A DNA stretch of 64,000 nucleotides from Metridium senile (taxonomy: Eukaryota; Cnidaria; Anthozoa; Actiniaria; Metridiidae). The translations under genes were made by a program, and so were the position numbers. Positions 1 through 64,000 of this stretch are shown one piece after another (position 1 is the first letter of the stretch; the number at the start of each line of letters is the position of its first letter). The notes beneath the pieces are model-generated. The model searched no databases. It saw only the letters and a list, made by a program, of their open reading frames with translations, and was not told the DNA's origin. The stretch covers positions 34,524,768 to 34,588,767 of the forward strand of contig OX459095.1 in assembly GCA_949775045.1 (NCBI GenBank), read 5' to 3'.

Positions 1-304
1 GGGTTACATGCCAAGATCTTGTAAGATCATGCCTGGATCTTGCCAGGATCTTGCATGATCTTACATGGATCTTGGTAAGATGCTCAACCTGGGGAATGCC
101 AGTGTGCATGAAGTACATGTATATAAATCAAAAGATAATGATAATAAATTGGAATTTATATAGGATGCCGGGAGGGAATGGGTACTCAGTACTCAGCCAG
201 CATCACTGATGGGAATCTCAAACCCTGACTTGGTTCCAGAGCAAATATAATGCTAATATTGCCTGTACCCAATGTTAAACCACCCCCTCCCCATTCACTC
301 ACAG
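1..304. other. LIG3 intron end with GATC-rich short repeat
   Basis: No coding exon is seen here. Positions 10-95 hold a degenerate, largely self-complementary repetition of the words AGATCTTG, GATCATG and GGATCTTG on both strands, which could fold on itself. The stretch ends in the splice acceptor of the first visible LIG3 exon (CTCACAG, AG at 303-304). Confidence 0.6.
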
Positions 305-3300
305 ATTGGATGCTAATCAGAAAAACATTAGTTGTGATAATTATGCTATCCATCTTACAGATCAGTACACTGGAGATCTGTATCTACTAGCCAAGCTATT
401 GTTACCGTCAGTACATAAAAGAGTGTTTAACCTTCAAAGCAAACAGCTTGTCAAATTGTTTAGTCAGGTTGGTATTATTGTCAAATAGAATACAGTTGTC
501 AATGGTTGATGTAAACTATCTAACTTGGGATTGGATGTTGTACAAAAATGTGTATTTATATTGTTTATAATTAGAGGGACATCTTGGATTGGCTGAAGTG
601 ATAATTTACTGTTCTTATACTATATATTATTGAACTCAAAGTGCATAAAAAACTCTAAAGAGATACCTTTCTTAAACTGTAGATCCTTGGAAGTGATCTT
701 GATGAAATGATAACTGACTTAGAGAAGGTTAGTCATTTTGTACAATAAATAACAGAGTAGCAAAGTATGCTCTCAGGGGGGAGGTAATACCATTATATTT
801 GCTACACAGGTATATGCATTGCGTAACTGCATATTTTTTCTTTGATAGAGTATGAATTTTTACTTTTTACTCTCGAGTGTCAGGTTTTCATATAATATAC
901 AGTATGAGTGACTGATCTGTATGGGATTTACAGTGGCAAGTTGCAGACGAGCCATTGTATATCTCGTACAGATCAGTTAGTTCATTCATATTTTACTAAT
1001 TAAAATGAAGACAAAAAATAAATGTGGCTGAGAAAATTCAAGTTGAAACCTATGCAAATCAGAATGAATCTATAAGAGATTTACAGTGCCTGTCATGAAC
1101 ATAAATTTCTTTTGTCAAATTCTCATGAATAATTCATGAGTTTTATAATGCTCTGTTTTACAGGTATTTAAGTCTACTCAAAGCTACACATATTGGAAAG
1201 AAGTCGAAACAAGTGTGAGGCTCTCACTCCAATTCAAAAGGCGTACACTAAATATAACCAAGAGGATAAATATTGTAAATAGAACAAATTTTAGTGAAAC
1301 CACATATATACATATGGAGGGGACTAGCACACAACACCAAAATCATGATGACTTTAGTTTTGGAGTTTTGAGATATAAATAGTTCTCTTTGTATGCTAGT
1401 TTGTTGGTAGGCAAATATTTTTGGTGGTGAGTTTGTGGCGGAGAGTCCATCTGTATGCAAGTTGACCAGTTAACCCTGTGCATGATCAGTCTACGGTATA
1501 TCCATTAAAACTTTGAGAGAAAATTTATTTTTGTTTTGTTTTGCAGGGCGATGTAGCTGAAACTATCAGCGACTTTTTTGAAAGCAGCACTAAATGTAAA
1601 CCATCGAAGAAAAGTATTCTGACCAATCAAGAGGTAATATTTGAATGTCTAGGTAGATTGGTCACTCAGACAAAATCACAATGAAATTGCCATTTATAAT
1701 GAGGGGGATATTTGTATGCAGATGACCAGTGGGAGGCTTTGGTTGCATCAGTCAAGATTGTTGCTACTACAGTTGAACCTCGCCTTAAAGGCCAACCGCT
1801 TAATACAATAAATCAAACGGTAAATCTCATTCTATACAAGCAGAGGCAACATTTTTCATCATACATGCATACATGTACCGACGTGCAGCCACTGGAAAAA
1901 GTAATCTCTTCAAGCAGGGAATGAGATTTACTGTTGGTTTTAACAGTACAGTATTCAGCAGCCAATCAATCAAGCATTTTTGGATCACTCGGTCAAACTC
2001 GTTCCTAGTATTGTTATAGCCTGAGAAAAACAGACAATTTTTTGCTCCTCCTCCCCTTCGCTATATATATAGTTTCGCGGGGGGAGAGGAGTGAAAGAAC
2101 GTCTGTTATCTCAGGCTAATATTGTTATTGATGGCAAACAAAATGCTAATTTGCAAACAAGACATCAACTTTGGGGGCTCCACTTCAACAATAATGGTAA
2201 TAATATTTTTGTTTTTTGAAGGTGGATGAATTTCTTGATAATTTAACCAAGCTGTCAAAGGAGGATGAACAAATAAGAGAATTAACCAAGATAACAAGGA
2301 AGTGTACAGCCAACGATTTGAAATACATAATCAGATTGATAAAACGTGATCTCAGAATGAACACAGGAGCCAAGCATGTGTATGTATAGATATCATGAAC
2401 AACTAGAAATAATTACTTGTTTTACTCCGAAGGTCTAAAGAGCTAACATTTTTTACGGTGTTACAAATTTCATTATATTACCTATCGTTTATATCAAACA
2501 CAAACGCAGCCTATACTAGTTTACTCGCTAGTTTCCATTTATACTTTTAGAAAGATTTATTACTCTAGCTAAAAACCAATCAACCAATACTCAATGTCGC
2601 AAAATAATTATATGAGGAGATTTTACCTTTGCCTTTGTAATTACATCATGACATATGCAAATGGTTAAACCTTTGTAGCCTGCATCACATCCACACTGTT
2701 TTTGTCAGGTAACCAAGAAAACGTATGGATTAGACGCAGGCTAGCTAGACCTTTGTGTCTTCTCAAATAAGGAATTTAGACTGAGTTCACATCTTCCCAA
2801 TTTAGAAATTGGGAGGAAAAAACTAAAGGAAGGAACGTATATATAATCCACCCTACTATTAAAGAGGGTCATGGCGTAATCTTTTTGTGTAGCACAGTGC
2901 TTTATTCACCGTGTCTTTTTTCTATTGAGTGATATTCATTGCAGTTGTCGTTTTCTAGGCTAGAGGCCATTCATCCAAGTGCATATGAAGCATTCCAGGC
3001 ATCCAATGATCTCTTTGGCGTTATCAAAAGATGGCTTAATAAACAACATGATACATCAGTGCCATCAATGGATAAAAAACTCAGCATACAAGCATCAGTG
3101 ATGACACCTGTCAAGCCTATGCTGGTATTGTACACCTTGATAACTTGTCATGTGTACACTATAGCAATACAGTCAGGAACTCGTAATGGGATTGAAATGC
3201 ACAGCATTACTGTATTTACTTGACTAAGCGCCGCCCTCGAATAAGCGCCACACTTTAACGCTATAAAGCTACTCTAGAACAGCATTATTATATTTTATTT

Positions 3301-6300
3301 ATTATTATAAGCTATTTTCTTCAGTTCAAAGTAATTATTTTTCACTACTCGCCCATTAAGTTATCTCCCTAATATTCGTAGTTCTAATCAATTATGAAGG
3401 GGACAGTGAGATTGAGAAAAATTTAATAAGCGCCGTGGCAGACATGCAAATTAGAGGTTTTGATGCCATATTTGGTTTTCAAAGCTGAAATCAAGATGGC
3501 TGCTTCAAAAATCTTGCTAAATTTGTTGGCATTCAGAGGACCAAATATTGGGTCAGGGAGCTTGTTATTATATTCCTTAATATTATTTTGAGAGTTCTAA
3601 AGCAAGAAGACTTGAATAACTACAGGAAAAAATTTAACCAACAATTTTGAAAATTCTGGAGCATAGATCAAAAGACATGTATGGTAGTTGCACTTTTCAA
3701 GCCTTTTATGAGTTTTTTTTTTGTTTCAACATTTTATTTCATTTTAGTTTTTAGTTTCACCTGTCATACTTTATGTACAAAAAACTCCTGTCAACAACCA
3801 CTGCAACCCATGTGAAAAACGCAAAGCTGCACAAAAAATTGAGAACAAAAATTACAAAACTGTATTATAATTCACCTAAATTCACCGTATGCTCTCGGTC
3901 GGCCAATCAGATTCGTGGTAGTATGTAAAATGTATAATAACCTGTTTTGTTAGTAATCCACAAAACCATTTTGTAGGCCTCTGATTATTTGTGTTTTGTT
4001 GTATGAATGACCTATAGCTTTTTGCCTTTCGCCTTTGGCGATGATAGACTTTTTAGAAATAGGCTTATCAACATCTGATTTCTTGATTTATAAGGCTGAA
4101 GCATGCAAGTCATTTTCTCAAGCCATTAAGAAATCTCCAAATGGAATGTATGCAGAAATCAAGTATGACGGCGAAAGAGTCCAGGTAATATATTTCTCTT
4201 GTCAGTACAAATGGTGGAGCGGAGCCTATGCTAACAGAGAACTTAAAAAAGTACTTAATCTTATCTAGTATGATACCAATTTTATTGTAAAAAGCATTGA
4301 GACTTTTGTGACATGCATTTTTTAAGAAATAATTTATTATATTATATAAGTATTTTGTAAAGAGGATTTCATGGAAGCCATGTTTGTTCACTTGTCAAAA
4401 CAATGGAGCTTTTCTCTCAAGGGAACTGAAATCCTTTGTCATTCAAAAACTTTCTTTTGAACTTGCCCGCAAACATGGCTACCATGAAATACCTCTATTG
4501 TTGTAAAATCTACAGGTTCATAAAAGTGGAGACAAGTTTCAATTTTTCAGCCGTAGCCTTAAACCAGTTGTTTCTCACAAGGTAATCTATCATTGAACTT
4601 GTATTGTTATGTCCCAAACATTATTGCTGTCATAATTCGCCGGTAACAAATCACTTGAGGCCTGCAGGGTCCGAAAACACGATTGCAAAGCATGGCCTCA
4701 AGTGATTTGTCACCGGCAAATTAACTGATGATCATGATGTTGTATTACTGCAGGTATCAACTTTTAAAGAGTATCTTCCCAGAGCTTTCCCTCATGGAAA
4801 TGATTTGATCCTAGATAGTGAGGTAGGGAGCTGAAGTGCCTTTATAATAATAACAACATACTATGTTATATACACCTATTTCAATTAACGTTGTCCATCT
4901 GGAATGGTTGATCTGAGACAGATAGGAATTGTGGGAATGCATTAAATTTCAAATACATTGTTTTAATCACATTTGAATGGTGCTGAATTACAGATAACAG
5001 TATTTCAGAAGTAAACATTAATATTCAAGCGTGATTATAATAGTGCATTTGCAGTTTAACGAGCTCCCACAATTCCTATCGGTATCAGATCAACCATTCC
5101 AGATGGACAACGTTAATTGAAATAGATGTATACAAGCTGTTGTATATCCCATACAGATCAGACGCGAATACTGTTTAGTACCTATAAAACTCCAAAGCTA
5201 TTTCTTCTTGTTTTACTAAAATGTTCAAGATAAAAGTAAATCTGGCCGATTTTGTACTCTAATATACAACCCCGAGGGAGGGAGGGGGGTGTTGTTTTGT
5301 AAGCTTGGCTGACAAGAACATCGCACAGCCGTACCTTTTAGGGGTTGAAATCAACAAGGCTTTAACAGTTATTTTTATCTGTGCGTACCTTTTAGGGGGT
5401 CGTTTTCAAAACCTCCGCTGATCATCCCTACAATTTCAATGTTAATTGCGAAGGGGACTATAAGGCATTATTGATGCTAAATAAAAACTTGAAACTTTTG
5501 ATAATTAGTGTTTTTGTTGTGTTCTGCCAGGTTCTTCTTGTTGACAATAAAACAAGTACTCCCCTTCCCTTTGGGACACTTGGTATTCACAAGGTTAGTA
5601 GCTGCTTGGCTTCCTGGGTTAACCAAGAGTGGAAAGCTAATCAGTGAGCCTCTCCCAGGGGTTCTAGGGAACAAGGAACAGAACCTGATATTTTTCAGAG
5701 AACAGGGATCATTCTCAAATAATTTTCAGGAAACAGAGAAACAAAAATATGATAAAACAATAGTTTTCTTGGGATCATGAGAAAAAAATAAAACAGAGAT
5801 TGTGACAACAAAAGGTAAAAAACAAAAATTAGGGAAACAGTTATTTTACTTACATCGGCAATTGCAACCAGAGAGAAAATACCAAAACATTTGCAGGGTC
5901 AAAGAATTATTTACCCTCCTTTTAGGGGCTCATCTGTAGAATTCAAGCAAAATCTTCAAACATTTTCTCCAGTTGATAAATGTAAGTAATGGTTTTATTT
6001 TTCAGAAATCAGCCTTCAAGGATGCAAATGTCTGTCTGTTTATCTTTGACTGTCTTCAGTTTAATGATGTAAACCTCATGACAAAGTAATTGCAAATGAA
6101 TCTATCATTAGATATTATTATACCTCACAAATAATCCTCCAATTACTTCTTTATTATTATTAATGTGACAAATTTGATGGTAAGCTCTTTTTTTCTTGCA
6201 AATTAAATATTTTGTAATGCTATGATAGTTTGGTAGTGGTCTATATGTGCGTTGAGTTTGACAATTTCATTAGTTTGTATATGTTGGGATTCCAAATCAA

Positions 6301-9300
6301 GACTTCAAAGTACCCTTTATTGATGTCTTCTTGTAATTAAATGGATATTTTTGTCTAAAGAACTATGCAAGAAAGGCGTCAGTATTTAGAAAAGAATGTG
6401 ACTGTCATACCCAACAGAATAATGCTATCAGAAACAACACTTGTCAAGGTAATTGGTAATCACACACTGCAATCACTATAATATTCCCTTTCATAGTTCC
6501 CTGCGCCATCTTGAAATGTTGTCAAGCCTTCAGTTTGTATCGAAGCGAGACGAACGTTGAGCCTGCAATGATAAAGACCTTTTAACACCTTACACGACAA
6601 TTATTCACATGTCTCTATCATTGCAAGCTCAACGCTCGTCTTACTTCAATGCAAAGGCCTGGCTACTTTTCAAGATGGCGCAGAGAACTGTGAAGGGGAA
6701 TATAGACATATACTCAATCCCACTTGGCTCGTTTCATAGACCATCCTATTGTCATGCAGGTCATGGTTTATGACACGGCTGGCCTTACTGACTTTGTTAG
6801 AATTTTGCTTCTCCTTGGAGCACTGCAAAGAGGCAGCCAATTTTTTCGGCGATTTGTGGTGCGATTTTTGCAGCAATTTTTACGACGTAAAATCCTGTGT
6901 GCTTGTCAAAAATGTATATATCATCATAATCTTTGTTCTATAATTTATTAGCCTTTACTTTAATGTGACGCGAAAATTTTTTTTCAAATGATGGGAAGTC
7001 GCGAAGGTTGACAGTAACCTAGACTTTCTTGCGGCTCGTAGTGCGCTTCGCGCTCAACTTACTGGCTCGCTTCGCTCGTTACTGTAACAAACTTCGCTCA
7101 CTAGTCCTGTGATAAACGAGTTCGACTTGGGCAAGTCTAACAGTAACCTTAAGTGGATTGACACTTAGTTATTTTGATAAGCACAAACACATTAACTGCT
7201 GTTTTGTTCTTACGTTAGGATGAAAAACAGTTATCGAAACTGATGGCAAGAGCAATGAGAGAGGGACTGGAGGGACTGGTTCTTAAGGACTTAAAGGTAT
7301 TCTATAGTGTATAGGGCTCACATTTACGTACACCTATTTCAAATATCGTAGCCTGCAAAGGATGTCGGTTAGTTCTTCTCTGTGTTATCGATCTATTTAT
7401 TCATAATATGTTTTGGTTACATGTTTGTATTATATGACCTTAACAAGTTGTTGCAGTGGTAGATGAAGAAACAAACATTTCTTTAAAAAGCGAGTAATAA
7501 ATTACAAATTCTGTTCATAATACCGACATCCTTTGCAAGTTTCATAGTGCTGTAGACTAGACTGTAGCTTTGGCTGCGACAGCGTTTTTTGTAACAGGTT
7601 TATAAAGGAATATGGTCATGCCCGTCATCAATTTTAAAGATTTGATGGGCGTGGCATCACATCCTTTTTCAGGATAGCTTTGGCACTCTCAAGGCTTTGA
7701 TATTATTGTTCCACACACACACACACTATTAGGTGTATTTTTATAAAGTTCAGGGAAGGTGGAAAATTGCAGTAGTTAACTTCGATATTTTGGTCGAGCG
7801 ATTGTAATGAAAAAATGGACTGTTTGCAAGATATTTCAATTCCTTTGTTTTCACAGGGAATTTATGAGCCTGGAAAACGACACTGGCTAAAGGTATGATA
7901 ATATAGATATCTGTGATACTAGCCTTATCTCCATCTATTTAGTTGTATCGAGAAATTTGTTCATATCTGATCATTTTTATTAAAGACCCATGGTCACTTA
8001 TCGACATGCTTTGCGTCGTTTATTCTGATTTGAGTGTTATAACAGGCCCTTTGCAGCTAAAGGTCACGTGACCCCACCTACCTAAAATCGATCATGCAGC
8101 TTTGCCAGAATGATGTCCAGAAATGGAAAGAGCATGTCGACAAAAATAGCAAGGAACATAAAATGGGAAATCTTTAGAGGATTTGTATGGCTGGAGAGCT
8201 GGGTTTGCTCTCCAGTGCTATTTTCTCATACAAATCCTTAGAAAATATAGAACAAAATGCTAAACGATTAATTAAGAGCCTAAATGCCCACACATTGTAA
8301 AATATATCAAAAGGTCTGAGAATTTCATGGTCTATGAAATTCAGTCTTTCTCACTGTGCATGCTGGTAAGTGACCATAGGTCTTTGTGGTCATTTGGATC
8401 CATGTCATTTTCGATGCATTGGATATATACAGTCAATGTCATTAATATACACCGAATCGAAATATGGCGGCCAATTTGAATAACAATTCTTCTTGACTGC
8501 CCAGTCTCGCATACATGCGAAAACTCTATTCTTGTAATATAGATCAAGCGTAAGAAAGAGTGTTTCCTCTGGTATCCAAACACGGAGAAATTAGTTGATA
8601 AAACAAGGGCGCAGACGAGTTTTTTCACCAACCTCGAAGTGTTTGGATAGAAGAGGAAACACTATTTGGATTTTTTGATCTTGCATCTCAAACCATTACA
8701 GTGCGACTACCGAAATCGGGGCCACCAAAACATTATTATCCAATCACAATCGAGAATATGAACAATAGAATCTCTACAAATGTTTGATTTTGTTGCTTAA
8801 AATACTAAAAAAATGCTAATAATTCTTGGAGAAATTGAAAGCCAACATTGACCAGAATTTATGCTAATTAAGATCACATATCCAAACATCCTTCACGGTG
8901 GTGATTTCTATTGTTTTGTCCTCATGAATTATTAATGAATTTGAATGTTCACTGTTACTCATTATACAGCACCGCTGTACGTTTTGACAAAAGGTGCATT
9001 TGTACAGGCTAAGCCTCGATTTGTGGTAAAAATATCCACAAATTCCAAGCAAAACACGGAAAAATGCTATCGCTTAACAATGCAAATCACATTTGAATTC
9101 TTGCTGAATCGAGTTTATCCCTGTATAAATGCGCCTTTTGTACAAACTGTACAGCGGTGCCAGACACGAAACTGGAGTACTTGCTTACTTTGGTATGTAA
9201 TGTAATAAAAACACGAAGACGTTGTTGAAAAACTTTTTGGGGCGAGCTGTATTTAATCACAACTTTTCCGTTCAGATGAAGAAAGACTATTTAGCAGAAG

Positions 9301-12300
9301 GTGCCATGGCAGATACCGCTGACCTGGTGGTACTTGGGGCCTACTATGGTACTGGGAATAAAGGTATGTTTTCTTTAAGTAAAATTAGTATTTTAAGATG
9401 TACTATAGCAGTTTCATAAACAAAAATAAATGAATATATATTTTATTAACATTCAATAAAGCTTCGAATTTAAATTATTAATGACTGGGCGACAACGTTT
9501 TAGTTGAACAAGTTTGTTTTAATAATTAGTTTTAATTTTCAAGTCCTTATAGATTGGTATATTCTTACCAAAGGGAACAATCCCCCATCAAAAAAGCAAG
9601 AAAGTTTCCAAGCAAAGTTAAATTTATGTTAAAAAGTTAAATTATAGCTAAAATGCTCTATGTAATGATAATAATGTATGTGTTAGTATGTATATCCTGT
9701 AGTTTTTCTTATCAAAACATTAAGACAGTATGTTGCGGGATGCTCCCAAAACGAGTGCAGCTTTAACCTTAAAAAATATCGTGCACAACAAAAAAAAACT
9801 GAAACAAAATTCGTGCAAAGCCACAAAGGCAAAACAAATAGACCAAAACAAATATTTACCAACCCAACCCCCCTCCCCCCTACCTCACCCCTCAAAACAA
9901 ACACACATATATATATACACCCACCACCCACCCACACCCTCCATCATATCTAAATGTCTGTCCCTTAACAAACCATTTTTTTTTGTTTCATGTACAAGGT
10001 GGTCTAATGTCTATATTCCTAATGGGTGTGTACAACCCTCACTCAAGAATGTGGTGTACAGTTGCTAAATGTGGAAATGGTCACGATGATAAAACTATTG
10101 ATCGACTCAACAAGGAACTGAAGATGAAGAAAATTAGTAAAGTGAGCTATGCACAAAATTACAATTACGCGGTTCCCAGTCACACGCGAACAACTAGACC
10201 TTCAAACACAAACGACAAGTAGTATAGAGTTTTGGTGTGATACTGACGAAATAGTCGCTAATTAGAAACTAATTTTTTCATAGTGTTTGTACTCTATTGC
10301 ACGCTTTTAGTGTTTGTACTCTATTGTACGCTGTTAGTGTTTGTACTCTATGGTATATTGTCTTTTTGCCGGTAGGATCCTAATCGAGTCCCTACTTGGC
10401 TTGAAATTCACAGAAGTCTCGTCCCTGATTTTGTTGTCGATGACCCGAAGGTAAGATATACCATAAATCAATCTATATATACTAGATACATGAGGACAAT
10501 TTTAATTGCCCTTAGTCCGATGTGTTAACAACTACACCACAAGGGCAAACCACGCTGGATACGAAGCCGGTCGATGTCAACTTTGGTGGTCCCAGGGCGA
10601 TATTAATCTCTACGGGCAATTTGTACACAGTAAATGGAAACGCAGAAGTGAAGTGAATAATGGATTGAAATGCGTCCAGTTACAATGGCAAATATACTGC
10701 TGTCAAAATTTTGCCACGCATGCGTAGTCGTTTGACCGCTGTGTTATGAAACTGGAGTGTACAGTGTGACGTCATTTATGTTTCAGAAAGCACCCGTGTG
10801 GGAGATAACAGGAGCTGAGTTCAGTAAATCAACGGTGCACACAGCTAACGGTATATCAATACGATTCCCAAGAGTGACTAAAATCAGAGATGATAAAGAC
10901 TGGCAGACAGCTACTGATATTGATCATTTACAGGTTCGTACAGCAGTAGGCGGCAGTATACAGTCATTTGAAAAAACGTTGTCGCCGACGGTCTTCGCGA
11001 CTACGCGACTAGCCCGAACGGGAGTATGGGTAAAAATCACTCAGGAATAAAGTTTTAGCCAGCGCTATAGAATATGCTGAAATATGGAGAGTACACGAAT
11101 GAATGCAAAGAAAATAAGAGGGCAATAAAGTTTGAGATAAACCGTTGTATAGAGCGAGGAAATATCGACAGGTAAATAGTTACTTCTTCAGTTTCCATGC
11201 AAAGGACTTGTGCCATCCAAATCACTCGCCAGCATAGATCTTCTTTGTATGCTCGAGGCATGGCTAATCAAAATGGAAAAAAGGCACTGAGAGCTCAAGA
11301 TGTTGATAAAATATGCAGCTAACCGCTTCAGTGGTTTCTACCCAAACTCCTTTTAGGTCTAGTCGCGTAGTCGCAAAGCTGATCAGCGACAGCGTTTTTT
11401 AAAATGGCTGTATGCTGTAGAGCACTCGAGTAGTTAAGTGGTGTCTTTATGTTATCTTAATGTCTGTACCAACAACTATAGAAGTTTGATATACTAATCT
11501 ATGTGCTTATTTCTAGACACTGTTCAAAAACTCGAGAGCGTTCACAGGTATTATAAAGCAATGTGATTGAATACACCACACAATGACCTCTTTAAAGTGC
11601 ACCTGACGCCCTTCATGATATTTTGCAAATCTGTTTGACATGAGGTGTATAATAAGTGTACTTAATTTTTCTTGATGTCGACATCTCCTTTCTGAGATAT
11701 AAGCATTTGAAATCTGAAAATGCAAATGAAGTGACGTCTACCCAGGCCTCATTAAATATACAAAAGTTCTCTGGAAATAATTATAGCATTTTTTAAAGCT
11801 CAATATCTGTATTACTAATATTTACACTACCATTAACATTTTTACTTCTTTACAAAAACAAGCTTGCTGTCAGCTTTGAAACAAAACTTTGACAAATTCC
11901 TGGGATGACGTCACCTCAGTTGCATTTTCAGATTTCAAATGTTCATATCTCAGAAAGGAGGGGTCGACATCAAAAAATATTAAGTAGACTTATTATACAC
12001 CTCATGTACAACAGATTTGCAAAATATCATGAAGGGCTTCAGGTGCACTTTAAATATTTGTGCTTTCTTGTTTGTGCTTTCTTTTTTGGGGAGGGGGGAT
12101 TCTAGATTATGATAACGTTGATAGTGAGAGGGCCTCAATGGAATTAACGGTCAAGTGTCAAACGGACTAAAATTTAACCGTCAATGACGAAAAAAACCGC
12201 TGTAAAACCACTTTTTTTCTCCAAATACTTGCATAAACAACATCGAATAAGGTCTCAATCTTTAAATATTCTGTAACGTGAAATAGGGCCACAAATTAAA

Positions 12301-15300
12301 TGCCATGCAGTAGTGTAATTTGTAAATATTATTACAGTGCGAATCACAAAACCGTGGGCACCTAGAAATATTTTAGAAATCGTTTTATGTTCGTTGAACA
12401 ACTCAGAAACAACTATATCACCGCAACAAGTTTGACTGATGTGTAGTATGATAAACTTTTTGTAGTTGGAGTTGTTTGTGAGTTAATATACGAATAATAA
12501 ACGATTTCTAAAATATTTATGGGTGCCCACGGTTTTGTGATTCGCACTGTAAGTTATTTTCTTATATTGGTTTAGTTGTCTTATTTTTACCTCAAAAAGA
12601 AGAAAAAATCCCCTTCGCAGTTCCCTGCGCCATCTTGAAAGGTAGCCAGGCCTTTCCATTGAAGTGAGACGAAGGTTGAGCTTACAATGATACACTGAAT
12701 AATTGTTCTGCGAGGTGTTAAAAGGTATGTACCATTGCAAGCTCAACGTTTGTCTCGCTTCGAAGCAAAGGCCCGGTTACCTTTCAAGATGGCGCATTGA
12801 ATTGTGAAGGGTACTATTGACCGTAAAACGTCAAACGGATTTTTAACCGTGACCAATCCGTTAAATTCTAATGTCAATGAATTTATGTTGTTTTGATTTC
12901 AAGACCCAAAGAAAATCGCTGAAGAAGATGATGATTGCGAGGATGATAACGCTGATGATGACAATGATGACACTGTGATGAAATGTGAAGAGTCTAGTAA
13001 GGATGAAGTGAGTCCCTCCAAGAAAGGAAAACGAAAAGCTGCGAACGATATTGACGAAGAAGATCGTGGAACTGCAAAGGTAAAAATGACACTAGTTTAC
13101 TTTCAATTATTAGATTTGTAAATAGATATTTACATACTATGATCAATTGATTTACATGTTATTTACATACTATTTACAAATTCTATTTTACTATTTACAT
13201 AGTATTGAACAACTTACATACTGTGTAAATGTACCTTGATCTTGTTAATCCGTATTTACAGTCTATTTACATACTATGGAAGTTGGTGGCTTTTTTCAGT
13301 GTATAACGAGCTTAGTAATAAAAACAAACACGATTATTTAATGTAGTTGCTGTTTGTCACTTAGAAATTTGTCACTGAGAAAGAGATGTATGATACTTGC
13401 AGTGCAAATGGCCGTTGAAAAAAATTGTGTCCAATGATAGTGATGATTCTGATGTAGATGATGATGATGATGATGATGGATAAGATATTGGTAATGATGG
13501 TAATAATAATCATGATGAAAGCGATAATGATGATATTGATGATGACGATTATTACGACAACAATGATAGTGCCGGATAACGATGATAGTGATAGTGATGA
13601 TGATGATAGTGATAGTGATGATAGTGAAAGTGATAGTGATAGTGATGATGATGATAGTGATGGTAGTAATGATGATATTGATGATGATGATAGTGATAGT
13701 GATGATAGTGATGACAGTGATAGTGATGATAGTGATAGTGATGATAGTGATAGTGATGATAGTGATGACAGTGATAGTGATGATAGTGATAGTGATGATA
13801 GTGATAGTGATAGTGATATTGATGATGACGGTGGTGGTGGTTTTATTGATGATAATGATGATGAGTGTAATGGTGATGATAGTAACAATACTATCGGTAA
13901 TAATGATAGCAATAATAATTAGTCTTATGATTACAATGATTACAATGATAAATAGTGATGCTACTAATAATGCAGAATAACAATATGACTACAGTGTTAC
14001 TCTTTGGTTTTAACAGAAACAAGTATGTAAATATGGACCCAAGTGCTACCAGACAAATCCTGAACACTTGAAGAGATACTTGCATATCACCGTATGTAGT
14101 CCATTTGAAGCGATTTGATCGTGTGAATAGACCACAATATTATACTCTTGAACCCTCCCCTTACTACCCCTCTGAGGCATAACGAACTTGGCAGTGACCA
14201 GTCCCTGTGATTGACTCCTACTAAAACACACTACACTCACTAACTTGCATTAGGGCATGTAAAAGAACCACCGAGGACGTAACGAACCCTGGAAGTGGCC
14301 AGTCCCTGTGATTGATTCCTACTAACCCACACTACACTCACTAACCTGCATTGGGGCATGTAAAAGAACCACTGAGGACGTAACAAACCCTGGCAGTGAC
14401 CAATCCCTGTGATTGACTCCTTCTAGCACACACTACACTCTCTAACCTGCATTGGGGCATGTAAAAGAACCACTGAGGACGTAACAAACCCTGGCAGTGA
14501 CCAACCTCTGTGATTCACTCCTTCTAGCACACACTACACTCTCTAACCTGCATTGGGGCATGTAAAAGAACCACTGAGGACGTAACAAACCCTGGCAGTG
14601 ACCAACCTCTGTGATTGACTCCTTCTAGCACACACTACACCCACTAACCTGCATTGGGGCATGTAAAAGAACCACTGAGGACCACCCTCATTGACAGACT
14701 GACTCATACACATTGATTGCTTCATAAATTGATAAATAATCATCCGTTTGATTAATTCATAGGCAAAAACAGAGCAGCCAGGTGACCCTTCTGAGGTTTG
14801 CTATATCTTTTTATTTGATATAGGTGTGGTATGAAACTAAACTTACATCTGGGTTCAATTATTTATGTGTTATTAGTAGGATCAAAATAATTACTTTATG
14901 AAATCTTTTATTTCTACAGAAGCTGCCATCGCTGTTTTCTGGACTTCAAATGTTCATCCCCGAGGAAATGAAAGATTATAAGAAATTAATGCGATATATC
15001 ATAGCGTATCCTTTGTTGTCATTGTGATAATAATAATGGTGGTTGGGTTACGGTAGTCTCTTTTACAGGCTTTTCAATGTCATGAGCTTCCTGTTTAGGG
15101 AGAGGGAGAATGGGATCGATAAAGGGGAAGGCAGCAACTTCTCTTTCTAACACAGCGGTCCAACAACATTTTGCGTGCGTGGCAAAAAATAACCATGAAA
15201 AGCTAGTATGAAGTTAGTATTGTGGGTGGCCTGGCGGTGAGAGCGCTGGCCTCTCACCGCTGTTGTCCAGGTTCGAGTTCCGGCTCGGTCATGGATTATA

Positions 15301-16682
15301 TGTGAGTTGAGTTTGCTTGATGTGTTCTTTTTTATTTTATTTTATTTATAGTCATACCAAATCTGCTCTAGTCTCTTCAATACTAGAGTGATACTTGATA
15401 CACTGTATTTGCAATCATCTTTTGTTGAACCCCCTACATTGTTAGAACTTAACTGTGTTTTATTAGCTATGATGGAGATGTCGTATCAGAGTTATGCAAA
15501 GAATCTGCCAGTCATATTATTGCTGACAGCAAGGTTTGTAAATGGCCTGCAATGCTGGCGCGCTACTTATCACACTTGTCTTTTTGGCATGACTTTTTCA
15601 ATCCTCCAAACAAACCATTCAAACTAGAACACATACATTAGAAATCTATCGATTGCCCTTGGCGGGACTCGAACCCATGGTCTTAGCCTACAAGGCGGCT
15701 CTAGGGTTTTGGGAGAGAAGGGGAGGGAAGAGGGAAGAAGGGAGAACCTGCAGACAAACCCCTCTTTTTTGACTCTACGCCCCCTAGTAAACACTAGTCG
15801 TTCTGGTATCCATCAATGTCAATAAACATCAAAAAATGTCATTATCAACCAATCAGGTAGACGTTGAAAATTGATAGAATGAACGAGCGTATCAGTTTGT
15901 AAATACAACTGAATGCCGTATAGAACAAGATCGAACTCTAAATTAGTAAATCTAAAGAAAATAGAACTCTCACATCTACAAGTAAATCGAAATGGTGAAA
16001 CCAGCCAATGAAACATCATGAAAGTCCAGATTATTATTAACTGTTGTTGAGCTTTAGAATAGTGTCATTTTATCATATATACGTCAAATAACTGTTTGAT
16101 GTATTTTTAAATGAAACTTACGGCGGGATTTGAAATACGAAAAAGAATGGGCGGGATTCCGAGGGTAATGGCGGCGGGAATTCTGGATTTCAGAACCCTG
16201 TTGTGGACCCTCAGAAGTGTACGACTAAAACTATCAACTATTAGCGCTATCAAAAGTTATGAAAAAAACTCTTTCAATCGACATTTTTGAAATGACGTCA
16301 CAAACAATTTCAACAACACTGTTGTATATCGATTCCCTGCTAGCAGAGTCTTCCACAGTTTGATCTAAGACTCTGCTAGCAGGGAAGTAGATCGATTAAT
16401 GTAACGTTCAATGTTATCTAGCAGCGCTGTACAATTTGACGAAAGTTAATATGTTTCCATTCTTTAGCGGTAGTTTGTTCCCGTGCTTGGTTTGGAATTT
16501 GTAAATATCATTACAAAGAATCGAGACAGTGGTACTAGATAATGTGAAGCTGCAGATTGTAAATTCTTTGTATTTTTCAGGTCTCGCATGGGGGTAAAGG
16601 CGTTGTAGTAAGTGCTGATTGGATATGGAAATGTATAAAGAAGAACAAGATTGTACCCGTTAAAAAATACTTGTTAGAATAA
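305..16682 (+). CDS. LIG3: DNA ligase III, 3' 24 exons (5' part outside window)
   Basis: ATP-dependent ligase that seals single-strand breaks in nuclear base-excision/single-strand-break repair and in mitochondria. Exons, all with GT-AG introns and one continuous frame: 305-467, 683-727, 1547-1633, 2222-2379, 2959-3124, 4095-4184, 4516-4581, 4754-4822, 5531-5593, 6006-6085, 6361-6448, 7219-7296, 7857-7892, 9276-9363, 9999-10141, 10376-10450, 10787-10933, 11517-11547, 12904-13079, 14017-14091, 14763-14795, 14920-15005, 15467-15533, 16581-16682 (TAA 16680-16682). This gives 736 residues. Numbering from the window edge, residues 1-206 finish the DNA-binding domain; the adenylated lysine is K229 in EIKYDGERVQ; other nucleotidyltransferase motifs are SRSLKP, LDSE, EGLEGLVLKD and KRHWLK; the OB fold contains ISIRFPR. 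Residues ~559-600 are very acidic, 617-641 form a PBZ finger and 653-736 a BRCT domain. The first exon starts with a one-base partial codon, so the N-terminal PARP-like zinc finger and any mitochondrial leader are upstream. Splice sites were chosen by frame and similarity to vertebrate LIG3, not by cDNA. Confidence 0.95.
1722..1819 (+). other. Exon-like open segment of unknown origin
   Basis: An acceptor (TGTATGCAG) and donor (ACG|GTAAAT) bound 98 bp. The frame starting DDQWEALVASVKIV stays open and has protein-like composition. The segment is not a multiple of three in the phase required by the flanking LIG3 exons, and vertebrate LIG3 has nothing at this point. It could be a poison exon, a relic of another gene, or chance. 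Confidence 0.25.
2017..2119. mobile_element. hAT-type MITE with 8-bp target duplication
   Basis: About 103 bp with inverted ends (TAGCCTGAGA at left, TCTCAGGCTA at right) in a LIG3 intron. It is flanked by the direct 8-bp repeat TATTGTTA at 2009-2016 and 2120-2127, the duplication length of hAT elements. No coding capacity. Confidence 0.8.
4095..4184 (+). other. LIG3: LIG3 exon carrying the adenylation-site lysine (motif I)
   Basis: A 30-codon exon bounded by TTATAAG and GTAATA. It contains EIKYDGERVQ, the ligase motif I (KxDG). The lysine (codon 4161-4163) is the residue that forms the lysyl-AMP intermediate. The motif is intact, so the gene looks catalytically competent. Confidence 0.95.
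4634..4722. mobile_element. Short foldback element
   Basis: Inverted arms 4634-4662 and 4694-4722 differ at only a few of 29 positions and enclose a ~31-bp loop. It is non-coding and lies in the LIG3 intron between exons 4516-4581 and 4754-4822. Confidence 0.7.
4868..5133. mobile_element. MITE with ~70-bp inverted arms
   Basis: The left arm (from TATACACCTATTTCAATTAA) is repeated inverted at the right end (…TTGAAATAGATGTATAC) with few mismatches. Both arms include the word for GTTGTCCATCTGGAATGG and its complement. Non-coding. Confidence 0.75.
6481..6703. mobile_element. MITE family A, copy 1
   Basis: About 220 bp with long inverted ends containing TGCGCCATCTTGAAA at the left and TTTCAAGATGGCGCA at the right. 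A second member of the same family is at 12609-12812, which identifies it as a dispersed family. In a LIG3 intron. Confidence 0.8.
7354..7537. repeat. Widely spaced inverted repeat
   Basis: TGCAAAGGATGTCGGT at 7354-7369 is exactly inverted at 7522-7537. The spacer is AT-rich and non-coding. It may be a decayed MITE. Confidence 0.5.
7982..8386. mobile_element. MITE of ~400 bp with internal hairpin
   Basis: Ends share an inverted ~30-bp sequence (AAAGACCCATGGTCACTTA at left, its near complement at 8356-8386). A second, shorter hairpin at about 8170-8230 lies inside. Non-coding, in a LIG3 intron. Confidence 0.65.
8969..9160. mobile_element. MITE with ~40-bp inverted arms
   Basis: GCACCGCTGTAC at the left end is inverted at the right end; similarity runs about 40 bp inward on each arm. 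Non-coding, in the intron before exon 9276-9363. Confidence 0.7.
9840..9945. repeat. C/A-rich low-complexity tract
   Basis: Runs of CCCTCCCCCC, ACACACATATATATA and CCACCACCCACCC lie 50-160 bp upstream of the LIG3 exon starting at 9999. Confidence 0.7.
10281..10352. repeat. 27-bp minisatellite, about 3 copies
   Basis: TAGTGTTTGTACTCTAT recurs at 10281, 10308 and 10335 with a short variable spacer, just upstream of exon 10376-10450. Confidence 0.8.
10515..10555 (-). repeat. tRNA-related SINE fragment (A-box half)
   Basis: The - strand reads as a tRNA 5' half with an A-box-like GTGGTGTAGTTGTTAACAC. No B box follows. Probably a truncated tRNA-derived SINE. Confidence 0.35.
10950..11415. mobile_element. 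Foldback element beside a LIG3 splice donor
   Basis: Inverted arms of ~90 bp (about 10951-11046 and 11325-11414) share CGACTACGCGACTAG and the AAAAAACG…GTCGC segment. The left end starts about 17 bp after the donor of exon 10787-10933. Non-coding interior. Confidence 0.7.
11591..12054. mobile_element. MITE/foldback with ~155-bp arms
   Basis: Arms at 11591-11746 and 11900-12054 are inverted copies, starting TTTAAAGTGCACCTGA and ending at the complementary word TTCAGGTGCACTTTAAA. Each arm shows an open frame only because the other arm mirrors it. No gene is claimed. Confidence 0.8.
12335..12549. mobile_element. Tc1/mariner-like MITE with TA duplication
   Basis: Terminal inverted repeats of about 50 bp begin CAGTGCGAATCACAAAACC and are flanked on both sides by TA (12333-12334, 12550-12551). 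The interior is non-coding. The TA target fits the Tc1/mariner class. Confidence 0.75.
12609..12812. mobile_element. MITE family A, copy 2
   Basis: Same family as 6481-6703: CCCCTTCGCAGTTCCCTGCG at the left end, inverted at the right, with matching inner words such as GCAAGCTCAACG. It lies ~90 bp upstream of the LIG3 exon at 12904. Confidence 0.8.
13105..13275. repeat. Degenerate TTTACATACTA repeats
   Basis: The word TTTACATACTAT and close variants recur irregularly across this part of the LIG3 intron. Non-coding. Confidence 0.6.
13435..13925. repeat. GAT/GATGATAGT microsatellite
   Basis: Nearly 500 bp of GAT, GATAGT and GATGATAGT units in the LIG3 intron between the acidic-linker exon and the PBZ exon. 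The apparent Asp/Ser-rich open frames on the + strand and Ser/Leu-rich frames on the - strand are by-products of the triplet repeat. Confidence 0.95.
14017..14091 (+). other. LIG3: LIG3 exon encoding a PBZ-type zinc finger
   Basis: This 25-codon phase-0 exon encodes VCKYGPKCYQTNPEHLKRYL followed by H. The spacing C-x5-C-x6-H-x5-H and the YG, CY and NPxH positions match the poly(ADP-ribose)-binding zinc finger (zf-CCHH) of APLF and CHFR. It sits between the acidic linker and the BRCT exons in the same frame. Human LIG3 has an N-terminal PARP-like finger but no finger here. PAR binding is inferred from the family. Confidence 0.85.
14165..14690. repeat. Tandem repeat, ~101-bp period, ~5 copies
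   Basis: The phrase GGGGCATGTAAAAGAACCAC recurs about every 101 bp (near 14253, 14354, 14455, 14556, 14656), with CCTGGCAGTGACC and ACACACTACAC in each unit. The array fills the LIG3 intron directly after the PBZ exon. Confidence 0.9.
15222..15340 (+). repeat. tRNA-derived SINE
   Basis: A tRNA-like head with an A-box-like TGGCGGTGAGAGCGCTGG and B box GGTTCGAGTTCC (15270-15281) is followed by a tail ATGTGAGTTGAGTTTG and an AT-rich end. It is a pol III type element in a LIG3 intron. Confidence 0.65.
15650..15705 (-). repeat. tRNA-related SINE fragment (B-box half)
   Basis: The - strand carries GGGTTCGAGTCCCGCC, a canonical B box with T arm, preceded by a tRNA-like anticodon-arm remnant. The 5' half is missing. 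Confidence 0.5.
16328..16396. repeat. Hairpin in the last LIG3 intron
   Basis: The arms CCCTGCTAGCAGAGTCTT and its complement AAGACTCTGCTAGCAGGG are perfect and close together, with ATCGAT extending both outer ends. The CCTGCTAGC core also occurs in the foldback at 17971-18058. Confidence 0.7.
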
Positions 16683-17348
16683 TAACAATGTCATCAAAGT
16701 TTCTGACTTTGGCAGATCCATCGATAAAAATATAACAACGATTTCGCAGAACGAATTTTAATCTGGTAATAAGTCAAATAACCTGCTAATATAAGCAGGT
16801 TCTCACCTCACTGAATATACTAGTTTACGCGCAAGTTTCATATTCACGGCTTCACAATTATTTTTCACAAGCCAATGAGAAATAGATGAGCGTTAGCCTG
16901 TTTCACGTGTACTAGCTCTAAGCGTGCTAAACAACAGACAAACAAGCAAATTCTAAAGAATATATTACACGCTATCGAGGCTGAGATTGATCGACGAGAA
17001 CTGGAAAGATCAATTAAAATTATAAGCAAAAACAACAAGCCTCATGAGCATCGATAGATTATGTGAAATAATTATATTATTTAATCAATTATTTATTAAA
17101 GATTTTGATACAGCAATCCCATGCACAACGTATGTAATACAATTTCAATAAATATATACATGCTCAAAGCACAGTAATTTAGAATTGACAAATAGGCTAG
17201 CATTGTGCAGGGCGGTTCCTTCAACCGAGGCCACCTCCAAAAAACTCAAAATGAATCTTTTTGACATCAAACAAAGAACTTGTGGAGGGTTCTCACAGGC
17301 TAAGATATTTCTTATGCAATTTTGATGTATTTGATTCAGATACACCCT

Positions 17349-17612
17349 ATCCGAGAAAGTTTGTCACCCGTGAAAAGCACAAAAGCTAGTGGCGCAAAGG
17401 ATCATGGATCAGTTCAGAAACTAAATTTGCATTCGGAACGCCTTTCTTGTTGTTTGATAAGTCAAAATAGACATTTCTCAATAATATATTGACAAGTGTA
17501 GCAATGTGGCCATGAAATCCTTCCGTTCTAATAAAGTATACATAGGTAACCCATAATCCCATGCGCTACTAGCTTGTAGGCTTTTCACTTCACGGGTGAC
17601 AAAGTGTCTCGG
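17349..17612. mobile_element. MITE with ~50-bp inverted ends
   Basis: The left end reads CCGAGAAAGTTTGTCACCCG and the right end its near complement (CGGGTGACAAAGTGTCTCGG). Arms extend inward through AGCTAGTGGCGCA and its complement. Non-coding. Confidence 0.75.
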
Positions 17613-17924
17613 AAACGGTAATTCTATTGTTCAAACACGACCGTTCACGACCGTGATTGCATAATTTTGTTTTTGTAACCTAGGTTGAGGTCATTGCACT
17701 GCAAAAACTACAAGCTGACGTTATAATTAATGAGTTACAATATCATAATTATATTATCACTGAATAAAATTATAACCAAAAAAATGGATATTGCGTGAAT
17801 TATTATAAACTACAAAATCTTGAGAAAAGCGTGAGTGTGCAATGATAAGATAAAACAAAATTAAACATCCCATATAACTCGTCTAACTTCAATAGATATG
17901 TATTAGTAGGGTGAAGACATTTCG

Positions 17925-18520
17925 AGTGAAGTCATTTAACCCGTGAAATAGAAATTTCTTGCGGAATCGAGTTGGCCCTGCTAGCCGGGATAACTCTATT
18001 GTCTTCAATTCCCCGGGGAACACAAAACAATAGAGTTATCCCGGCTAGCAGGGACAACTCGCCATCATATAAACAGCCCCTAATAGAACGATTTCATTTA
18101 CGCGTTTTTAACATCCAAATATGTTTTGTCGAGTATTTAATATGCAAATGAGTTGTCACCTTGCTAATCAAGGCATACGCATGGCGGCAAAGTTCATGGC
18201 TATTTAGCGGCTACATAATTTGCACTAAAAGATAGTTGACATTTTTTGACAATTTCTGCTTAATTATTTTTTTTTTACAGCGAGAATCATACCCCAGTGA
18301 ATGAGCTGTGAAGCTGCCCACGTGCGCTTGCCTCACTTGTCGAGCTGACAACTCATTTGCATGTTAAATACTCGACAAAACATACTTGCATGTTAAAAAC
18401 GCTTATGTGAAATCGTTCTATTAGTCAAATAGACTCAAGAGAAAACAATGGAATTAATTAAGGTCTACTAAAGAGTGTTAGTCTTATATCTATTTCACAG
18501 GTTAAATGACTTCACTCTAG
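17925..18520. mobile_element. Nested foldback elements at the array edge
   Basis: Outer arms GAGTGAAGTCATTTAAC (17933-17949 region) and the complement at about 18500-18518 enclose two inner foldbacks: 17971-18058 (arms of ~30 bp around CTGCTAGCCGGGATAACTC) and 18081-18424 (arms of ~78 bp beginning TAATAGAACGATTTCA). This looks like insertion of elements into one another about 80 bp left of the macrosatellite. Confidence 0.65.
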
Positions 18521-18689
18521 TCATGAGTTTAATCTAATTTTTAAATAAGACAGCTTTTTAAGGATATAAAAAAGTGCAATTGAATGTAAAAATTGGGATG
18601 TTGATGATAACCGACAAACATTTTGCTACTAAACCGACACTGTTAACTTGTAGAAAGTGCGCACAAATATGGATCTGACTTGCAACTTA

Positions 18690-18760
18690 TGATTGTTACG
18701 TCACGTTGAATGACGGCTTTATCACGTGATTATGACGTCATGGCGAGCGCGCGTGGATTA
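18690..18760. promoter_or_regulatory. E-box / CRE block (unit 1; repeated in other units)
   Basis: TTACGTCA is followed by the palindromic E-box CACGTG (18723-18728), the full palindromic CRE TGACGTCA (18733-18740) and a CpG-rich GCGAGCGCGCG. The block recurs every 1994 bp (for example CRE at 20727-20734). It lies about 690 bp upstream of the ATG of the preceding (lower-numbered) gene and past the 3' end of the gene in its own unit, so it could be a distal promoter or enhancer. In unit 20 (about 56573-56632) the E-box persists but the CRE is lost. Unit 20 itself has no such block upstream. Confidence 0.6.
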
Positions 18761-19052
18761 GAATGACAATTATAGAGTAAAAAGTGAATTGGAACTATGG
18801 TCAAAATGAAATTCATTTTTTTTTATTTTAAAACAAGGTATAATTTTTTAATATTCAACCAATAAAAAGATGAAAAAAACAACAACAATTCAAATTTTTC
18901 TTAATTTTTGGTAATGTCTAAAATTAGGAGTTTTAGCTCAAGTCAAATACTGCTTTCCATCCAAAGTTAACGTTTTTCGCAGCGAAAGCACTCGGAATTA
19001 GAGTACAAAACACAAGAACAACAACAACAACAGTATTTTGACTACTAATATA

Positions 19053-19058
19053 TTTATT
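19053..19058 (-). terminator. Poly(A) signal AATAAA of homeobox unit 1
   Basis: AATAAA on the - strand about 85 nt after the stop codon, in an AT-rich context. It recurs at the same place in the other units and is retained in units 19 and 20. It implies a very short 3' UTR and independent termination of each gene rather than one long array transcript. Confidence 0.65.
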
Positions 19059-19142
19059 TCACATATTTATCTACATATACATTTGTATTTAAAACATAAT
19101 ATCTTCAATTATATTTACAATGACTCTATATTTGTACCGATA

Positions 19143-20041
19143 TCATTGGTAATAATAAGGCGATACTGCATAACTTGGTACAATGTATGGTGGTGGTCTT
19201 ACTCTACTGTACAACGATGGTCTAATAACACGTGGTCTGTAGTACGGTACTGGTCGGTAACTAGTCTGACCGGCCAGGCTGGGCTGCTGTGCTCCACGCA
19301 CAAGCTTCTCTGCAAGACTGTTAAGGTATGCTAACTTGGCTGCTCGTTGTCTGTCGTGGTTCAGTTGGTTTTTCGCACTCACTCGTCGTTTACGATACCA
19401 CAGTTTGACTTGATCTTCGCTGGCATGGATTTCTGTTGCTAGTCGTCGACGTTCTTTCTTGGTGGGGTAGGGCTGGAGGTCGTAGGCTTTGGCGAGGATT
19501 ATCTCCTGGTAGACGGACAGGAATGGTGCTTCTGGACTCTGGATGGTCGGATGATCCGCCCTAGGTGATGACATTGCTGTAGATTAGAAGAAACAAAACA
19601 TATTAGAACAAGACATATATTGCAAGTTGATCGTTACAAAATACATATAGGTAAATAATCATTGTGTTTAAAGGTAAGAGTTTCATACAAGACATTGTCA
19701 TTATAGTCATTCATTTACATCATTCTGAATTCAGCACATTCTAAACCAACAGCCAGAATTCAATCAACTTTTTCCATCATAGAACATATCTTACCTTTAG
19801 TAGTAGTTTGCTTACTATCAGACGAGTAACGGCCCGCTGTACAGGTAGAAGAACGGTCAGTGGTACAAGGCTGGTCAACATGCGTAGTACGTAGAATATC
19901 TTCAATCATAAACGATGACTTTGCCTTGACAGGTCTGCAGGATGGTACTTCTGATTTCACCATTTTGGTATTTGCTTGTGTTTCAAGAGTTGTTTTCTTT
20001 GTGAATGCTTTCGATAGAATGATGCAGTGTGTTGGGGGCAT
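19143..20041 (-). CDS. Divergent homeodomain protein, array copy 1
   Basis: Probable DNA-binding transcription factor, possibly a repressor; family not assigned. Exon 1 is 19795-20041, exon 2 is 19143-19576; the donor is AAAG|GTAAGA, the acceptor CTACAG|CA, and the joined frame gives 226 aa. Residues 43-50 (SFMIEDIL) resemble the eh1/Hep motif that recruits Groucho/TLE. A gapless 60-residue homeodomain fits residues 95-154: L16, Y25, R31, L34, W48 and R53 (homeodomain numbering) are present, but position 51 is Lys (WYRKRR) instead of Asn and position 50 is Arg. The tail (about 175-226) is rich in Pro, Tyr and Arg and ends YYYQ. ATG choice: M1 has A at -3; M27 (KMVKSE) is a good alternative start. 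The eh1-like motif plus ERRRLA and QVKLW suggest a derived ANTP/NKL-type homeobox, which is inference. This is the downstream-most, fully conserved copy. Confidence 0.85.
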
Positions 20042-20046
20042 CTTGG

Positions 20047-20179
20047 TTTTATAGTTTGATTAACACTTCAAAGACCAGCCTACTTTTTGGCGGGAAATTG
20101 AACACGGCGGGCCCGGCCTATTGCCGAGCGCTGGAAGGCGCCACACCGAGGGTTTTGGCGGGAAAAATCCCTTTAAATA
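20047..20179 (-). promoter_or_regulatory. Core promoter of the array gene: TATA-like box and two E2F-type sites
   Basis: Two identical 12-bp words TTTGGCGGGAAA lie at 20086-20097 and 20154-20165, matching the E2F/DP consensus. A - strand TATTTAAA at 20172-20179, about 130 bp before the ATG, would place initiation near 20145. A second TATAAAA at 20047-20053 is only 6 bp before the ATG and would fit only initiation feeding the internal start M27. Between the sites is a CpG-rich stretch. All units repeat this arrangement at +1994-bp steps. In unit 20 the ATG-proximal E2F site has decayed, but the distal one (58008-58019) and the TATTTAAA remain. E2F control would suggest S-phase or germline expression (inference). 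Confidence 0.65.
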
Positions 20180-20506
20180 CTCTGCGCCGAGCTACTGTAG
20201 TCGGAATTGTTCAAAGAGCGGCGGTCGCGGGCATAAATTGATTGATTAATTAAAGAACGATTGAATTGCAATTGAGAAGCATTGTCTGTTCAACACTTTC
20301 CCGTTTGCAAGAACAAAAATTCCAACAGCTCACTTTGGTATACTTTGAAGATAAACTGAATACTCTTAGATAATTAAGTTTCTTATAGTGATTACAATGT
20401 ATACTATTAAAAAAGCTCACCATAACAATGTATCGAATTATATAAATGACAATGTTGTAGCACACGGCAGAATAACAGGAAAATACGTTCTGGTTGTTTG
20501 ACTTAC

Positions 20507-20540
20507 CCAAATCATTTTGATCAACGACGTCAAGCAACTG
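20507..20540 (-). other. Candidate non-coding or alternative 5' exon end (unit 1)
   Basis: The - strand carries a near-perfect donor TTTGG|GTAAGT (intron from 20506) following an ATG (20535-20537) with a short open frame MLDVVDQNDLG. A possible acceptor (CGACTACAG) lies near 20190. It recurs in all units except unit 20, where a MITE has inserted at the donor. Splicing is not demonstrated. Confidence 0.3.
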
Positions 20541-21136
20541 TTTTAGTACTTGTGTATTAACAAATATGTTTGATTCCCAAGTAAAATTTCAATGTTGATG
20601 ATAACTGACAAACATTTTGCTACTAAACCGACACTGTTAACTTGTAGAAAGTGCGCACAAATATGGATCTGACTTGCAACTTATGATTGTTACGTCACGT
20701 TGAATGACGGCTTTATCACGTGATTATGACGTCATGGCGAGCGCGCGTGGATTAGAATGACAATTATAGAGTAAAAAGTGAATTGGAACTATGGTCAAAA
20801 TGAAATTCATTTTTTTTTATTTTAAAACAAGGTATAATTTTTTAATATTCAACCAATAAAAAGATGAAAAAAACAACAACAATTCAAATTTTTCTTAATT
20901 TTTGGTAATGTCTAAAATTAGGAGTTTTAGCTCAAGTCAAATACTGCTTTCCATCCAAAGTTAACGTTTTTCGCAGCGAAAGCACTCGGAATTAGAGTAC
21001 AAAACACAAGAACAACAACAACAACAGTATTTTGACTACTAATATATTTATTTCACATATTTATCTACATATACATTTGTATTTAAAACATAATATCTTC
21101 AATTATATTTACAATGACTCTATATTTGTACCGATA

Positions 21137-22035
21137 TCATTGGTAATAATAAGGCGATACTGCATAACTTGGTACAATGTATGGTGGTGGTCTTACTCTA
21201 CTGTACAACGATGGTCTAATAACACGTGGTCTGTAGTACGGTACTGGTCGGTAACTAGTCTGACCGGCCAGGCTGGGCTGCTGTGCTCCACGCACAAGCT
21301 TCTCTGCAAGACTGTTAAGGTATGCTAACTTGGCTGCTCGTTGTCTGTCGTGGTTCAGTTGGTTTTTCGCACTCACTCGTCGTTTACGATACCACAGTTT
21401 GACTTGATCTTCGCTGGCATGGATTTCTGTTGCTAGTCGTCGACGTTCTTTCTTGGTGGGGTAGGGCTGGAGGTCGTAGGCTTTGGCGAGGATTATCTCC
21501 TGGTAGACGGACAGGAATGGTGCTTCTGGACTCTGGATGGTCGGATGATCCGCCCTAGGTGATGACATTGCTGTAGATTAGAAGAAACAAAACATATTAG
21601 AACAAGACATATATTGCAAGTTGATCGTTACAAAATACATATAGGTAAATAATCATTGTGTTTAAAGGTAAGAGTTTCATACAAGACATTGTCATTATAG
21701 TCATTCATTTACATCATTCTGAATTCAGCACATTCTAAACCAACAGCCAGAATTCAATCAACTTTTTCCATCATAGAACATATCTTACCTTTAGTAGTAG
21801 TTTGCTTACTATCAGACGAGTAACGGCCCGCTGTACAGGTAGAAGAACGGTCAGTGGTACAAGGCTGGTCAACATGCGTAGTACGTAGAATATCTTCAAT
21901 CATAAACGATGACTTTGCCTTGACAGGTCTGCAGGATGGTACTTCTGATTTCACCATTTTGGTATTTGCTTGTGTTTCAAGAGTTGTTTTCTTTGTGAAT
22001 GCTTTCGATAGAATGATGCAGTGTGTTGGGGGCAT
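21137..22035 (-). CDS. Homeodomain protein, array copy 2
   Basis: Exons 21789-22035 and 21137-21570. The protein is identical to copy 1 (Pro at residue 211). The 3' flank carries the TTTTTTAAT variant, as in copies 1, 3 and 9-13. Confidence 0.85.
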
Positions 22036-23130
22036 CTTGGTTTTATAGTTTGATTAACACTTCAAAGACCAGCCTACTTTTTGGCGGGAAATTGAACACG
22101 GCGGGCCCGGCCTATTGCCGAGCGCTGGAAGGCGCCACACCGAGGGTTTTGGCGGGAAAAATCCCTTTAAATACTCTGCGCCGAGCTACTGTAGTCGGAA
22201 TTGTTCAAAGAGCGGCGGTCGCGGGCATAAATTGATTGATTAATTAAAGAACGATTGAATTGCAATTGAGAAGCATTGTCTGTTCAACACTTTCCCGTTT
22301 GCAAGAACAAAAATTCCAACAGCTCACTTTGGTATACTTTGAAGATAAACTGAATACTCTTAGATAATTAAGTTTCTTATAGTGATTACAATGTATACTA
22401 TTAAAAAAGCTCACCATAACAATGTATCGAATTATATAAATGACAATGTTGTAGCACACGGCAGAATAACAGGAAAATACGTTCTGGTTGTTTGACTTAC
22501 CCAAATCATTTTGATCAACGACGTCAAGCAACTGTTTTAGTACTTGTGTATTAACAAATATGTTTGATTCCCAAGTAAAATTTCAATGTTGATGATAACT
22601 GACAAACATTTTGCTACTAAACCGACACTGTTAACTTGTAGAAAGTGCGCACAAATATGGATCTGACTTGCAACTTATGATTGTTACGTCACGTTGAATG
22701 ACGGCTTTATCACGTGATTATGACGTCATGGCGAGCGCGCGTGGATTAGAATGACAATTATAGAGTAAAAAGTGAATTGGAACTATGGTCAAAATGAAAT
22801 TCATTTTTTTTTATTTTAAAACAAGGTATAATTTTTTAATATTCAACCAATAAAAAGATGAAAAAAACAACAACAATTCAAATTTTTCTTAATTTTTGGT
22901 AATGTCTAAAATTAGGAGTTTTAGCTCAAGTCAAATACTGCTTTCCATCCAAAGTTAACGTTTTTCGCAGCGAAAGCACTCGGAATTAGAGTACAAAACA
23001 CAAGAACAACAACAACAACAGTATTTTGACTACTAATATATTTATTTCACATATTTATCTACATATACATTTGTATTTAAAACATAATATCTTCAATTAT
23101 ATTTACAATGACTCTATATTTGTACCGATA

Positions 23131-24029
23131 TCATTGGTAATAATAAGGCGATACTGCATAACTTGGTACAATGTATGGTGATGGTCTTACTCTACTGTAC
23201 AACGATGGTCTAATAACACGTGGTCTGTAGTACGGTACTGGTCGGTAACTAGTCTGACCGGCCAGGCTGGGCTGCTGTGCTCCACGCACAAGCTTCTCTG
23301 CAAGACTGTTAAGGTATGCTAACTTGGCTGCTCGTTGTCTGTCGTGGTTCAGTTGGTTTTTCGCACTCACTCGTCGTTTACGATACCACAGTTTGACTTG
23401 ATCTTCGCTGGCATGGATTTCTGTTGCTAGTCGTCGACGTTCTTTCTTGGTGGGGTAGGGCTGGAGGTCGTAGGCTTTGGCGAGGATTATCTCCTGGTAG
23501 ACGGACAGGAATGGTGCTTCTGGACTCTGGATGGTCGGATGATCCGCCCTAGGTGATGACATTGCTGTAGATTAGAAGAAACAAAACATATTAGAACAAG
23601 ACATATATTGCAAGTTGATCGTTACAAAATACATATAGGTAAATAATCATTGTGTTTAAAGGTAAGAGTTTCATACAAGACATTGTCATTATAGTCATTC
23701 ATTTACATCATTCTGAATTCAGCACATTCTAAACCAACAGCCAGAATTCAATCAACTTTTTCCATCATAGAACATATCTTACCTTTAGTAGTAGTTTGCT
23801 TACTATCAGACGAGTAACGGCCCGCTGTACAGGTAGAAGAACGGTCAGTGGTACAAGGCTGGTCAACATGCGTAGTACGTAGAATATCTTCAATCATAAA
23901 CGATGACTTTGCCTTGACAGGTCTGCAGGATGGTACTTCTGATTTCACCATTTTGGTATTTGCTTGTGTTTCAAGAGTTGTTTTCTTTGTGAATGCTTTC
24001 GATAGAATGATGCAGTGTGTTGGGGGCAT
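23131..24029 (-). CDS. Homeodomain protein, array copy 3
   Basis: Exons 23783-24029 and 23131-23564. Differs from copy 1 by P211S near the C terminus, the state also seen in copies 14, 15, 17 and 18. The 3' flank keeps the TTTTTTAAT variant, a combination not seen in any other of copies 1-18. Confidence 0.85.
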
Positions 24030-25124
24030 CTTGGTTTTATAGTTTGATTAACACTTCAAAGACCAGCCTACTTTTTGGCGGGAAATTGAACACGGCGGGC
24101 CCGGCCTATTGCCGAGCGCTGGAAGGCGCCACACCGAGGGTTTTGGCGGGAAAAATCCCTTTAAATACTCTGCGCCGAGCTACTGTAGTCGGAATTGTTC
24201 AAAGAGCGGCGGTCGCGGGCATAAATTGATTGATTAATTAAAGAACGATTGAATTGCAATTGAGAAGCATTGTCTGTTCAACACTTTCCCGTTTGCAAGA
24301 ACAAAAATTCCAACAGCTCACTTTGGTATACTTTGAAGATAAACTGAATACTCTTAGATAATTAAGTTTCTTATAGTGATTACAATGTATACTATTAAAA
24401 AAGCTCACCATAACAATGTATCGAATTATATAAATGACAATGTTGTAGCACACGGCAGAATAACAGGAAAATACGTTCTGGTTGTTTGACTTACCCAAAT
24501 CATTTTGATCAACGACGTCAAGCAACTGTTTTAGTACTTGTGTATTAACAAATATGTTTGATTCCCAAGTAAAATTTCAATGTTGATGATAACTGACAAA
24601 CATTTTGCTACTAAACCGACACTGTTAACTTGTAGAAAGTGCGCACAAATATGGATCTGACTTGCAACTTATGATTGTTACGTCACGTTGAATGACGGCT
24701 TTATCACGTGATTATGACGTCATGGCGAGCGCGCGTGGATTAGAATGACAATTATAGAGTAAAAAGTGAATTGGAACTATGGTCAAAATGAAATTCATTT
24801 TTTTTTATTTTAAAACAAGGTATAATTTTTAAATATTCAACCAATAAAAAGATGAAAAAAACAACAACAATTCAAATTTTTCTTAATTTTTGGTAATGTC
24901 TAAAATTAGGAGTTTTAGCTCAAGTCAAATACTGCTTTCCATCCAAAGTTAACGTTTTTCGCAGCGAAAGCACTCGGAATTAGAGTACAAAACACAAGAA
25001 CAACAACAACAACAGTATTTTGACTACTAATATATTTATTTCACATATTTATCTACATATACATTTGTATTTAAAACATAATATCTTCAATTATATTTAC
25101 AATGACTCTATATTTGTACCGATA

Positions 25125-26023
25125 TCATTGGTAATAATAAGGCGATACTGCATAACTTGGTACAATGTATGGTGGTGGTCTTACTCTACTGTACAACGAT
25201 GGTCTAATAACACGTGGTCTGTAGTACGGTACTGGTCGGTAACTAGTCTGACCGGCCAGGCTGGGCTGCTGTGCTCCACGCACAAGCTTCTCTGCAAGAC
25301 TGTTAAGGTATGCTAACTTGGCTGCTCGTTGTCTGTCGTGGTTCAGTTGGTTTTTCGCACTCACTCGTCGTTTACGATACCACAGTTTGACTTGATCTTC
25401 GCTGGCATGGATTTCTGTTGCTAGTCGTCGACGTTCTTTCTTGGTGGGGTAGGGCTGGAGGTCGTAGGCTTTGGCGAGGATTATCTCCTGGTAGACGGAC
25501 AGGAATGGTGCTTCTGGACTCTGGATGGTCGGATGATCCGCCCTAGGTGATGACATTGCTGTAGATTAGAAGAAACAAAACATATTAGAACAAGACATAT
25601 ATTGCAAGTTGATCGTTACAAAATACATATAGGTAAATAATCATTGTGTTTAAAGGTAAGAGTTTCATACAAGACATTGTCATTATAGTCATTCATTTAC
25701 ATCATTCTGAATTCAGCACATTCTAAACCAACAGCCAGAATTCAATCAACTTTTTCCATCATAGAACATATCTTACCTTTAGTAGTAGTTTGCTTACTAT
25801 CAGACGAGTAACGGCCCGCTGTACAGGTAGAAGAACGGTCAGTGGTACAAGGCTGGTCAACATGCGTAGTACGTAGAATATCTTCAATCATAAACGATGA
25901 CTTTGCCTTGACAGGTCTGCAGGATGGTACTTCTGATTTCACCATTTTGGTATTTGCTTGTGTTTCAAGAGTTGTTTTCTTTGTGAATGCTTTCGATAGA
26001 ATGATGCAGTGTGTTGGGGGCAT
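25125..26023 (-). CDS. Homeodomain protein, array copy 4
   Basis: Exons 25777-26023 and 25125-25558. Protein as copy 1. The first copy from the left with the TTTTTAAAT variant in its 3' flank (24829 region), shared with copies 5-8 and 14-18. Confidence 0.85.
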
Positions 26024-27118
26024 CTTGGTTTTATAGTTTGATTAACACTTCAAAGACCAGCCTACTTTTTGGCGGGAAATTGAACACGGCGGGCCCGGCC
26101 TATTGCCGAGCGCTGGAAGGCGCCACACCGAGGGTTTTGGCGGGAAAAATCCCTTTAAATACTCTGCGCCGAGCTACTGTAGTCGGAATTGTTCAAAGAG
26201 CGGCGGTCGCGGGCATAAATTGATTGATTAATTAAAGAACGATTGAATTGCAATTGAGAAGCATTGTCTGTTCAACACTTTCCCGTTTGCAAGAACAAAA
26301 ATTCCAACAGCTCACTTTGGTATACTTTGAAGATAAACTGAATACTCTTAGATAATTAAGTTTCTTATAGTGATTACAATGTATACTATTAAAAAAGCTC
26401 ACCATAACAATGTATCGAATTATATAAATGACAATGTTGTAGCACACGGCAGAATAACAGGAAAATACGTTCTGGTTGTTTGACTTACCCAAATCATTTT
26501 GATCAACGACGTCAAGCAACTGTTTTAGTACTTGTGTATTAACAAATATGTTTGATTCCCAAGTAAAATTTCAATGTTGATGATAACTGACAAACATTTT
26601 GCTACTAAACCGACACTGTTAACTTGTAGAAAGTGCGCACAAATATGGATCTGACTTGCAACTTATGATTGTTACGTCACGTTGAATGACGGCTTTATCA
26701 CGTGATTATGACGTCATGGCGAGCGCGCGTGGATTAGAATGACAATTATAGAGTAAAAAGTGAATTGGAACTATGGTCAAAATGAAATTCATTTTTTTTT
26801 ATTTTAAAACAAGGTATAATTTTTAAATATTCAACCAATAAAAAGATGAAAAAAACAACAACAATTCAAATTTTTCTTAATTTTTGGTAATGTCTAAAAT
26901 TAGGAGTTTTAGCTCAAGTCAAATACTGCTTTCCATCCAAAGTTAACGTTTTTCGCAGCGAAAGCACTCGGAATTAGAGTACAAAACACAAGAACAACAA
27001 CAACAACAGTATTTTGACTACTAATATATTTATTTCACATATTTATCTACATATACATTTGTATTTAAAACATAATATCTTCAATTATATTTACAATGAC
27101 TCTATATTTGTACCGATA

Positions 27119-28017
27119 TCATTGGTAATAATAAGGCGATACTGCATAACTTGGTACAATGTATGGTGGTGGTCTTACTCTACTGTACAACGATGGTCTA
27201 ATAACACGTGGTCTGTAGTACGGTACTGGTCGGTAACTAGTCTGACCGGCCAGGCTGGGCTGCTGTGCTCCACGCACAAGCTTCTCTGCAAGACTGTTAA
27301 GGTATGCTAACTTGGCTGCTCGTTGTCTGTCGTGGTTCAGTTGGTTTTTCGCACTCACTCGTCGTTTACGATACCACAGTTTGACTTGATCTTCGCTGGC
27401 ATGGATTTCTGTTGCTAGTCGTCGACGTTCTTTCTTGGTGGGGTAGGGCTGGAGGTCGTAGGCTTTGGCGAGGATTATCTCCTGGTAGACGGACAGGAAT
27501 GGTGCTTCTGGACTCTGGATGGTCGGATGATCCGCCCTAGGTGATGACATTGCTGTAGATTAGAAGAAACAAAACATATTAGAACAAGACATATATTGCA
27601 AGTTGATCGTTACAAAATACATATAGGTAAATAATCATTGTGTTTAAAGGTAAGAGTTTCATACAAGACATTGTCATTATAGTCATTCATTTACATCATT
27701 CTGAATTCAGCACATTCTAAACCAACAGCCAGAATTCAATCAACTTTTTCCATCATAGAACATATCTTACCTTTAGTAGTAGTTTGCTTACTATCAGACG
27801 AGTAACGGCCCGCTGTACAGGTAGAAGAACGGTCAGTGGTACAAGGCTGGTCAACATGCGTAGTACGTAGAATATCTTCAATCATAAACGATGACTTTGC
27901 CTTGACAGGTCTGCAGGATGGTACTTCTGATTTCACCATTTTGGTATTTGCTTGTGTTTCAAGAGTTGTTTTCTTTGTGAATGCTTTCGATAGAATGATG
28001 CAGTGTGTTGGGGGCAT
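27119..28017 (-). CDS. Homeodomain protein, array copy 5
   Basis: Exons 27771-28017 and 27119-27552. Protein as copy 1; TTTTTAAAT flank variant. Confidence 0.85.
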
Positions 28018-29112
28018 CTTGGTTTTATAGTTTGATTAACACTTCAAAGACCAGCCTACTTTTTGGCGGGAAATTGAACACGGCGGGCCCGGCCTATTGC
28101 CGAGCGCTGGAAGGCGCCACACCGAGGGTTTTGGCGGGAAAAATCCCTTTAAATACTCTGCGCCGAGCTACTGTAGTCGGAATTGTTCAAAGAGCGGCGG
28201 TCGCGGGCATAAATTGATTGATTAATTAAAGAACGATTGAATTGCAATTGAGAAGCATTGTCTGTTCAACACTTTCCCGTTTGCAAGAACAAAAATTCCA
28301 ACAGCTCACTTTGGTATACTTTGAAGATAAACTGAATACTCTTAGATAATTAAGTTTCTTATAGTGATTACAATGTATACTATTAAAAAAGCTCACCATA
28401 ACAATGTATCGAATTATATAAATGACAATGTTGTAGCACACGGCAGAATAACAGGAAAATACGTTCTGGTTGTTTGACTTACCCAAATCATTTTGATCAA
28501 CGACGTCAAGCAACTGTTTTAGTACTTGTGTATTAACAAATATGTTTGATTCCCAAGTAAAATTTCAATGTTGATGATAACTGACAAACATTTTGCTACT
28601 AAACCGACACTGTTAACTTGTAGAAAGTGCGCACAAATATGGATCTGACTTGCAACTTATGATTGTTACGTCACGTTGAATGACGGCTTTATCACGTGAT
28701 TATGACGTCATGGCGAGCGCGCGTGGATTAGAATGACAATTATAGAGTAAAAAGTGAATTGGAACTATGGTCAAAATGAAATTCATTTTTTTTTATTTTA
28801 AAACAAGGTATAATTTTTAAATATTCAACCAATAAAAAGATGAAAAAAACAACAACAATTCAAATTTTTCTTAATTTTTGGTAATGTCTAAAATTAGGAG
28901 TTTTAGCTCAAGTCAAATACTGCTTTCCATCCAAAGTTAACGTTTTTCGCAGCGAAAGCACTCGGAATTAGAGTACAAAACACAAGAACAACAACAACAA
29001 CAGTATTTTGACTACTAATATATTTATTTCACATATTTATCTACATATACATTTGTATTTAAAACATAATATCTTCAATTATATTTACAATGACTCTATA
29101 TTTGTACCGATA

Positions 29113-30011
29113 TCATTGGTAATAATAAGGCGATACTGCATAACTTGGTACAATGTATGGTGGTGGTCTTACTCTACTGTACAACGATGGTCTAATAACA
29201 CGTGGTCTGTAGTACGGTACTGGTCGGTAACTAGTCTGACCGGCCAGGCTGGGCTGCTGTGCTCCACGCACAAGCTTCTCTGCAAGACTGTTAAGGTATG
29301 CTAACTTGGCTGCTCGTTGTCTGTCGTGGTTCAGTTGGTTTTTCGCACTCACTCGTCGTTTACGATACCACAGTTTGACTTGATCTTCGCTGGCATGGAT
29401 TTCTGTTGCTAGTCGTCGACGTTCTTTCTTGGTGGGGTAGGGCTGGAGGTCGTAGGCTTTGGCGAGGATTATCTCCTGGTAGACGGACAGGAATGGTGCT
29501 TCTGGACTCTGGATGGTCGGATGATCCGCCCTAGGTGATGACATTGCTGTAGATTAGAAGAAACAAAACATATTAGAACAAGACATATATTGCAAGTTGA
29601 TCGTTACAAAATACATATAGGTAAATAATCATTGTGTTTAAAGGTAAGAGTTTCATACAAGACATTGTCATTATAGTCATTCATTTACATCATTCTGAAT
29701 TCAGCACATTCTAAACCAACAGCCAGAATTCAATCAACTTTTTCCATCATAGAACATATCTTACCTTTAGTAGTAGTTTGCTTACTATCAGACGAGTAAC
29801 GGCCCGCTGTACAGGTAGAAGAACGGTCAGTGGTACAAGGCTGGTCAACATGCGTAGTACGTAGAATATCTTCAATCATAAACGATGACTTTGCCTTGAC
29901 AGGTCTGCAGGATGGTACTTCTGATTTCACCATTTTGGTATTTGCTTGTGTTTCAAGAGTTGTTTTCTTTGTGAATGCTTTCGATAGAATGATGCAGTGT
30001 GTTGGGGGCAT
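29113..30011 (-). CDS. Homeodomain protein, array copy 6
   Basis: Exons 29765-30011 and 29113-29546. Protein as copy 1; TTTTTAAAT flank variant. Confidence 0.85.
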
Positions 30012-31106
30012 CTTGGTTTTATAGTTTGATTAACACTTCAAAGACCAGCCTACTTTTTGGCGGGAAATTGAACACGGCGGGCCCGGCCTATTGCCGAGCG
30101 CTGGAAGGCGCCACACCGAGGGTTTTGGCGGGAAAAATCCCTTTAAATACTCTGCGCCGAGCTACTGTAGTCGGAATTGTTCAAAGAGCGGCGGTCGCGG
30201 GCATAAATTGATTGATTAATTAAAGAACGATTGAATTGCAATTGAGAAGCATTGTCTGTTCAACACTTTCCCGTTTGCAAGAACAAAAATTCCAACAGCT
30301 CACTTTGGTATACTTTGAAGATAAACTGAATACTCTTAGATAATTAAGTTTCTTATAGTGATTACAATGTATACTATTAAAAAAGCTCACCATAACAATG
30401 TATCGAATTATATAAATGACAATGTTGTAGCACACGGCAGAATAACAGGAAAATACGTTCTGGTTGTTTGACTTACCCAAATCATTTTGATCAACGACGT
30501 CAAGCAACTGTTTTAGTACTTGTGTATTAACAAATATGTTTGATTCCCAAGTAAAATTTCAATGTTGATGATAACTGACAAACATTTTGCTACTAAACCG
30601 ACACTGTTAACTTGTAGAAAGTGCGCACAAATATGGATCTGACTTGCAACTTATGATTGTTACGTCACGTTGAATGACGGCTTTATCACGTGATTATGAC
30701 GTCATGGCGAGCGCGCGTGGATTAGAATGACAATTATAGAGTAAAAAGTGAATTGGAACTATGGTCAAAATGAAATTCATTTTTTTTTATTTTAAAACAA
30801 GGTATAATTTTTAAATATTCAACCAATAAAAAGATGAAAAAAACAACAACAATTCAAATTTTTCTTAATTTTTGGTAATGTCTAAAATTAGGAGTTTTAG
30901 CTCAAGTCAAATACTGCTTTCCATCCAAAGTTAACGTTTTTCGCAGCGAAAGCACTCGGAATTAGAGTACAAAACACAAGAACAACAACAACAACAGTAT
31001 TTTGACTACTAATATATTTATTTCACATATTTATCTACATATACATTTGTATTTAAAACATAATATCTTCAATTATATTTACAATGACTCTATATTTGTA
31101 CCGATA

Positions 31107-32005
31107 TCATTGGTAATAATAAGGCGATACTGCATAACTTGGTACAATGTATGGTGGTGGTCTTACTCTACTGTACAACGATGGTCTAATAACACGTGGT
31201 CTGTAGTACGGTACTGGTCGGTAACTAGTCTGACCGGCCAGGCTGGGCTGCTGTGCTCCACGCACAAGCTTCTCTGCAAGACTGTTAAGGTATGCTAACT
31301 TGGCTGCTCGTTGTCTGTCGTGGTTCAGTTGGTTTTTCGCACTCACTCGTCGTTTACGATACCACAGTTTGACTTGATCTTCGCTGGCATGGATTTCTGT
31401 TGCTAGTCGTCGACGTTCTTTCTTGGTGGGGTAGGGCTGGAGGTCGTAGGCTTTGGCGAGGATTATCTCCTGGTAGACGGACAGGAATGGTGCTTCTGGA
31501 CTCTGGATGGTCGGATGATCCGCCCTAGGTGATGACATTGCTGTAGATTAGAAGAAACAAAACATATTAGAACAAGACATATATTGCAAGTTGATCGTTA
31601 CAAAATACATATAGGTAAATAATCATTGTGTTTAAAGGTAAGAGTTTCATACAAGACATTGTCATTATAGTCATTCATTTACATCATTCTGAATTCAGCA
31701 CATTCTAAACCAACAGCCAGAATTCAATCAACTTTTTCCATCATAGAACATATCTTACCTTTAGTAGTAGTTTGCTTACTATCAGACGAGTAACGGCCCG
31801 CTGTACAGGTAGAAGAACGGTCAGTGGTACAAGGCTGGTCAACATGCGTAGTACGTAGAATATCTTCAATCATAAACGATGACTTTGCCTTGACAGGTCT
31901 GCAGGATGGTACTTCTGATTTCACCATTTTGGTATTTGCTTGTGTTTCAAGAGTTGTTTTCTTTGTGAATGCTTTCGATAGAATGATGCAGTGTGTTGGG
32001 GGCAT
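31107..32005 (-). CDS. Homeodomain protein, array copy 7
   Basis: Exons 31759-32005 and 31107-31540. Protein as copy 1; TTTTTAAAT flank variant. Confidence 0.85.
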
Positions 32006-33100
32006 CTTGGTTTTATAGTTTGATTAACACTTCAAAGACCAGCCTACTTTTTGGCGGGAAATTGAACACGGCGGGCCCGGCCTATTGCCGAGCGCTGGAA
32101 GGCGCCACACCGAGGGTTTTGGCGGGAAAAATCCCTTTAAATACTCTGCGCCGAGCTACTGTAGTCGGAATTGTTCAAAGAGCGGCGGTCGCGGGCATAA
32201 ATTGATTGATTAATTAAAGAACGATTGAATTGCAATTGAGAAGCATTGTCTGTTCAACACTTTCCCGTTTGCAAGAACAAAAATTCCAACAGCTCACTTT
32301 GGTATACTTTGAAGATAAACTGAATACTCTTAGATAATTAAGTTTCTTATAGTGATTACAATGTATACTATTAAAAAAGCTCACCATAACAATGTATCGA
32401 ATTATATAAATGACAATGTTGTAGCACACGGCAGAATAACAGGAAAATACGTTCTGGTTGTTTGACTTACCCAAATCATTTTGATCAACGACGTCAAGCA
32501 ACTGTTTTAGTACTTGTGTATTAACAAATATGTTTGATTCCCAAGTAAAATTTCAATGTTGATGATAACTGACAAACATTTTGCTACTAAACCGACACTG
32601 TTAACTTGTAGAAAGTGCGCACAAATATGGATCTGACTTGCAACTTATGATTGTTACGTCACGTTGAATGACGGCTTTATCACGTGATTATGACGTCATG
32701 GCGAGCGCGCGTGGATTAGAATGACAATTATAGAGTAAAAAGTGAATTGGAACTATGGTCAAAATGAAATTCATTTTTTTTTATTTTAAAACAAGGTATA
32801 ATTTTTAAATATTCAACCAATAAAAAGATGAAAAAAACAACAACAATTCAAATTTTTCTTAATTTTTGGTAATGTCTAAAATTAGGAGTTTTAGCTCAAG
32901 TCAAATACTGCTTTCCATCCAAAGTTAACGTTTTTCGCAGCGAAAGCACTCGGAATTAGAGTACAAAACACAAGAACAACAACAACAACAGTATTTTGAC
33001 TACTAATATATTTATTTCACATATTTATCTACATATACATTTGTATTTAAAACATAATATCTTCAATTATATTTACAATGACTCTATATTTGTACCGATA

Positions 33101-33999
33101 TCATTGGTAATAATAAGGCGATACTGCATAACTTGGTACAATGTATGGTGGTGGTCTTACTCTACTGTACAACGATGGTCTAATAACACGTGGTCTGTAG
33201 TACGGTACTGGTCGGTAACTAGTCTGACCGGCCAGGCTGGGCTGCTGTGCTCCACGCACAAGCTTCTCTGCAAGACTGTTAAGGTATGCTAACTTGGCTG
33301 CTCGTTGTCTGTCGTGGTTCAGTTGGTTTTTCGCACTCACTCGTCGTTTACGATACCACAGTTTGACTTGATCTTCGCTGGCATGGATTTCTGTTGCTAG
33401 TCGTCGACGTTCTTTCTTGGTGGGGTAGGGCTGGAGGTCGTAGGCTTTGGCGAGGATTATCTCCTGGTAGACGGACAGGAATGGTGCTTCTGGACTCTGG
33501 ATGGTCGGATGATCCGCCCTAGGTGATGACATTGCTGTAGATTAGAAGAAACAAAACATATTAGAACAAGACATATATTGCAAGTTGATCGTTACAAAAT
33601 ACATATAGGTAAATAATCATTGTGTTTAAAGGTAAGAGTTTCATACAAGACATTGTCATTATAGTCATTCATTTACATCATTCTGAATTCAGCACATTCT
33701 AAACCAACAGCCAGAATTCAATCAACTTTTTCCATCATAGAACATATCTTACCTTTAGTAGTAGTTTGCTTACTATCAGACGAGTAACGGCCCGCTGTAC
33801 AGGTAGAAGAACGGTCAGTGGTACAAGGCTGGTCAACATGCGTAGTACGTAGAATATCTTCAATCATAAACGATGACTTTGCCTTGACAGGTCTGCAGGA
33901 TGGTACTTCTGATTTCACCATTTTGGTATTTGCTTGTGTTTCAAGAGTTGTTTTCTTTGTGAATGCTTTCGATAGAATGATGCAGTGTGTTGGGGGCAT
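33101..33999 (-). CDS. Homeodomain protein, array copy 8
   Basis: Exons 33753-33999 and 33101-33534. Protein as copy 1; last of the run 4-8 with the TTTTTAAAT flank. Confidence 0.85.
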
Positions 34000-35094
34000 C
34001 TTGGTTTTATAGTTTGATTAACACTTCAAAGACCAGCCTACTTTTTGGCGGGAAATTGAACACGGCGGGCCCGGCCTATTGCCGAGCGCTGGAAGGCGCC
34101 ACACCGAGGGTTTTGGCGGGAAAAATCCCTTTAAATACTCTGCGCCGAGCTACTGTAGTCGGAATTGTTCAAAGAGCGGCGGTCGCGGGCATAAATTGAT
34201 TGATTAATTAAAGAACGATTGAATTGCAATTGAGAAGCATTGTCTGTTCAACACTTTCCCGTTTGCAAGAACAAAAATTCCAACAGCTCACTTTGGTATA
34301 CTTTGAAGATAAACTGAATACTCTTAGATAATTAAGTTTCTTATAGTGATTACAATGTATACTATTAAAAAAGCTCACCATAACAATGTATCGAATTATA
34401 TAAATGACAATGTTGTAGCACACGGCAGAATAACAGGAAAATACGTTCTGGTTGTTTGACTTACCCAAATCATTTTGATCAACGACGTCAAGCAACTGTT
34501 TTAGTACTTGTGTATTAACAAATATGTTTGATTCCCAAGTAAAATTTCAATGTTGATGATAACTGACAAACATTTTGCTACTAAACCGACACTGTTAACT
34601 TGTAGAAAGTGCGCACAAATATGGATCTGACTTGCAACTTATGATTGTTACGTCACGTTGAATGACGGCTTTATCACGTGATTATGACGTCATGGCGAGC
34701 GCGCGTGGATTAGAATGACAATTATAGAGTAAAAAGTGAATTGGAACTATGGTCAAAATGAAATTCATTTTTTTTTATTTTAAAACAAGGTATAATTTTT
34801 TAATATTCAACCAATAAAAAGATGAAAAAAACAACAACAATTCAAATTTTTCTTAATTTTTGGTAATGTCTAAAATTAGGAGTTTTAGCTCAAGTCAAAT
34901 ACTGCTTTCCATCCAAAGTTAACGTTTTTCGCAGCGAAAGCACTCGGAATTAGAGTACAAAACACAAGAACAACAACAACAACAGTATTTTGACTACTAA
35001 TATATTTATTTCACATATTTATCTACATATACATTTGTATTTAAAACATAATATCTTCAATTATATTTACAATGACTCTATATTTGTACCGATA

Positions 35095-35993
35095 TCATTG
35101 GTAATAATAAGGCGATACTGCATAACTTGGTACAATGTATGGTGGTGGTCTTACTCTACTGTACAACGATGGTCTAATAACACGTGGTCTGTAGTACGGT
35201 ACTGGTCGGTAACTAGTCTGACCGGCCAGGCTGGGCTGCTGTGCTCCACGCACAAGCTTCTCTGCAAGACTGTTAAGGTATGCTAACTTGGCTGCTCGTT
35301 GTCTGTCGTGGTTCAGTTGGTTTTTCGCACTCACTCGTCGTTTACGATACCACAGTTTGACTTGATCTTCGCTGGCATGGATTTCTGTTGCTAGTCGTCG
35401 ACGTTCTTTCTTGGTGGGGTAGGGCTGGAGGTCGTAGGCTTTGGCGAGGATTATCTCCTGGTAGACGGACAGGAATGGTGCTTCTGGACTCTGGATGGTC
35501 GGATGATCCGCCCTAGGTGATGACATTGCTGTAGATTAGAAGAAACAAAACATATTAGAACAAGACATATATTGCAAGTTGATCGTTACAAAATACATAT
35601 AGGTAAATAATCATTGTGTTTAAAGGTAAGAGTTTCATACAAGACATTGTCATTATAGTCATTCATTTACATCATTCTGAATTCAGCACATTCTAAACCA
35701 ACAGCCAGAATTCAATCAACTTTTTCCATCATAGAACATATCTTACCTTTAGTAGTAGTTTGCTTACTATCAGACGAGTAACGGCCCGCTGTACAGGTAG
35801 AAGAACGGTCAGTGGTACAAGGCTGGTCAACATGCGTAGTACGTAGAATATCTTCAATCATAAACGATGACTTTGCCTTGACAGGTCTGCAGGATGGTAC
35901 TTCTGATTTCACCATTTTGGTATTTGCTTGTGTTTCAAGAGTTGTTTTCTTTGTGAATGCTTTTGATAGAATGATGCAGTGTGTTGGGGGCAT
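35095..35993 (-). CDS. Homeodomain protein, array copy 9
   Basis: Exons 35747-35993 and 35095-35528. Protein as copy 1. Exon 1 has a synonymous Ser10 change (TCG to TCA on the coding strand; + strand GCTTTTGAT) shared only with copies 10 and 11. The flank reverts to TTTTTTAAT. Confidence 0.85.
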
Positions 35994-37088
35994 CTTGGTT
36001 TTATAGTTTGATTAACACTTCAAAGACCAGCCTACTTTTTGGCGGGAAATTGAACACGGCGGGCCCGGCCTATTGCCGAGCGCTGGAAGGCGCCACACCG
36101 AGGGTTTTGGCGGGAAAAATCCCTTTAAATACTCTGCGCCGAGCTACTGTAGTCGGAATTGTTCAAAGAGCGGCGGTCGCGGGCATAAATTGATTGATTA
36201 ATTAAAGAACGATTGAATTGCAATTGAGAAGCATTGTCTGTTCAACACTTTCCCGTTTGCAAGAACAAAAATTCCAACAGCTCACTTTGGTATACTTTGA
36301 AGATAAACTGAATACTCTTAGATAATTAAGTTTCTTATAGTGATTACAATGTATACTATTAAAAAAGCTCACCATAACAATGTATCGAATTATATAAATG
36401 ACAATGTTGTAGCACACGGCAGAATAACAGGAAAATACGTTCTGGTTGTTTGACTTACCCAAATCATTTTGATCAACGACGTCAAGCAACTGTTTTAGTA
36501 CTTGTGTATTAACAAATATGTTTGATTCCCAAGTAAAATTTCAATGTTGATGATAACTGACAAACATTTTGCTACTAAACCGACACTGTTAACTTGTAGA
36601 AAGTGCGCACAAATATGGATCTGACTTGCAACTTATGATTGTTACGTCACGTTGAATGACGGCTTTATCACGTGATTATGACGTCATGGCGAGCGCGCGT
36701 GGATTAGAATGACAATTATAGAGTAAAAAGTGAATTGGAACTATGGTCAAAATGAAATTCATTTTTTTTTATTTTAAAACAAGGTATAATTTTTTAATAT
36801 TCAACCAATAAAAAGATGAAAAAAACAACAACAATTCAAATTTTTCTTAATTTTTGGTAATGTCTAAAATTAGGAGTTTTAGCTCAAGTCAAATACTGCT
36901 TTCCATCCAAAGTTAACGTTTTTCGCAGCGAAAGCACTCGGAATTAGAGTACAAAACACAAGAACAACAACAACAACAGTATTTTGACTACTAATATATT
37001 TATTTCACATATTTATCTACATATACATTTGTATTTAAAACATAATATCTTCAATTATATTTACAATGACTCTATATTTGTACCGATA

Positions 37089-37987
37089 TCATTGGTAATA
37101 ATAAGGCGATACTGCATAACTTGGTACAATGTATGGTGGTGGTCTTACTCTACTGTACAACGATGGTCTAATAACACGTGGTCTGTAGTACGGTACTGGT
37201 CGGTAACTAGTCTGACCGGCCAGGCTGGGCTGCTGTGCTCCACGCACAAGCTTCTCTGCAAGACTGTTAAGGTATGCTAACTTGGCTGCTCGTTGTCTGT
37301 CGTGGTTCAGTTGGTTTTTCGCACTCACTCGTCGTTTACGATACCACAGTTTGACTTGATCTTCGCTGGCATGGATTTCTGTTGCTAGTCGTCGACGTTC
37401 TTTCTTGGTGGGGTAGGGCTGGAGGTCGTAGGCTTTGGCGAGGATTATCTCCTGGTAGACGGACAGGAATGGTGCTTCTGGACTCTGGATGGTCGGATGA
37501 TCCGCCCTAGGTGATGACATTGCTGTAGATTAGAAGAAACAAAACATATTAGAACAAGACATATATTGCAAGTTGATCGTTACAAAATACATATAGGTAA
37601 ATAATCATTGTGTTTAAAGGTAAGAGTTTCATACAAGACATTGTCATTATAGTCATTCATTTACATCATTCTGAATTCAGCACATTCTAAACCAACAGCC
37701 AGAATTCAATCAACTTTTTCCATCATAGAACATATCTTACCTTTAGTAGTAGTTTGCTTACTATCAGACGAGTAACGGCCCGCTGTACAGGTAGAAGAAC
37801 GGTCAGTGGTACAAGGCTGGTCAACATGCGTAGTACGTAGAATATCTTCAATCATAAACGATGACTTTGCCTTGACAGGTCTGCAGGATGGTACTTCTGA
37901 TTTCACCATTTTGGTATTTGCTTGTGTTTCAAGAGTTGTTTTCTTTGTGAATGCTTTTGATAGAATGATGCAGTGTGTTGGGGGCAT
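37089..37987 (-). CDS. Homeodomain protein, array copy 10
   Basis: Exons 37741-37987 and 37089-37522. Protein as copy 1; carries the synonymous Ser10 variant. Confidence 0.85.
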
Positions 37988-39082
37988 CTTGGTTTTATAG
38001 TTTGATTAACACTTCAAAGACCAGCCTACTTTTTGGCGGGAAATTGAACACGGCGGGCCCGGCCTATTGCCGAGCGCTGGAAGGCGCCACACCGAGGGTT
38101 TTGGCGGGAAAAATCCCTTTAAATACTCTGCGCCGAGCTACTGTAGTCGGAATTGTTCAAAGAGCGGCGGTCGCGGGCATAAATTGATTGATTAATTAAA
38201 GAACGATTGAATTGCAATTGAGAAGCATTGTCTGTTCAACACTTTCCCGTTTGCAAGAACAAAAATTCCAACAGCTCACTTTGGTATACTTTGAAGATAA
38301 ACTGAATACTCTTAGATAATTAAGTTTCTTATAGTGATTACAATGTATACTATTAAAAAAGCTCACCATAACAATGTATCGAATTATATAAATGACAATG
38401 TTGTAGCACACGGCAGAATAACAGGAAAATACGTTCTGGTTGTTTGACTTACCCAAATCATTTTGATCAACGACGTCAAGCAACTGTTTTAGTACTTGTG
38501 TATTAACAAATATGTTTGATTCCCAAGTAAAATTTCAATGTTGATGATAACTGACAAACATTTTGCTACTAAACCGACACTGTTAACTTGTAGAAAGTGC
38601 GCACAAATATGGATCTGACTTGCAACTTATGATTGTTACGTCACGTTGAATGACGGCTTTATCACGTGATTATGACGTCATGGCGAGCGCGCGTGGATTA
38701 GAATGACAATTATAGAGTAAAAAGTGAATTGGAACTATGGTCAAAATGAAATTCATTTTTTTTTATTTTAAAACAAGGTATAATTTTTTAATATTCAACC
38801 AATAAAAAGATGAAAAAAACAACAACAATTCAAATTTTTCTTAATTTTTGGTAATGTCTAAAATTAGGAGTTTTAGCTCAAGTCAAATACTGCTTTCCAT
38901 CCAAAGTTAACGTTTTTCGCAGCGAAAGCACTCGGAATTAGAGTACAAAACACAAGAACAACAACAACAACAGTATTTTGACTACTAATATATTTATTTC
39001 ACATATTTATCTACATATACATTTGTATTTAAAACATAATATCTTCAATTATATTTACAATGACTCTATATTTGTACCGATA

Positions 39083-39981
39083 TCATTGGTAATAATAAGG
39101 CGATACTGCATAACTTGGTACAATGTATGGTGGTGGTCTTACTCTACTGTACAACGATGGTCTAATAACACGTGGTCTGTAGTACGGTACTGGTCGGTAA
39201 CTAGTCTGACCGGCCAGGCTGGGCTGCTGTGCTCCACGCACAAGCTTCTCTGCAAGACTGTTAAGGTATGCTAACTTGGCTGCTCGTTGTCTGTCGTGGT
39301 TCAGTTGGTTTTTCGCACTCACTCGTCGTTTACGATACCACAGTTTGACTTGATCTTCGCTGGCATGGATTTCTGTTGCTAGTCGTCGACGTTCTTTCTT
39401 GGTGGGGTAGGGCTGGAGGTCGTAGGCTTTGGCGAGGATTATCTCCTGGTAGACGGACAGGAATGGTGCTTCTGGACTCTGGATGGTCGGATGATCCGCC
39501 CTAGGTGATGACATTGCTGTAGATTAGAAGAAACAAAACATATTAGAACAAGACATATATTGCAAGTTGATCGTTACAAAATACATATAGGTAAATAATC
39601 ATTGTGTTTAAAGGTAAGAGTTTCATACAAGACATTGTCATTATAGTCATTCATTTACATCATTCTGAATTCAGCACATTCTAAACCAACAGCCAGAATT
39701 CAATCAACTTTTTCCATCATAGAACATATCTTACCTTTAGTAGTAGTTTGCTTACTATCAGACGAGTAACGGCCCGCTGTACAGGTAGAAGAACGGTCAG
39801 TGGTACAAGGCTGGTCAACATGCGTAGTACGTAGAATATCTTCAATCATAAACGATGACTTTGCCTTGACAGGTCTGCAGGATGGTACTTCTGATTTCAC
39901 CATTTTGGTATTTGCTTGTGTTTCAAGAGTTGTTTTCTTTGTGAATGCTTTTGATAGAATGATGCAGTGTGTTGGGGGCAT
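39083..39981 (-). CDS. Homeodomain protein, array copy 11
   Basis: Exons 39735-39981 and 39083-39516. Protein as copy 1; last of the three copies with the synonymous Ser10 variant. Confidence 0.85.
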
Positions 39982-41076
39982 CTTGGTTTTATAGTTTGAT
40001 TAACACTTCAAAGACCAGCCTACTTTTTGGCGGGAAATTGAACACGGCGGGCCCGGCCTATTGCCGAGCGCTGGAAGGCGCCACACCGAGGGTTTTGGCG
40101 GGAAAAATCCCTTTAAATACTCTGCGCCGAGCTACTGTAGTCGGAATTGTTCAAAGAGCGGCGGTCGCGGGCATAAATTGATTGATTAATTAAAGAACGA
40201 TTGAATTGCAATTGAGAAGCATTGTCTGTTCAACACTTTCCCGTTTGCAAGAACAAAAATTCCAACAGCTCACTTTGGTATACTTTGAAGATAAACTGAA
40301 TACTCTTAGATAATTAAGTTTCTTATAGTGATTACAATGTATACTATTAAAAAAGCTCACCATAACAATGTATCGAATTATATAAATGACAATGTTGTAG
40401 CACACGGCAGAATAACAGGAAAATACGTTCTGGTTGTTTGACTTACCCAAATCATTTTGATCAACGACGTCAAGCAACTGTTTTAGTACTTGTGTATTAA
40501 CAAATATGTTTGATTCCCAAGTAAAATTTCAATGTTGATGATAACTGACAAACATTTTGCTACTAAACCGACACTGTTAACTTGTAGAAAGTGCGCACAA
40601 ATATGGATCTGACTTGCAACTTATGATTGTTACGTCACGTTGAATGACGGCTTTATCACGTGATTATGACGTCATGGCGAGCGCGCGTGGATTAGAATGA
40701 CAATTATAGAGTAAAAAGTGAATTGGAACTATGGTCAAAATGAAATTCATTTTTTTTTATTTTAAAACAAGGTATAATTTTTTAATATTCAACCAATAAA
40801 AAGATGAAAAAAACAACAACAATTCAAATTTTTCTTAATTTTTGGTAATGTCTAAAATTAGGAGTTTTAGCTCAAGTCAAATACTGCTTTCCATCCAAAG
40901 TTAACGTTTTTCGCAGCGAAAGCACTCGGAATTAGAGTACAAAACACAAGAACAACAACAACAACAGTATTTTGACTACTAATATATTTATTTCACATAT
41001 TTATCTACATATACATTTGTATTTAAAACATAATATCTTCAATTATATTTACAATGACTCTATATTTGTACCGATA

Positions 41077-41975
41077 TCATTGGTAATAATAAGGCGATAC
41101 TGCATAACTTGGTACAATGTATGGTGGTGGTCTTACTCTACTGTACAACGATGGTCTAATAACACGTGGTCTGTAGTACGGTACTGGTCGGTAACTAGTC
41201 TGACCGGCCAGGCTGGGCTGCTGTGCTCCACGCACAAGCTTCTCTGCAAGACTGTTAAGGTATGCTAACTTGGCTGCTCGTTGTCTGTCGTGGTTCAGTT
41301 GGTTTTTCGCACTCACTCGTCGTTTACGATACCACAGTTTGACTTGATCTTCGCTGGCATGGATTTCTGTTGCTAGTCGTCGACGTTCTTTCTTGGTGGG
41401 GTAGGGCTGGAGGTCGTAGGCTTTGGCGAGGATTATCTCCTGGTAGACGGACAGGAATGGTGCTTCTGGACTCTGGATGGTCGGATGATCCGCCCTAGGT
41501 GATGACATTGCTGTAGATTAGAAGAAACAAAACATATTAGAACAAGACATATATTGCAAGTTGATCGTTACAAAATACATATAGGTAAATAATCATTGTG
41601 TTTAAAGGTAAGAGTTTCATACAAGACATTGTCATTATAGTCATTCATTTACATCATTCTGAATTCAGCACATTCTAAACCAACAGCCAGAATTCAATCA
41701 ACTTTTTCCATCATAGAACATATCTTACCTTTAGTAGTAGTTTGCTTACTATCAGACGAGTAACGGCCCGCTGTACAGGTAGAAGAACGGTCAGTGGTAC
41801 AAGGCTGGTCAACATGCGTAGTACGTAGAATATCTTCAATCATAAACGATGACTTTGCCTTGACAGGTCTGCAGGATGGTACTTCTGATTTCACCATTTT
41901 GGTATTTGCTTGTGTTTCAAGAGTTGTTTTCTTTGTGAATGCTTTCGATAGAATGATGCAGTGTGTTGGGGGCAT
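41077..41975 (-). CDS. Homeodomain protein, array copy 12
   Basis: Exons 41729-41975 and 41077-41510. Protein as copy 1; TTTTTTAAT flank. Confidence 0.85.
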
Positions 41976-43070
41976 CTTGGTTTTATAGTTTGATTAACAC
42001 TTCAAAGACCAGCCTACTTTTTGGCGGGAAATTGAACACGGCGGGCCCGGCCTATTGCCGAGCGCTGGAAGGCGCCACACCGAGGGTTTTGGCGGGAAAA
42101 ATCCCTTTAAATACTCTGCGCCGAGCTACTGTAGTCGGAATTGTTCAAAGAGCGGCGGTCGCGGGCATAAATTGATTGATTAATTAAAGAACGATTGAAT
42201 TGCAATTGAGAAGCATTGTCTGTTCAACACTTTCCCGTTTGCAAGAACAAAAATTCCAACAGCTCACTTTGGTATACTTTGAAGATAAACTGAATACTCT
42301 TAGATAATTAAGTTTCTTATAGTGATTACAATGTATACTATTAAAAAAGCTCACCATAACAATGTATCGAATTATATAAATGACAATGTTGTAGCACACG
42401 GCAGAATAACAGGAAAATACGTTCTGGTTGTTTGACTTACCCAAATCATTTTGATCAACGACGTCAAGCAACTGTTTTAGTACTTGTGTATTAACAAATA
42501 TGTTTGATTCCCAAGTAAAATTTCAATGTTGATGATAACTGACAAACATTTTGCTACTAAACCGACACTGTTAACTTGTAGAAAGTGCGCACAAATATGG
42601 ATCTGACTTGCAACTTATGATTGTTACGTCACGTTGAATGACGGCTTTATCACGTGATTATGACGTCATGGCGAGCGCGCGTGGATTAGAATGACAATTA
42701 TAGAGTAAAAAGTGAATTGGAACTATGGTCAAAATGAAATTCATTTTTTTTTATTTTAAAACAAGGTATAATTTTTTAATATTCAACCAATAAAAAGATG
42801 AAAAAAACAACAACAATTCAAATTTTTCTTAATTTTTGGTAATGTCTAAAATTAGGAGTTTTAGCTCAAGTCAAATACTGCTTTCCATCCAAAGTTAACG
42901 TTTTTCGCAGCGAAAGCACTCGGAATTAGAGTACAAAACACAAGAACAACAACAACAACAGTATTTTGACTACTAATATATTTATTTCACATATTTATCT
43001 ACATATACATTTGTATTTAAAACATAATATCTTCAATTATATTTACAATGACTCTATATTTGTACCGATA

Positions 43071-43969
43071 TCATTGGTAATAATAAGGCGATACTGCATA
43101 ACTTGGTACAATGTATGGTGGTGGTCTTACTCTACTGTACAACGATGGTCTAATAACACGTGGTCTGTAGTACGGTACTGGTCGGTAACTAGTCTGACCG
43201 GCCAGGCTGGGCTGCTGTGCTCCACGCACAAGCTTCTCTGCAAGACTGTTAAGGTATGCTAACTTGGCTGCTCGTTGTCTGTCGTGGTTCAGTTGGTTTT
43301 TCGCACTCACTCGTCGTTTACGATACCACAGTTTGACTTGATCTTCGCTGGCATGGATTTCTGTTGCTAGTCGTCGACGTTCTTTCTTGGTGGGGTAGGG
43401 CTGGAGGTCGTAGGCTTTGGCGAGGATTATCTCCTGGTAGACGGACAGGAATGGTGCTTCTGGACTCTGGATGGTCGGATGATCCGCCCTAGGTGATGAC
43501 ATTGCTGTAGATTAGAAGAAACAAAACATATTAGAACAAGACATATATTGCAAGTTGATCGTTACAAAATACATATAGGTAAATAATCATTGTGTTTAAA
43601 GGTAAGAGTTTCATACAAGACATTGTCATTATAGTCATTCATTTACATCATTCTGAATTCAGCACATTCTAAACCAACAGCCAGAATTCAATCAACTTTT
43701 TCCATCATAGAACATATCTTACCTTTAGTAGTAGTTTGCTTACTATCAGACGAGTAACGGCCCGCTGTACAGGTAGAAGAACGGTCAGTGGTACAAGGCT
43801 GGTCAACATGCGTAGTACGTAGAATATCTTCAATCATAAACGATGACTTTGCCTTGACAGGTCTGCAGGATGGTACTTCTGATTTCACCATTTTGGTATT
43901 TGCTTGTGTTTCAAGAGTTGTTTTCTTTGTGAATGCTTTCGATAGAATGATGCAGTGTGTTGGGGGCAT
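43071..43969 (-). CDS. Homeodomain protein, array copy 13
   Basis: Exons 43723-43969 and 43071-43504. Protein as copy 1. Its 5' flank (about 44480) carries the ACTTGCGTATT variant, shared with the 5' flanks of copies 14, 16 and 17. Confidence 0.85.
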
Positions 43970-45064
43970 CTTGGTTTTATAGTTTGATTAACACTTCAAA
44001 GACCAGCCTACTTTTTGGCGGGAAATTGAACACGGCGGGCCCGGCCTATTGCCGAGCGCTGGAAGGCGCCACACCGAGGGTTTTGGCGGGAAAAATCCCT
44101 TTAAATACTCTGCGCCGAGCTACTGTAGTCGGAATTGTTCAAAGAGCGGCGGTCGCGGGCATAAATTGATTGATTAATTAAAGAACGATTGAATTGCAAT
44201 TGAGAAGCATTGTCTGTTCAACACTTTCCCGTTTGCAAGAACAAAAATTCCAACAGCTCACTTTGGTATACTTTGAAGATAAACTGAATACTCTTAGATA
44301 ATTAAGTTTCTTATAGTGATTACAATGTATACTATTAAAAAAGCTCACCATAACAATGTATCGAATTATATAAATGACAATGTTGTAGCACACGGCAGAA
44401 TAACAGGAAAATACGTTCTGGTTGTTTGACTTACCCAAATCATTTTGATCAACGACGTCAAGCAACTGTTTTAGTACTTGCGTATTAACAAATATGTTTG
44501 ATTCCCAAGTAAAATTTCAATGTTGATGATAACTGACAAACATTTTGCTACTAAACCGACACTGTTAACTTGTAGAAAGTGCGCACAAATATGGATCTGA
44601 CTTGCAACTTATGATTGTTACGTCACGTTGAATGACGGCTTTATCACGTGATTATGACGTCATGGCGAGCGCGCGTGGATTAGAATGACAATTATAGAGT
44701 AAAAAGTGAATTGGAACTATGGTCAAAATGAAATTCATTTTTTTTTATTTTAAAACAAGGTATAATTTTTAAATATTCAACCAATAAAAAGATGAAAAAA
44801 ACAACAACAATTCAAATTTTTCTTAATTTTTGGTAATGTCTAAAATTAGGAGTTTTAGCTCAAGTCAAATACTGCTTTCCATCCAAAGTTAACGTTTTTC
44901 GCAGCGAAAGCACTCGGAATTAGAGTACAAAACACAAGAACAACAACAACAACAGTATTTTGACTACTAATATATTTATTTCACATATTTATCTACATAT
45001 ACATTTGTATTTAAAACATAATATCTTCAATTATATTTACAATGACTCTATATTTGTACCGATA

Positions 45065-45963
45065 TCATTGGTAATAATAAGGCGATACTGCATAACTTGG
45101 TACAATGTATGGTGATGGTCTTACTCTACTGTACAACGATGGTCTAATAACACGTGGTCTGTAGTACGGTACTGGTCGGTAACTAGTCTGACCGGCCAGG
45201 CTGGGCTGCTGTGCTCCACGCACAAGCTTCTCTGCAAGACTGTTAAGGTATGCTAACTTGGCTGCTCGTTGTCTGTCGTGGTTCAGTTGGTTTTTCGCAC
45301 TCACTCGTCGTTTACGATACCACAGTTTGACTTGATCTTCGCTGGCATGGATTTCTGTTGCTAGTCGTCGACGTTCTTTCTTGGTGGGGTAGGGCTGGAG
45401 GTCGTAGGCTTTGGCGAGGATTATCTCCTGGTAGACGGACAGGAATGGTGCTTCTGGACTCTGGATGGTCGGATGATCCGCCCTAGGTGATGACATTGCT
45501 GTAGATTAGAAGAAACAAAACATATTAGAACAAGACATATATTGCAAGTTGATCGTTACAAAATACATATAGGTAAATAATCATTGTGTTTAAAGGTAAG
45601 AGTTTCATACAAGACATTGTCATTATAGTCATTCATTTACATCATTCTGAATTCAGCACATTCTAAACCAACAGCCAGAATTCAATCAACTTTTTCCATC
45701 ATAGAACATATCTTACCTTTAGTAGTAGTTTGCTTACTATCAGACGAGTAACGGCCCGCTGTACAGGTAGAAGAACGGTCAGTGGTACAAGGCTGGTCAA
45801 CATGCGTAGTACGTAGAATATCTTCAATCATAAACGATGACTTTGCCTTGACAGGTCTGCAGGATGGTACTTCTGATTTCACCATTTTGGTATTTGCTTG
45901 TGTTTCAAGAGTTGTTTTCTTTGTGAATGCTTTCGATAGAATGATGCAGTGTGTTGGGGGCAT
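45065..45963 (-). CDS. Homeodomain protein, array copy 14
   Basis: Exons 45717-45963 and 45065-45498. Ser at residue 211; TTTTTAAAT 3' flank and GCGTATT 5' flank. Confidence 0.85.
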
Positions 45964-47058
45964 CTTGGTTTTATAGTTTGATTAACACTTCAAAGACCAG
46001 CCTACTTTTTGGCGGGAAATTGAACACGGCGGGCCCGGCCTATTGCCGAGCGCTGGAAGGCGCCACACCGAGGGTTTTGGCGGGAAAAATCCCTTTAAAT
46101 ACTCTGCGCCGAGCTACTGTAGTCGGAATTGTTCAAAGAGCGGCGGTCGCGGGCATAAATTGATTGATTAATTAAAGAACGATTGAATTGCAATTGAGAA
46201 GCATTGTCTGTTCAACACTTTCCCGTTTGCAAGAACAAAAATTCCAACAGCTCACTTTGGTATACTTTGAAGATAAACTGAATACTCTTAGATAATTAAG
46301 TTTCTTATAGTGATTACAATGTATACTATTAAAAAAGCTCACCATAACAATGTATCGAATTATATAAATGACAATGTTGTAGCACACGGCAGAATAACAG
46401 GAAAATACGTTCTGGTTGTTTGACTTACCCAAATCATTTTGATCAACGACGTCAAGCAACTGTTTTAGTACTTGCGTATTAACAAATATGTTTGATTCCC
46501 AAGTAAAATTTCAATGTTGATGATAACTGACAAACATTTTGCTACTAAACCGACACTGTTAACTTGTAGAAAGTGCGCACAAATATGGATCTGACTTGCA
46601 ACTTATGATTGTTACGTCACGTTGAATGACGGCTTTATCACGTGATTATGACGTCATGGCGAGCGCGCGTGGATTAGAATGACAATTATAGAGTAAAAAG
46701 TGAATTGGAACTATGGTCAAAATGAAATTCATTTTTTTTTATTTTAAAACAAGGTATAATTTTTAAATATTCAACCAATAAAAAGATGAAAAAAACAACA
46801 ACAATTCAAATTTTTCTTAATTTTTGGTAATGTCTAAAATTAGGAGTTTTAGCTCAAGTCAAATACTGCTTTCCATCCAAAGTTAACGTTTTTCGCAGCG
46901 AAAGCACTCGGAATTAGAGTACAAAACACAAGAACAACAACAACAACAGTATTTTGACTACTAATATATTTATTTCACATATTTATCTACATATACATTT
47001 GTATTTAAAACATAATATCTTCAATTATATTTACAATGACTCTATATTTGTACCGATA

Positions 47059-47957
47059 TCATTGGTAATAATAAGGCGATACTGCATAACTTGGTACAAT
47101 GTATGGTGATGGTCTTACTCTACTGTACAACGATGGTCTAATAACACGTGGTCTGTAGTACGGTACTGGTCGGTAACTAGTCTGACCGGCCAGGCTGGGC
47201 TGCTGTGCTCCACGCACAAGCTTCTCTGCAAGACTGTTAAGGTATGCTAACTTGGCTGCTCGTTGTCTGTCGTGGTTCAGTTGGTTTTTCGCACTCACTC
47301 GTCGTTTACGATACCACAGTTTGACTTGATCTTCGCTGGCATGGATTTCTGTTGCTAGTCGTCGACGTTCTTTCTTGGTGGGGTAGGGCTGGAGGTCGTA
47401 GGCTTTGGCGAGGATTATCTCCTGGTAGACGGACAGGAATGGTGCTTCTGGACTCTGGATGGTCGGATGATCCGCCCTAGGTGATGACATTGCTGTAGAT
47501 TAGAAGAAACAAAACATATTAGAACAAGACATATATTGCAAGTTGATCGTTACAAAATACATATAGGTAAATAATCATTGTGTTTAAAGGTAAGAGTTTC
47601 ATACAAGACATTGTCATTATAGTCATTCATTTACATCATTCTGAATTCAGCACATTCTAAACCAACAGCCAGAATTCAATCAACTTTTTCCATCATAGAA
47701 CATATCTTACCTTTAGTAGTAGTTTGCTTACTATCAGACGAGTAACGGCCCGCTGTACAGGTAGAAGAACGGTCAGTGGTACAAGGCTGGTCAACATGCG
47801 TAGTACGTAGAATATCTTCAATCATAAACGATGACTTTGCCTTGACAGGTCTGCAGGATGGTACTTCTGATTTCACCATTTTGGTATTTGCTTGTGTTTC
47901 AAGAGTTGTTTTCTTTGTGAATGCTTTCGATAGAATGATGCAGTGTGTTGGGGGCAT
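47059..47957 (-). CDS. Homeodomain protein, array copy 15
   Basis: Exons 47711-47957 and 47059-47492. Ser at residue 211; its 5' flank has GTGTATT, marking a haplotype switch before copy 16. Confidence 0.85.
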
Positions 47958-49052
47958 CTTGGTTTTATAGTTTGATTAACACTTCAAAGACCAGCCTACT
48001 TTTTGGCGGGAAATTGAACACGGCGGGCCCGGCCTATTGCCGAGCGCTGGAAGGCGCCACACCGAGGGTTTTGGCGGGAAAAATCCCTTTAAATACTCTG
48101 CGCCGAGCTACTGTAGTCGGAATTGTTCAAAGAGCGGCGGTCGCGGGCATAAATTGATTGATTAATTAAAGAACGATTGAATTGCAATTGAGAAGCATTG
48201 TCTGTTCAACACTTTCCCGTTTGCAAGAACAAAAATTCCAACAGCTCACTTTGGTATACTTTGAAGATAAACTGAATACTCTTAGATAATTAAGTTTCTT
48301 ATAGTGATTACAATGTATACTATTAAAAAAGCTCACCATAACAATGTATCGAATTATATAAATGACAATGTTGTAGCACACGGCAGAATAACAGGAAAAT
48401 ACGTTCTGGTTGTTTGACTTACCCAAATCATTTTGATCAACGACGTCAAGCAACTGTTTTAGTACTTGTGTATTAACAAATATGTTTGATTCCCAAGTAA
48501 AATTTCAATGTTGATGATAACTGACAAACATTTTGCTACTAAACCGACACTGTTAACTTGTAGAAAGTGCGCACAAATATGGATCTGACTTGCAACTTAT
48601 GATTGTTACGTCACGTTGAATGACGGCTTTATCACGTGATTATGACGTCATGGCGAGCGCGCGTGGATTAGAATGACAATTATAGAGTAAAAAGTGAATT
48701 GGAACTATGGTCAAAATGAAATTCATTTTTTTTTATTTTAAAACAAGGTATAATTTTTAAATATTCAACCAATAAAAAGATGAAAAAAACAACAACAATT
48801 CAAATTTTTCTTAATTTTTGGTAATGTCTAAAATTAGGAGTTTTAGCTCAAGTCAAATACTGCTTTCCATCCAAAGTTAACGTTTTTCGCAGCGAAAGCA
48901 CTCGGAATTAGAGTACAAAACACAAGAACAACAACAACAACAGTATTTTGACTACTAATATATTTATTTCACATATTTATCTACATATACATTTGTATTT
49001 AAAACATAATATCTTCAATTATATTTACAATGACTCTATATTTGTACCGATA

Positions 49053-49951
49053 TCATTGGTAATAATAAGGCGATACTGCATAACTTGGTACAATGTATGG
49101 TGGTGGTCTTACTCTACTGTACAACGATGGTCTAATAACACGTGGTCTGTAGTACGGTACTGGTCGGTAACTAGTCTGACCGGCCAGGCTGGGCTGCTGT
49201 GCTCCACGCACAAGCTTCTCTGCAAGACTGTTAAGGTATGCTAACTTGGCTGCTCGTTGTCTGTCGTGGTTCAGTTGGTTTTTCGCACTCACTCGTCGTT
49301 TACGATACCACAGTTTGACTTGATCTTCGCTGGCATGGATTTCTGTTGCTAGTCGTCGACGTTCTTTCTTGGTGGGGTAGGGCTGGAGGTCGTAGGCTTT
49401 GGCGAGGATTATCTCCTGGTAGACGGACAGGAATGGTGCTTCTGGACTCTGGATGGTCGGATGATCCGCCCTAGGTGATGACATTGCTGTAGATTAGAAG
49501 AAACAAAACATATTAGAACAAGACATATATTGCAAGTTGATCGTTACAAAATACATATAGGTAAATAATCATTGTGTTTAAAGGTAAGAGTTTCATACAA
49601 GACATTGTCATTATAGTCATTCATTTACATCATTCTGAATTCAGCACATTCTAAACCAACAGCCAGAATTCAATCAACTTTTTCCATCATAGAACATATC
49701 TTACCTTTAGTAGTAGTTTGCTTACTATCAGACGAGTAACGGCCCGCTGTACAGGTAGAAGAACGGTCAGTGGTACAAGGCTGGTCAACATGCGTAGTAC
49801 GTAGAATATCTTCAATCATAAACGATGACTTTGCCTTGACAGGTCTGCAGGATGGTACTTCTGATTTCACCATTTTGGTATTTGCTTGTGTTTCAAGAGT
49901 TGTTTTCTTTGTGAATGCTTTCGATAGAATGATGCAGTGTGTTGGGGGCAT
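49053..49951 (-). CDS. Homeodomain protein, array copy 16
   Basis: Exons 49705-49951 and 49053-49486. Pro at residue 211, an isolated Pro copy among Ser copies; its own 5' flank has GCGTATT. Confidence 0.85.
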
Positions 49952-51046
49952 CTTGGTTTTATAGTTTGATTAACACTTCAAAGACCAGCCTACTTTTTGG
50001 CGGGAAATTGAACACGGCGGGCCCGGCCTATTGCCGAGCGCTGGAAGGCGCCACACCGAGGGTTTTGGCGGGAAAAATCCCTTTAAATACTCTGCGCCGA
50101 GCTACTGTAGTCGGAATTGTTCAAAGAGCGGCGGTCGCGGGCATAAATTGATTGATTAATTAAAGAACGATTGAATTGCAATTGAGAAGCATTGTCTGTT
50201 CAACACTTTCCCGTTTGCAAGAACAAAAATTCCAACAGCTCACTTTGGTATACTTTGAAGATAAACTGAATACTCTTAGATAATTAAGTTTCTTATAGTG
50301 ATTACAATGTATACTATTAAAAAAGCTCACCATAACAATGTATCGAATTATATAAATGACAATGTTGTAGCACACGGCAGAATAACAGGAAAATACGTTC
50401 TGGTTGTTTGACTTACCCAAATCATTTTGATCAACGACGTCAAGCAACTGTTTTAGTACTTGCGTATTAACAAATATGTTTGATTCCCAAGTAAAATTTC
50501 AATGTTGATGATAACTGACAAACATTTTGCTACTAAACCGACACTGTTAACTTGTAGAAAGTGCGCACAAATATGGATCTGACTTGCAACTTATGATTGT
50601 TACGTCACGTTGAATGACGGCTTTATCACGTGATTATGACGTCATGGCGAGCGCGCGTGGATTAGAATGACAATTATAGAGTAAAAAGTGAATTGGAACT
50701 ATGGTCAAAATGAAATTCATTTTTTTTTATTTTAAAACAAGGTATAATTTTTAAATATTCAACCAATAAAAAGATGAAAAAAACAACAACAATTCAAATT
50801 TTTCTTAATTTTTGGTAATGTCTAAAATTAGGAGTTTTAGCTCAAGTCAAATACTGCTTTCCATCCAAAGTTAACGTTTTTCGCAGCGAAAGCACTCGGA
50901 ATTAGAGTACAAAACACAAGAACAACAACAACAACAGTATTTTGACTACTAATATATTTATTTCACATATTTATCTACATATACATTTGTATTTAAAACA
51001 TAATATCTTCAATTATATTTACAATGACTCTATATTTGTACCGATA

Positions 51047-51945
51047 TCATTGGTAATAATAAGGCGATACTGCATAACTTGGTACAATGTATGGTGATGG
51101 TCTTACTCTACTGTACAACGATGGTCTAATAACACGTGGTCTGTAGTACGGTACTGGTCGGTAACTAGTCTGACCGGCCAGGCTGGGCTGCTGTGCTCCA
51201 CGCACAAGCTTCTCTGCAAGACTGTTAAGGTATGCTAACTTGGCTGCTCGTTGTCTGTCGTGGTTCAGTTGGTTTTTCGCACTCACTCGTCGTTTACGAT
51301 ACCACAGTTTGACTTGATCTTCGCTGGCATGGATTTCTGTTGCTAGTCGTCGACGTTCTTTCTTGGTGGGGTAGGGCTGGAGGTCGTAGGCTTTGGCGAG
51401 GATTATCTCCTGGTAGACGGACAGGAATGGTGCTTCTGGACTCTGGATGGTCGGATGATCCGCCCTAGGTGATGACATTGCTGTAGATTAGAAGAAACAA
51501 AACATATTAGAACAAGACATATATTGCAAGTTGATCGTTACAAAATACATATAGGTAAATAATCATTGTGTTTAAAGGTAAGAGTTTCATACAAGACATT
51601 GTCATTATAGTCATTCATTTACATCATTCTGAATTCAGCACATTCTAAACCAACAGCCAGAATTCAATCAACTTTTTCCATCATAGAACATATCTTACCT
51701 TTAGTAGTAGTTTGCTTACTATCAGACGAGTAACGGCCCGCTGTACAGGTAGAAGAACGGTCAGTGGTACAAGGCTGGTCAACATGCGTAGTACGTAGAA
51801 TATCTTCAATCATAAACGATGACTTTGCCTTGACAGGTCTGCAGGATGGTACTTCTGATTTCACCATTTTGGTATTTGCTTGTGTTTCAAGAGTTGTTTT
51901 CTTTGTGAATGCTTTCGATAGAATGATGCAGTGTGTTGGGGGCAT
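51047..51945 (-). CDS. Homeodomain protein, array copy 17
   Basis: Exons 51699-51945 and 51047-51480. Ser at residue 211; TTTTTAAAT and GCGTATT flanks as copy 14. Confidence 0.85.
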
Positions 51946-53040
51946 CTTGGTTTTATAGTTTGATTAACACTTCAAAGACCAGCCTACTTTTTGGCGGGAA
52001 ATTGAACACGGCGGGCCCGGCCTATTGCCGAGCGCTGGAAGGCGCCACACCGAGGGTTTTGGCGGGAAAAATCCCTTTAAATACTCTGCGCCGAGCTACT
52101 GTAGTCGGAATTGTTCAAAGAGCGGCGGTCGCGGGCATAAATTGATTGATTAATTAAAGAACGATTGAATTGCAATTGAGAAGCATTGTCTGTTCAACAC
52201 TTTCCCGTTTGCAAGAACAAAAATTCCAACAGCTCACTTTGGTATACTTTGAAGATAAACTGAATACTCTTAGATAATTAAGTTTCTTATAGTGATTACA
52301 ATGTATACTATTAAAAAAGCTCACCATAACAATGTATCGAATTATATAAATGACAATGTTGTAGCACACGGCAGAATAACAGGAAAATACGTTCTGGTTG
52401 TTTGACTTACCCAAATCATTTTGATCAACGACGTCAAGCAACTGTTTTAGTACTTGCGTATTAACAAATATGTTTGATTCCCAAGTAAAATTTCAATGTT
52501 GATGATAACTGACAAACATTTTGCTACTAAACCGACACTGTTAACTTGTAGAAAGTGCGCACAAATATGGATCTGACTTGCAACTTATGATTGTTACGTC
52601 ACGTTGAATGACGGCTTTATCACGTGATTATGACGTCATGGCGAGCGCGCGTGGATTAGAATGACAATTATAGAGTAAAAAGTGAATTGGAACTATGGTC
52701 AAAATGAAATTCATTTTTTTTTATTTTAAAACAAGGTATAATTTTTAAATATTCAACCAATAAAAAGATGAAAAAAACAACAACAATTCAAATTTTTCTT
52801 AATTTTTGGTAATGTCTAAAATTAGGAGTTTTAGCTCAAGTCAAATACTGCTTTCCATCCAAAGTTAACGTTTTTCGCAGCGAAAGCACTCGGAATTAGA
52901 GTACAAAACACAAGAACAACAACAACAACAGTATTTTGACTACTAATATATTTATTTCACATATTTATCTACATATACATTTGTATTTAAAACATAATAT
53001 CTTCAATTATATTTACAATGACTCTATATTTGTACCGATA

Positions 53041-53939
53041 TCATTGGTAATAATAAGGCGATACTGCATAACTTGGTACAATGTATGGTGATGGTCTTAC
53101 TCTACTGTACAACGATGGTCTAATAACACGTGGTCTGTAGTACGGTACTGGTCGGTAACTAGTCTGACCGGCCAGGCTGGGCTGCTGTGCTCCACGCACA
53201 AGCTTCTCTGCAAGACTGTTAAGGTATGCTAACTTGGCTGCTCGTTGTCTGTCGTGGTTCAGTTGGTTTTTCGCACTCACTCGTCGTTTACGATACCACA
53301 GTTTGACTTGATCTTCGCTGGCATGGATTTCTGTTGCTAGTCGTCGACGTTCTTTCTTGGTGGGGTAGGGCTGGAGGTCGTAGGCTTTGGCGAGGATTAT
53401 CTCCTGGTAGACGGACAGGAATGGTGCTTCTGGACTCTGGATGGTCGGATGATCCGCCCTAGGTGATGACATTGCTGTAGATTAGAAGAAACAAAACATA
53501 TTAGAACAAGACATATATTGCAAGTTGATCGTTACAAAATACATATAGGTAAATAATCATTGTGTTTAAAGGTAAGAGTTTCATACAAGACATTGTCATT
53601 ATAGTCATTCATTTACATCATTCTGAATTCAGCACATTCTAAACCAACAGCCAGAATTCAATCAACTTTTTCCATCATAGAACATATCTTACCTTTAGTA
53701 GTAGTTTGCTTACTATCAGACGAGTAACGGCCCGCTGTACAGGTAGAAGAACGGTCAGTGGTACAAGGCTGGTCAACATGCGTAGTACGTAGAATATCTT
53801 CAATCATAAACGATGACTTTGCCTTGACAGGTCTGCAGGATGGTACTTCTGATTTCACCATTTTGGTATTTGCTTGTGTTTCAAGAGTTGTTTTCTTTGT
53901 GAATGCTTTCGATAGAATGATGCAGTGTGTTGGGGGCAT
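53041..53939 (-). CDS. Homeodomain protein, array copy 18
   Basis: Exons 53693-53939 and 53041-53474. Ser at residue 211. The 5' region has a 2-bp TA insertion (TTATATAGTG near 54283). The left part of the next unit, from about 54660, is the first clearly diverged sequence. Confidence 0.85.
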
Positions 53940-55027
53940 CTTGGTTTTATAGTTTGATTAACACTTCAAAGACCAGCCTACTTTTTGGCGGGAAATTGAA
54001 CACGGCGGGCCCGGCCTATTGCCGAGCGCTGGAAGGCGCCACACCGAGGGTTTTGGCGGGAAAAATCCCTTTAAATACTCTGCGCCGAGCTACTGTAGTC
54101 GGAATTGTTCAAAGAGCGGCGGTCGCGGGCATAAATTGATTGATTAATTAAAGAACGATTGAATTGCAATTGAGAAGCATTGTCTGTTCAACACTTTCCC
54201 GTTTGCAAGAACAAAAATTCCAACAGCTCACTTTGGTATACTTTGAAGATAAACTGAATACTCTTAGATAATTAAGTTTCTTATATAGTGATTACAATGT
54301 ATACTATTAAAAAAGCTCACCATAACAATGTATCGAATTATATAAATGACAATGTTGTAGCACACGGCAGAATAACAGGAAAATACGTTCTGGTTGTTTG
54401 ACTTACCCAAATCATTTTGATCAACGACGTCAAGCAACTGTTTTAGTACTTGTGTATTAACAAATATGTTTGATTCCCAAGTAAAATTTCAATGTTGATG
54501 ATAACTGACAAACATTTTGCTACTAAACCGACACTGTTAACTTGTAGAAAGTGCGCACAAATATGGATCTGACTTGCAACTTATGATTGTTACGTCACGT
54601 TGAATGACGGCTTTATCACGTGATTATGACGTCATGGCGAGCGCGCGTGGATTAGAATGACAATGATAAAGTGAAATGGAACTATGGTCAAAATGAAACT
54701 CATTTTTTTTATTGTAAAACAAGGTATAATTTTTTAATCAGTATTCAAAGAATAAAAAGATGACAAAACAACAATCATTCAACTTTTTCTTACTTTATTG
54801 TTGTGTGTAAAATTTTAGCTCAAGTCAAATACTGCTTTCCATGCAAAGAGAACGTTTTTCGCAGCGAAAGAACTCGAAATTAGAGTATAAAACACAAGAA
54901 CAACAACAACAACAACAGTATTTTTACTACTAATATATTTATTTGGCCTATTTATCTAAATATACATTTGTATTTAAAACATAATATCTTCAATTATATT
55001 TACAATGACTCTATATTTGTACCGATA

Positions 55028-55924
55028 TCATTGGTAATAATAAGGCGATACTGCATAACTTGGTACAATGTATGGTGATGATCTTACTCTACTGTACAAC
55101 GATGGTCTAATAACACGTGGTCTGTAGTACGGTACTGGTCGGTAACTAGTCTGACCGGCCAGGCTGGGCTGCTGTGCTCCACGCACAAGCTTCTCTGCAA
55201 GACTGTTAAGGTATGCTAACTTGGCTGCTCGTTGTCTGTCGTGGTTCAGTTGGTTTTTCGCACTCACTCGTCGTTTACGATACCACAGTTTGACTTGATC
55301 TTCGCTGGCATGGATTTCTGTTGCTAGTCGTCGACGTTCTTTCTTGGTGGGGTAGGGCTGGAGGTCGTAGGCTTTGGCGAGGATTATCTCCTGGTAGACG
55401 GACAGGAATGGTGCTTCTGGACTCTGGATGGTCGGATGATCCGCCCTAGGTGATGACACTGCTGTAGATTAGAAGAAACAAAAAAATATCAGAACAAGAC
55501 ATATTGCAAGTTGATCGTTACAAAATACATACAGGTAAATAATCATTGTGTTTAAGGGTAAGAGTTTCATACAAGACATTGTCATTATAGTCATTCATTT
55601 ACATCATTCTGAATTCAGCACATTGTAAACCAACAGCCAGAATTCAATCTACTTTTTCCATCATAGAACATATCTACCTTTAGTAGTAGTTTGCTTACTA
55701 TCAGACGAGTAACGGCCCGCTGTACAGGTACAGGAACGGTCAGTGGTACAAGGCTGGTCAACATGCGTAGTACGTAGAATATCTTCAATCATAAACGATG
55801 ACTTTGCCTTGACAGGTCTGCAGGATGGTACTTCTGATTTCACCATTTTGGTATTTGCTTGTGTTTCAAGAGTTGTTTTCTTTGTGAATGCTTTCGATAG
55901 AATGATGCAGTGTGTTGGGGGCAT
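55028..55924 (-). CDS. Homeodomain protein, array copy 19 (weakened splice donor)
   Basis: Exons 55678-55924 and 55028-55461, 226 aa. Changes from copy 1 include Ser-Ser at 210-211, one Ser to Cys in exon 1, and Met84 to Val (GTG). Homeodomain and FMIEDIL are unchanged. A 1-bp deletion alters the intron start from GTAAGA to GTAGAT, which may reduce splicing. Flanking non-coding DNA is much more diverged than the gene. Both E2F-type sites are intact. Confidence 0.75.
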
Positions 55925-57018
55925 CTTGGTTTTATAGTTTAGTTAACACTTCAAAGACCAGCCTACTTTTTGGCGGGAAATTGAACACGGCGGGCCCGGC
56001 CTATTGCCGAGCGCTGGAAGGCGCCACACCGAGGGTTTTGGCGGGAAAATTCTCTTTAAATACTCTGCGCCGAGCTACTCTAGTCGGAATTGTTCAAAGA
56101 GCGGCGGTCGCGGGCATAAACTGATTGATTAATTAAAGAACGATTGAATTGCAATTTAGAAGCATTGTCTGTTCAACGTTTTCCCGTTTGCAAGAACAAC
56201 AATTGCAACAACTCACTTTGGTATACTTTGAAGATAAACTGAATACTGTTAGACAATTAAGTTTCTTATAGTGAATACAATGTCCACTATTAAAAAAGCT
56301 CACCATAACAATGTATCGAATTATATAAATGACAATGTTGTAGCACACGGCAGAATAACAGGAAAATACGTTCTGGTTGTTTGACTTACCAAAATCATTT
56401 TGATCAACGACCTCAAGCAACTGTTTTAGTACTTGTGTATTAACAAATATGTTTGGTTCCCAAGTACAATTTCAATGTTGATGATAACCGACAAACATTT
56501 TGCTACTAAACCGACACTGTTAACGTATAGAAAGTGTGCAGAAATATGGATCTGACATGAAACTTATGATTGTTACGTCACGTTGAATGACGGCTTGATC
56601 ACGTGATTATGAAATGGAGGTGAGCGCCTGGATTAGAATGTCAATTAGAAAGCAAAAAGTGCAATGGAACTATAGTCAAAATGAAATTATTTGTTTCTAT
56701 TCTAAAACAAGGTATAATTTTAAAATATTCAATGAATAAAAGATGAAAAAACAACAGTCATTCAAAGTTTTCTTAATTTTTTTCTTGTGTCTACAATTAG
56801 GAGTTTCAGTTCAAGTCAAATACTGCTTTCCATGCAAAGTTAACGTTTTTCGCAGCGAAAGAACTTTGAATTAGAGTATAAAACACAAGAACAACAACAA
56901 CAGTATTTTTACTACTAATATATTTATTTCACCTATTTATTTATCTAAATATATACATTTGTATTTAAAACATAATATCTTCAATTTTATTTACAATGAC
57001 TCTATATTTGTAGCGATA

Positions 57019-57908
57019 TCAGTGGTAATAATAAGGCGATACTAGATAACTTGGTACAATGTATGGTGATGATCTTACTCTACTGTACAACGATGGTCTA
57101 ATAACACGTGGTCTGTAGTACTGTACTGGTCGGTGACTAGTCTGACCAGCCAGGCTGGGCTGCTGTGCTCCACGCACAAGGTTCTCTGCAAGACTGTTAA
57201 GGTATGCTAACTTGGCTGCTCGTTGTCTGTCGTGGTTCAGTTGGCTTTTCGCACTCACTCCTCGTTTACGATACCACAGTTTGACTTGATCTTCGCTGGC
57301 ATGGATTTCTGTTGCTAGTCGTCGTCGTTCTTTATTGGTGGGGTAGGGCTGGAGGTCGTAGGCTTTGGCGAGGATTATCTCCTGGTAGACGGACAGGAAT
57401 GGTGCTTCTGGACTCTGGATGGTCGGATGATCCCTAGGTGATGACATTGCTGTAGATTAGAAGAAACAAAACATATCAGAACAAGACATATTGCAAGTTG
57501 ATCGTTACAAAATACATATAGGTAAATAATCATTGTGTTAAGGGTAAGAGTTTCATACAAGACATTGTCATTATAGTCATTCATTTACATCATTCTGAAT
57601 TCAGCACATTCTAAACCAACAGCCAGAATTCAGTCAACTTTTTCCATCATAGAACATATCTTACCTTTAGCAGTAGTTTGCTTACTAACAGACGAGTAAC
57701 GGTCCGCTGTACAGGTAGAAGAACGGTCAGTGATGCAAGGCTGGTCAACATGCGTAGTACGTAGAATATGTTCTATCATAAACGATGACTTTGCCTTGAC
57801 AGGTCTGGATGGTACTTCTGATTTCACCATTTTGGTATTTGCTTGGGCTTCAAGAGTTGTTTTCTTTGTGAATGCTTTCGATAGAATGATGCAGTGTGTT
57901 GGGGGCAT
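57019..57908 (-). CDS. Homeodomain protein, array copy 20 (diverged edge copy)
   Basis: Exons 57665-57908 and 57019-57449; normal donor and acceptor; 224 aa. About fifteen residues differ from copy 1. There are two single-codon deletions (Cys35 and Ala89), both frame-preserving. The eh1-like motif reads FMIEHIL, and homeodomain Arg53 is Gly (WYRKRG), so a second near-invariant DNA-contact residue is lost; Lys51 is kept. The - strand gene is the upstream-most copy, next to WBP4. A MITE sits about 450 bp upstream and the E-box/CRE block is absent upstream. It may be an old functional paralogue or decaying. Confidence 0.7.
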
Positions 57909-58354
57909 CTTGGTTTTATAGTTTGATTAACACTTCAAAGACCAGCCTACTGTTTGGATGGAAATTAAACACGGCGTGGAGCGATGGAAGGTGCCGCACC
58001 CAAGTTTTTTGGCGGGAAAAATGTTTTTAAATAGGATACGGCGAGCCGAGTCGGACTTGTTCAAAGTGCAGCGGCCGCGGCATAAATTGATTGATTAATT
58101 AAAGAATGATTGAAATGAAACTTAGAAGCATTGTCTGTTGAACGTTTTCCCGTTTGCAAGAACAAAAATTGCAACAACTCACTTTGGTAAAGATATCTAA
58201 ACTGAATACTCTTAGACAATTAAGTTTCTTCTAGTGAATACAATGTATACTAAAAATGCTCACCATAACAATGTATCGAATTATATAAATGACAATGTTG
58301 TAGCATGAATGCTTTCCCCAGTAGAATAACAGGCAAATACGTTCTGTTTGACTA

Positions 58355-58592
58355 AGGCTACGTTTACACGGGAGCGGACGAATTTTTGACCGGTCAAAAA
58401 AACATCCGCTTACGGGTTCCGTTCACACGGGAGTGTGCCAAACTTGCATTAATTTGTACGTCTAACCGGTCAAATATTGTGATGGTCTCGTCTAAACAGA
58501 ACGAGAATATTGATCGGTTCCGTGTGAACAGCATGTCCAGGTCGATCTTTTGACAGGTCAAAAGTTCGTCCGGTACCGTGTAAACCTAGCCT
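58355..58592. mobile_element. MITE inserted in the upstream region of copy 20
   Basis: Inverted ends AGGCTACGTTTACACGG and CCGTGTAAACCTAGCCT with flanking TA dinucleotides (58353-58354 and 58593-58594). Comparison with the other 19 units shows precise interruption of the GACTTACCCAAATC segment, destroying the candidate 5' donor. Non-coding. Confidence 0.85.
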
Positions 58593-58699
58593 TATCCAAA
58601 TCATTTTGATCAACGACCTCAAGCAACTGTTTTAGTACTTGTATATTAACAAATATGTTTGATTTACAAGTAAAATTTGAATGTTGATGATAACCGACA

Positions 58700-58947
58700 A
58701 AAACCGACGAAAATCGAAAATCGAGTGTCATGCTTTAGGGCTGGAAAAAATATTTATTGCAACTGATTTGGCATATTTCAAGCTGTACTAAAAAAAGTCC
58801 TTCGCGAACCATTTTGACGCCTTTCTATGTTTTGGGTTTCCTGTGGCAATAACTAAACTAGAGTCTGGGTACTAAAAAGATCGTTCTGTGTGTAGTAGTA
58901 GCTGGAAAAAGCAGTGCTAAACATTGCTAAATATAAGAAATATTACA
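58700..58947 (+). promoter_or_regulatory. Probable WBP4 promoter and 5' UTR
   Basis: Array similarity stops at about 58699 and the WBP4 start codon begins at 58948. This unique interval must therefore contain the WBP4 promoter and 5' UTR, about 1 kb from the divergently transcribed copy 20 of the homeobox gene. No TATA box or clear initiator was recognised. Confidence 0.45.
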
Positions 58948-59109
58948 ATGTAAGTACAATTCTAACACTATTTAAAATCGTTGTTATAGTTTTTAATGTT
59001 ATATTACTAAATGCCTATGTTGATTTGTCGTTATAGGACTGAATATTGGCAATCACAAGCTAAAAAGTTCTGTGATTTCTGTAAATGTTGGCTGACTGAC
59101 AATAAACCC
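58948..59109 (+). CDS. WBP4: WW-domain-binding protein 4 (FBP21), first coding exons
   Basis: Exon 1 ends …ACAAT|GTAAGT at 58949 and exon 2 is 59037-59109 (TTATAG|G … CCC|GTGAGT). The ATG is split AT|G by the intron, giving M then TEYWQSQAKKFCDFCKCWL and TDNKP. This closely resembles the N terminus of vertebrate WBP4, including the CxxC half (C13, C16) of its matrin/U1C-type zinc finger. WBP4 is a spliceosomal protein with tandem WW domains that bind proline-rich splicing factors. The histidine half of the finger and the WW domains must lie in exons beyond the window; none was found before 64000. Confidence 0.85.
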
Positions 59110-59398
59110 GTGAGTGTGTTTCGTATAAGAACTTTTTGGTGTATCAATTAATAAGTAAATACTTCAACTATTAAAGATAACTTTTGATTGATAAATCGAT
59201 TTAATATTTTAGTAAGACGATTGTCAACGACGAGTGAGATCGCAAGTGATTCGTTAGTTAATCTTACTTTTTACTATAACTTGATCGTTATTATTATAGA
59301 GGATCGATAAAGGCTCGATACATCAATAACAGGTGCCTTTTTAGATTCCCATTTTTGATTACTTTGTTGCATGCACTACATCAAAAATATGATCTTTA
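59110..59398 (+). other. Start of WBP4 intron 2
   Basis: AT-rich intron sequence with no recognisable exon. The intron continues through the minisatellite and LINE to at least the window end. Confidence 0.6.
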
Positions 59399-59810
59399 TA
59401 ATAAACATCACCATCACATCGTTATCAATCAAAATCACCATCACCATCATCACAACCACCACCACCATCATTGTTACCATCATCATTACTATCACATCAC
59501 GCCATTATCTATCAACATCACCATCATCACAACCACTAACTACTATCATTGTTACCATCATCATTACTATCACATCACATCACATCGTTATCAATCAAAA
59601 TCACCATCATCACAACCACCACCACCACCATTGTTACCATCATCATTACTATCACATCAAATCGTTATCAATCAACATCACCATCATCACAACCACTAAC
59701 TACTATCATTGTTACCATCATCATTACTATCACATCACATCGTTATCAATCAAGATCACCATCATCACAACCACTAACTACTATCATCGTTACAATCATC
59801 ATTACTATCA
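59399..59810. repeat. CAT/ATC-rich minisatellite, left part
   Basis: Repeats of a composite unit containing CGTTATCAATCAA, CACCATCATCACAACCAC and ACCATCATCATTACTATCAC, about 60-90 bp long. Histidine-rich and isoleucine-rich open frames here reflect triplet composition only. The same repeat resumes at 63141, so the LINE inserted into it. Confidence 0.9.
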
Positions 59811-62800
59811 GTTTAGTTTAGTTTAATAGAATTCGTCATAACAAGATATTACATAACAATATTTGTATGAACAGGTGAAAATTACAGGACGAAAATCCCA
59901 ATTGACAATTTAAACCTATAAAAAAGTAAAACATCAAATAAACAAAGTTAACAAATATTTAAATAATTAATATAAACAGAAAAATATTTTAAATCTATGG
60001 TGGCCGATACGTTGTTAATTTATTTGAGTACAGAATTTGGAGTAGATTTTTGAAATTAGATAGGCTATCAACGTTCTTTAAGTTCGAGGGGAGACTGTTC
60101 CACAAAGCTATAGTTCTGGGAAAGTATGATTTACGGTAGTAATTTTGTTTGTGATGTAAAAGAGGTCTATAGTTCGAAGGGTCAAAGTTCCGAGTAGAGT
60201 ATCTTGAGGTAGACGGAATTAGTAGGTTGGAAAAACTTTTTATGTCGATGATTTCGGATTTAATCTTGTAAAACAATGTCAAGTCGATGATATCACGTCT
60301 ATGTTCTAACGGTAGTAGATTAAGAGTTTTGAGTCTTTCTGTGTAGCTTACATCGGAGGGTGGATAGTTTAATATAAATTTGGTTGCTCGACGTTGGATG
60401 TTCTCTATTAAAGCTACATGCTTAGCTGTGTGTGGCGACCACAAATTACTTGCGTATTCTAATCGGGGTCTAACCAAAGTACAATAGAGGAGCTGTTTTG
60501 TTGCAGGATCGCGTATGTGGCAGCAAACTCGCTTCACAAGTCCTAATAATTTGTTGGCGTTTGAGCACATGAGTTCAATGTGTGATTTCCATGACAGATC
60601 TGTGGTCACAAGTACACCAAGGTCTTTTGTTTGGTTTGCAGATTCAAGAACCTGCCCAGCCAGATGGTAGGATTGCTTGTTAGTGTTCTTTTTTTTTGAC
60701 ATTTGTAAAACTTTGCATTTAGAAGTACTGAATTCCATTCCATGGTCTAGACTCCACTTATGTAAGGAATCTATGTCCGCTTGTAGACAAAGAGCAGATG
60801 TTGGGGAGTCAACAGAATGATAGAGTTTAGAGTCGTCGGCATAAAGGGCGATTGTAGAACCGCCTTGCACATAACATGGTATATTGTTAGCATAGACCAA
60901 AAAGAGCAGGGGCCCCAGAATTGACCCCTGCGGAACGCCAGATAGTACCGGTAGCCAAGATGAAGAAGTTCCGTTCAGTACTACACGTTGCTGTCTGTTA
61001 GACAGATATGATTCAAACCACTCAAGAAGAGAGCCCGCAACTCCATATTCCCTTAGCCTTGTTATAAGATGGAGGTGTGAAACCTTATCAAAGGCTTTAG
61101 AAAGGTCTAAGTGAACAACATGTATCTCACTACCACTTGCTAGTTTATCCAAGATGTCATTGTATACTTCCAGTAGTTGTGTAACAGTTGATTTTCCTTT
61201 GAGGAAACCGTGTTGAAGATGGTATAAGGATCTTTCAAGGTGAGCAAAGCAGTGGTTGTAGACACAGCGTTCAAAGACTTTGGATACGATAGGTAGAAGT
61301 GAAATAGGTCTGTAGTTCTCTGGTAAAGTCGGGTCGTCTTTTTTAAATACTGGTGTGACATTGGCTCGTTTCCACAAATTGGGAAACGAACCAAGTGATA
61401 GTGATAGATTAAATAGCTGACACAAGGATGGAGCAATCTCATTGGCGGTGTTTTTTAATAGGGCACCAGGGATATCATCTGGACCGTTTGCTTTATTTGG
61501 GTCAAGATTCAGAAGAACTTTCTCCACTTCAGCAGCAGTTAAGCTAACAGAACATAGTTCCACGTCGACTTGAGTGGTCGAGTTGACGCTAGTAGATTGT
61601 AGAGGTGTTGCCAAGCAAAATACAGAATGAAAGAACTGGTTTAGGGTATTTGCCATTTCTTTAGTGTTAGTTATGAAAGATTGACCATTTCGTAGGAAGC
61701 TGAGGGATAGATTGACAGTTGTCTGAGACTTCACATATTGCCAGAAACGTTTGGGATTTTCAGCGATGGAATTTTTCAGTTTTTCTGCAAGATCTTTTCG
61801 TTTTTGGGATATCAGCTTTTTTGTAGCACGACGGAGATCATTAAACTTATTCTTTGCCAAGAGAGAGCCCGTTTTGATTGCCTTTTTTCTCTGCGCATCC
61901 TTCTTTTTAAGCATTGATCGGAGCTCTTTATCAATCCACGGATGATTGTTTACATTTTTAACTTTTGATTTAGGAATGTGATCGTCGACAGCAGAAAGGA
62001 ACAGATCATTCCAATTAGCAAGTGATAAGTTAATGTCGTCAGGGACAAAGCATAAGTCCCACGGGATTTTTTTTACTGATTCTTTGAGTCCCGTCCAATT
62101 TGCATTTTTGAAATTGTAAACAACGCGTTTCACTTTCGGTCGTTTTGAAACTTTAAGACTTAACTCAAAGCTAATTAATTTGTGGTCTGTACATATGATA
62201 TCGTCGTACCCATGTATATGCTGGAACTTGGTTGGAATGGTAGTCAAAATTAAATCCAATATGTTTTGTTTTCTAGTTGGAAAGTCTACTAGTTGCCATA
62301 AGTAATTGTCTTTGATAAGCTTGGTAAAATAAATATATACAGCATCGTTCGATGTTGCAGTTCCTGTGTTCCAATCTATTTCTGATAAGTTGAAATCACC
62401 GATTAGAATTATTTGATCAAACTTGGCTTTTGATACCAAGCGTAGAGTTTTCTTGAGTTGTTTAAGACAGTAGACATCGCTGTCAGGAGGCCTATAGAAA
62501 ACAATTGCCAATATTTTTCGTCTCGAATTGGGATGGAGTTCGCAAACTAAAATTTCTGCATCCGTTTCGAGATCACGACGACGTCGGCTTAGGATGTGAT
62601 TTCTGACTGCCAGAAAAACACCCCCTCCCTTACGTTTTTCCCTGTCTCGTCTGTGGATGACGAATTCAGAACAGGGGAGTAATTCACAGTCCAAGTACTT
62701 TGAGTTTAGCCATGATTCAACGCAGAAAATAAGATCTTTTCCTATTGATAAAGCCTGAAGCTCGCCCGTCTTTTTGGCTACGCTTCGGGCGTTCATGTAT

Positions 62801-63140
62801 AGGCCTTTAATGGCTTGGCAGTAGGTAGTCTTGTGGTTGCTGTCATTTATAGGACCAGGATGAGTAGAAATGTCCCCACATAGAAGCAGTAGACCGACTA
62901 AATAACCTTTCGAGCTTGTAAAATCACGACGTGAACGTAGATGATGGTGAGTAGAATCATCAGAAAAGGTATTTTTAGCTGGAGTTGTCTTACAAAATCG
63001 CCACAGATGGAAAGGTAACTCAATGTTACTGCTGTATGGATATTCAATCTCGATTATATGTAGCAATATTCGCATTGCTACTAAGAAGATGACAGAGCTC
63101 GGTCGAGTGCGTTCGGCCGCCATTTTGAACTAATAAATAC
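59811..63140 (-). mobile_element. Full-length-looking CR1/L2-type LINE
   Basis: The element contains a complete 1042-aa ORF, a short 5' leader (about 17 nt) and a ~180-nt 3' region ending in tandem TAAAC units, typical of non-LTR elements that prime on a short 3' repeat. Both flanks are the same minisatellite. The repetitive target prevents a confident target-site duplication. The intact ORF points to a recent insertion. Confidence 0.9.
59995..63123 (-). CDS. LINE endonuclease-reverse transcriptase, 1042 aa
   Basis: This enzyme nicks target DNA and reverse-transcribes its own RNA at the nick. Residues 83-91 are GDISTHPGP, a 2A-like ending with His in place of the usual Asn. An AP-endonuclease domain follows (about 105-330): MNARSV, FCVESWL with the catalytic Glu, RKGGGVFLAV, LIGDFNL and the CTDHK His. 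The reverse transcriptase (about 520-800) has VFKKDD…NYRPISLL, LDLSKAFDKVSH, SGVPQGSILGPLLF and the catalytic LYADDSKLY. The C-terminal part includes SWKSHIELM, RRATKFI and RTIALWNSLP, usual for CR1/L2 relatives. No RNase H or separate gag-like ORF1 is seen. No stop or frameshift interrupts the frame. Family placement between CR1 and L2 is uncertain. Confidence 0.9.
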   Translation of the reverse strand: MAAERTRPSSVIFLVAMRILLHIIEIEYPYSSNIELPFHLWRFCKTTPAKNTFSDDSTHHHLRSRRDFTSSKGYLVGLLLLCGDISTHPGPINDSNHKTTYCQAIKGLYMNARSVAKKTGELQALSIGKDLIFCVESWLNSKYLDCELLPCSEFVIHRRDREKRKGGGVFLAVRNHILSRRRRDLETDAEILVCELHPNSRRKILAIVFYRPPDSDVYCLKQLKKTLRLVSKAKFDQIILIGDFNLSEIDWNTGTATSNDAVYIYFTKLIKDNYLWQLVDFPTRKQNILDLILTTIPTKFQHIHGYDDIICTDHKLISFELSLKVSKRPKVKRVVYNFKNANWTGLKESVKKIPWDLCFVPDDINLSLANWNDLFLSAVDDHIPKSKVKNVNNHPWIDKELRSMLKKKDAQRKKAIKTGSLLAKNKFNDLRRATKKLISQKRKDLAEKLKNSIAENPKRFWQYVKSQTTVNLSLSFLRNGQSFITNTKEMANTLNQFFHSVFCLATPLQSTSVNSTTQVDVELCSVSLTAAEVEKVLLNLDPNKANGPDDIPGALLKNTANEIAPSLCQLFNLSLSLGSFPNLWKRANVTPVFKKDDPTLPENYRPISLLPIVSKVFERCVYNHCFAHLERSLYHLQHGFLKGKSTVTQLLEVYNDILDKLASGSEIHVVHLDLSKAFDKVSHLHLITRLREYGVAGSLLEWFESYLSNRQQRVVLNGTSSSWLPVLSGVPQGSILGPLLFLVYANNIPCYVQGGSTIALYADDSKLYHSVDSPTSALCLQADIDSLHKWSLDHGMEFSTSKCKVLQMSKKKNTNKQSYHLAGQVLESANQTKDLGVLVTTDLSWKSHIELMCSNANKLLGLVKRVCCHIRDPATKQLLYCTLVRPRLEYASNLWSPHTAKHVALIENIQRRATKFILNYPPSDVSYTERLKTLNLLPLEHRRDIIDLTLFYKIKSEIIDIKSFSNLLIPSTSRYSTRNFDPSNYRPLLHHKQNYYRKSYFPRTIALWNSLPSNLKNVDSLSNFKNLLQILYSNKLTTYRPP

Positions 63141-63590
63141 ACATCACATCACATCGTTATCAATCAAGATCACCATCATCACAACCGCTAACTACTATCA
63201 TCGTTACAATCATCATTACTATCACATCACATCGTTATCAATCAAAATCACCATCACCATCATCACAACCACCACCACCATCATTGTTACCATCATCATT
63301 ACTATCACATCACATCGTTATCAATCAAGATTACCATCATCACAACCGCTAACTACTATCATCGTTACAATCATCATTACTATTACATCACGCCATTATC
63401 AATCAACATCACTATCAAATCGTTATGAATCAAAATTACTATTACAACCACCATCATTACTATCACATCAATCATCATCATCATCACAACAATGATTATC
63501 AATCACCATCATCATCATTATCATCACATCGTTATCAATCAAAATCACCATCACAACCACCATCATTACTATCACATCATAGTTACTATT
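63141..63590. repeat. CAT/ATC-rich minisatellite, right part
   Basis: Continuation of the repeat at 59399-59810, with the same CGTTATCAATCAA and CATCATTACTATCAC words, gradually degenerating towards 63590. Confidence 0.9.
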
Positions 63591-63675
63591 CACCACCCTA
63601 CCCCATTGTTCTCTCTCTGCACTAAATCACTGATTGCTGAGTACCCGCGTCTGAAAGCAAAGATATTTAGTTATG

Positions 63676-63745
63676 TTGCAGTTCGCACTCTGCAATATCA
63701 AACATATTGCAGTTCGCACTCTGCAATATCAAACATATTGCAGTG
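63676..63745. repeat. 31-bp direct repeat, about 2 copies
   Basis: TTGCAGTTCGCACTCTGCAA followed by TATCAAACATA occurs at 63676 and 63707, and a third partial start lies at 63738. Confidence 0.8.
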
Positions 63746-63857
63746 TGTTTTGTTAAGTGTGTATAACTAATAATTTCCATTCTAGTAAGCATCATCAGAC
63801 TTATAATTCATTAAATAATTTACTAGATAGCGATTTTTGGTGAAAAAAGACTTTGAG

Positions 63858-63940
63858 TACCAATGCCAGGATTCGAACCGAGACCTTCTGCATTGCTGTA
63901 TCCGCGCTTTAAGCCATTATGCTACCCAGGCAACCGATGG
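63858..63940 (-). tRNA. tRNA-like sequence (tRNA pseudogene or SINE head)
   Basis: The - strand has an A-box-like GGGTAGCATAATGGCTTA and a perfect B box GGTTCGAATCC at the right spacing. The acceptor arms do not pair well and no anticodon can be assigned confidently, so a tRNA-derived SINE or pseudogene is more likely than a working tRNA. Confidence 0.4.
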
Positions 63941-64000
63941 AAAACTTGCAACAAAAACACGTTTAATGTCATCAAGTTCATTAGCATTCCTCTAAATAGA

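Follow-up and report, generated by a model that had tools for sequence, protein, structure and literature searches.

DUX4, the gene carried by the D4Z4 macrosatellite of mammals, is a retrogene with two homeodomains. Among anthozoans, the accessible part of the report on Actinernus sp. describes an anthozoan-specific set of ANTP-class genes, ANTP-group-c, that underwent tandem expansion (24 of 28 genes), its tandem duplicates lying on four chromosomes in comparable transposon surroundings (PMC10598428). As far as the source could be consulted, the Nv1 family of Nematostella consists of near-identical tandem gene copies whose number differs between populations (PMC9842752). In the open-access literature, partly covered, a search for near-identical invertebrate homeobox arrays returned none, only the Actinernus tandem group, and no paper was found on homeodomains lacking Asn51.

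Here we analyzed a window of 64,000 nucleotides of the Metridium senile genome, in which a preliminary description had recognized a homeobox array. Our main reading, to which we give a probability of about one half, is that one ANTP/NK-like gene was recently amplified to about 20 copies for dosage, and that its protein would act without the standard reading of DNA.

Organization of the array and its genes

A 25-mer anchor recurs 20 times between 18613 and 56490, with all homeobox genes on the minus strand (Table 1), in agreement with the 20 same-orientation units first described. The exact 1994-bp spacing, claimed for 18 units, holds for 17 (units 1-17); units 18, 19 and 20 measure 1996, 1983 and 2212 bp, the last being longer because of a ~235-bp insert. 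Eighteen units form a near-identical core (0.0008 differences per bp), in which five consecutive copies (units 4-8) show no difference at all, and the two divergent units, 19 and 20, with 62 and 138 substitutions from the core, both lie at the right edge. The unit junction contains a ~120-bp piece of a dispersed repeat, found at 8 other genomic places (73-77% identical) among the matches listed by a DNA search that skipped very common words, and whose listed matches did not include the array itself. Observed/expected CpG is 0.98 in the array versus 0.67 and 0.84 in the left and right flanks, and no Rfam RNA family was found in the window at gathering scores. Chance is excluded as the origin of the array pattern. 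As for the neighbors, LIG3 is confirmed by DNA ligase domains and a PDB match to DNA ligase 3, and a crude WW-motif pattern, which is no proper search, gave no match for WBP4.

Each unit indeed carries a complete two-exon gene with promoter and poly(A) signal, as announced: open frames are intact in all 20, GT-AG intron models were obtained by script in 19 (unit 19 was read separately), and TATAAAACCAAGATGCCCCC, ATGGTGAAATCAGAA and the poly(A) signal AATAAATATATTAG occur 20 times each. The frame of unit 20 is intact despite 22 coding substitutions, and the coding sequences differ in length at two places, in each case by whole codons that the core side gained. The 226-aa protein initially proposed is what 19 units encode when read from their first ATG (unit 20 gives 224 aa), but it is probably not the product: because this ATG lies 3 nt downstream of TATAAAACC and is missing from a paralogue, the start is probably further downstream, which would give a protein of about 200 aa.

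In each unit of the core, a TATA box is accompanied by two perfect E2F-type sites. The motif of these sites, TTTCCCGCCAAAA, occurs 39 times in the window, always inside the array, for an expectation of 0; the two dispersed paralogues (chr1 and chr9) also have the proximal site and the TATA box, at comparable distances. Another candidate TATA box, TATTTAAAGG, was ruled out, the paralogues conserving TATAAAA instead.

Table 1. Features of the array, in window positions; gene models run from the likely start codon to the stop, intron included
Feature	Positions	Strand	Basis or remark
Homeobox macrosatellite array, 20 units	18589..58701	- (genes)	25-mer anchor; BLAST ends
Homeobox gene, unit 1	19143..19963	-	Exon models; start re-assigned
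Homeobox gene, unit 2	21137..21957	-	Exon models; start re-assigned
Homeobox gene, unit 3	23131..23951	-	Exon models; start re-assigned
Homeobox gene, unit 4	25125..25945	-	Exon 1 25945-25777, intron 25776-25559, exon 2 25558-25125
Homeobox gene, unit 5	27119..27939	-	Exon models; start re-assigned
Homeobox gene, unit 6	29113..29933	-	Exon models; start re-assigned
Homeobox gene, unit 7	31107..31927	-	Exon models; start re-assigned
Homeobox gene, unit 8	33101..33921	-	Exon models; start re-assigned
Homeobox gene, unit 9	35095..35915	-	Exon models; start re-assigned
Homeobox gene, unit 10	37089..37909	-	Exon models; start re-assigned
Homeobox gene, unit 11	39083..39903	-	Exon models; start re-assigned
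Homeobox gene, unit 12	41077..41897	-	Exon models; start re-assigned
Homeobox gene, unit 13	43071..43891	-	Exon models; start re-assigned
Homeobox gene, unit 14	45065..45885	-	Exon models; start re-assigned
Homeobox gene, unit 15	47059..47879	-	Exon models; start re-assigned
Homeobox gene, unit 16	49053..49873	-	Exon models; start re-assigned
Homeobox gene, unit 17	51047..51867	-	Exon models; start re-assigned
Homeobox gene, unit 18	53041..53861	-	Exon models; start re-assigned
Homeobox gene, unit 19, donor GTAGAT	55028..55846	-	Read separately; start re-assigned
Homeobox gene, unit 20, 198 aa, homeodomain Arg53 -> Gly	57019..57830	-	Exon models; start re-assigned
Dispersed-repeat piece, ~120 bp, junction of unit 4	24595..24716	+	Genome DNA search
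TATA box TATAAAACC, unit 4	26027..26035	-	20/20 units
Proximal E2F-type site TTTCCCGCCAAAA, unit 4	26067..26079	-	19/20 units, altered in unit 20
Distal E2F-type site TTTCCCGCCAAAA, unit 4	26135..26147	-	20/20 units
~235-bp insert in unit 20, MITE-like	58351..58590	.	Inverted ends matching by eye

The homeodomain and its family

A single homeodomain (Pfam PF00046, E=5.5e-10) is encoded by exon 2, and none by exon 1. Asn51, through which almost every other homeobox protein contacts DNA, is replaced by Lys in 20/20 units and the basic N-terminal arm is absent; the Asn51 and Arg5 pair of canonical DNA-binding homeodomains is missing. None of the 22 closest family members found in the genome has Asn51; as a control, 88 other homeodomains fetched from the same genome have Asn51 in 87 cases and Ser in one, and Arg5 in 78 of the 81 readable at that position. 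Helix 3 is still strongly basic (WYRKRR), and DNA binding of another kind may therefore occur. In the predicted structure of exon 2 (mean pLDDT 72.1, pTM 0.46, about 94 pLDDT over the homeodomain), this helix spans residues 53-95, including the AKLAYLNSLA block; among 413 PDB fold matches the best 50 are homeodomain proteins or complexes, none reaching E 0.001. The N-terminal motif FMIEDIL, shared with the chr1 paralogue, reads FMIDDLL in the chr9 paralogue and FMVED[LI]L in three relatives. We take it to be an eh1-like motif of the Groucho-binding type, as would suit a member of the ANTP class with NK-like affinity, a candidate assignment based on one short motif.

The chr1 paralogue, 2.4 Mb from the array, matches it at about 95% over the inferred mature-mRNA sequence only, its intron and flanks being strongly diverged; the intron comparison for the chr9 paralogue was discarded as alignment noise. 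Position 51 is Lys in the chr1 copy and Arg in the chr9 copy. Of 11 database relatives, four have Asn there and seven have Lys or Glu, one of the seven, P0001, being the array protein. Asn51-less and Asn51-bearing relatives are split with 100/100 support in a tree that is unrooted and has two long branches (the chr9 copy and P0007).

In the PDB, the family profile ranks two-domain engrailed and DUX4 chains first, followed by NKX3.1, which leads the single-domain matches, PRH/HHEX, BARHL2 and NKX2.1. The Actinia member P0009 alone matched PRH, VND/NK2, NKX2.5 and BARHL2, with NKX3.1 not leading, and array exon 2 alone gave a mixed list including PRH, Abd-B and Hox. The family appears to be a small, fast-evolving anthozoan one of the ANTP class, NK-like as far as these matches go. 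Its border seems soft: of three ordinary homeobox genes fetched for comparison, the one on C8 has Asn51, Arg5 and a similar-looking segment downstream of the homeodomain, and it scores nearly as well against the Actinia protein (6.2e-12) as does the chr9 copy (1.7e-12). Beyond the 11 relatives, a further protein search yielded just one weak bird protein (E 1e-6), and of the 22 and 33 pattern matches obtained when viral and when bacterial and archaeal contigs were scanned with the family alignment, not one was confirmed.

Exchange, selection and the origin of the array

Variant sites include unit positions 595 and 1414. Four-gamete configurations were observed at three of six site pairs, and adjacent units are identical more often than in permutation (P=0.00075). 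Judged from these patterns, it is unequal exchange that keeps the array uniform, as had been suggested. Units 19 and 20 diverge little in the gene body, but selection was rejected as the cause: intron and synonymous sites share this low divergence, which therefore indicates conversion and not protein constraint.

The array protein is also found, 99% identical, on seven contigs with the source tag 'lgn' (taken here as Logan), the longest of which, at 2004 bp, is about one unit long. Together with the divergent edge units and the exchange patterns among core variants, these contigs make it unlikely that the whole array is an assembly artefact. An artefact or an inflated copy number is very improbable, considering also the distinct internal variants and the 59-fold HiFi coverage and QV 55 given in the accessible part of the genome report (PMC11362738). 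Units 4-8 are nevertheless identical, ordinary HiFi read length may not fix the count, and the exact number 20, which rests on long-read assembly of near-identical units, is provisional.

It is conceivable that the array is a neutral or selfish macrosatellite that expanded through unequal exchange, possibly with the aid of the junction repeat, with genes drifting after the loss of DNA-binding residues. Compared with the core, the edge units have a dN/dS of 1.25-1.26 (1.25 and 1.06 with the longer frame), not different from neutral; a value near 1 inside the array is compatible with neutral amplification. The extension of low divergence to intron and synonymous sites and the Asn51 -> Ile change in one copy of a second homeobox array, on C5, speak for it too. 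Against the chr1 copy dN/dS is 0.71 (not significant), but against the chr9 paralogue it falls to 0.52 (P=0.004), indicating longer-term constraint on the protein, and the AKLAYL-SLA block is invariant across 12 aligned sequences. With every frame open and length differences in whole codons (a test of low power), and with none of the 20 units having lost its TATA box or its distal E2F-type site, we find neutrality somewhat unlikely. A transcription factor of altered specificity, whose residues 50 and 51 provide a new DNA target and whose array gives a strong pulse, would fit the retained basic helix 3 and predicted fold, and the Arg50-Lys51 pair common to the array, the chr1 copy, P0002 and P0007. 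However, Asn51-less relatives have Lys, Arg or Glu at position 51 and Arg or Gln at position 50, a variation expected for contacts that no longer matter, and Arg5 is found in none of 12 aligned rows nor in the chr9 copy; this is unlikely. A functional analogue of D4Z4/DUX4, heterochromatic and silent in the soma but derepressed in the germline or early embryo, where it would activate genes, is quite improbable: every macrosatellite unit does hold a homeobox gene with its own promoter, and DUX4 chains rank second to seventh in two PDB searches, but they do so by two-domain sum, the better single DUX4 domain scoring ~30 bits versus 52.3 for NKX3.1. Moreover, the divergent homeodomain is single and without Asn51, and the array is not CpG-depleted, giving no hint of heavy germline methylation.

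We thus favor recent dosage amplification of one family member, its copies held alike by unequal crossing-over and gene conversion. Since E2F-type sites are present in the promoter, dividing cells, whether of the germline or the early embryo or stem cells, would be the place of its synthesis, and copy number would set the dose of the protein. It would not read DNA as a normal homeodomain does, acting instead via protein partners or non-sequence-specific DNA contact, and could serve as a dosage-dependent co-repressor adaptor or antagonist, for which HOPX offers the nearest logic. Counting against this explanation, in addition to the near-neutral dN/dS inside the array, unit 20 lacks both Arg53 and the proximal E2F-type site. 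A wider version, which we consider doubtful, holds that the whole family gave up base reading: Asn51 and the arm would have been lost, leaving residue 51 free to vary, a protein-titrating homeodomain would be run on the logic of histone arrays from an E2F-driven 20-copy dosage array, and abundant spliced transcripts or exon-limited conversion would overwrite the chr1 paralogue.

Comparison with known systems

The locus is a homeobox macrosatellite outside mammals, its host can be maintained in the laboratory and is likely to show natural variation in copy number, and 20 copies without Asn51 make it an unusual natural test of massively amplified homeobox genes. It allows one to ask whether homeobox arrays arise once their proteins stop being dosage-sensitive DNA readers. 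Actinia, the chr9 copy, the chr1 copy and the array form a series for the loss of DNA reading. Paralogues that lie far apart and resemble each other only over mRNA sequence would allow a clean test, in an animal, of RNA-templated or exon-limited gene conversion.

Of the D4Z4/DUX4 parallel drawn in the preliminary description, the layout stands, with a homeobox open frame and a promoter in each tandem unit (20/20). The genes themselves differ: the array gene has one homeodomain instead of two, its nearest single homeodomains appear to be NK-like, it has one intron where DUX4 is a retrogene, and it has lost Asn51. By its sequence it is not a DUX gene. As described in the part of the source available, HOPX likewise has a homeodomain fold without key DNA-contact residues, but it has one residue inserted between its helices I and II and differs outside the homeodomain (PMC9179269). 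The array family alignment has no insertion column within the homeodomain, and conserved segments on both sides. Nv1, from what is accessible of its description, is a secreted-peptide family, whereas the array holds a transcription-factor-type gene (PMC9842752).

The 'zampogna-like' and 'koza-like' proteins of Actinia tenebrosa (P0009 and P0010), whose names refer to NK3/bagpipe, belong with the array protein in one family, as their homeodomain, their FM[IV]ED[IL]L motif and their AKLAYLNSLA block can all be aligned with it; unlike the array protein, they keep Asn51 (WFQNKR). They are also a pair, 90% identical, the longest contig of each being 157453 bp. ANTP-group-c of Actinernus is likened to the array family by description and not by orthology, and the accessible part of its report describes neither a near-identical 2-kb macrosatellite nor Asn51 loss; with it, the tandem expansion of homeobox genes in anemones has at least a partial precedent (PMC10598428).

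Layout and homogenisation of the array

An anchor search of the window (C1:34524768-34588767) returned 20 copies of the homeobox unit, with anchors from 18613 to 56490. The preliminary description was right in giving all 20 units the same orientation, but its 18 spacings of 1994 bp have to be reduced to 17: units 1 to 17 are exactly 1994 bp long, and units 18, 19 and 20 measure 1996, 1983 and 2212 bp, respectively. The core (units 1 to 18) is nearly uniform, with four variable substitution sites, one 2-bp insertion and a mean divergence of 0.0008 per bp; the edge units differ from it at 62 of 1975 sites (unit 19) and 138 of 1952 sites (unit 20).

This uniformity reflects homogenisation within the array. 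Three of the six pairs of core variable sites display all four combinations, and identical units are neighbours more often than expected (7 observed versus 2.0 expected, P=0.00075), both as predicted by the unequal exchange that had been proposed at the outset. The gene body of units 19 and 20 is less diverged than its flanks. Since this extends to the intron and the synonymous sites, conversion, rather than selection on the protein, best explains it.

A genome search with exon 2, in which 93 of 93 candidates were scored and counts are lower bounds, yielded at E < 1e-20 at least the 20 units, one copy on chromosome 1, 2.44 Mb away, and one on chromosome 9 (the chr1 and chr9 paralogues). A DNA search with the unit, which passes over very common words and from whose matches the array itself is absent, found the chr1 paralogue and eight short matches to a dispersed repeat of about 120 bp located at the unit junction; this repeat may have aided the first duplication. 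Other features of the window and genome are listed in the table. Among them, the two C4 loci are possibly decaying copies, and the close-set homeodomain pairs suggest that recent duplication of homeobox genes has been frequent in this genome.

Features of the window and related homeobox loci of the Metridium senile genome (positions with a C prefix are chromosomal)
Feature	Position	Strand	Remarks
101-bp tandem repeat	14189-14682		4.9 copies, 94% matches
Whole homeobox array	18589-58701	genes on minus	
Piece of the ~120-bp dispersed repeat	24595-24716		Recurs at the equivalent place of each unit; near array start and end
Insert of ~235 bp in unit 20	58351-58590		Inverted ends match by eye; MITE-like
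Stop-free frame of 1044 aa	59995-63129	minus	Non-LTR retrotransposon type, just past the array; encodes an endonuclease and a reverse transcriptase domain
Second homeobox tandem array, another family (L099, L100)	C5:6366115-6385349	five frames on one strand, one inverted	Six homeodomain frames, the five ~3.6 kb apart; Ile at position 51 in 1/6; post-homeodomain AKLLY loosely resembles the window array's segment
Relative of the C5 array family	C4:8036354		Ser51
Relative of the C5 array family	C4:8067298		Internal stop
Close-set homeodomain pair	C3:8502283, C3:8515318		Equal scores; homeodomain translations identical
Close-set homeodomain pair	C10:15144602, C10:15163059		Equal scores
C8 homeobox gene (L101)	C8:13862400-13864700		

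Gene model and promoter

Every one of the 20 units has exon 1, intron and exon 2; the intron measures 218 nt throughout the core, 216 nt in unit 19 and 215 nt in unit 20. Core units encode two protein forms (13 units versus 5) that differ by one Pro/Ser replacement. The first ATG, from which a 226-aa protein had been read, is probably unused, because it follows TATAAAACC by 3 nt and is missing from the chr1 paralogue. The array (20/20 units) and both paralogues share a ATGGTGAAA start located 78 nt further downstream; the array protein is thus likely to be 200 aa long. Exon 1 is part of the gene, as both dispersed paralogues and the three longest relatives also carry its FMIEDIL block. The transcription start can be tentatively placed from the TATA box and the conserved CATCATTC.

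All 39 occurrences of the motif TTTCCCGCCAAAA in the window fall inside the array (0 expected in shuffles), two in each of units 1 to 19 and one in unit 20, where the proximal copy is altered. This proximal copy is upstream of the start codon by 134 nt (array), 141 nt (chr1 paralogue) and 142 nt (chr9 paralogue), and TATAAAA is found at -90, -90 and -88, respectively. TTTCCCGCC is given as an E2F-binding consensus in one report (PMC3734150). E2F may act at the array promoters, and the genes would presumably be expressed in dividing cells.

Similarity limited to the inferred mRNA

The block of high identity between the array and the chr1 paralogue (L009, at C1:32.09 Mb) coincides with the inferred mature mRNA; divergence is strong in the intron and on either side. 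When a core unit is compared with this paralogue, 10% of the 5' UTR is mismatched; for the two exons the figures are 3.0% and 4.2%, and for the 3' UTR 8%. The intron reaches 45%. Upstream, unit positions 144-430 show 46%, the stretch that follows, up to the TATA box, 31%, and the 30 nt starting at the TATA box 27%; sequence past the poly(A) region shows 56%. The two introns are still recognisably homologous (z=9 versus shuffles). Differences are seen at 7 of 142 synonymous sites but at 95 of 211 intron columns (P=3e-18), and when the intron is aligned with lenient gaps (52 of 192 differing) the contrast stays significant (P=4e-8 versus synonymous sites). The exons are not frozen by selection, since synonymous sites are near saturation relative to the chr9 paralogue (dS ~1). 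Either RNA-templated conversion or DNA conversion confined to exon homology would yield such an mRNA-limited block.

Relative to the core, dN/dS is 1.26 for unit 19 and 1.25 for unit 20; it is 0.71 relative to the chr1 paralogue (not significant) and 0.52 relative to the chr9 paralogue (P=0.004). With the chr1 paralogue as outgroup, the core branch carries one silent and seven replacement changes and two inserted codons. Old constraint followed by recent relaxation, or mild positive selection, would fit these values.

Loss of Asn51 and relation to known systems

Pfam and PDB searches place the array domain among homeodomains. When exon 2 was modelled on its own with AlphaFold (mean pLDDT 72.1, pTM 0.46, about 94 across the homeodomain), a single long helix was predicted from residues 53 to 95; among the best 50 of 413 Foldseek matches, all are homeodomain proteins or complexes with probability 1.00, none of them below E 0.001. 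Asn51, a usual DNA-contact residue, has been lost: position 51 is Lys in 20/20 units and in the chr1 paralogue, and Arg in the chr9 paralogue. The control scan of the same genome comprised 150 scored matches among 222 candidates, including 19 array copies, and omits 38 matches that end before position 51. Its 88 other homeodomains have Asn (87) or Ser (1) at this position; of the 81 readable at position 5, 78 have Arg. Five copies of the C5 array, counted separately from a joined stretch, have Asn (4) or Ile (1), which brings Asn51 to 91 of 93.

Database relatives, the array protein included, have Lys or Glu at position 51 in 7 of 11 cases and Asn in 4; the only named close ones are two genes of the sea anemone Actinia tenebrosa. 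An unrooted tree separates relatives with Asn51 from those without it (support 100/100); the chr9 paralogue and one database relative (P0007) sit on long branches. An Actinia protein with Asn51 matched best the chr1 paralogue, the array and the chr9 paralogue, and next the ordinary C8 gene, which has Asn51 and Arg5 (6.2e-12, versus 1.7e-12 for chr9). The C8 post-homeodomain segment TKLAFANRLA is similar by eye to AKLAYLNSLA of the array, and shorter look-alike stretches can be seen in the genes of the C5 array and in one from C11. From these similarities, the 22 genes lacking Asn51 are probably nested within a broader NK-like clade in which Asn51 is otherwise retained, and the C8 gene is a candidate conserved relative and source of the array family.

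The general kind is already known, since an earlier study (PMC10598428) describes ANTP-class genes that have multiplied in tandem in anemones; as far as literature searches show, what is new lies in the near identity of the arrayed copies, the missing Asn51 and the promoter. The protein may act as a cofactor or antagonist, and the array may serve dosage. HOPX is a homeodomain without DNA contacts (PMC9179269). The array stands in logic between HOPX and a gene-bearing macrosatellite such as D4Z4, and is a member of neither family.
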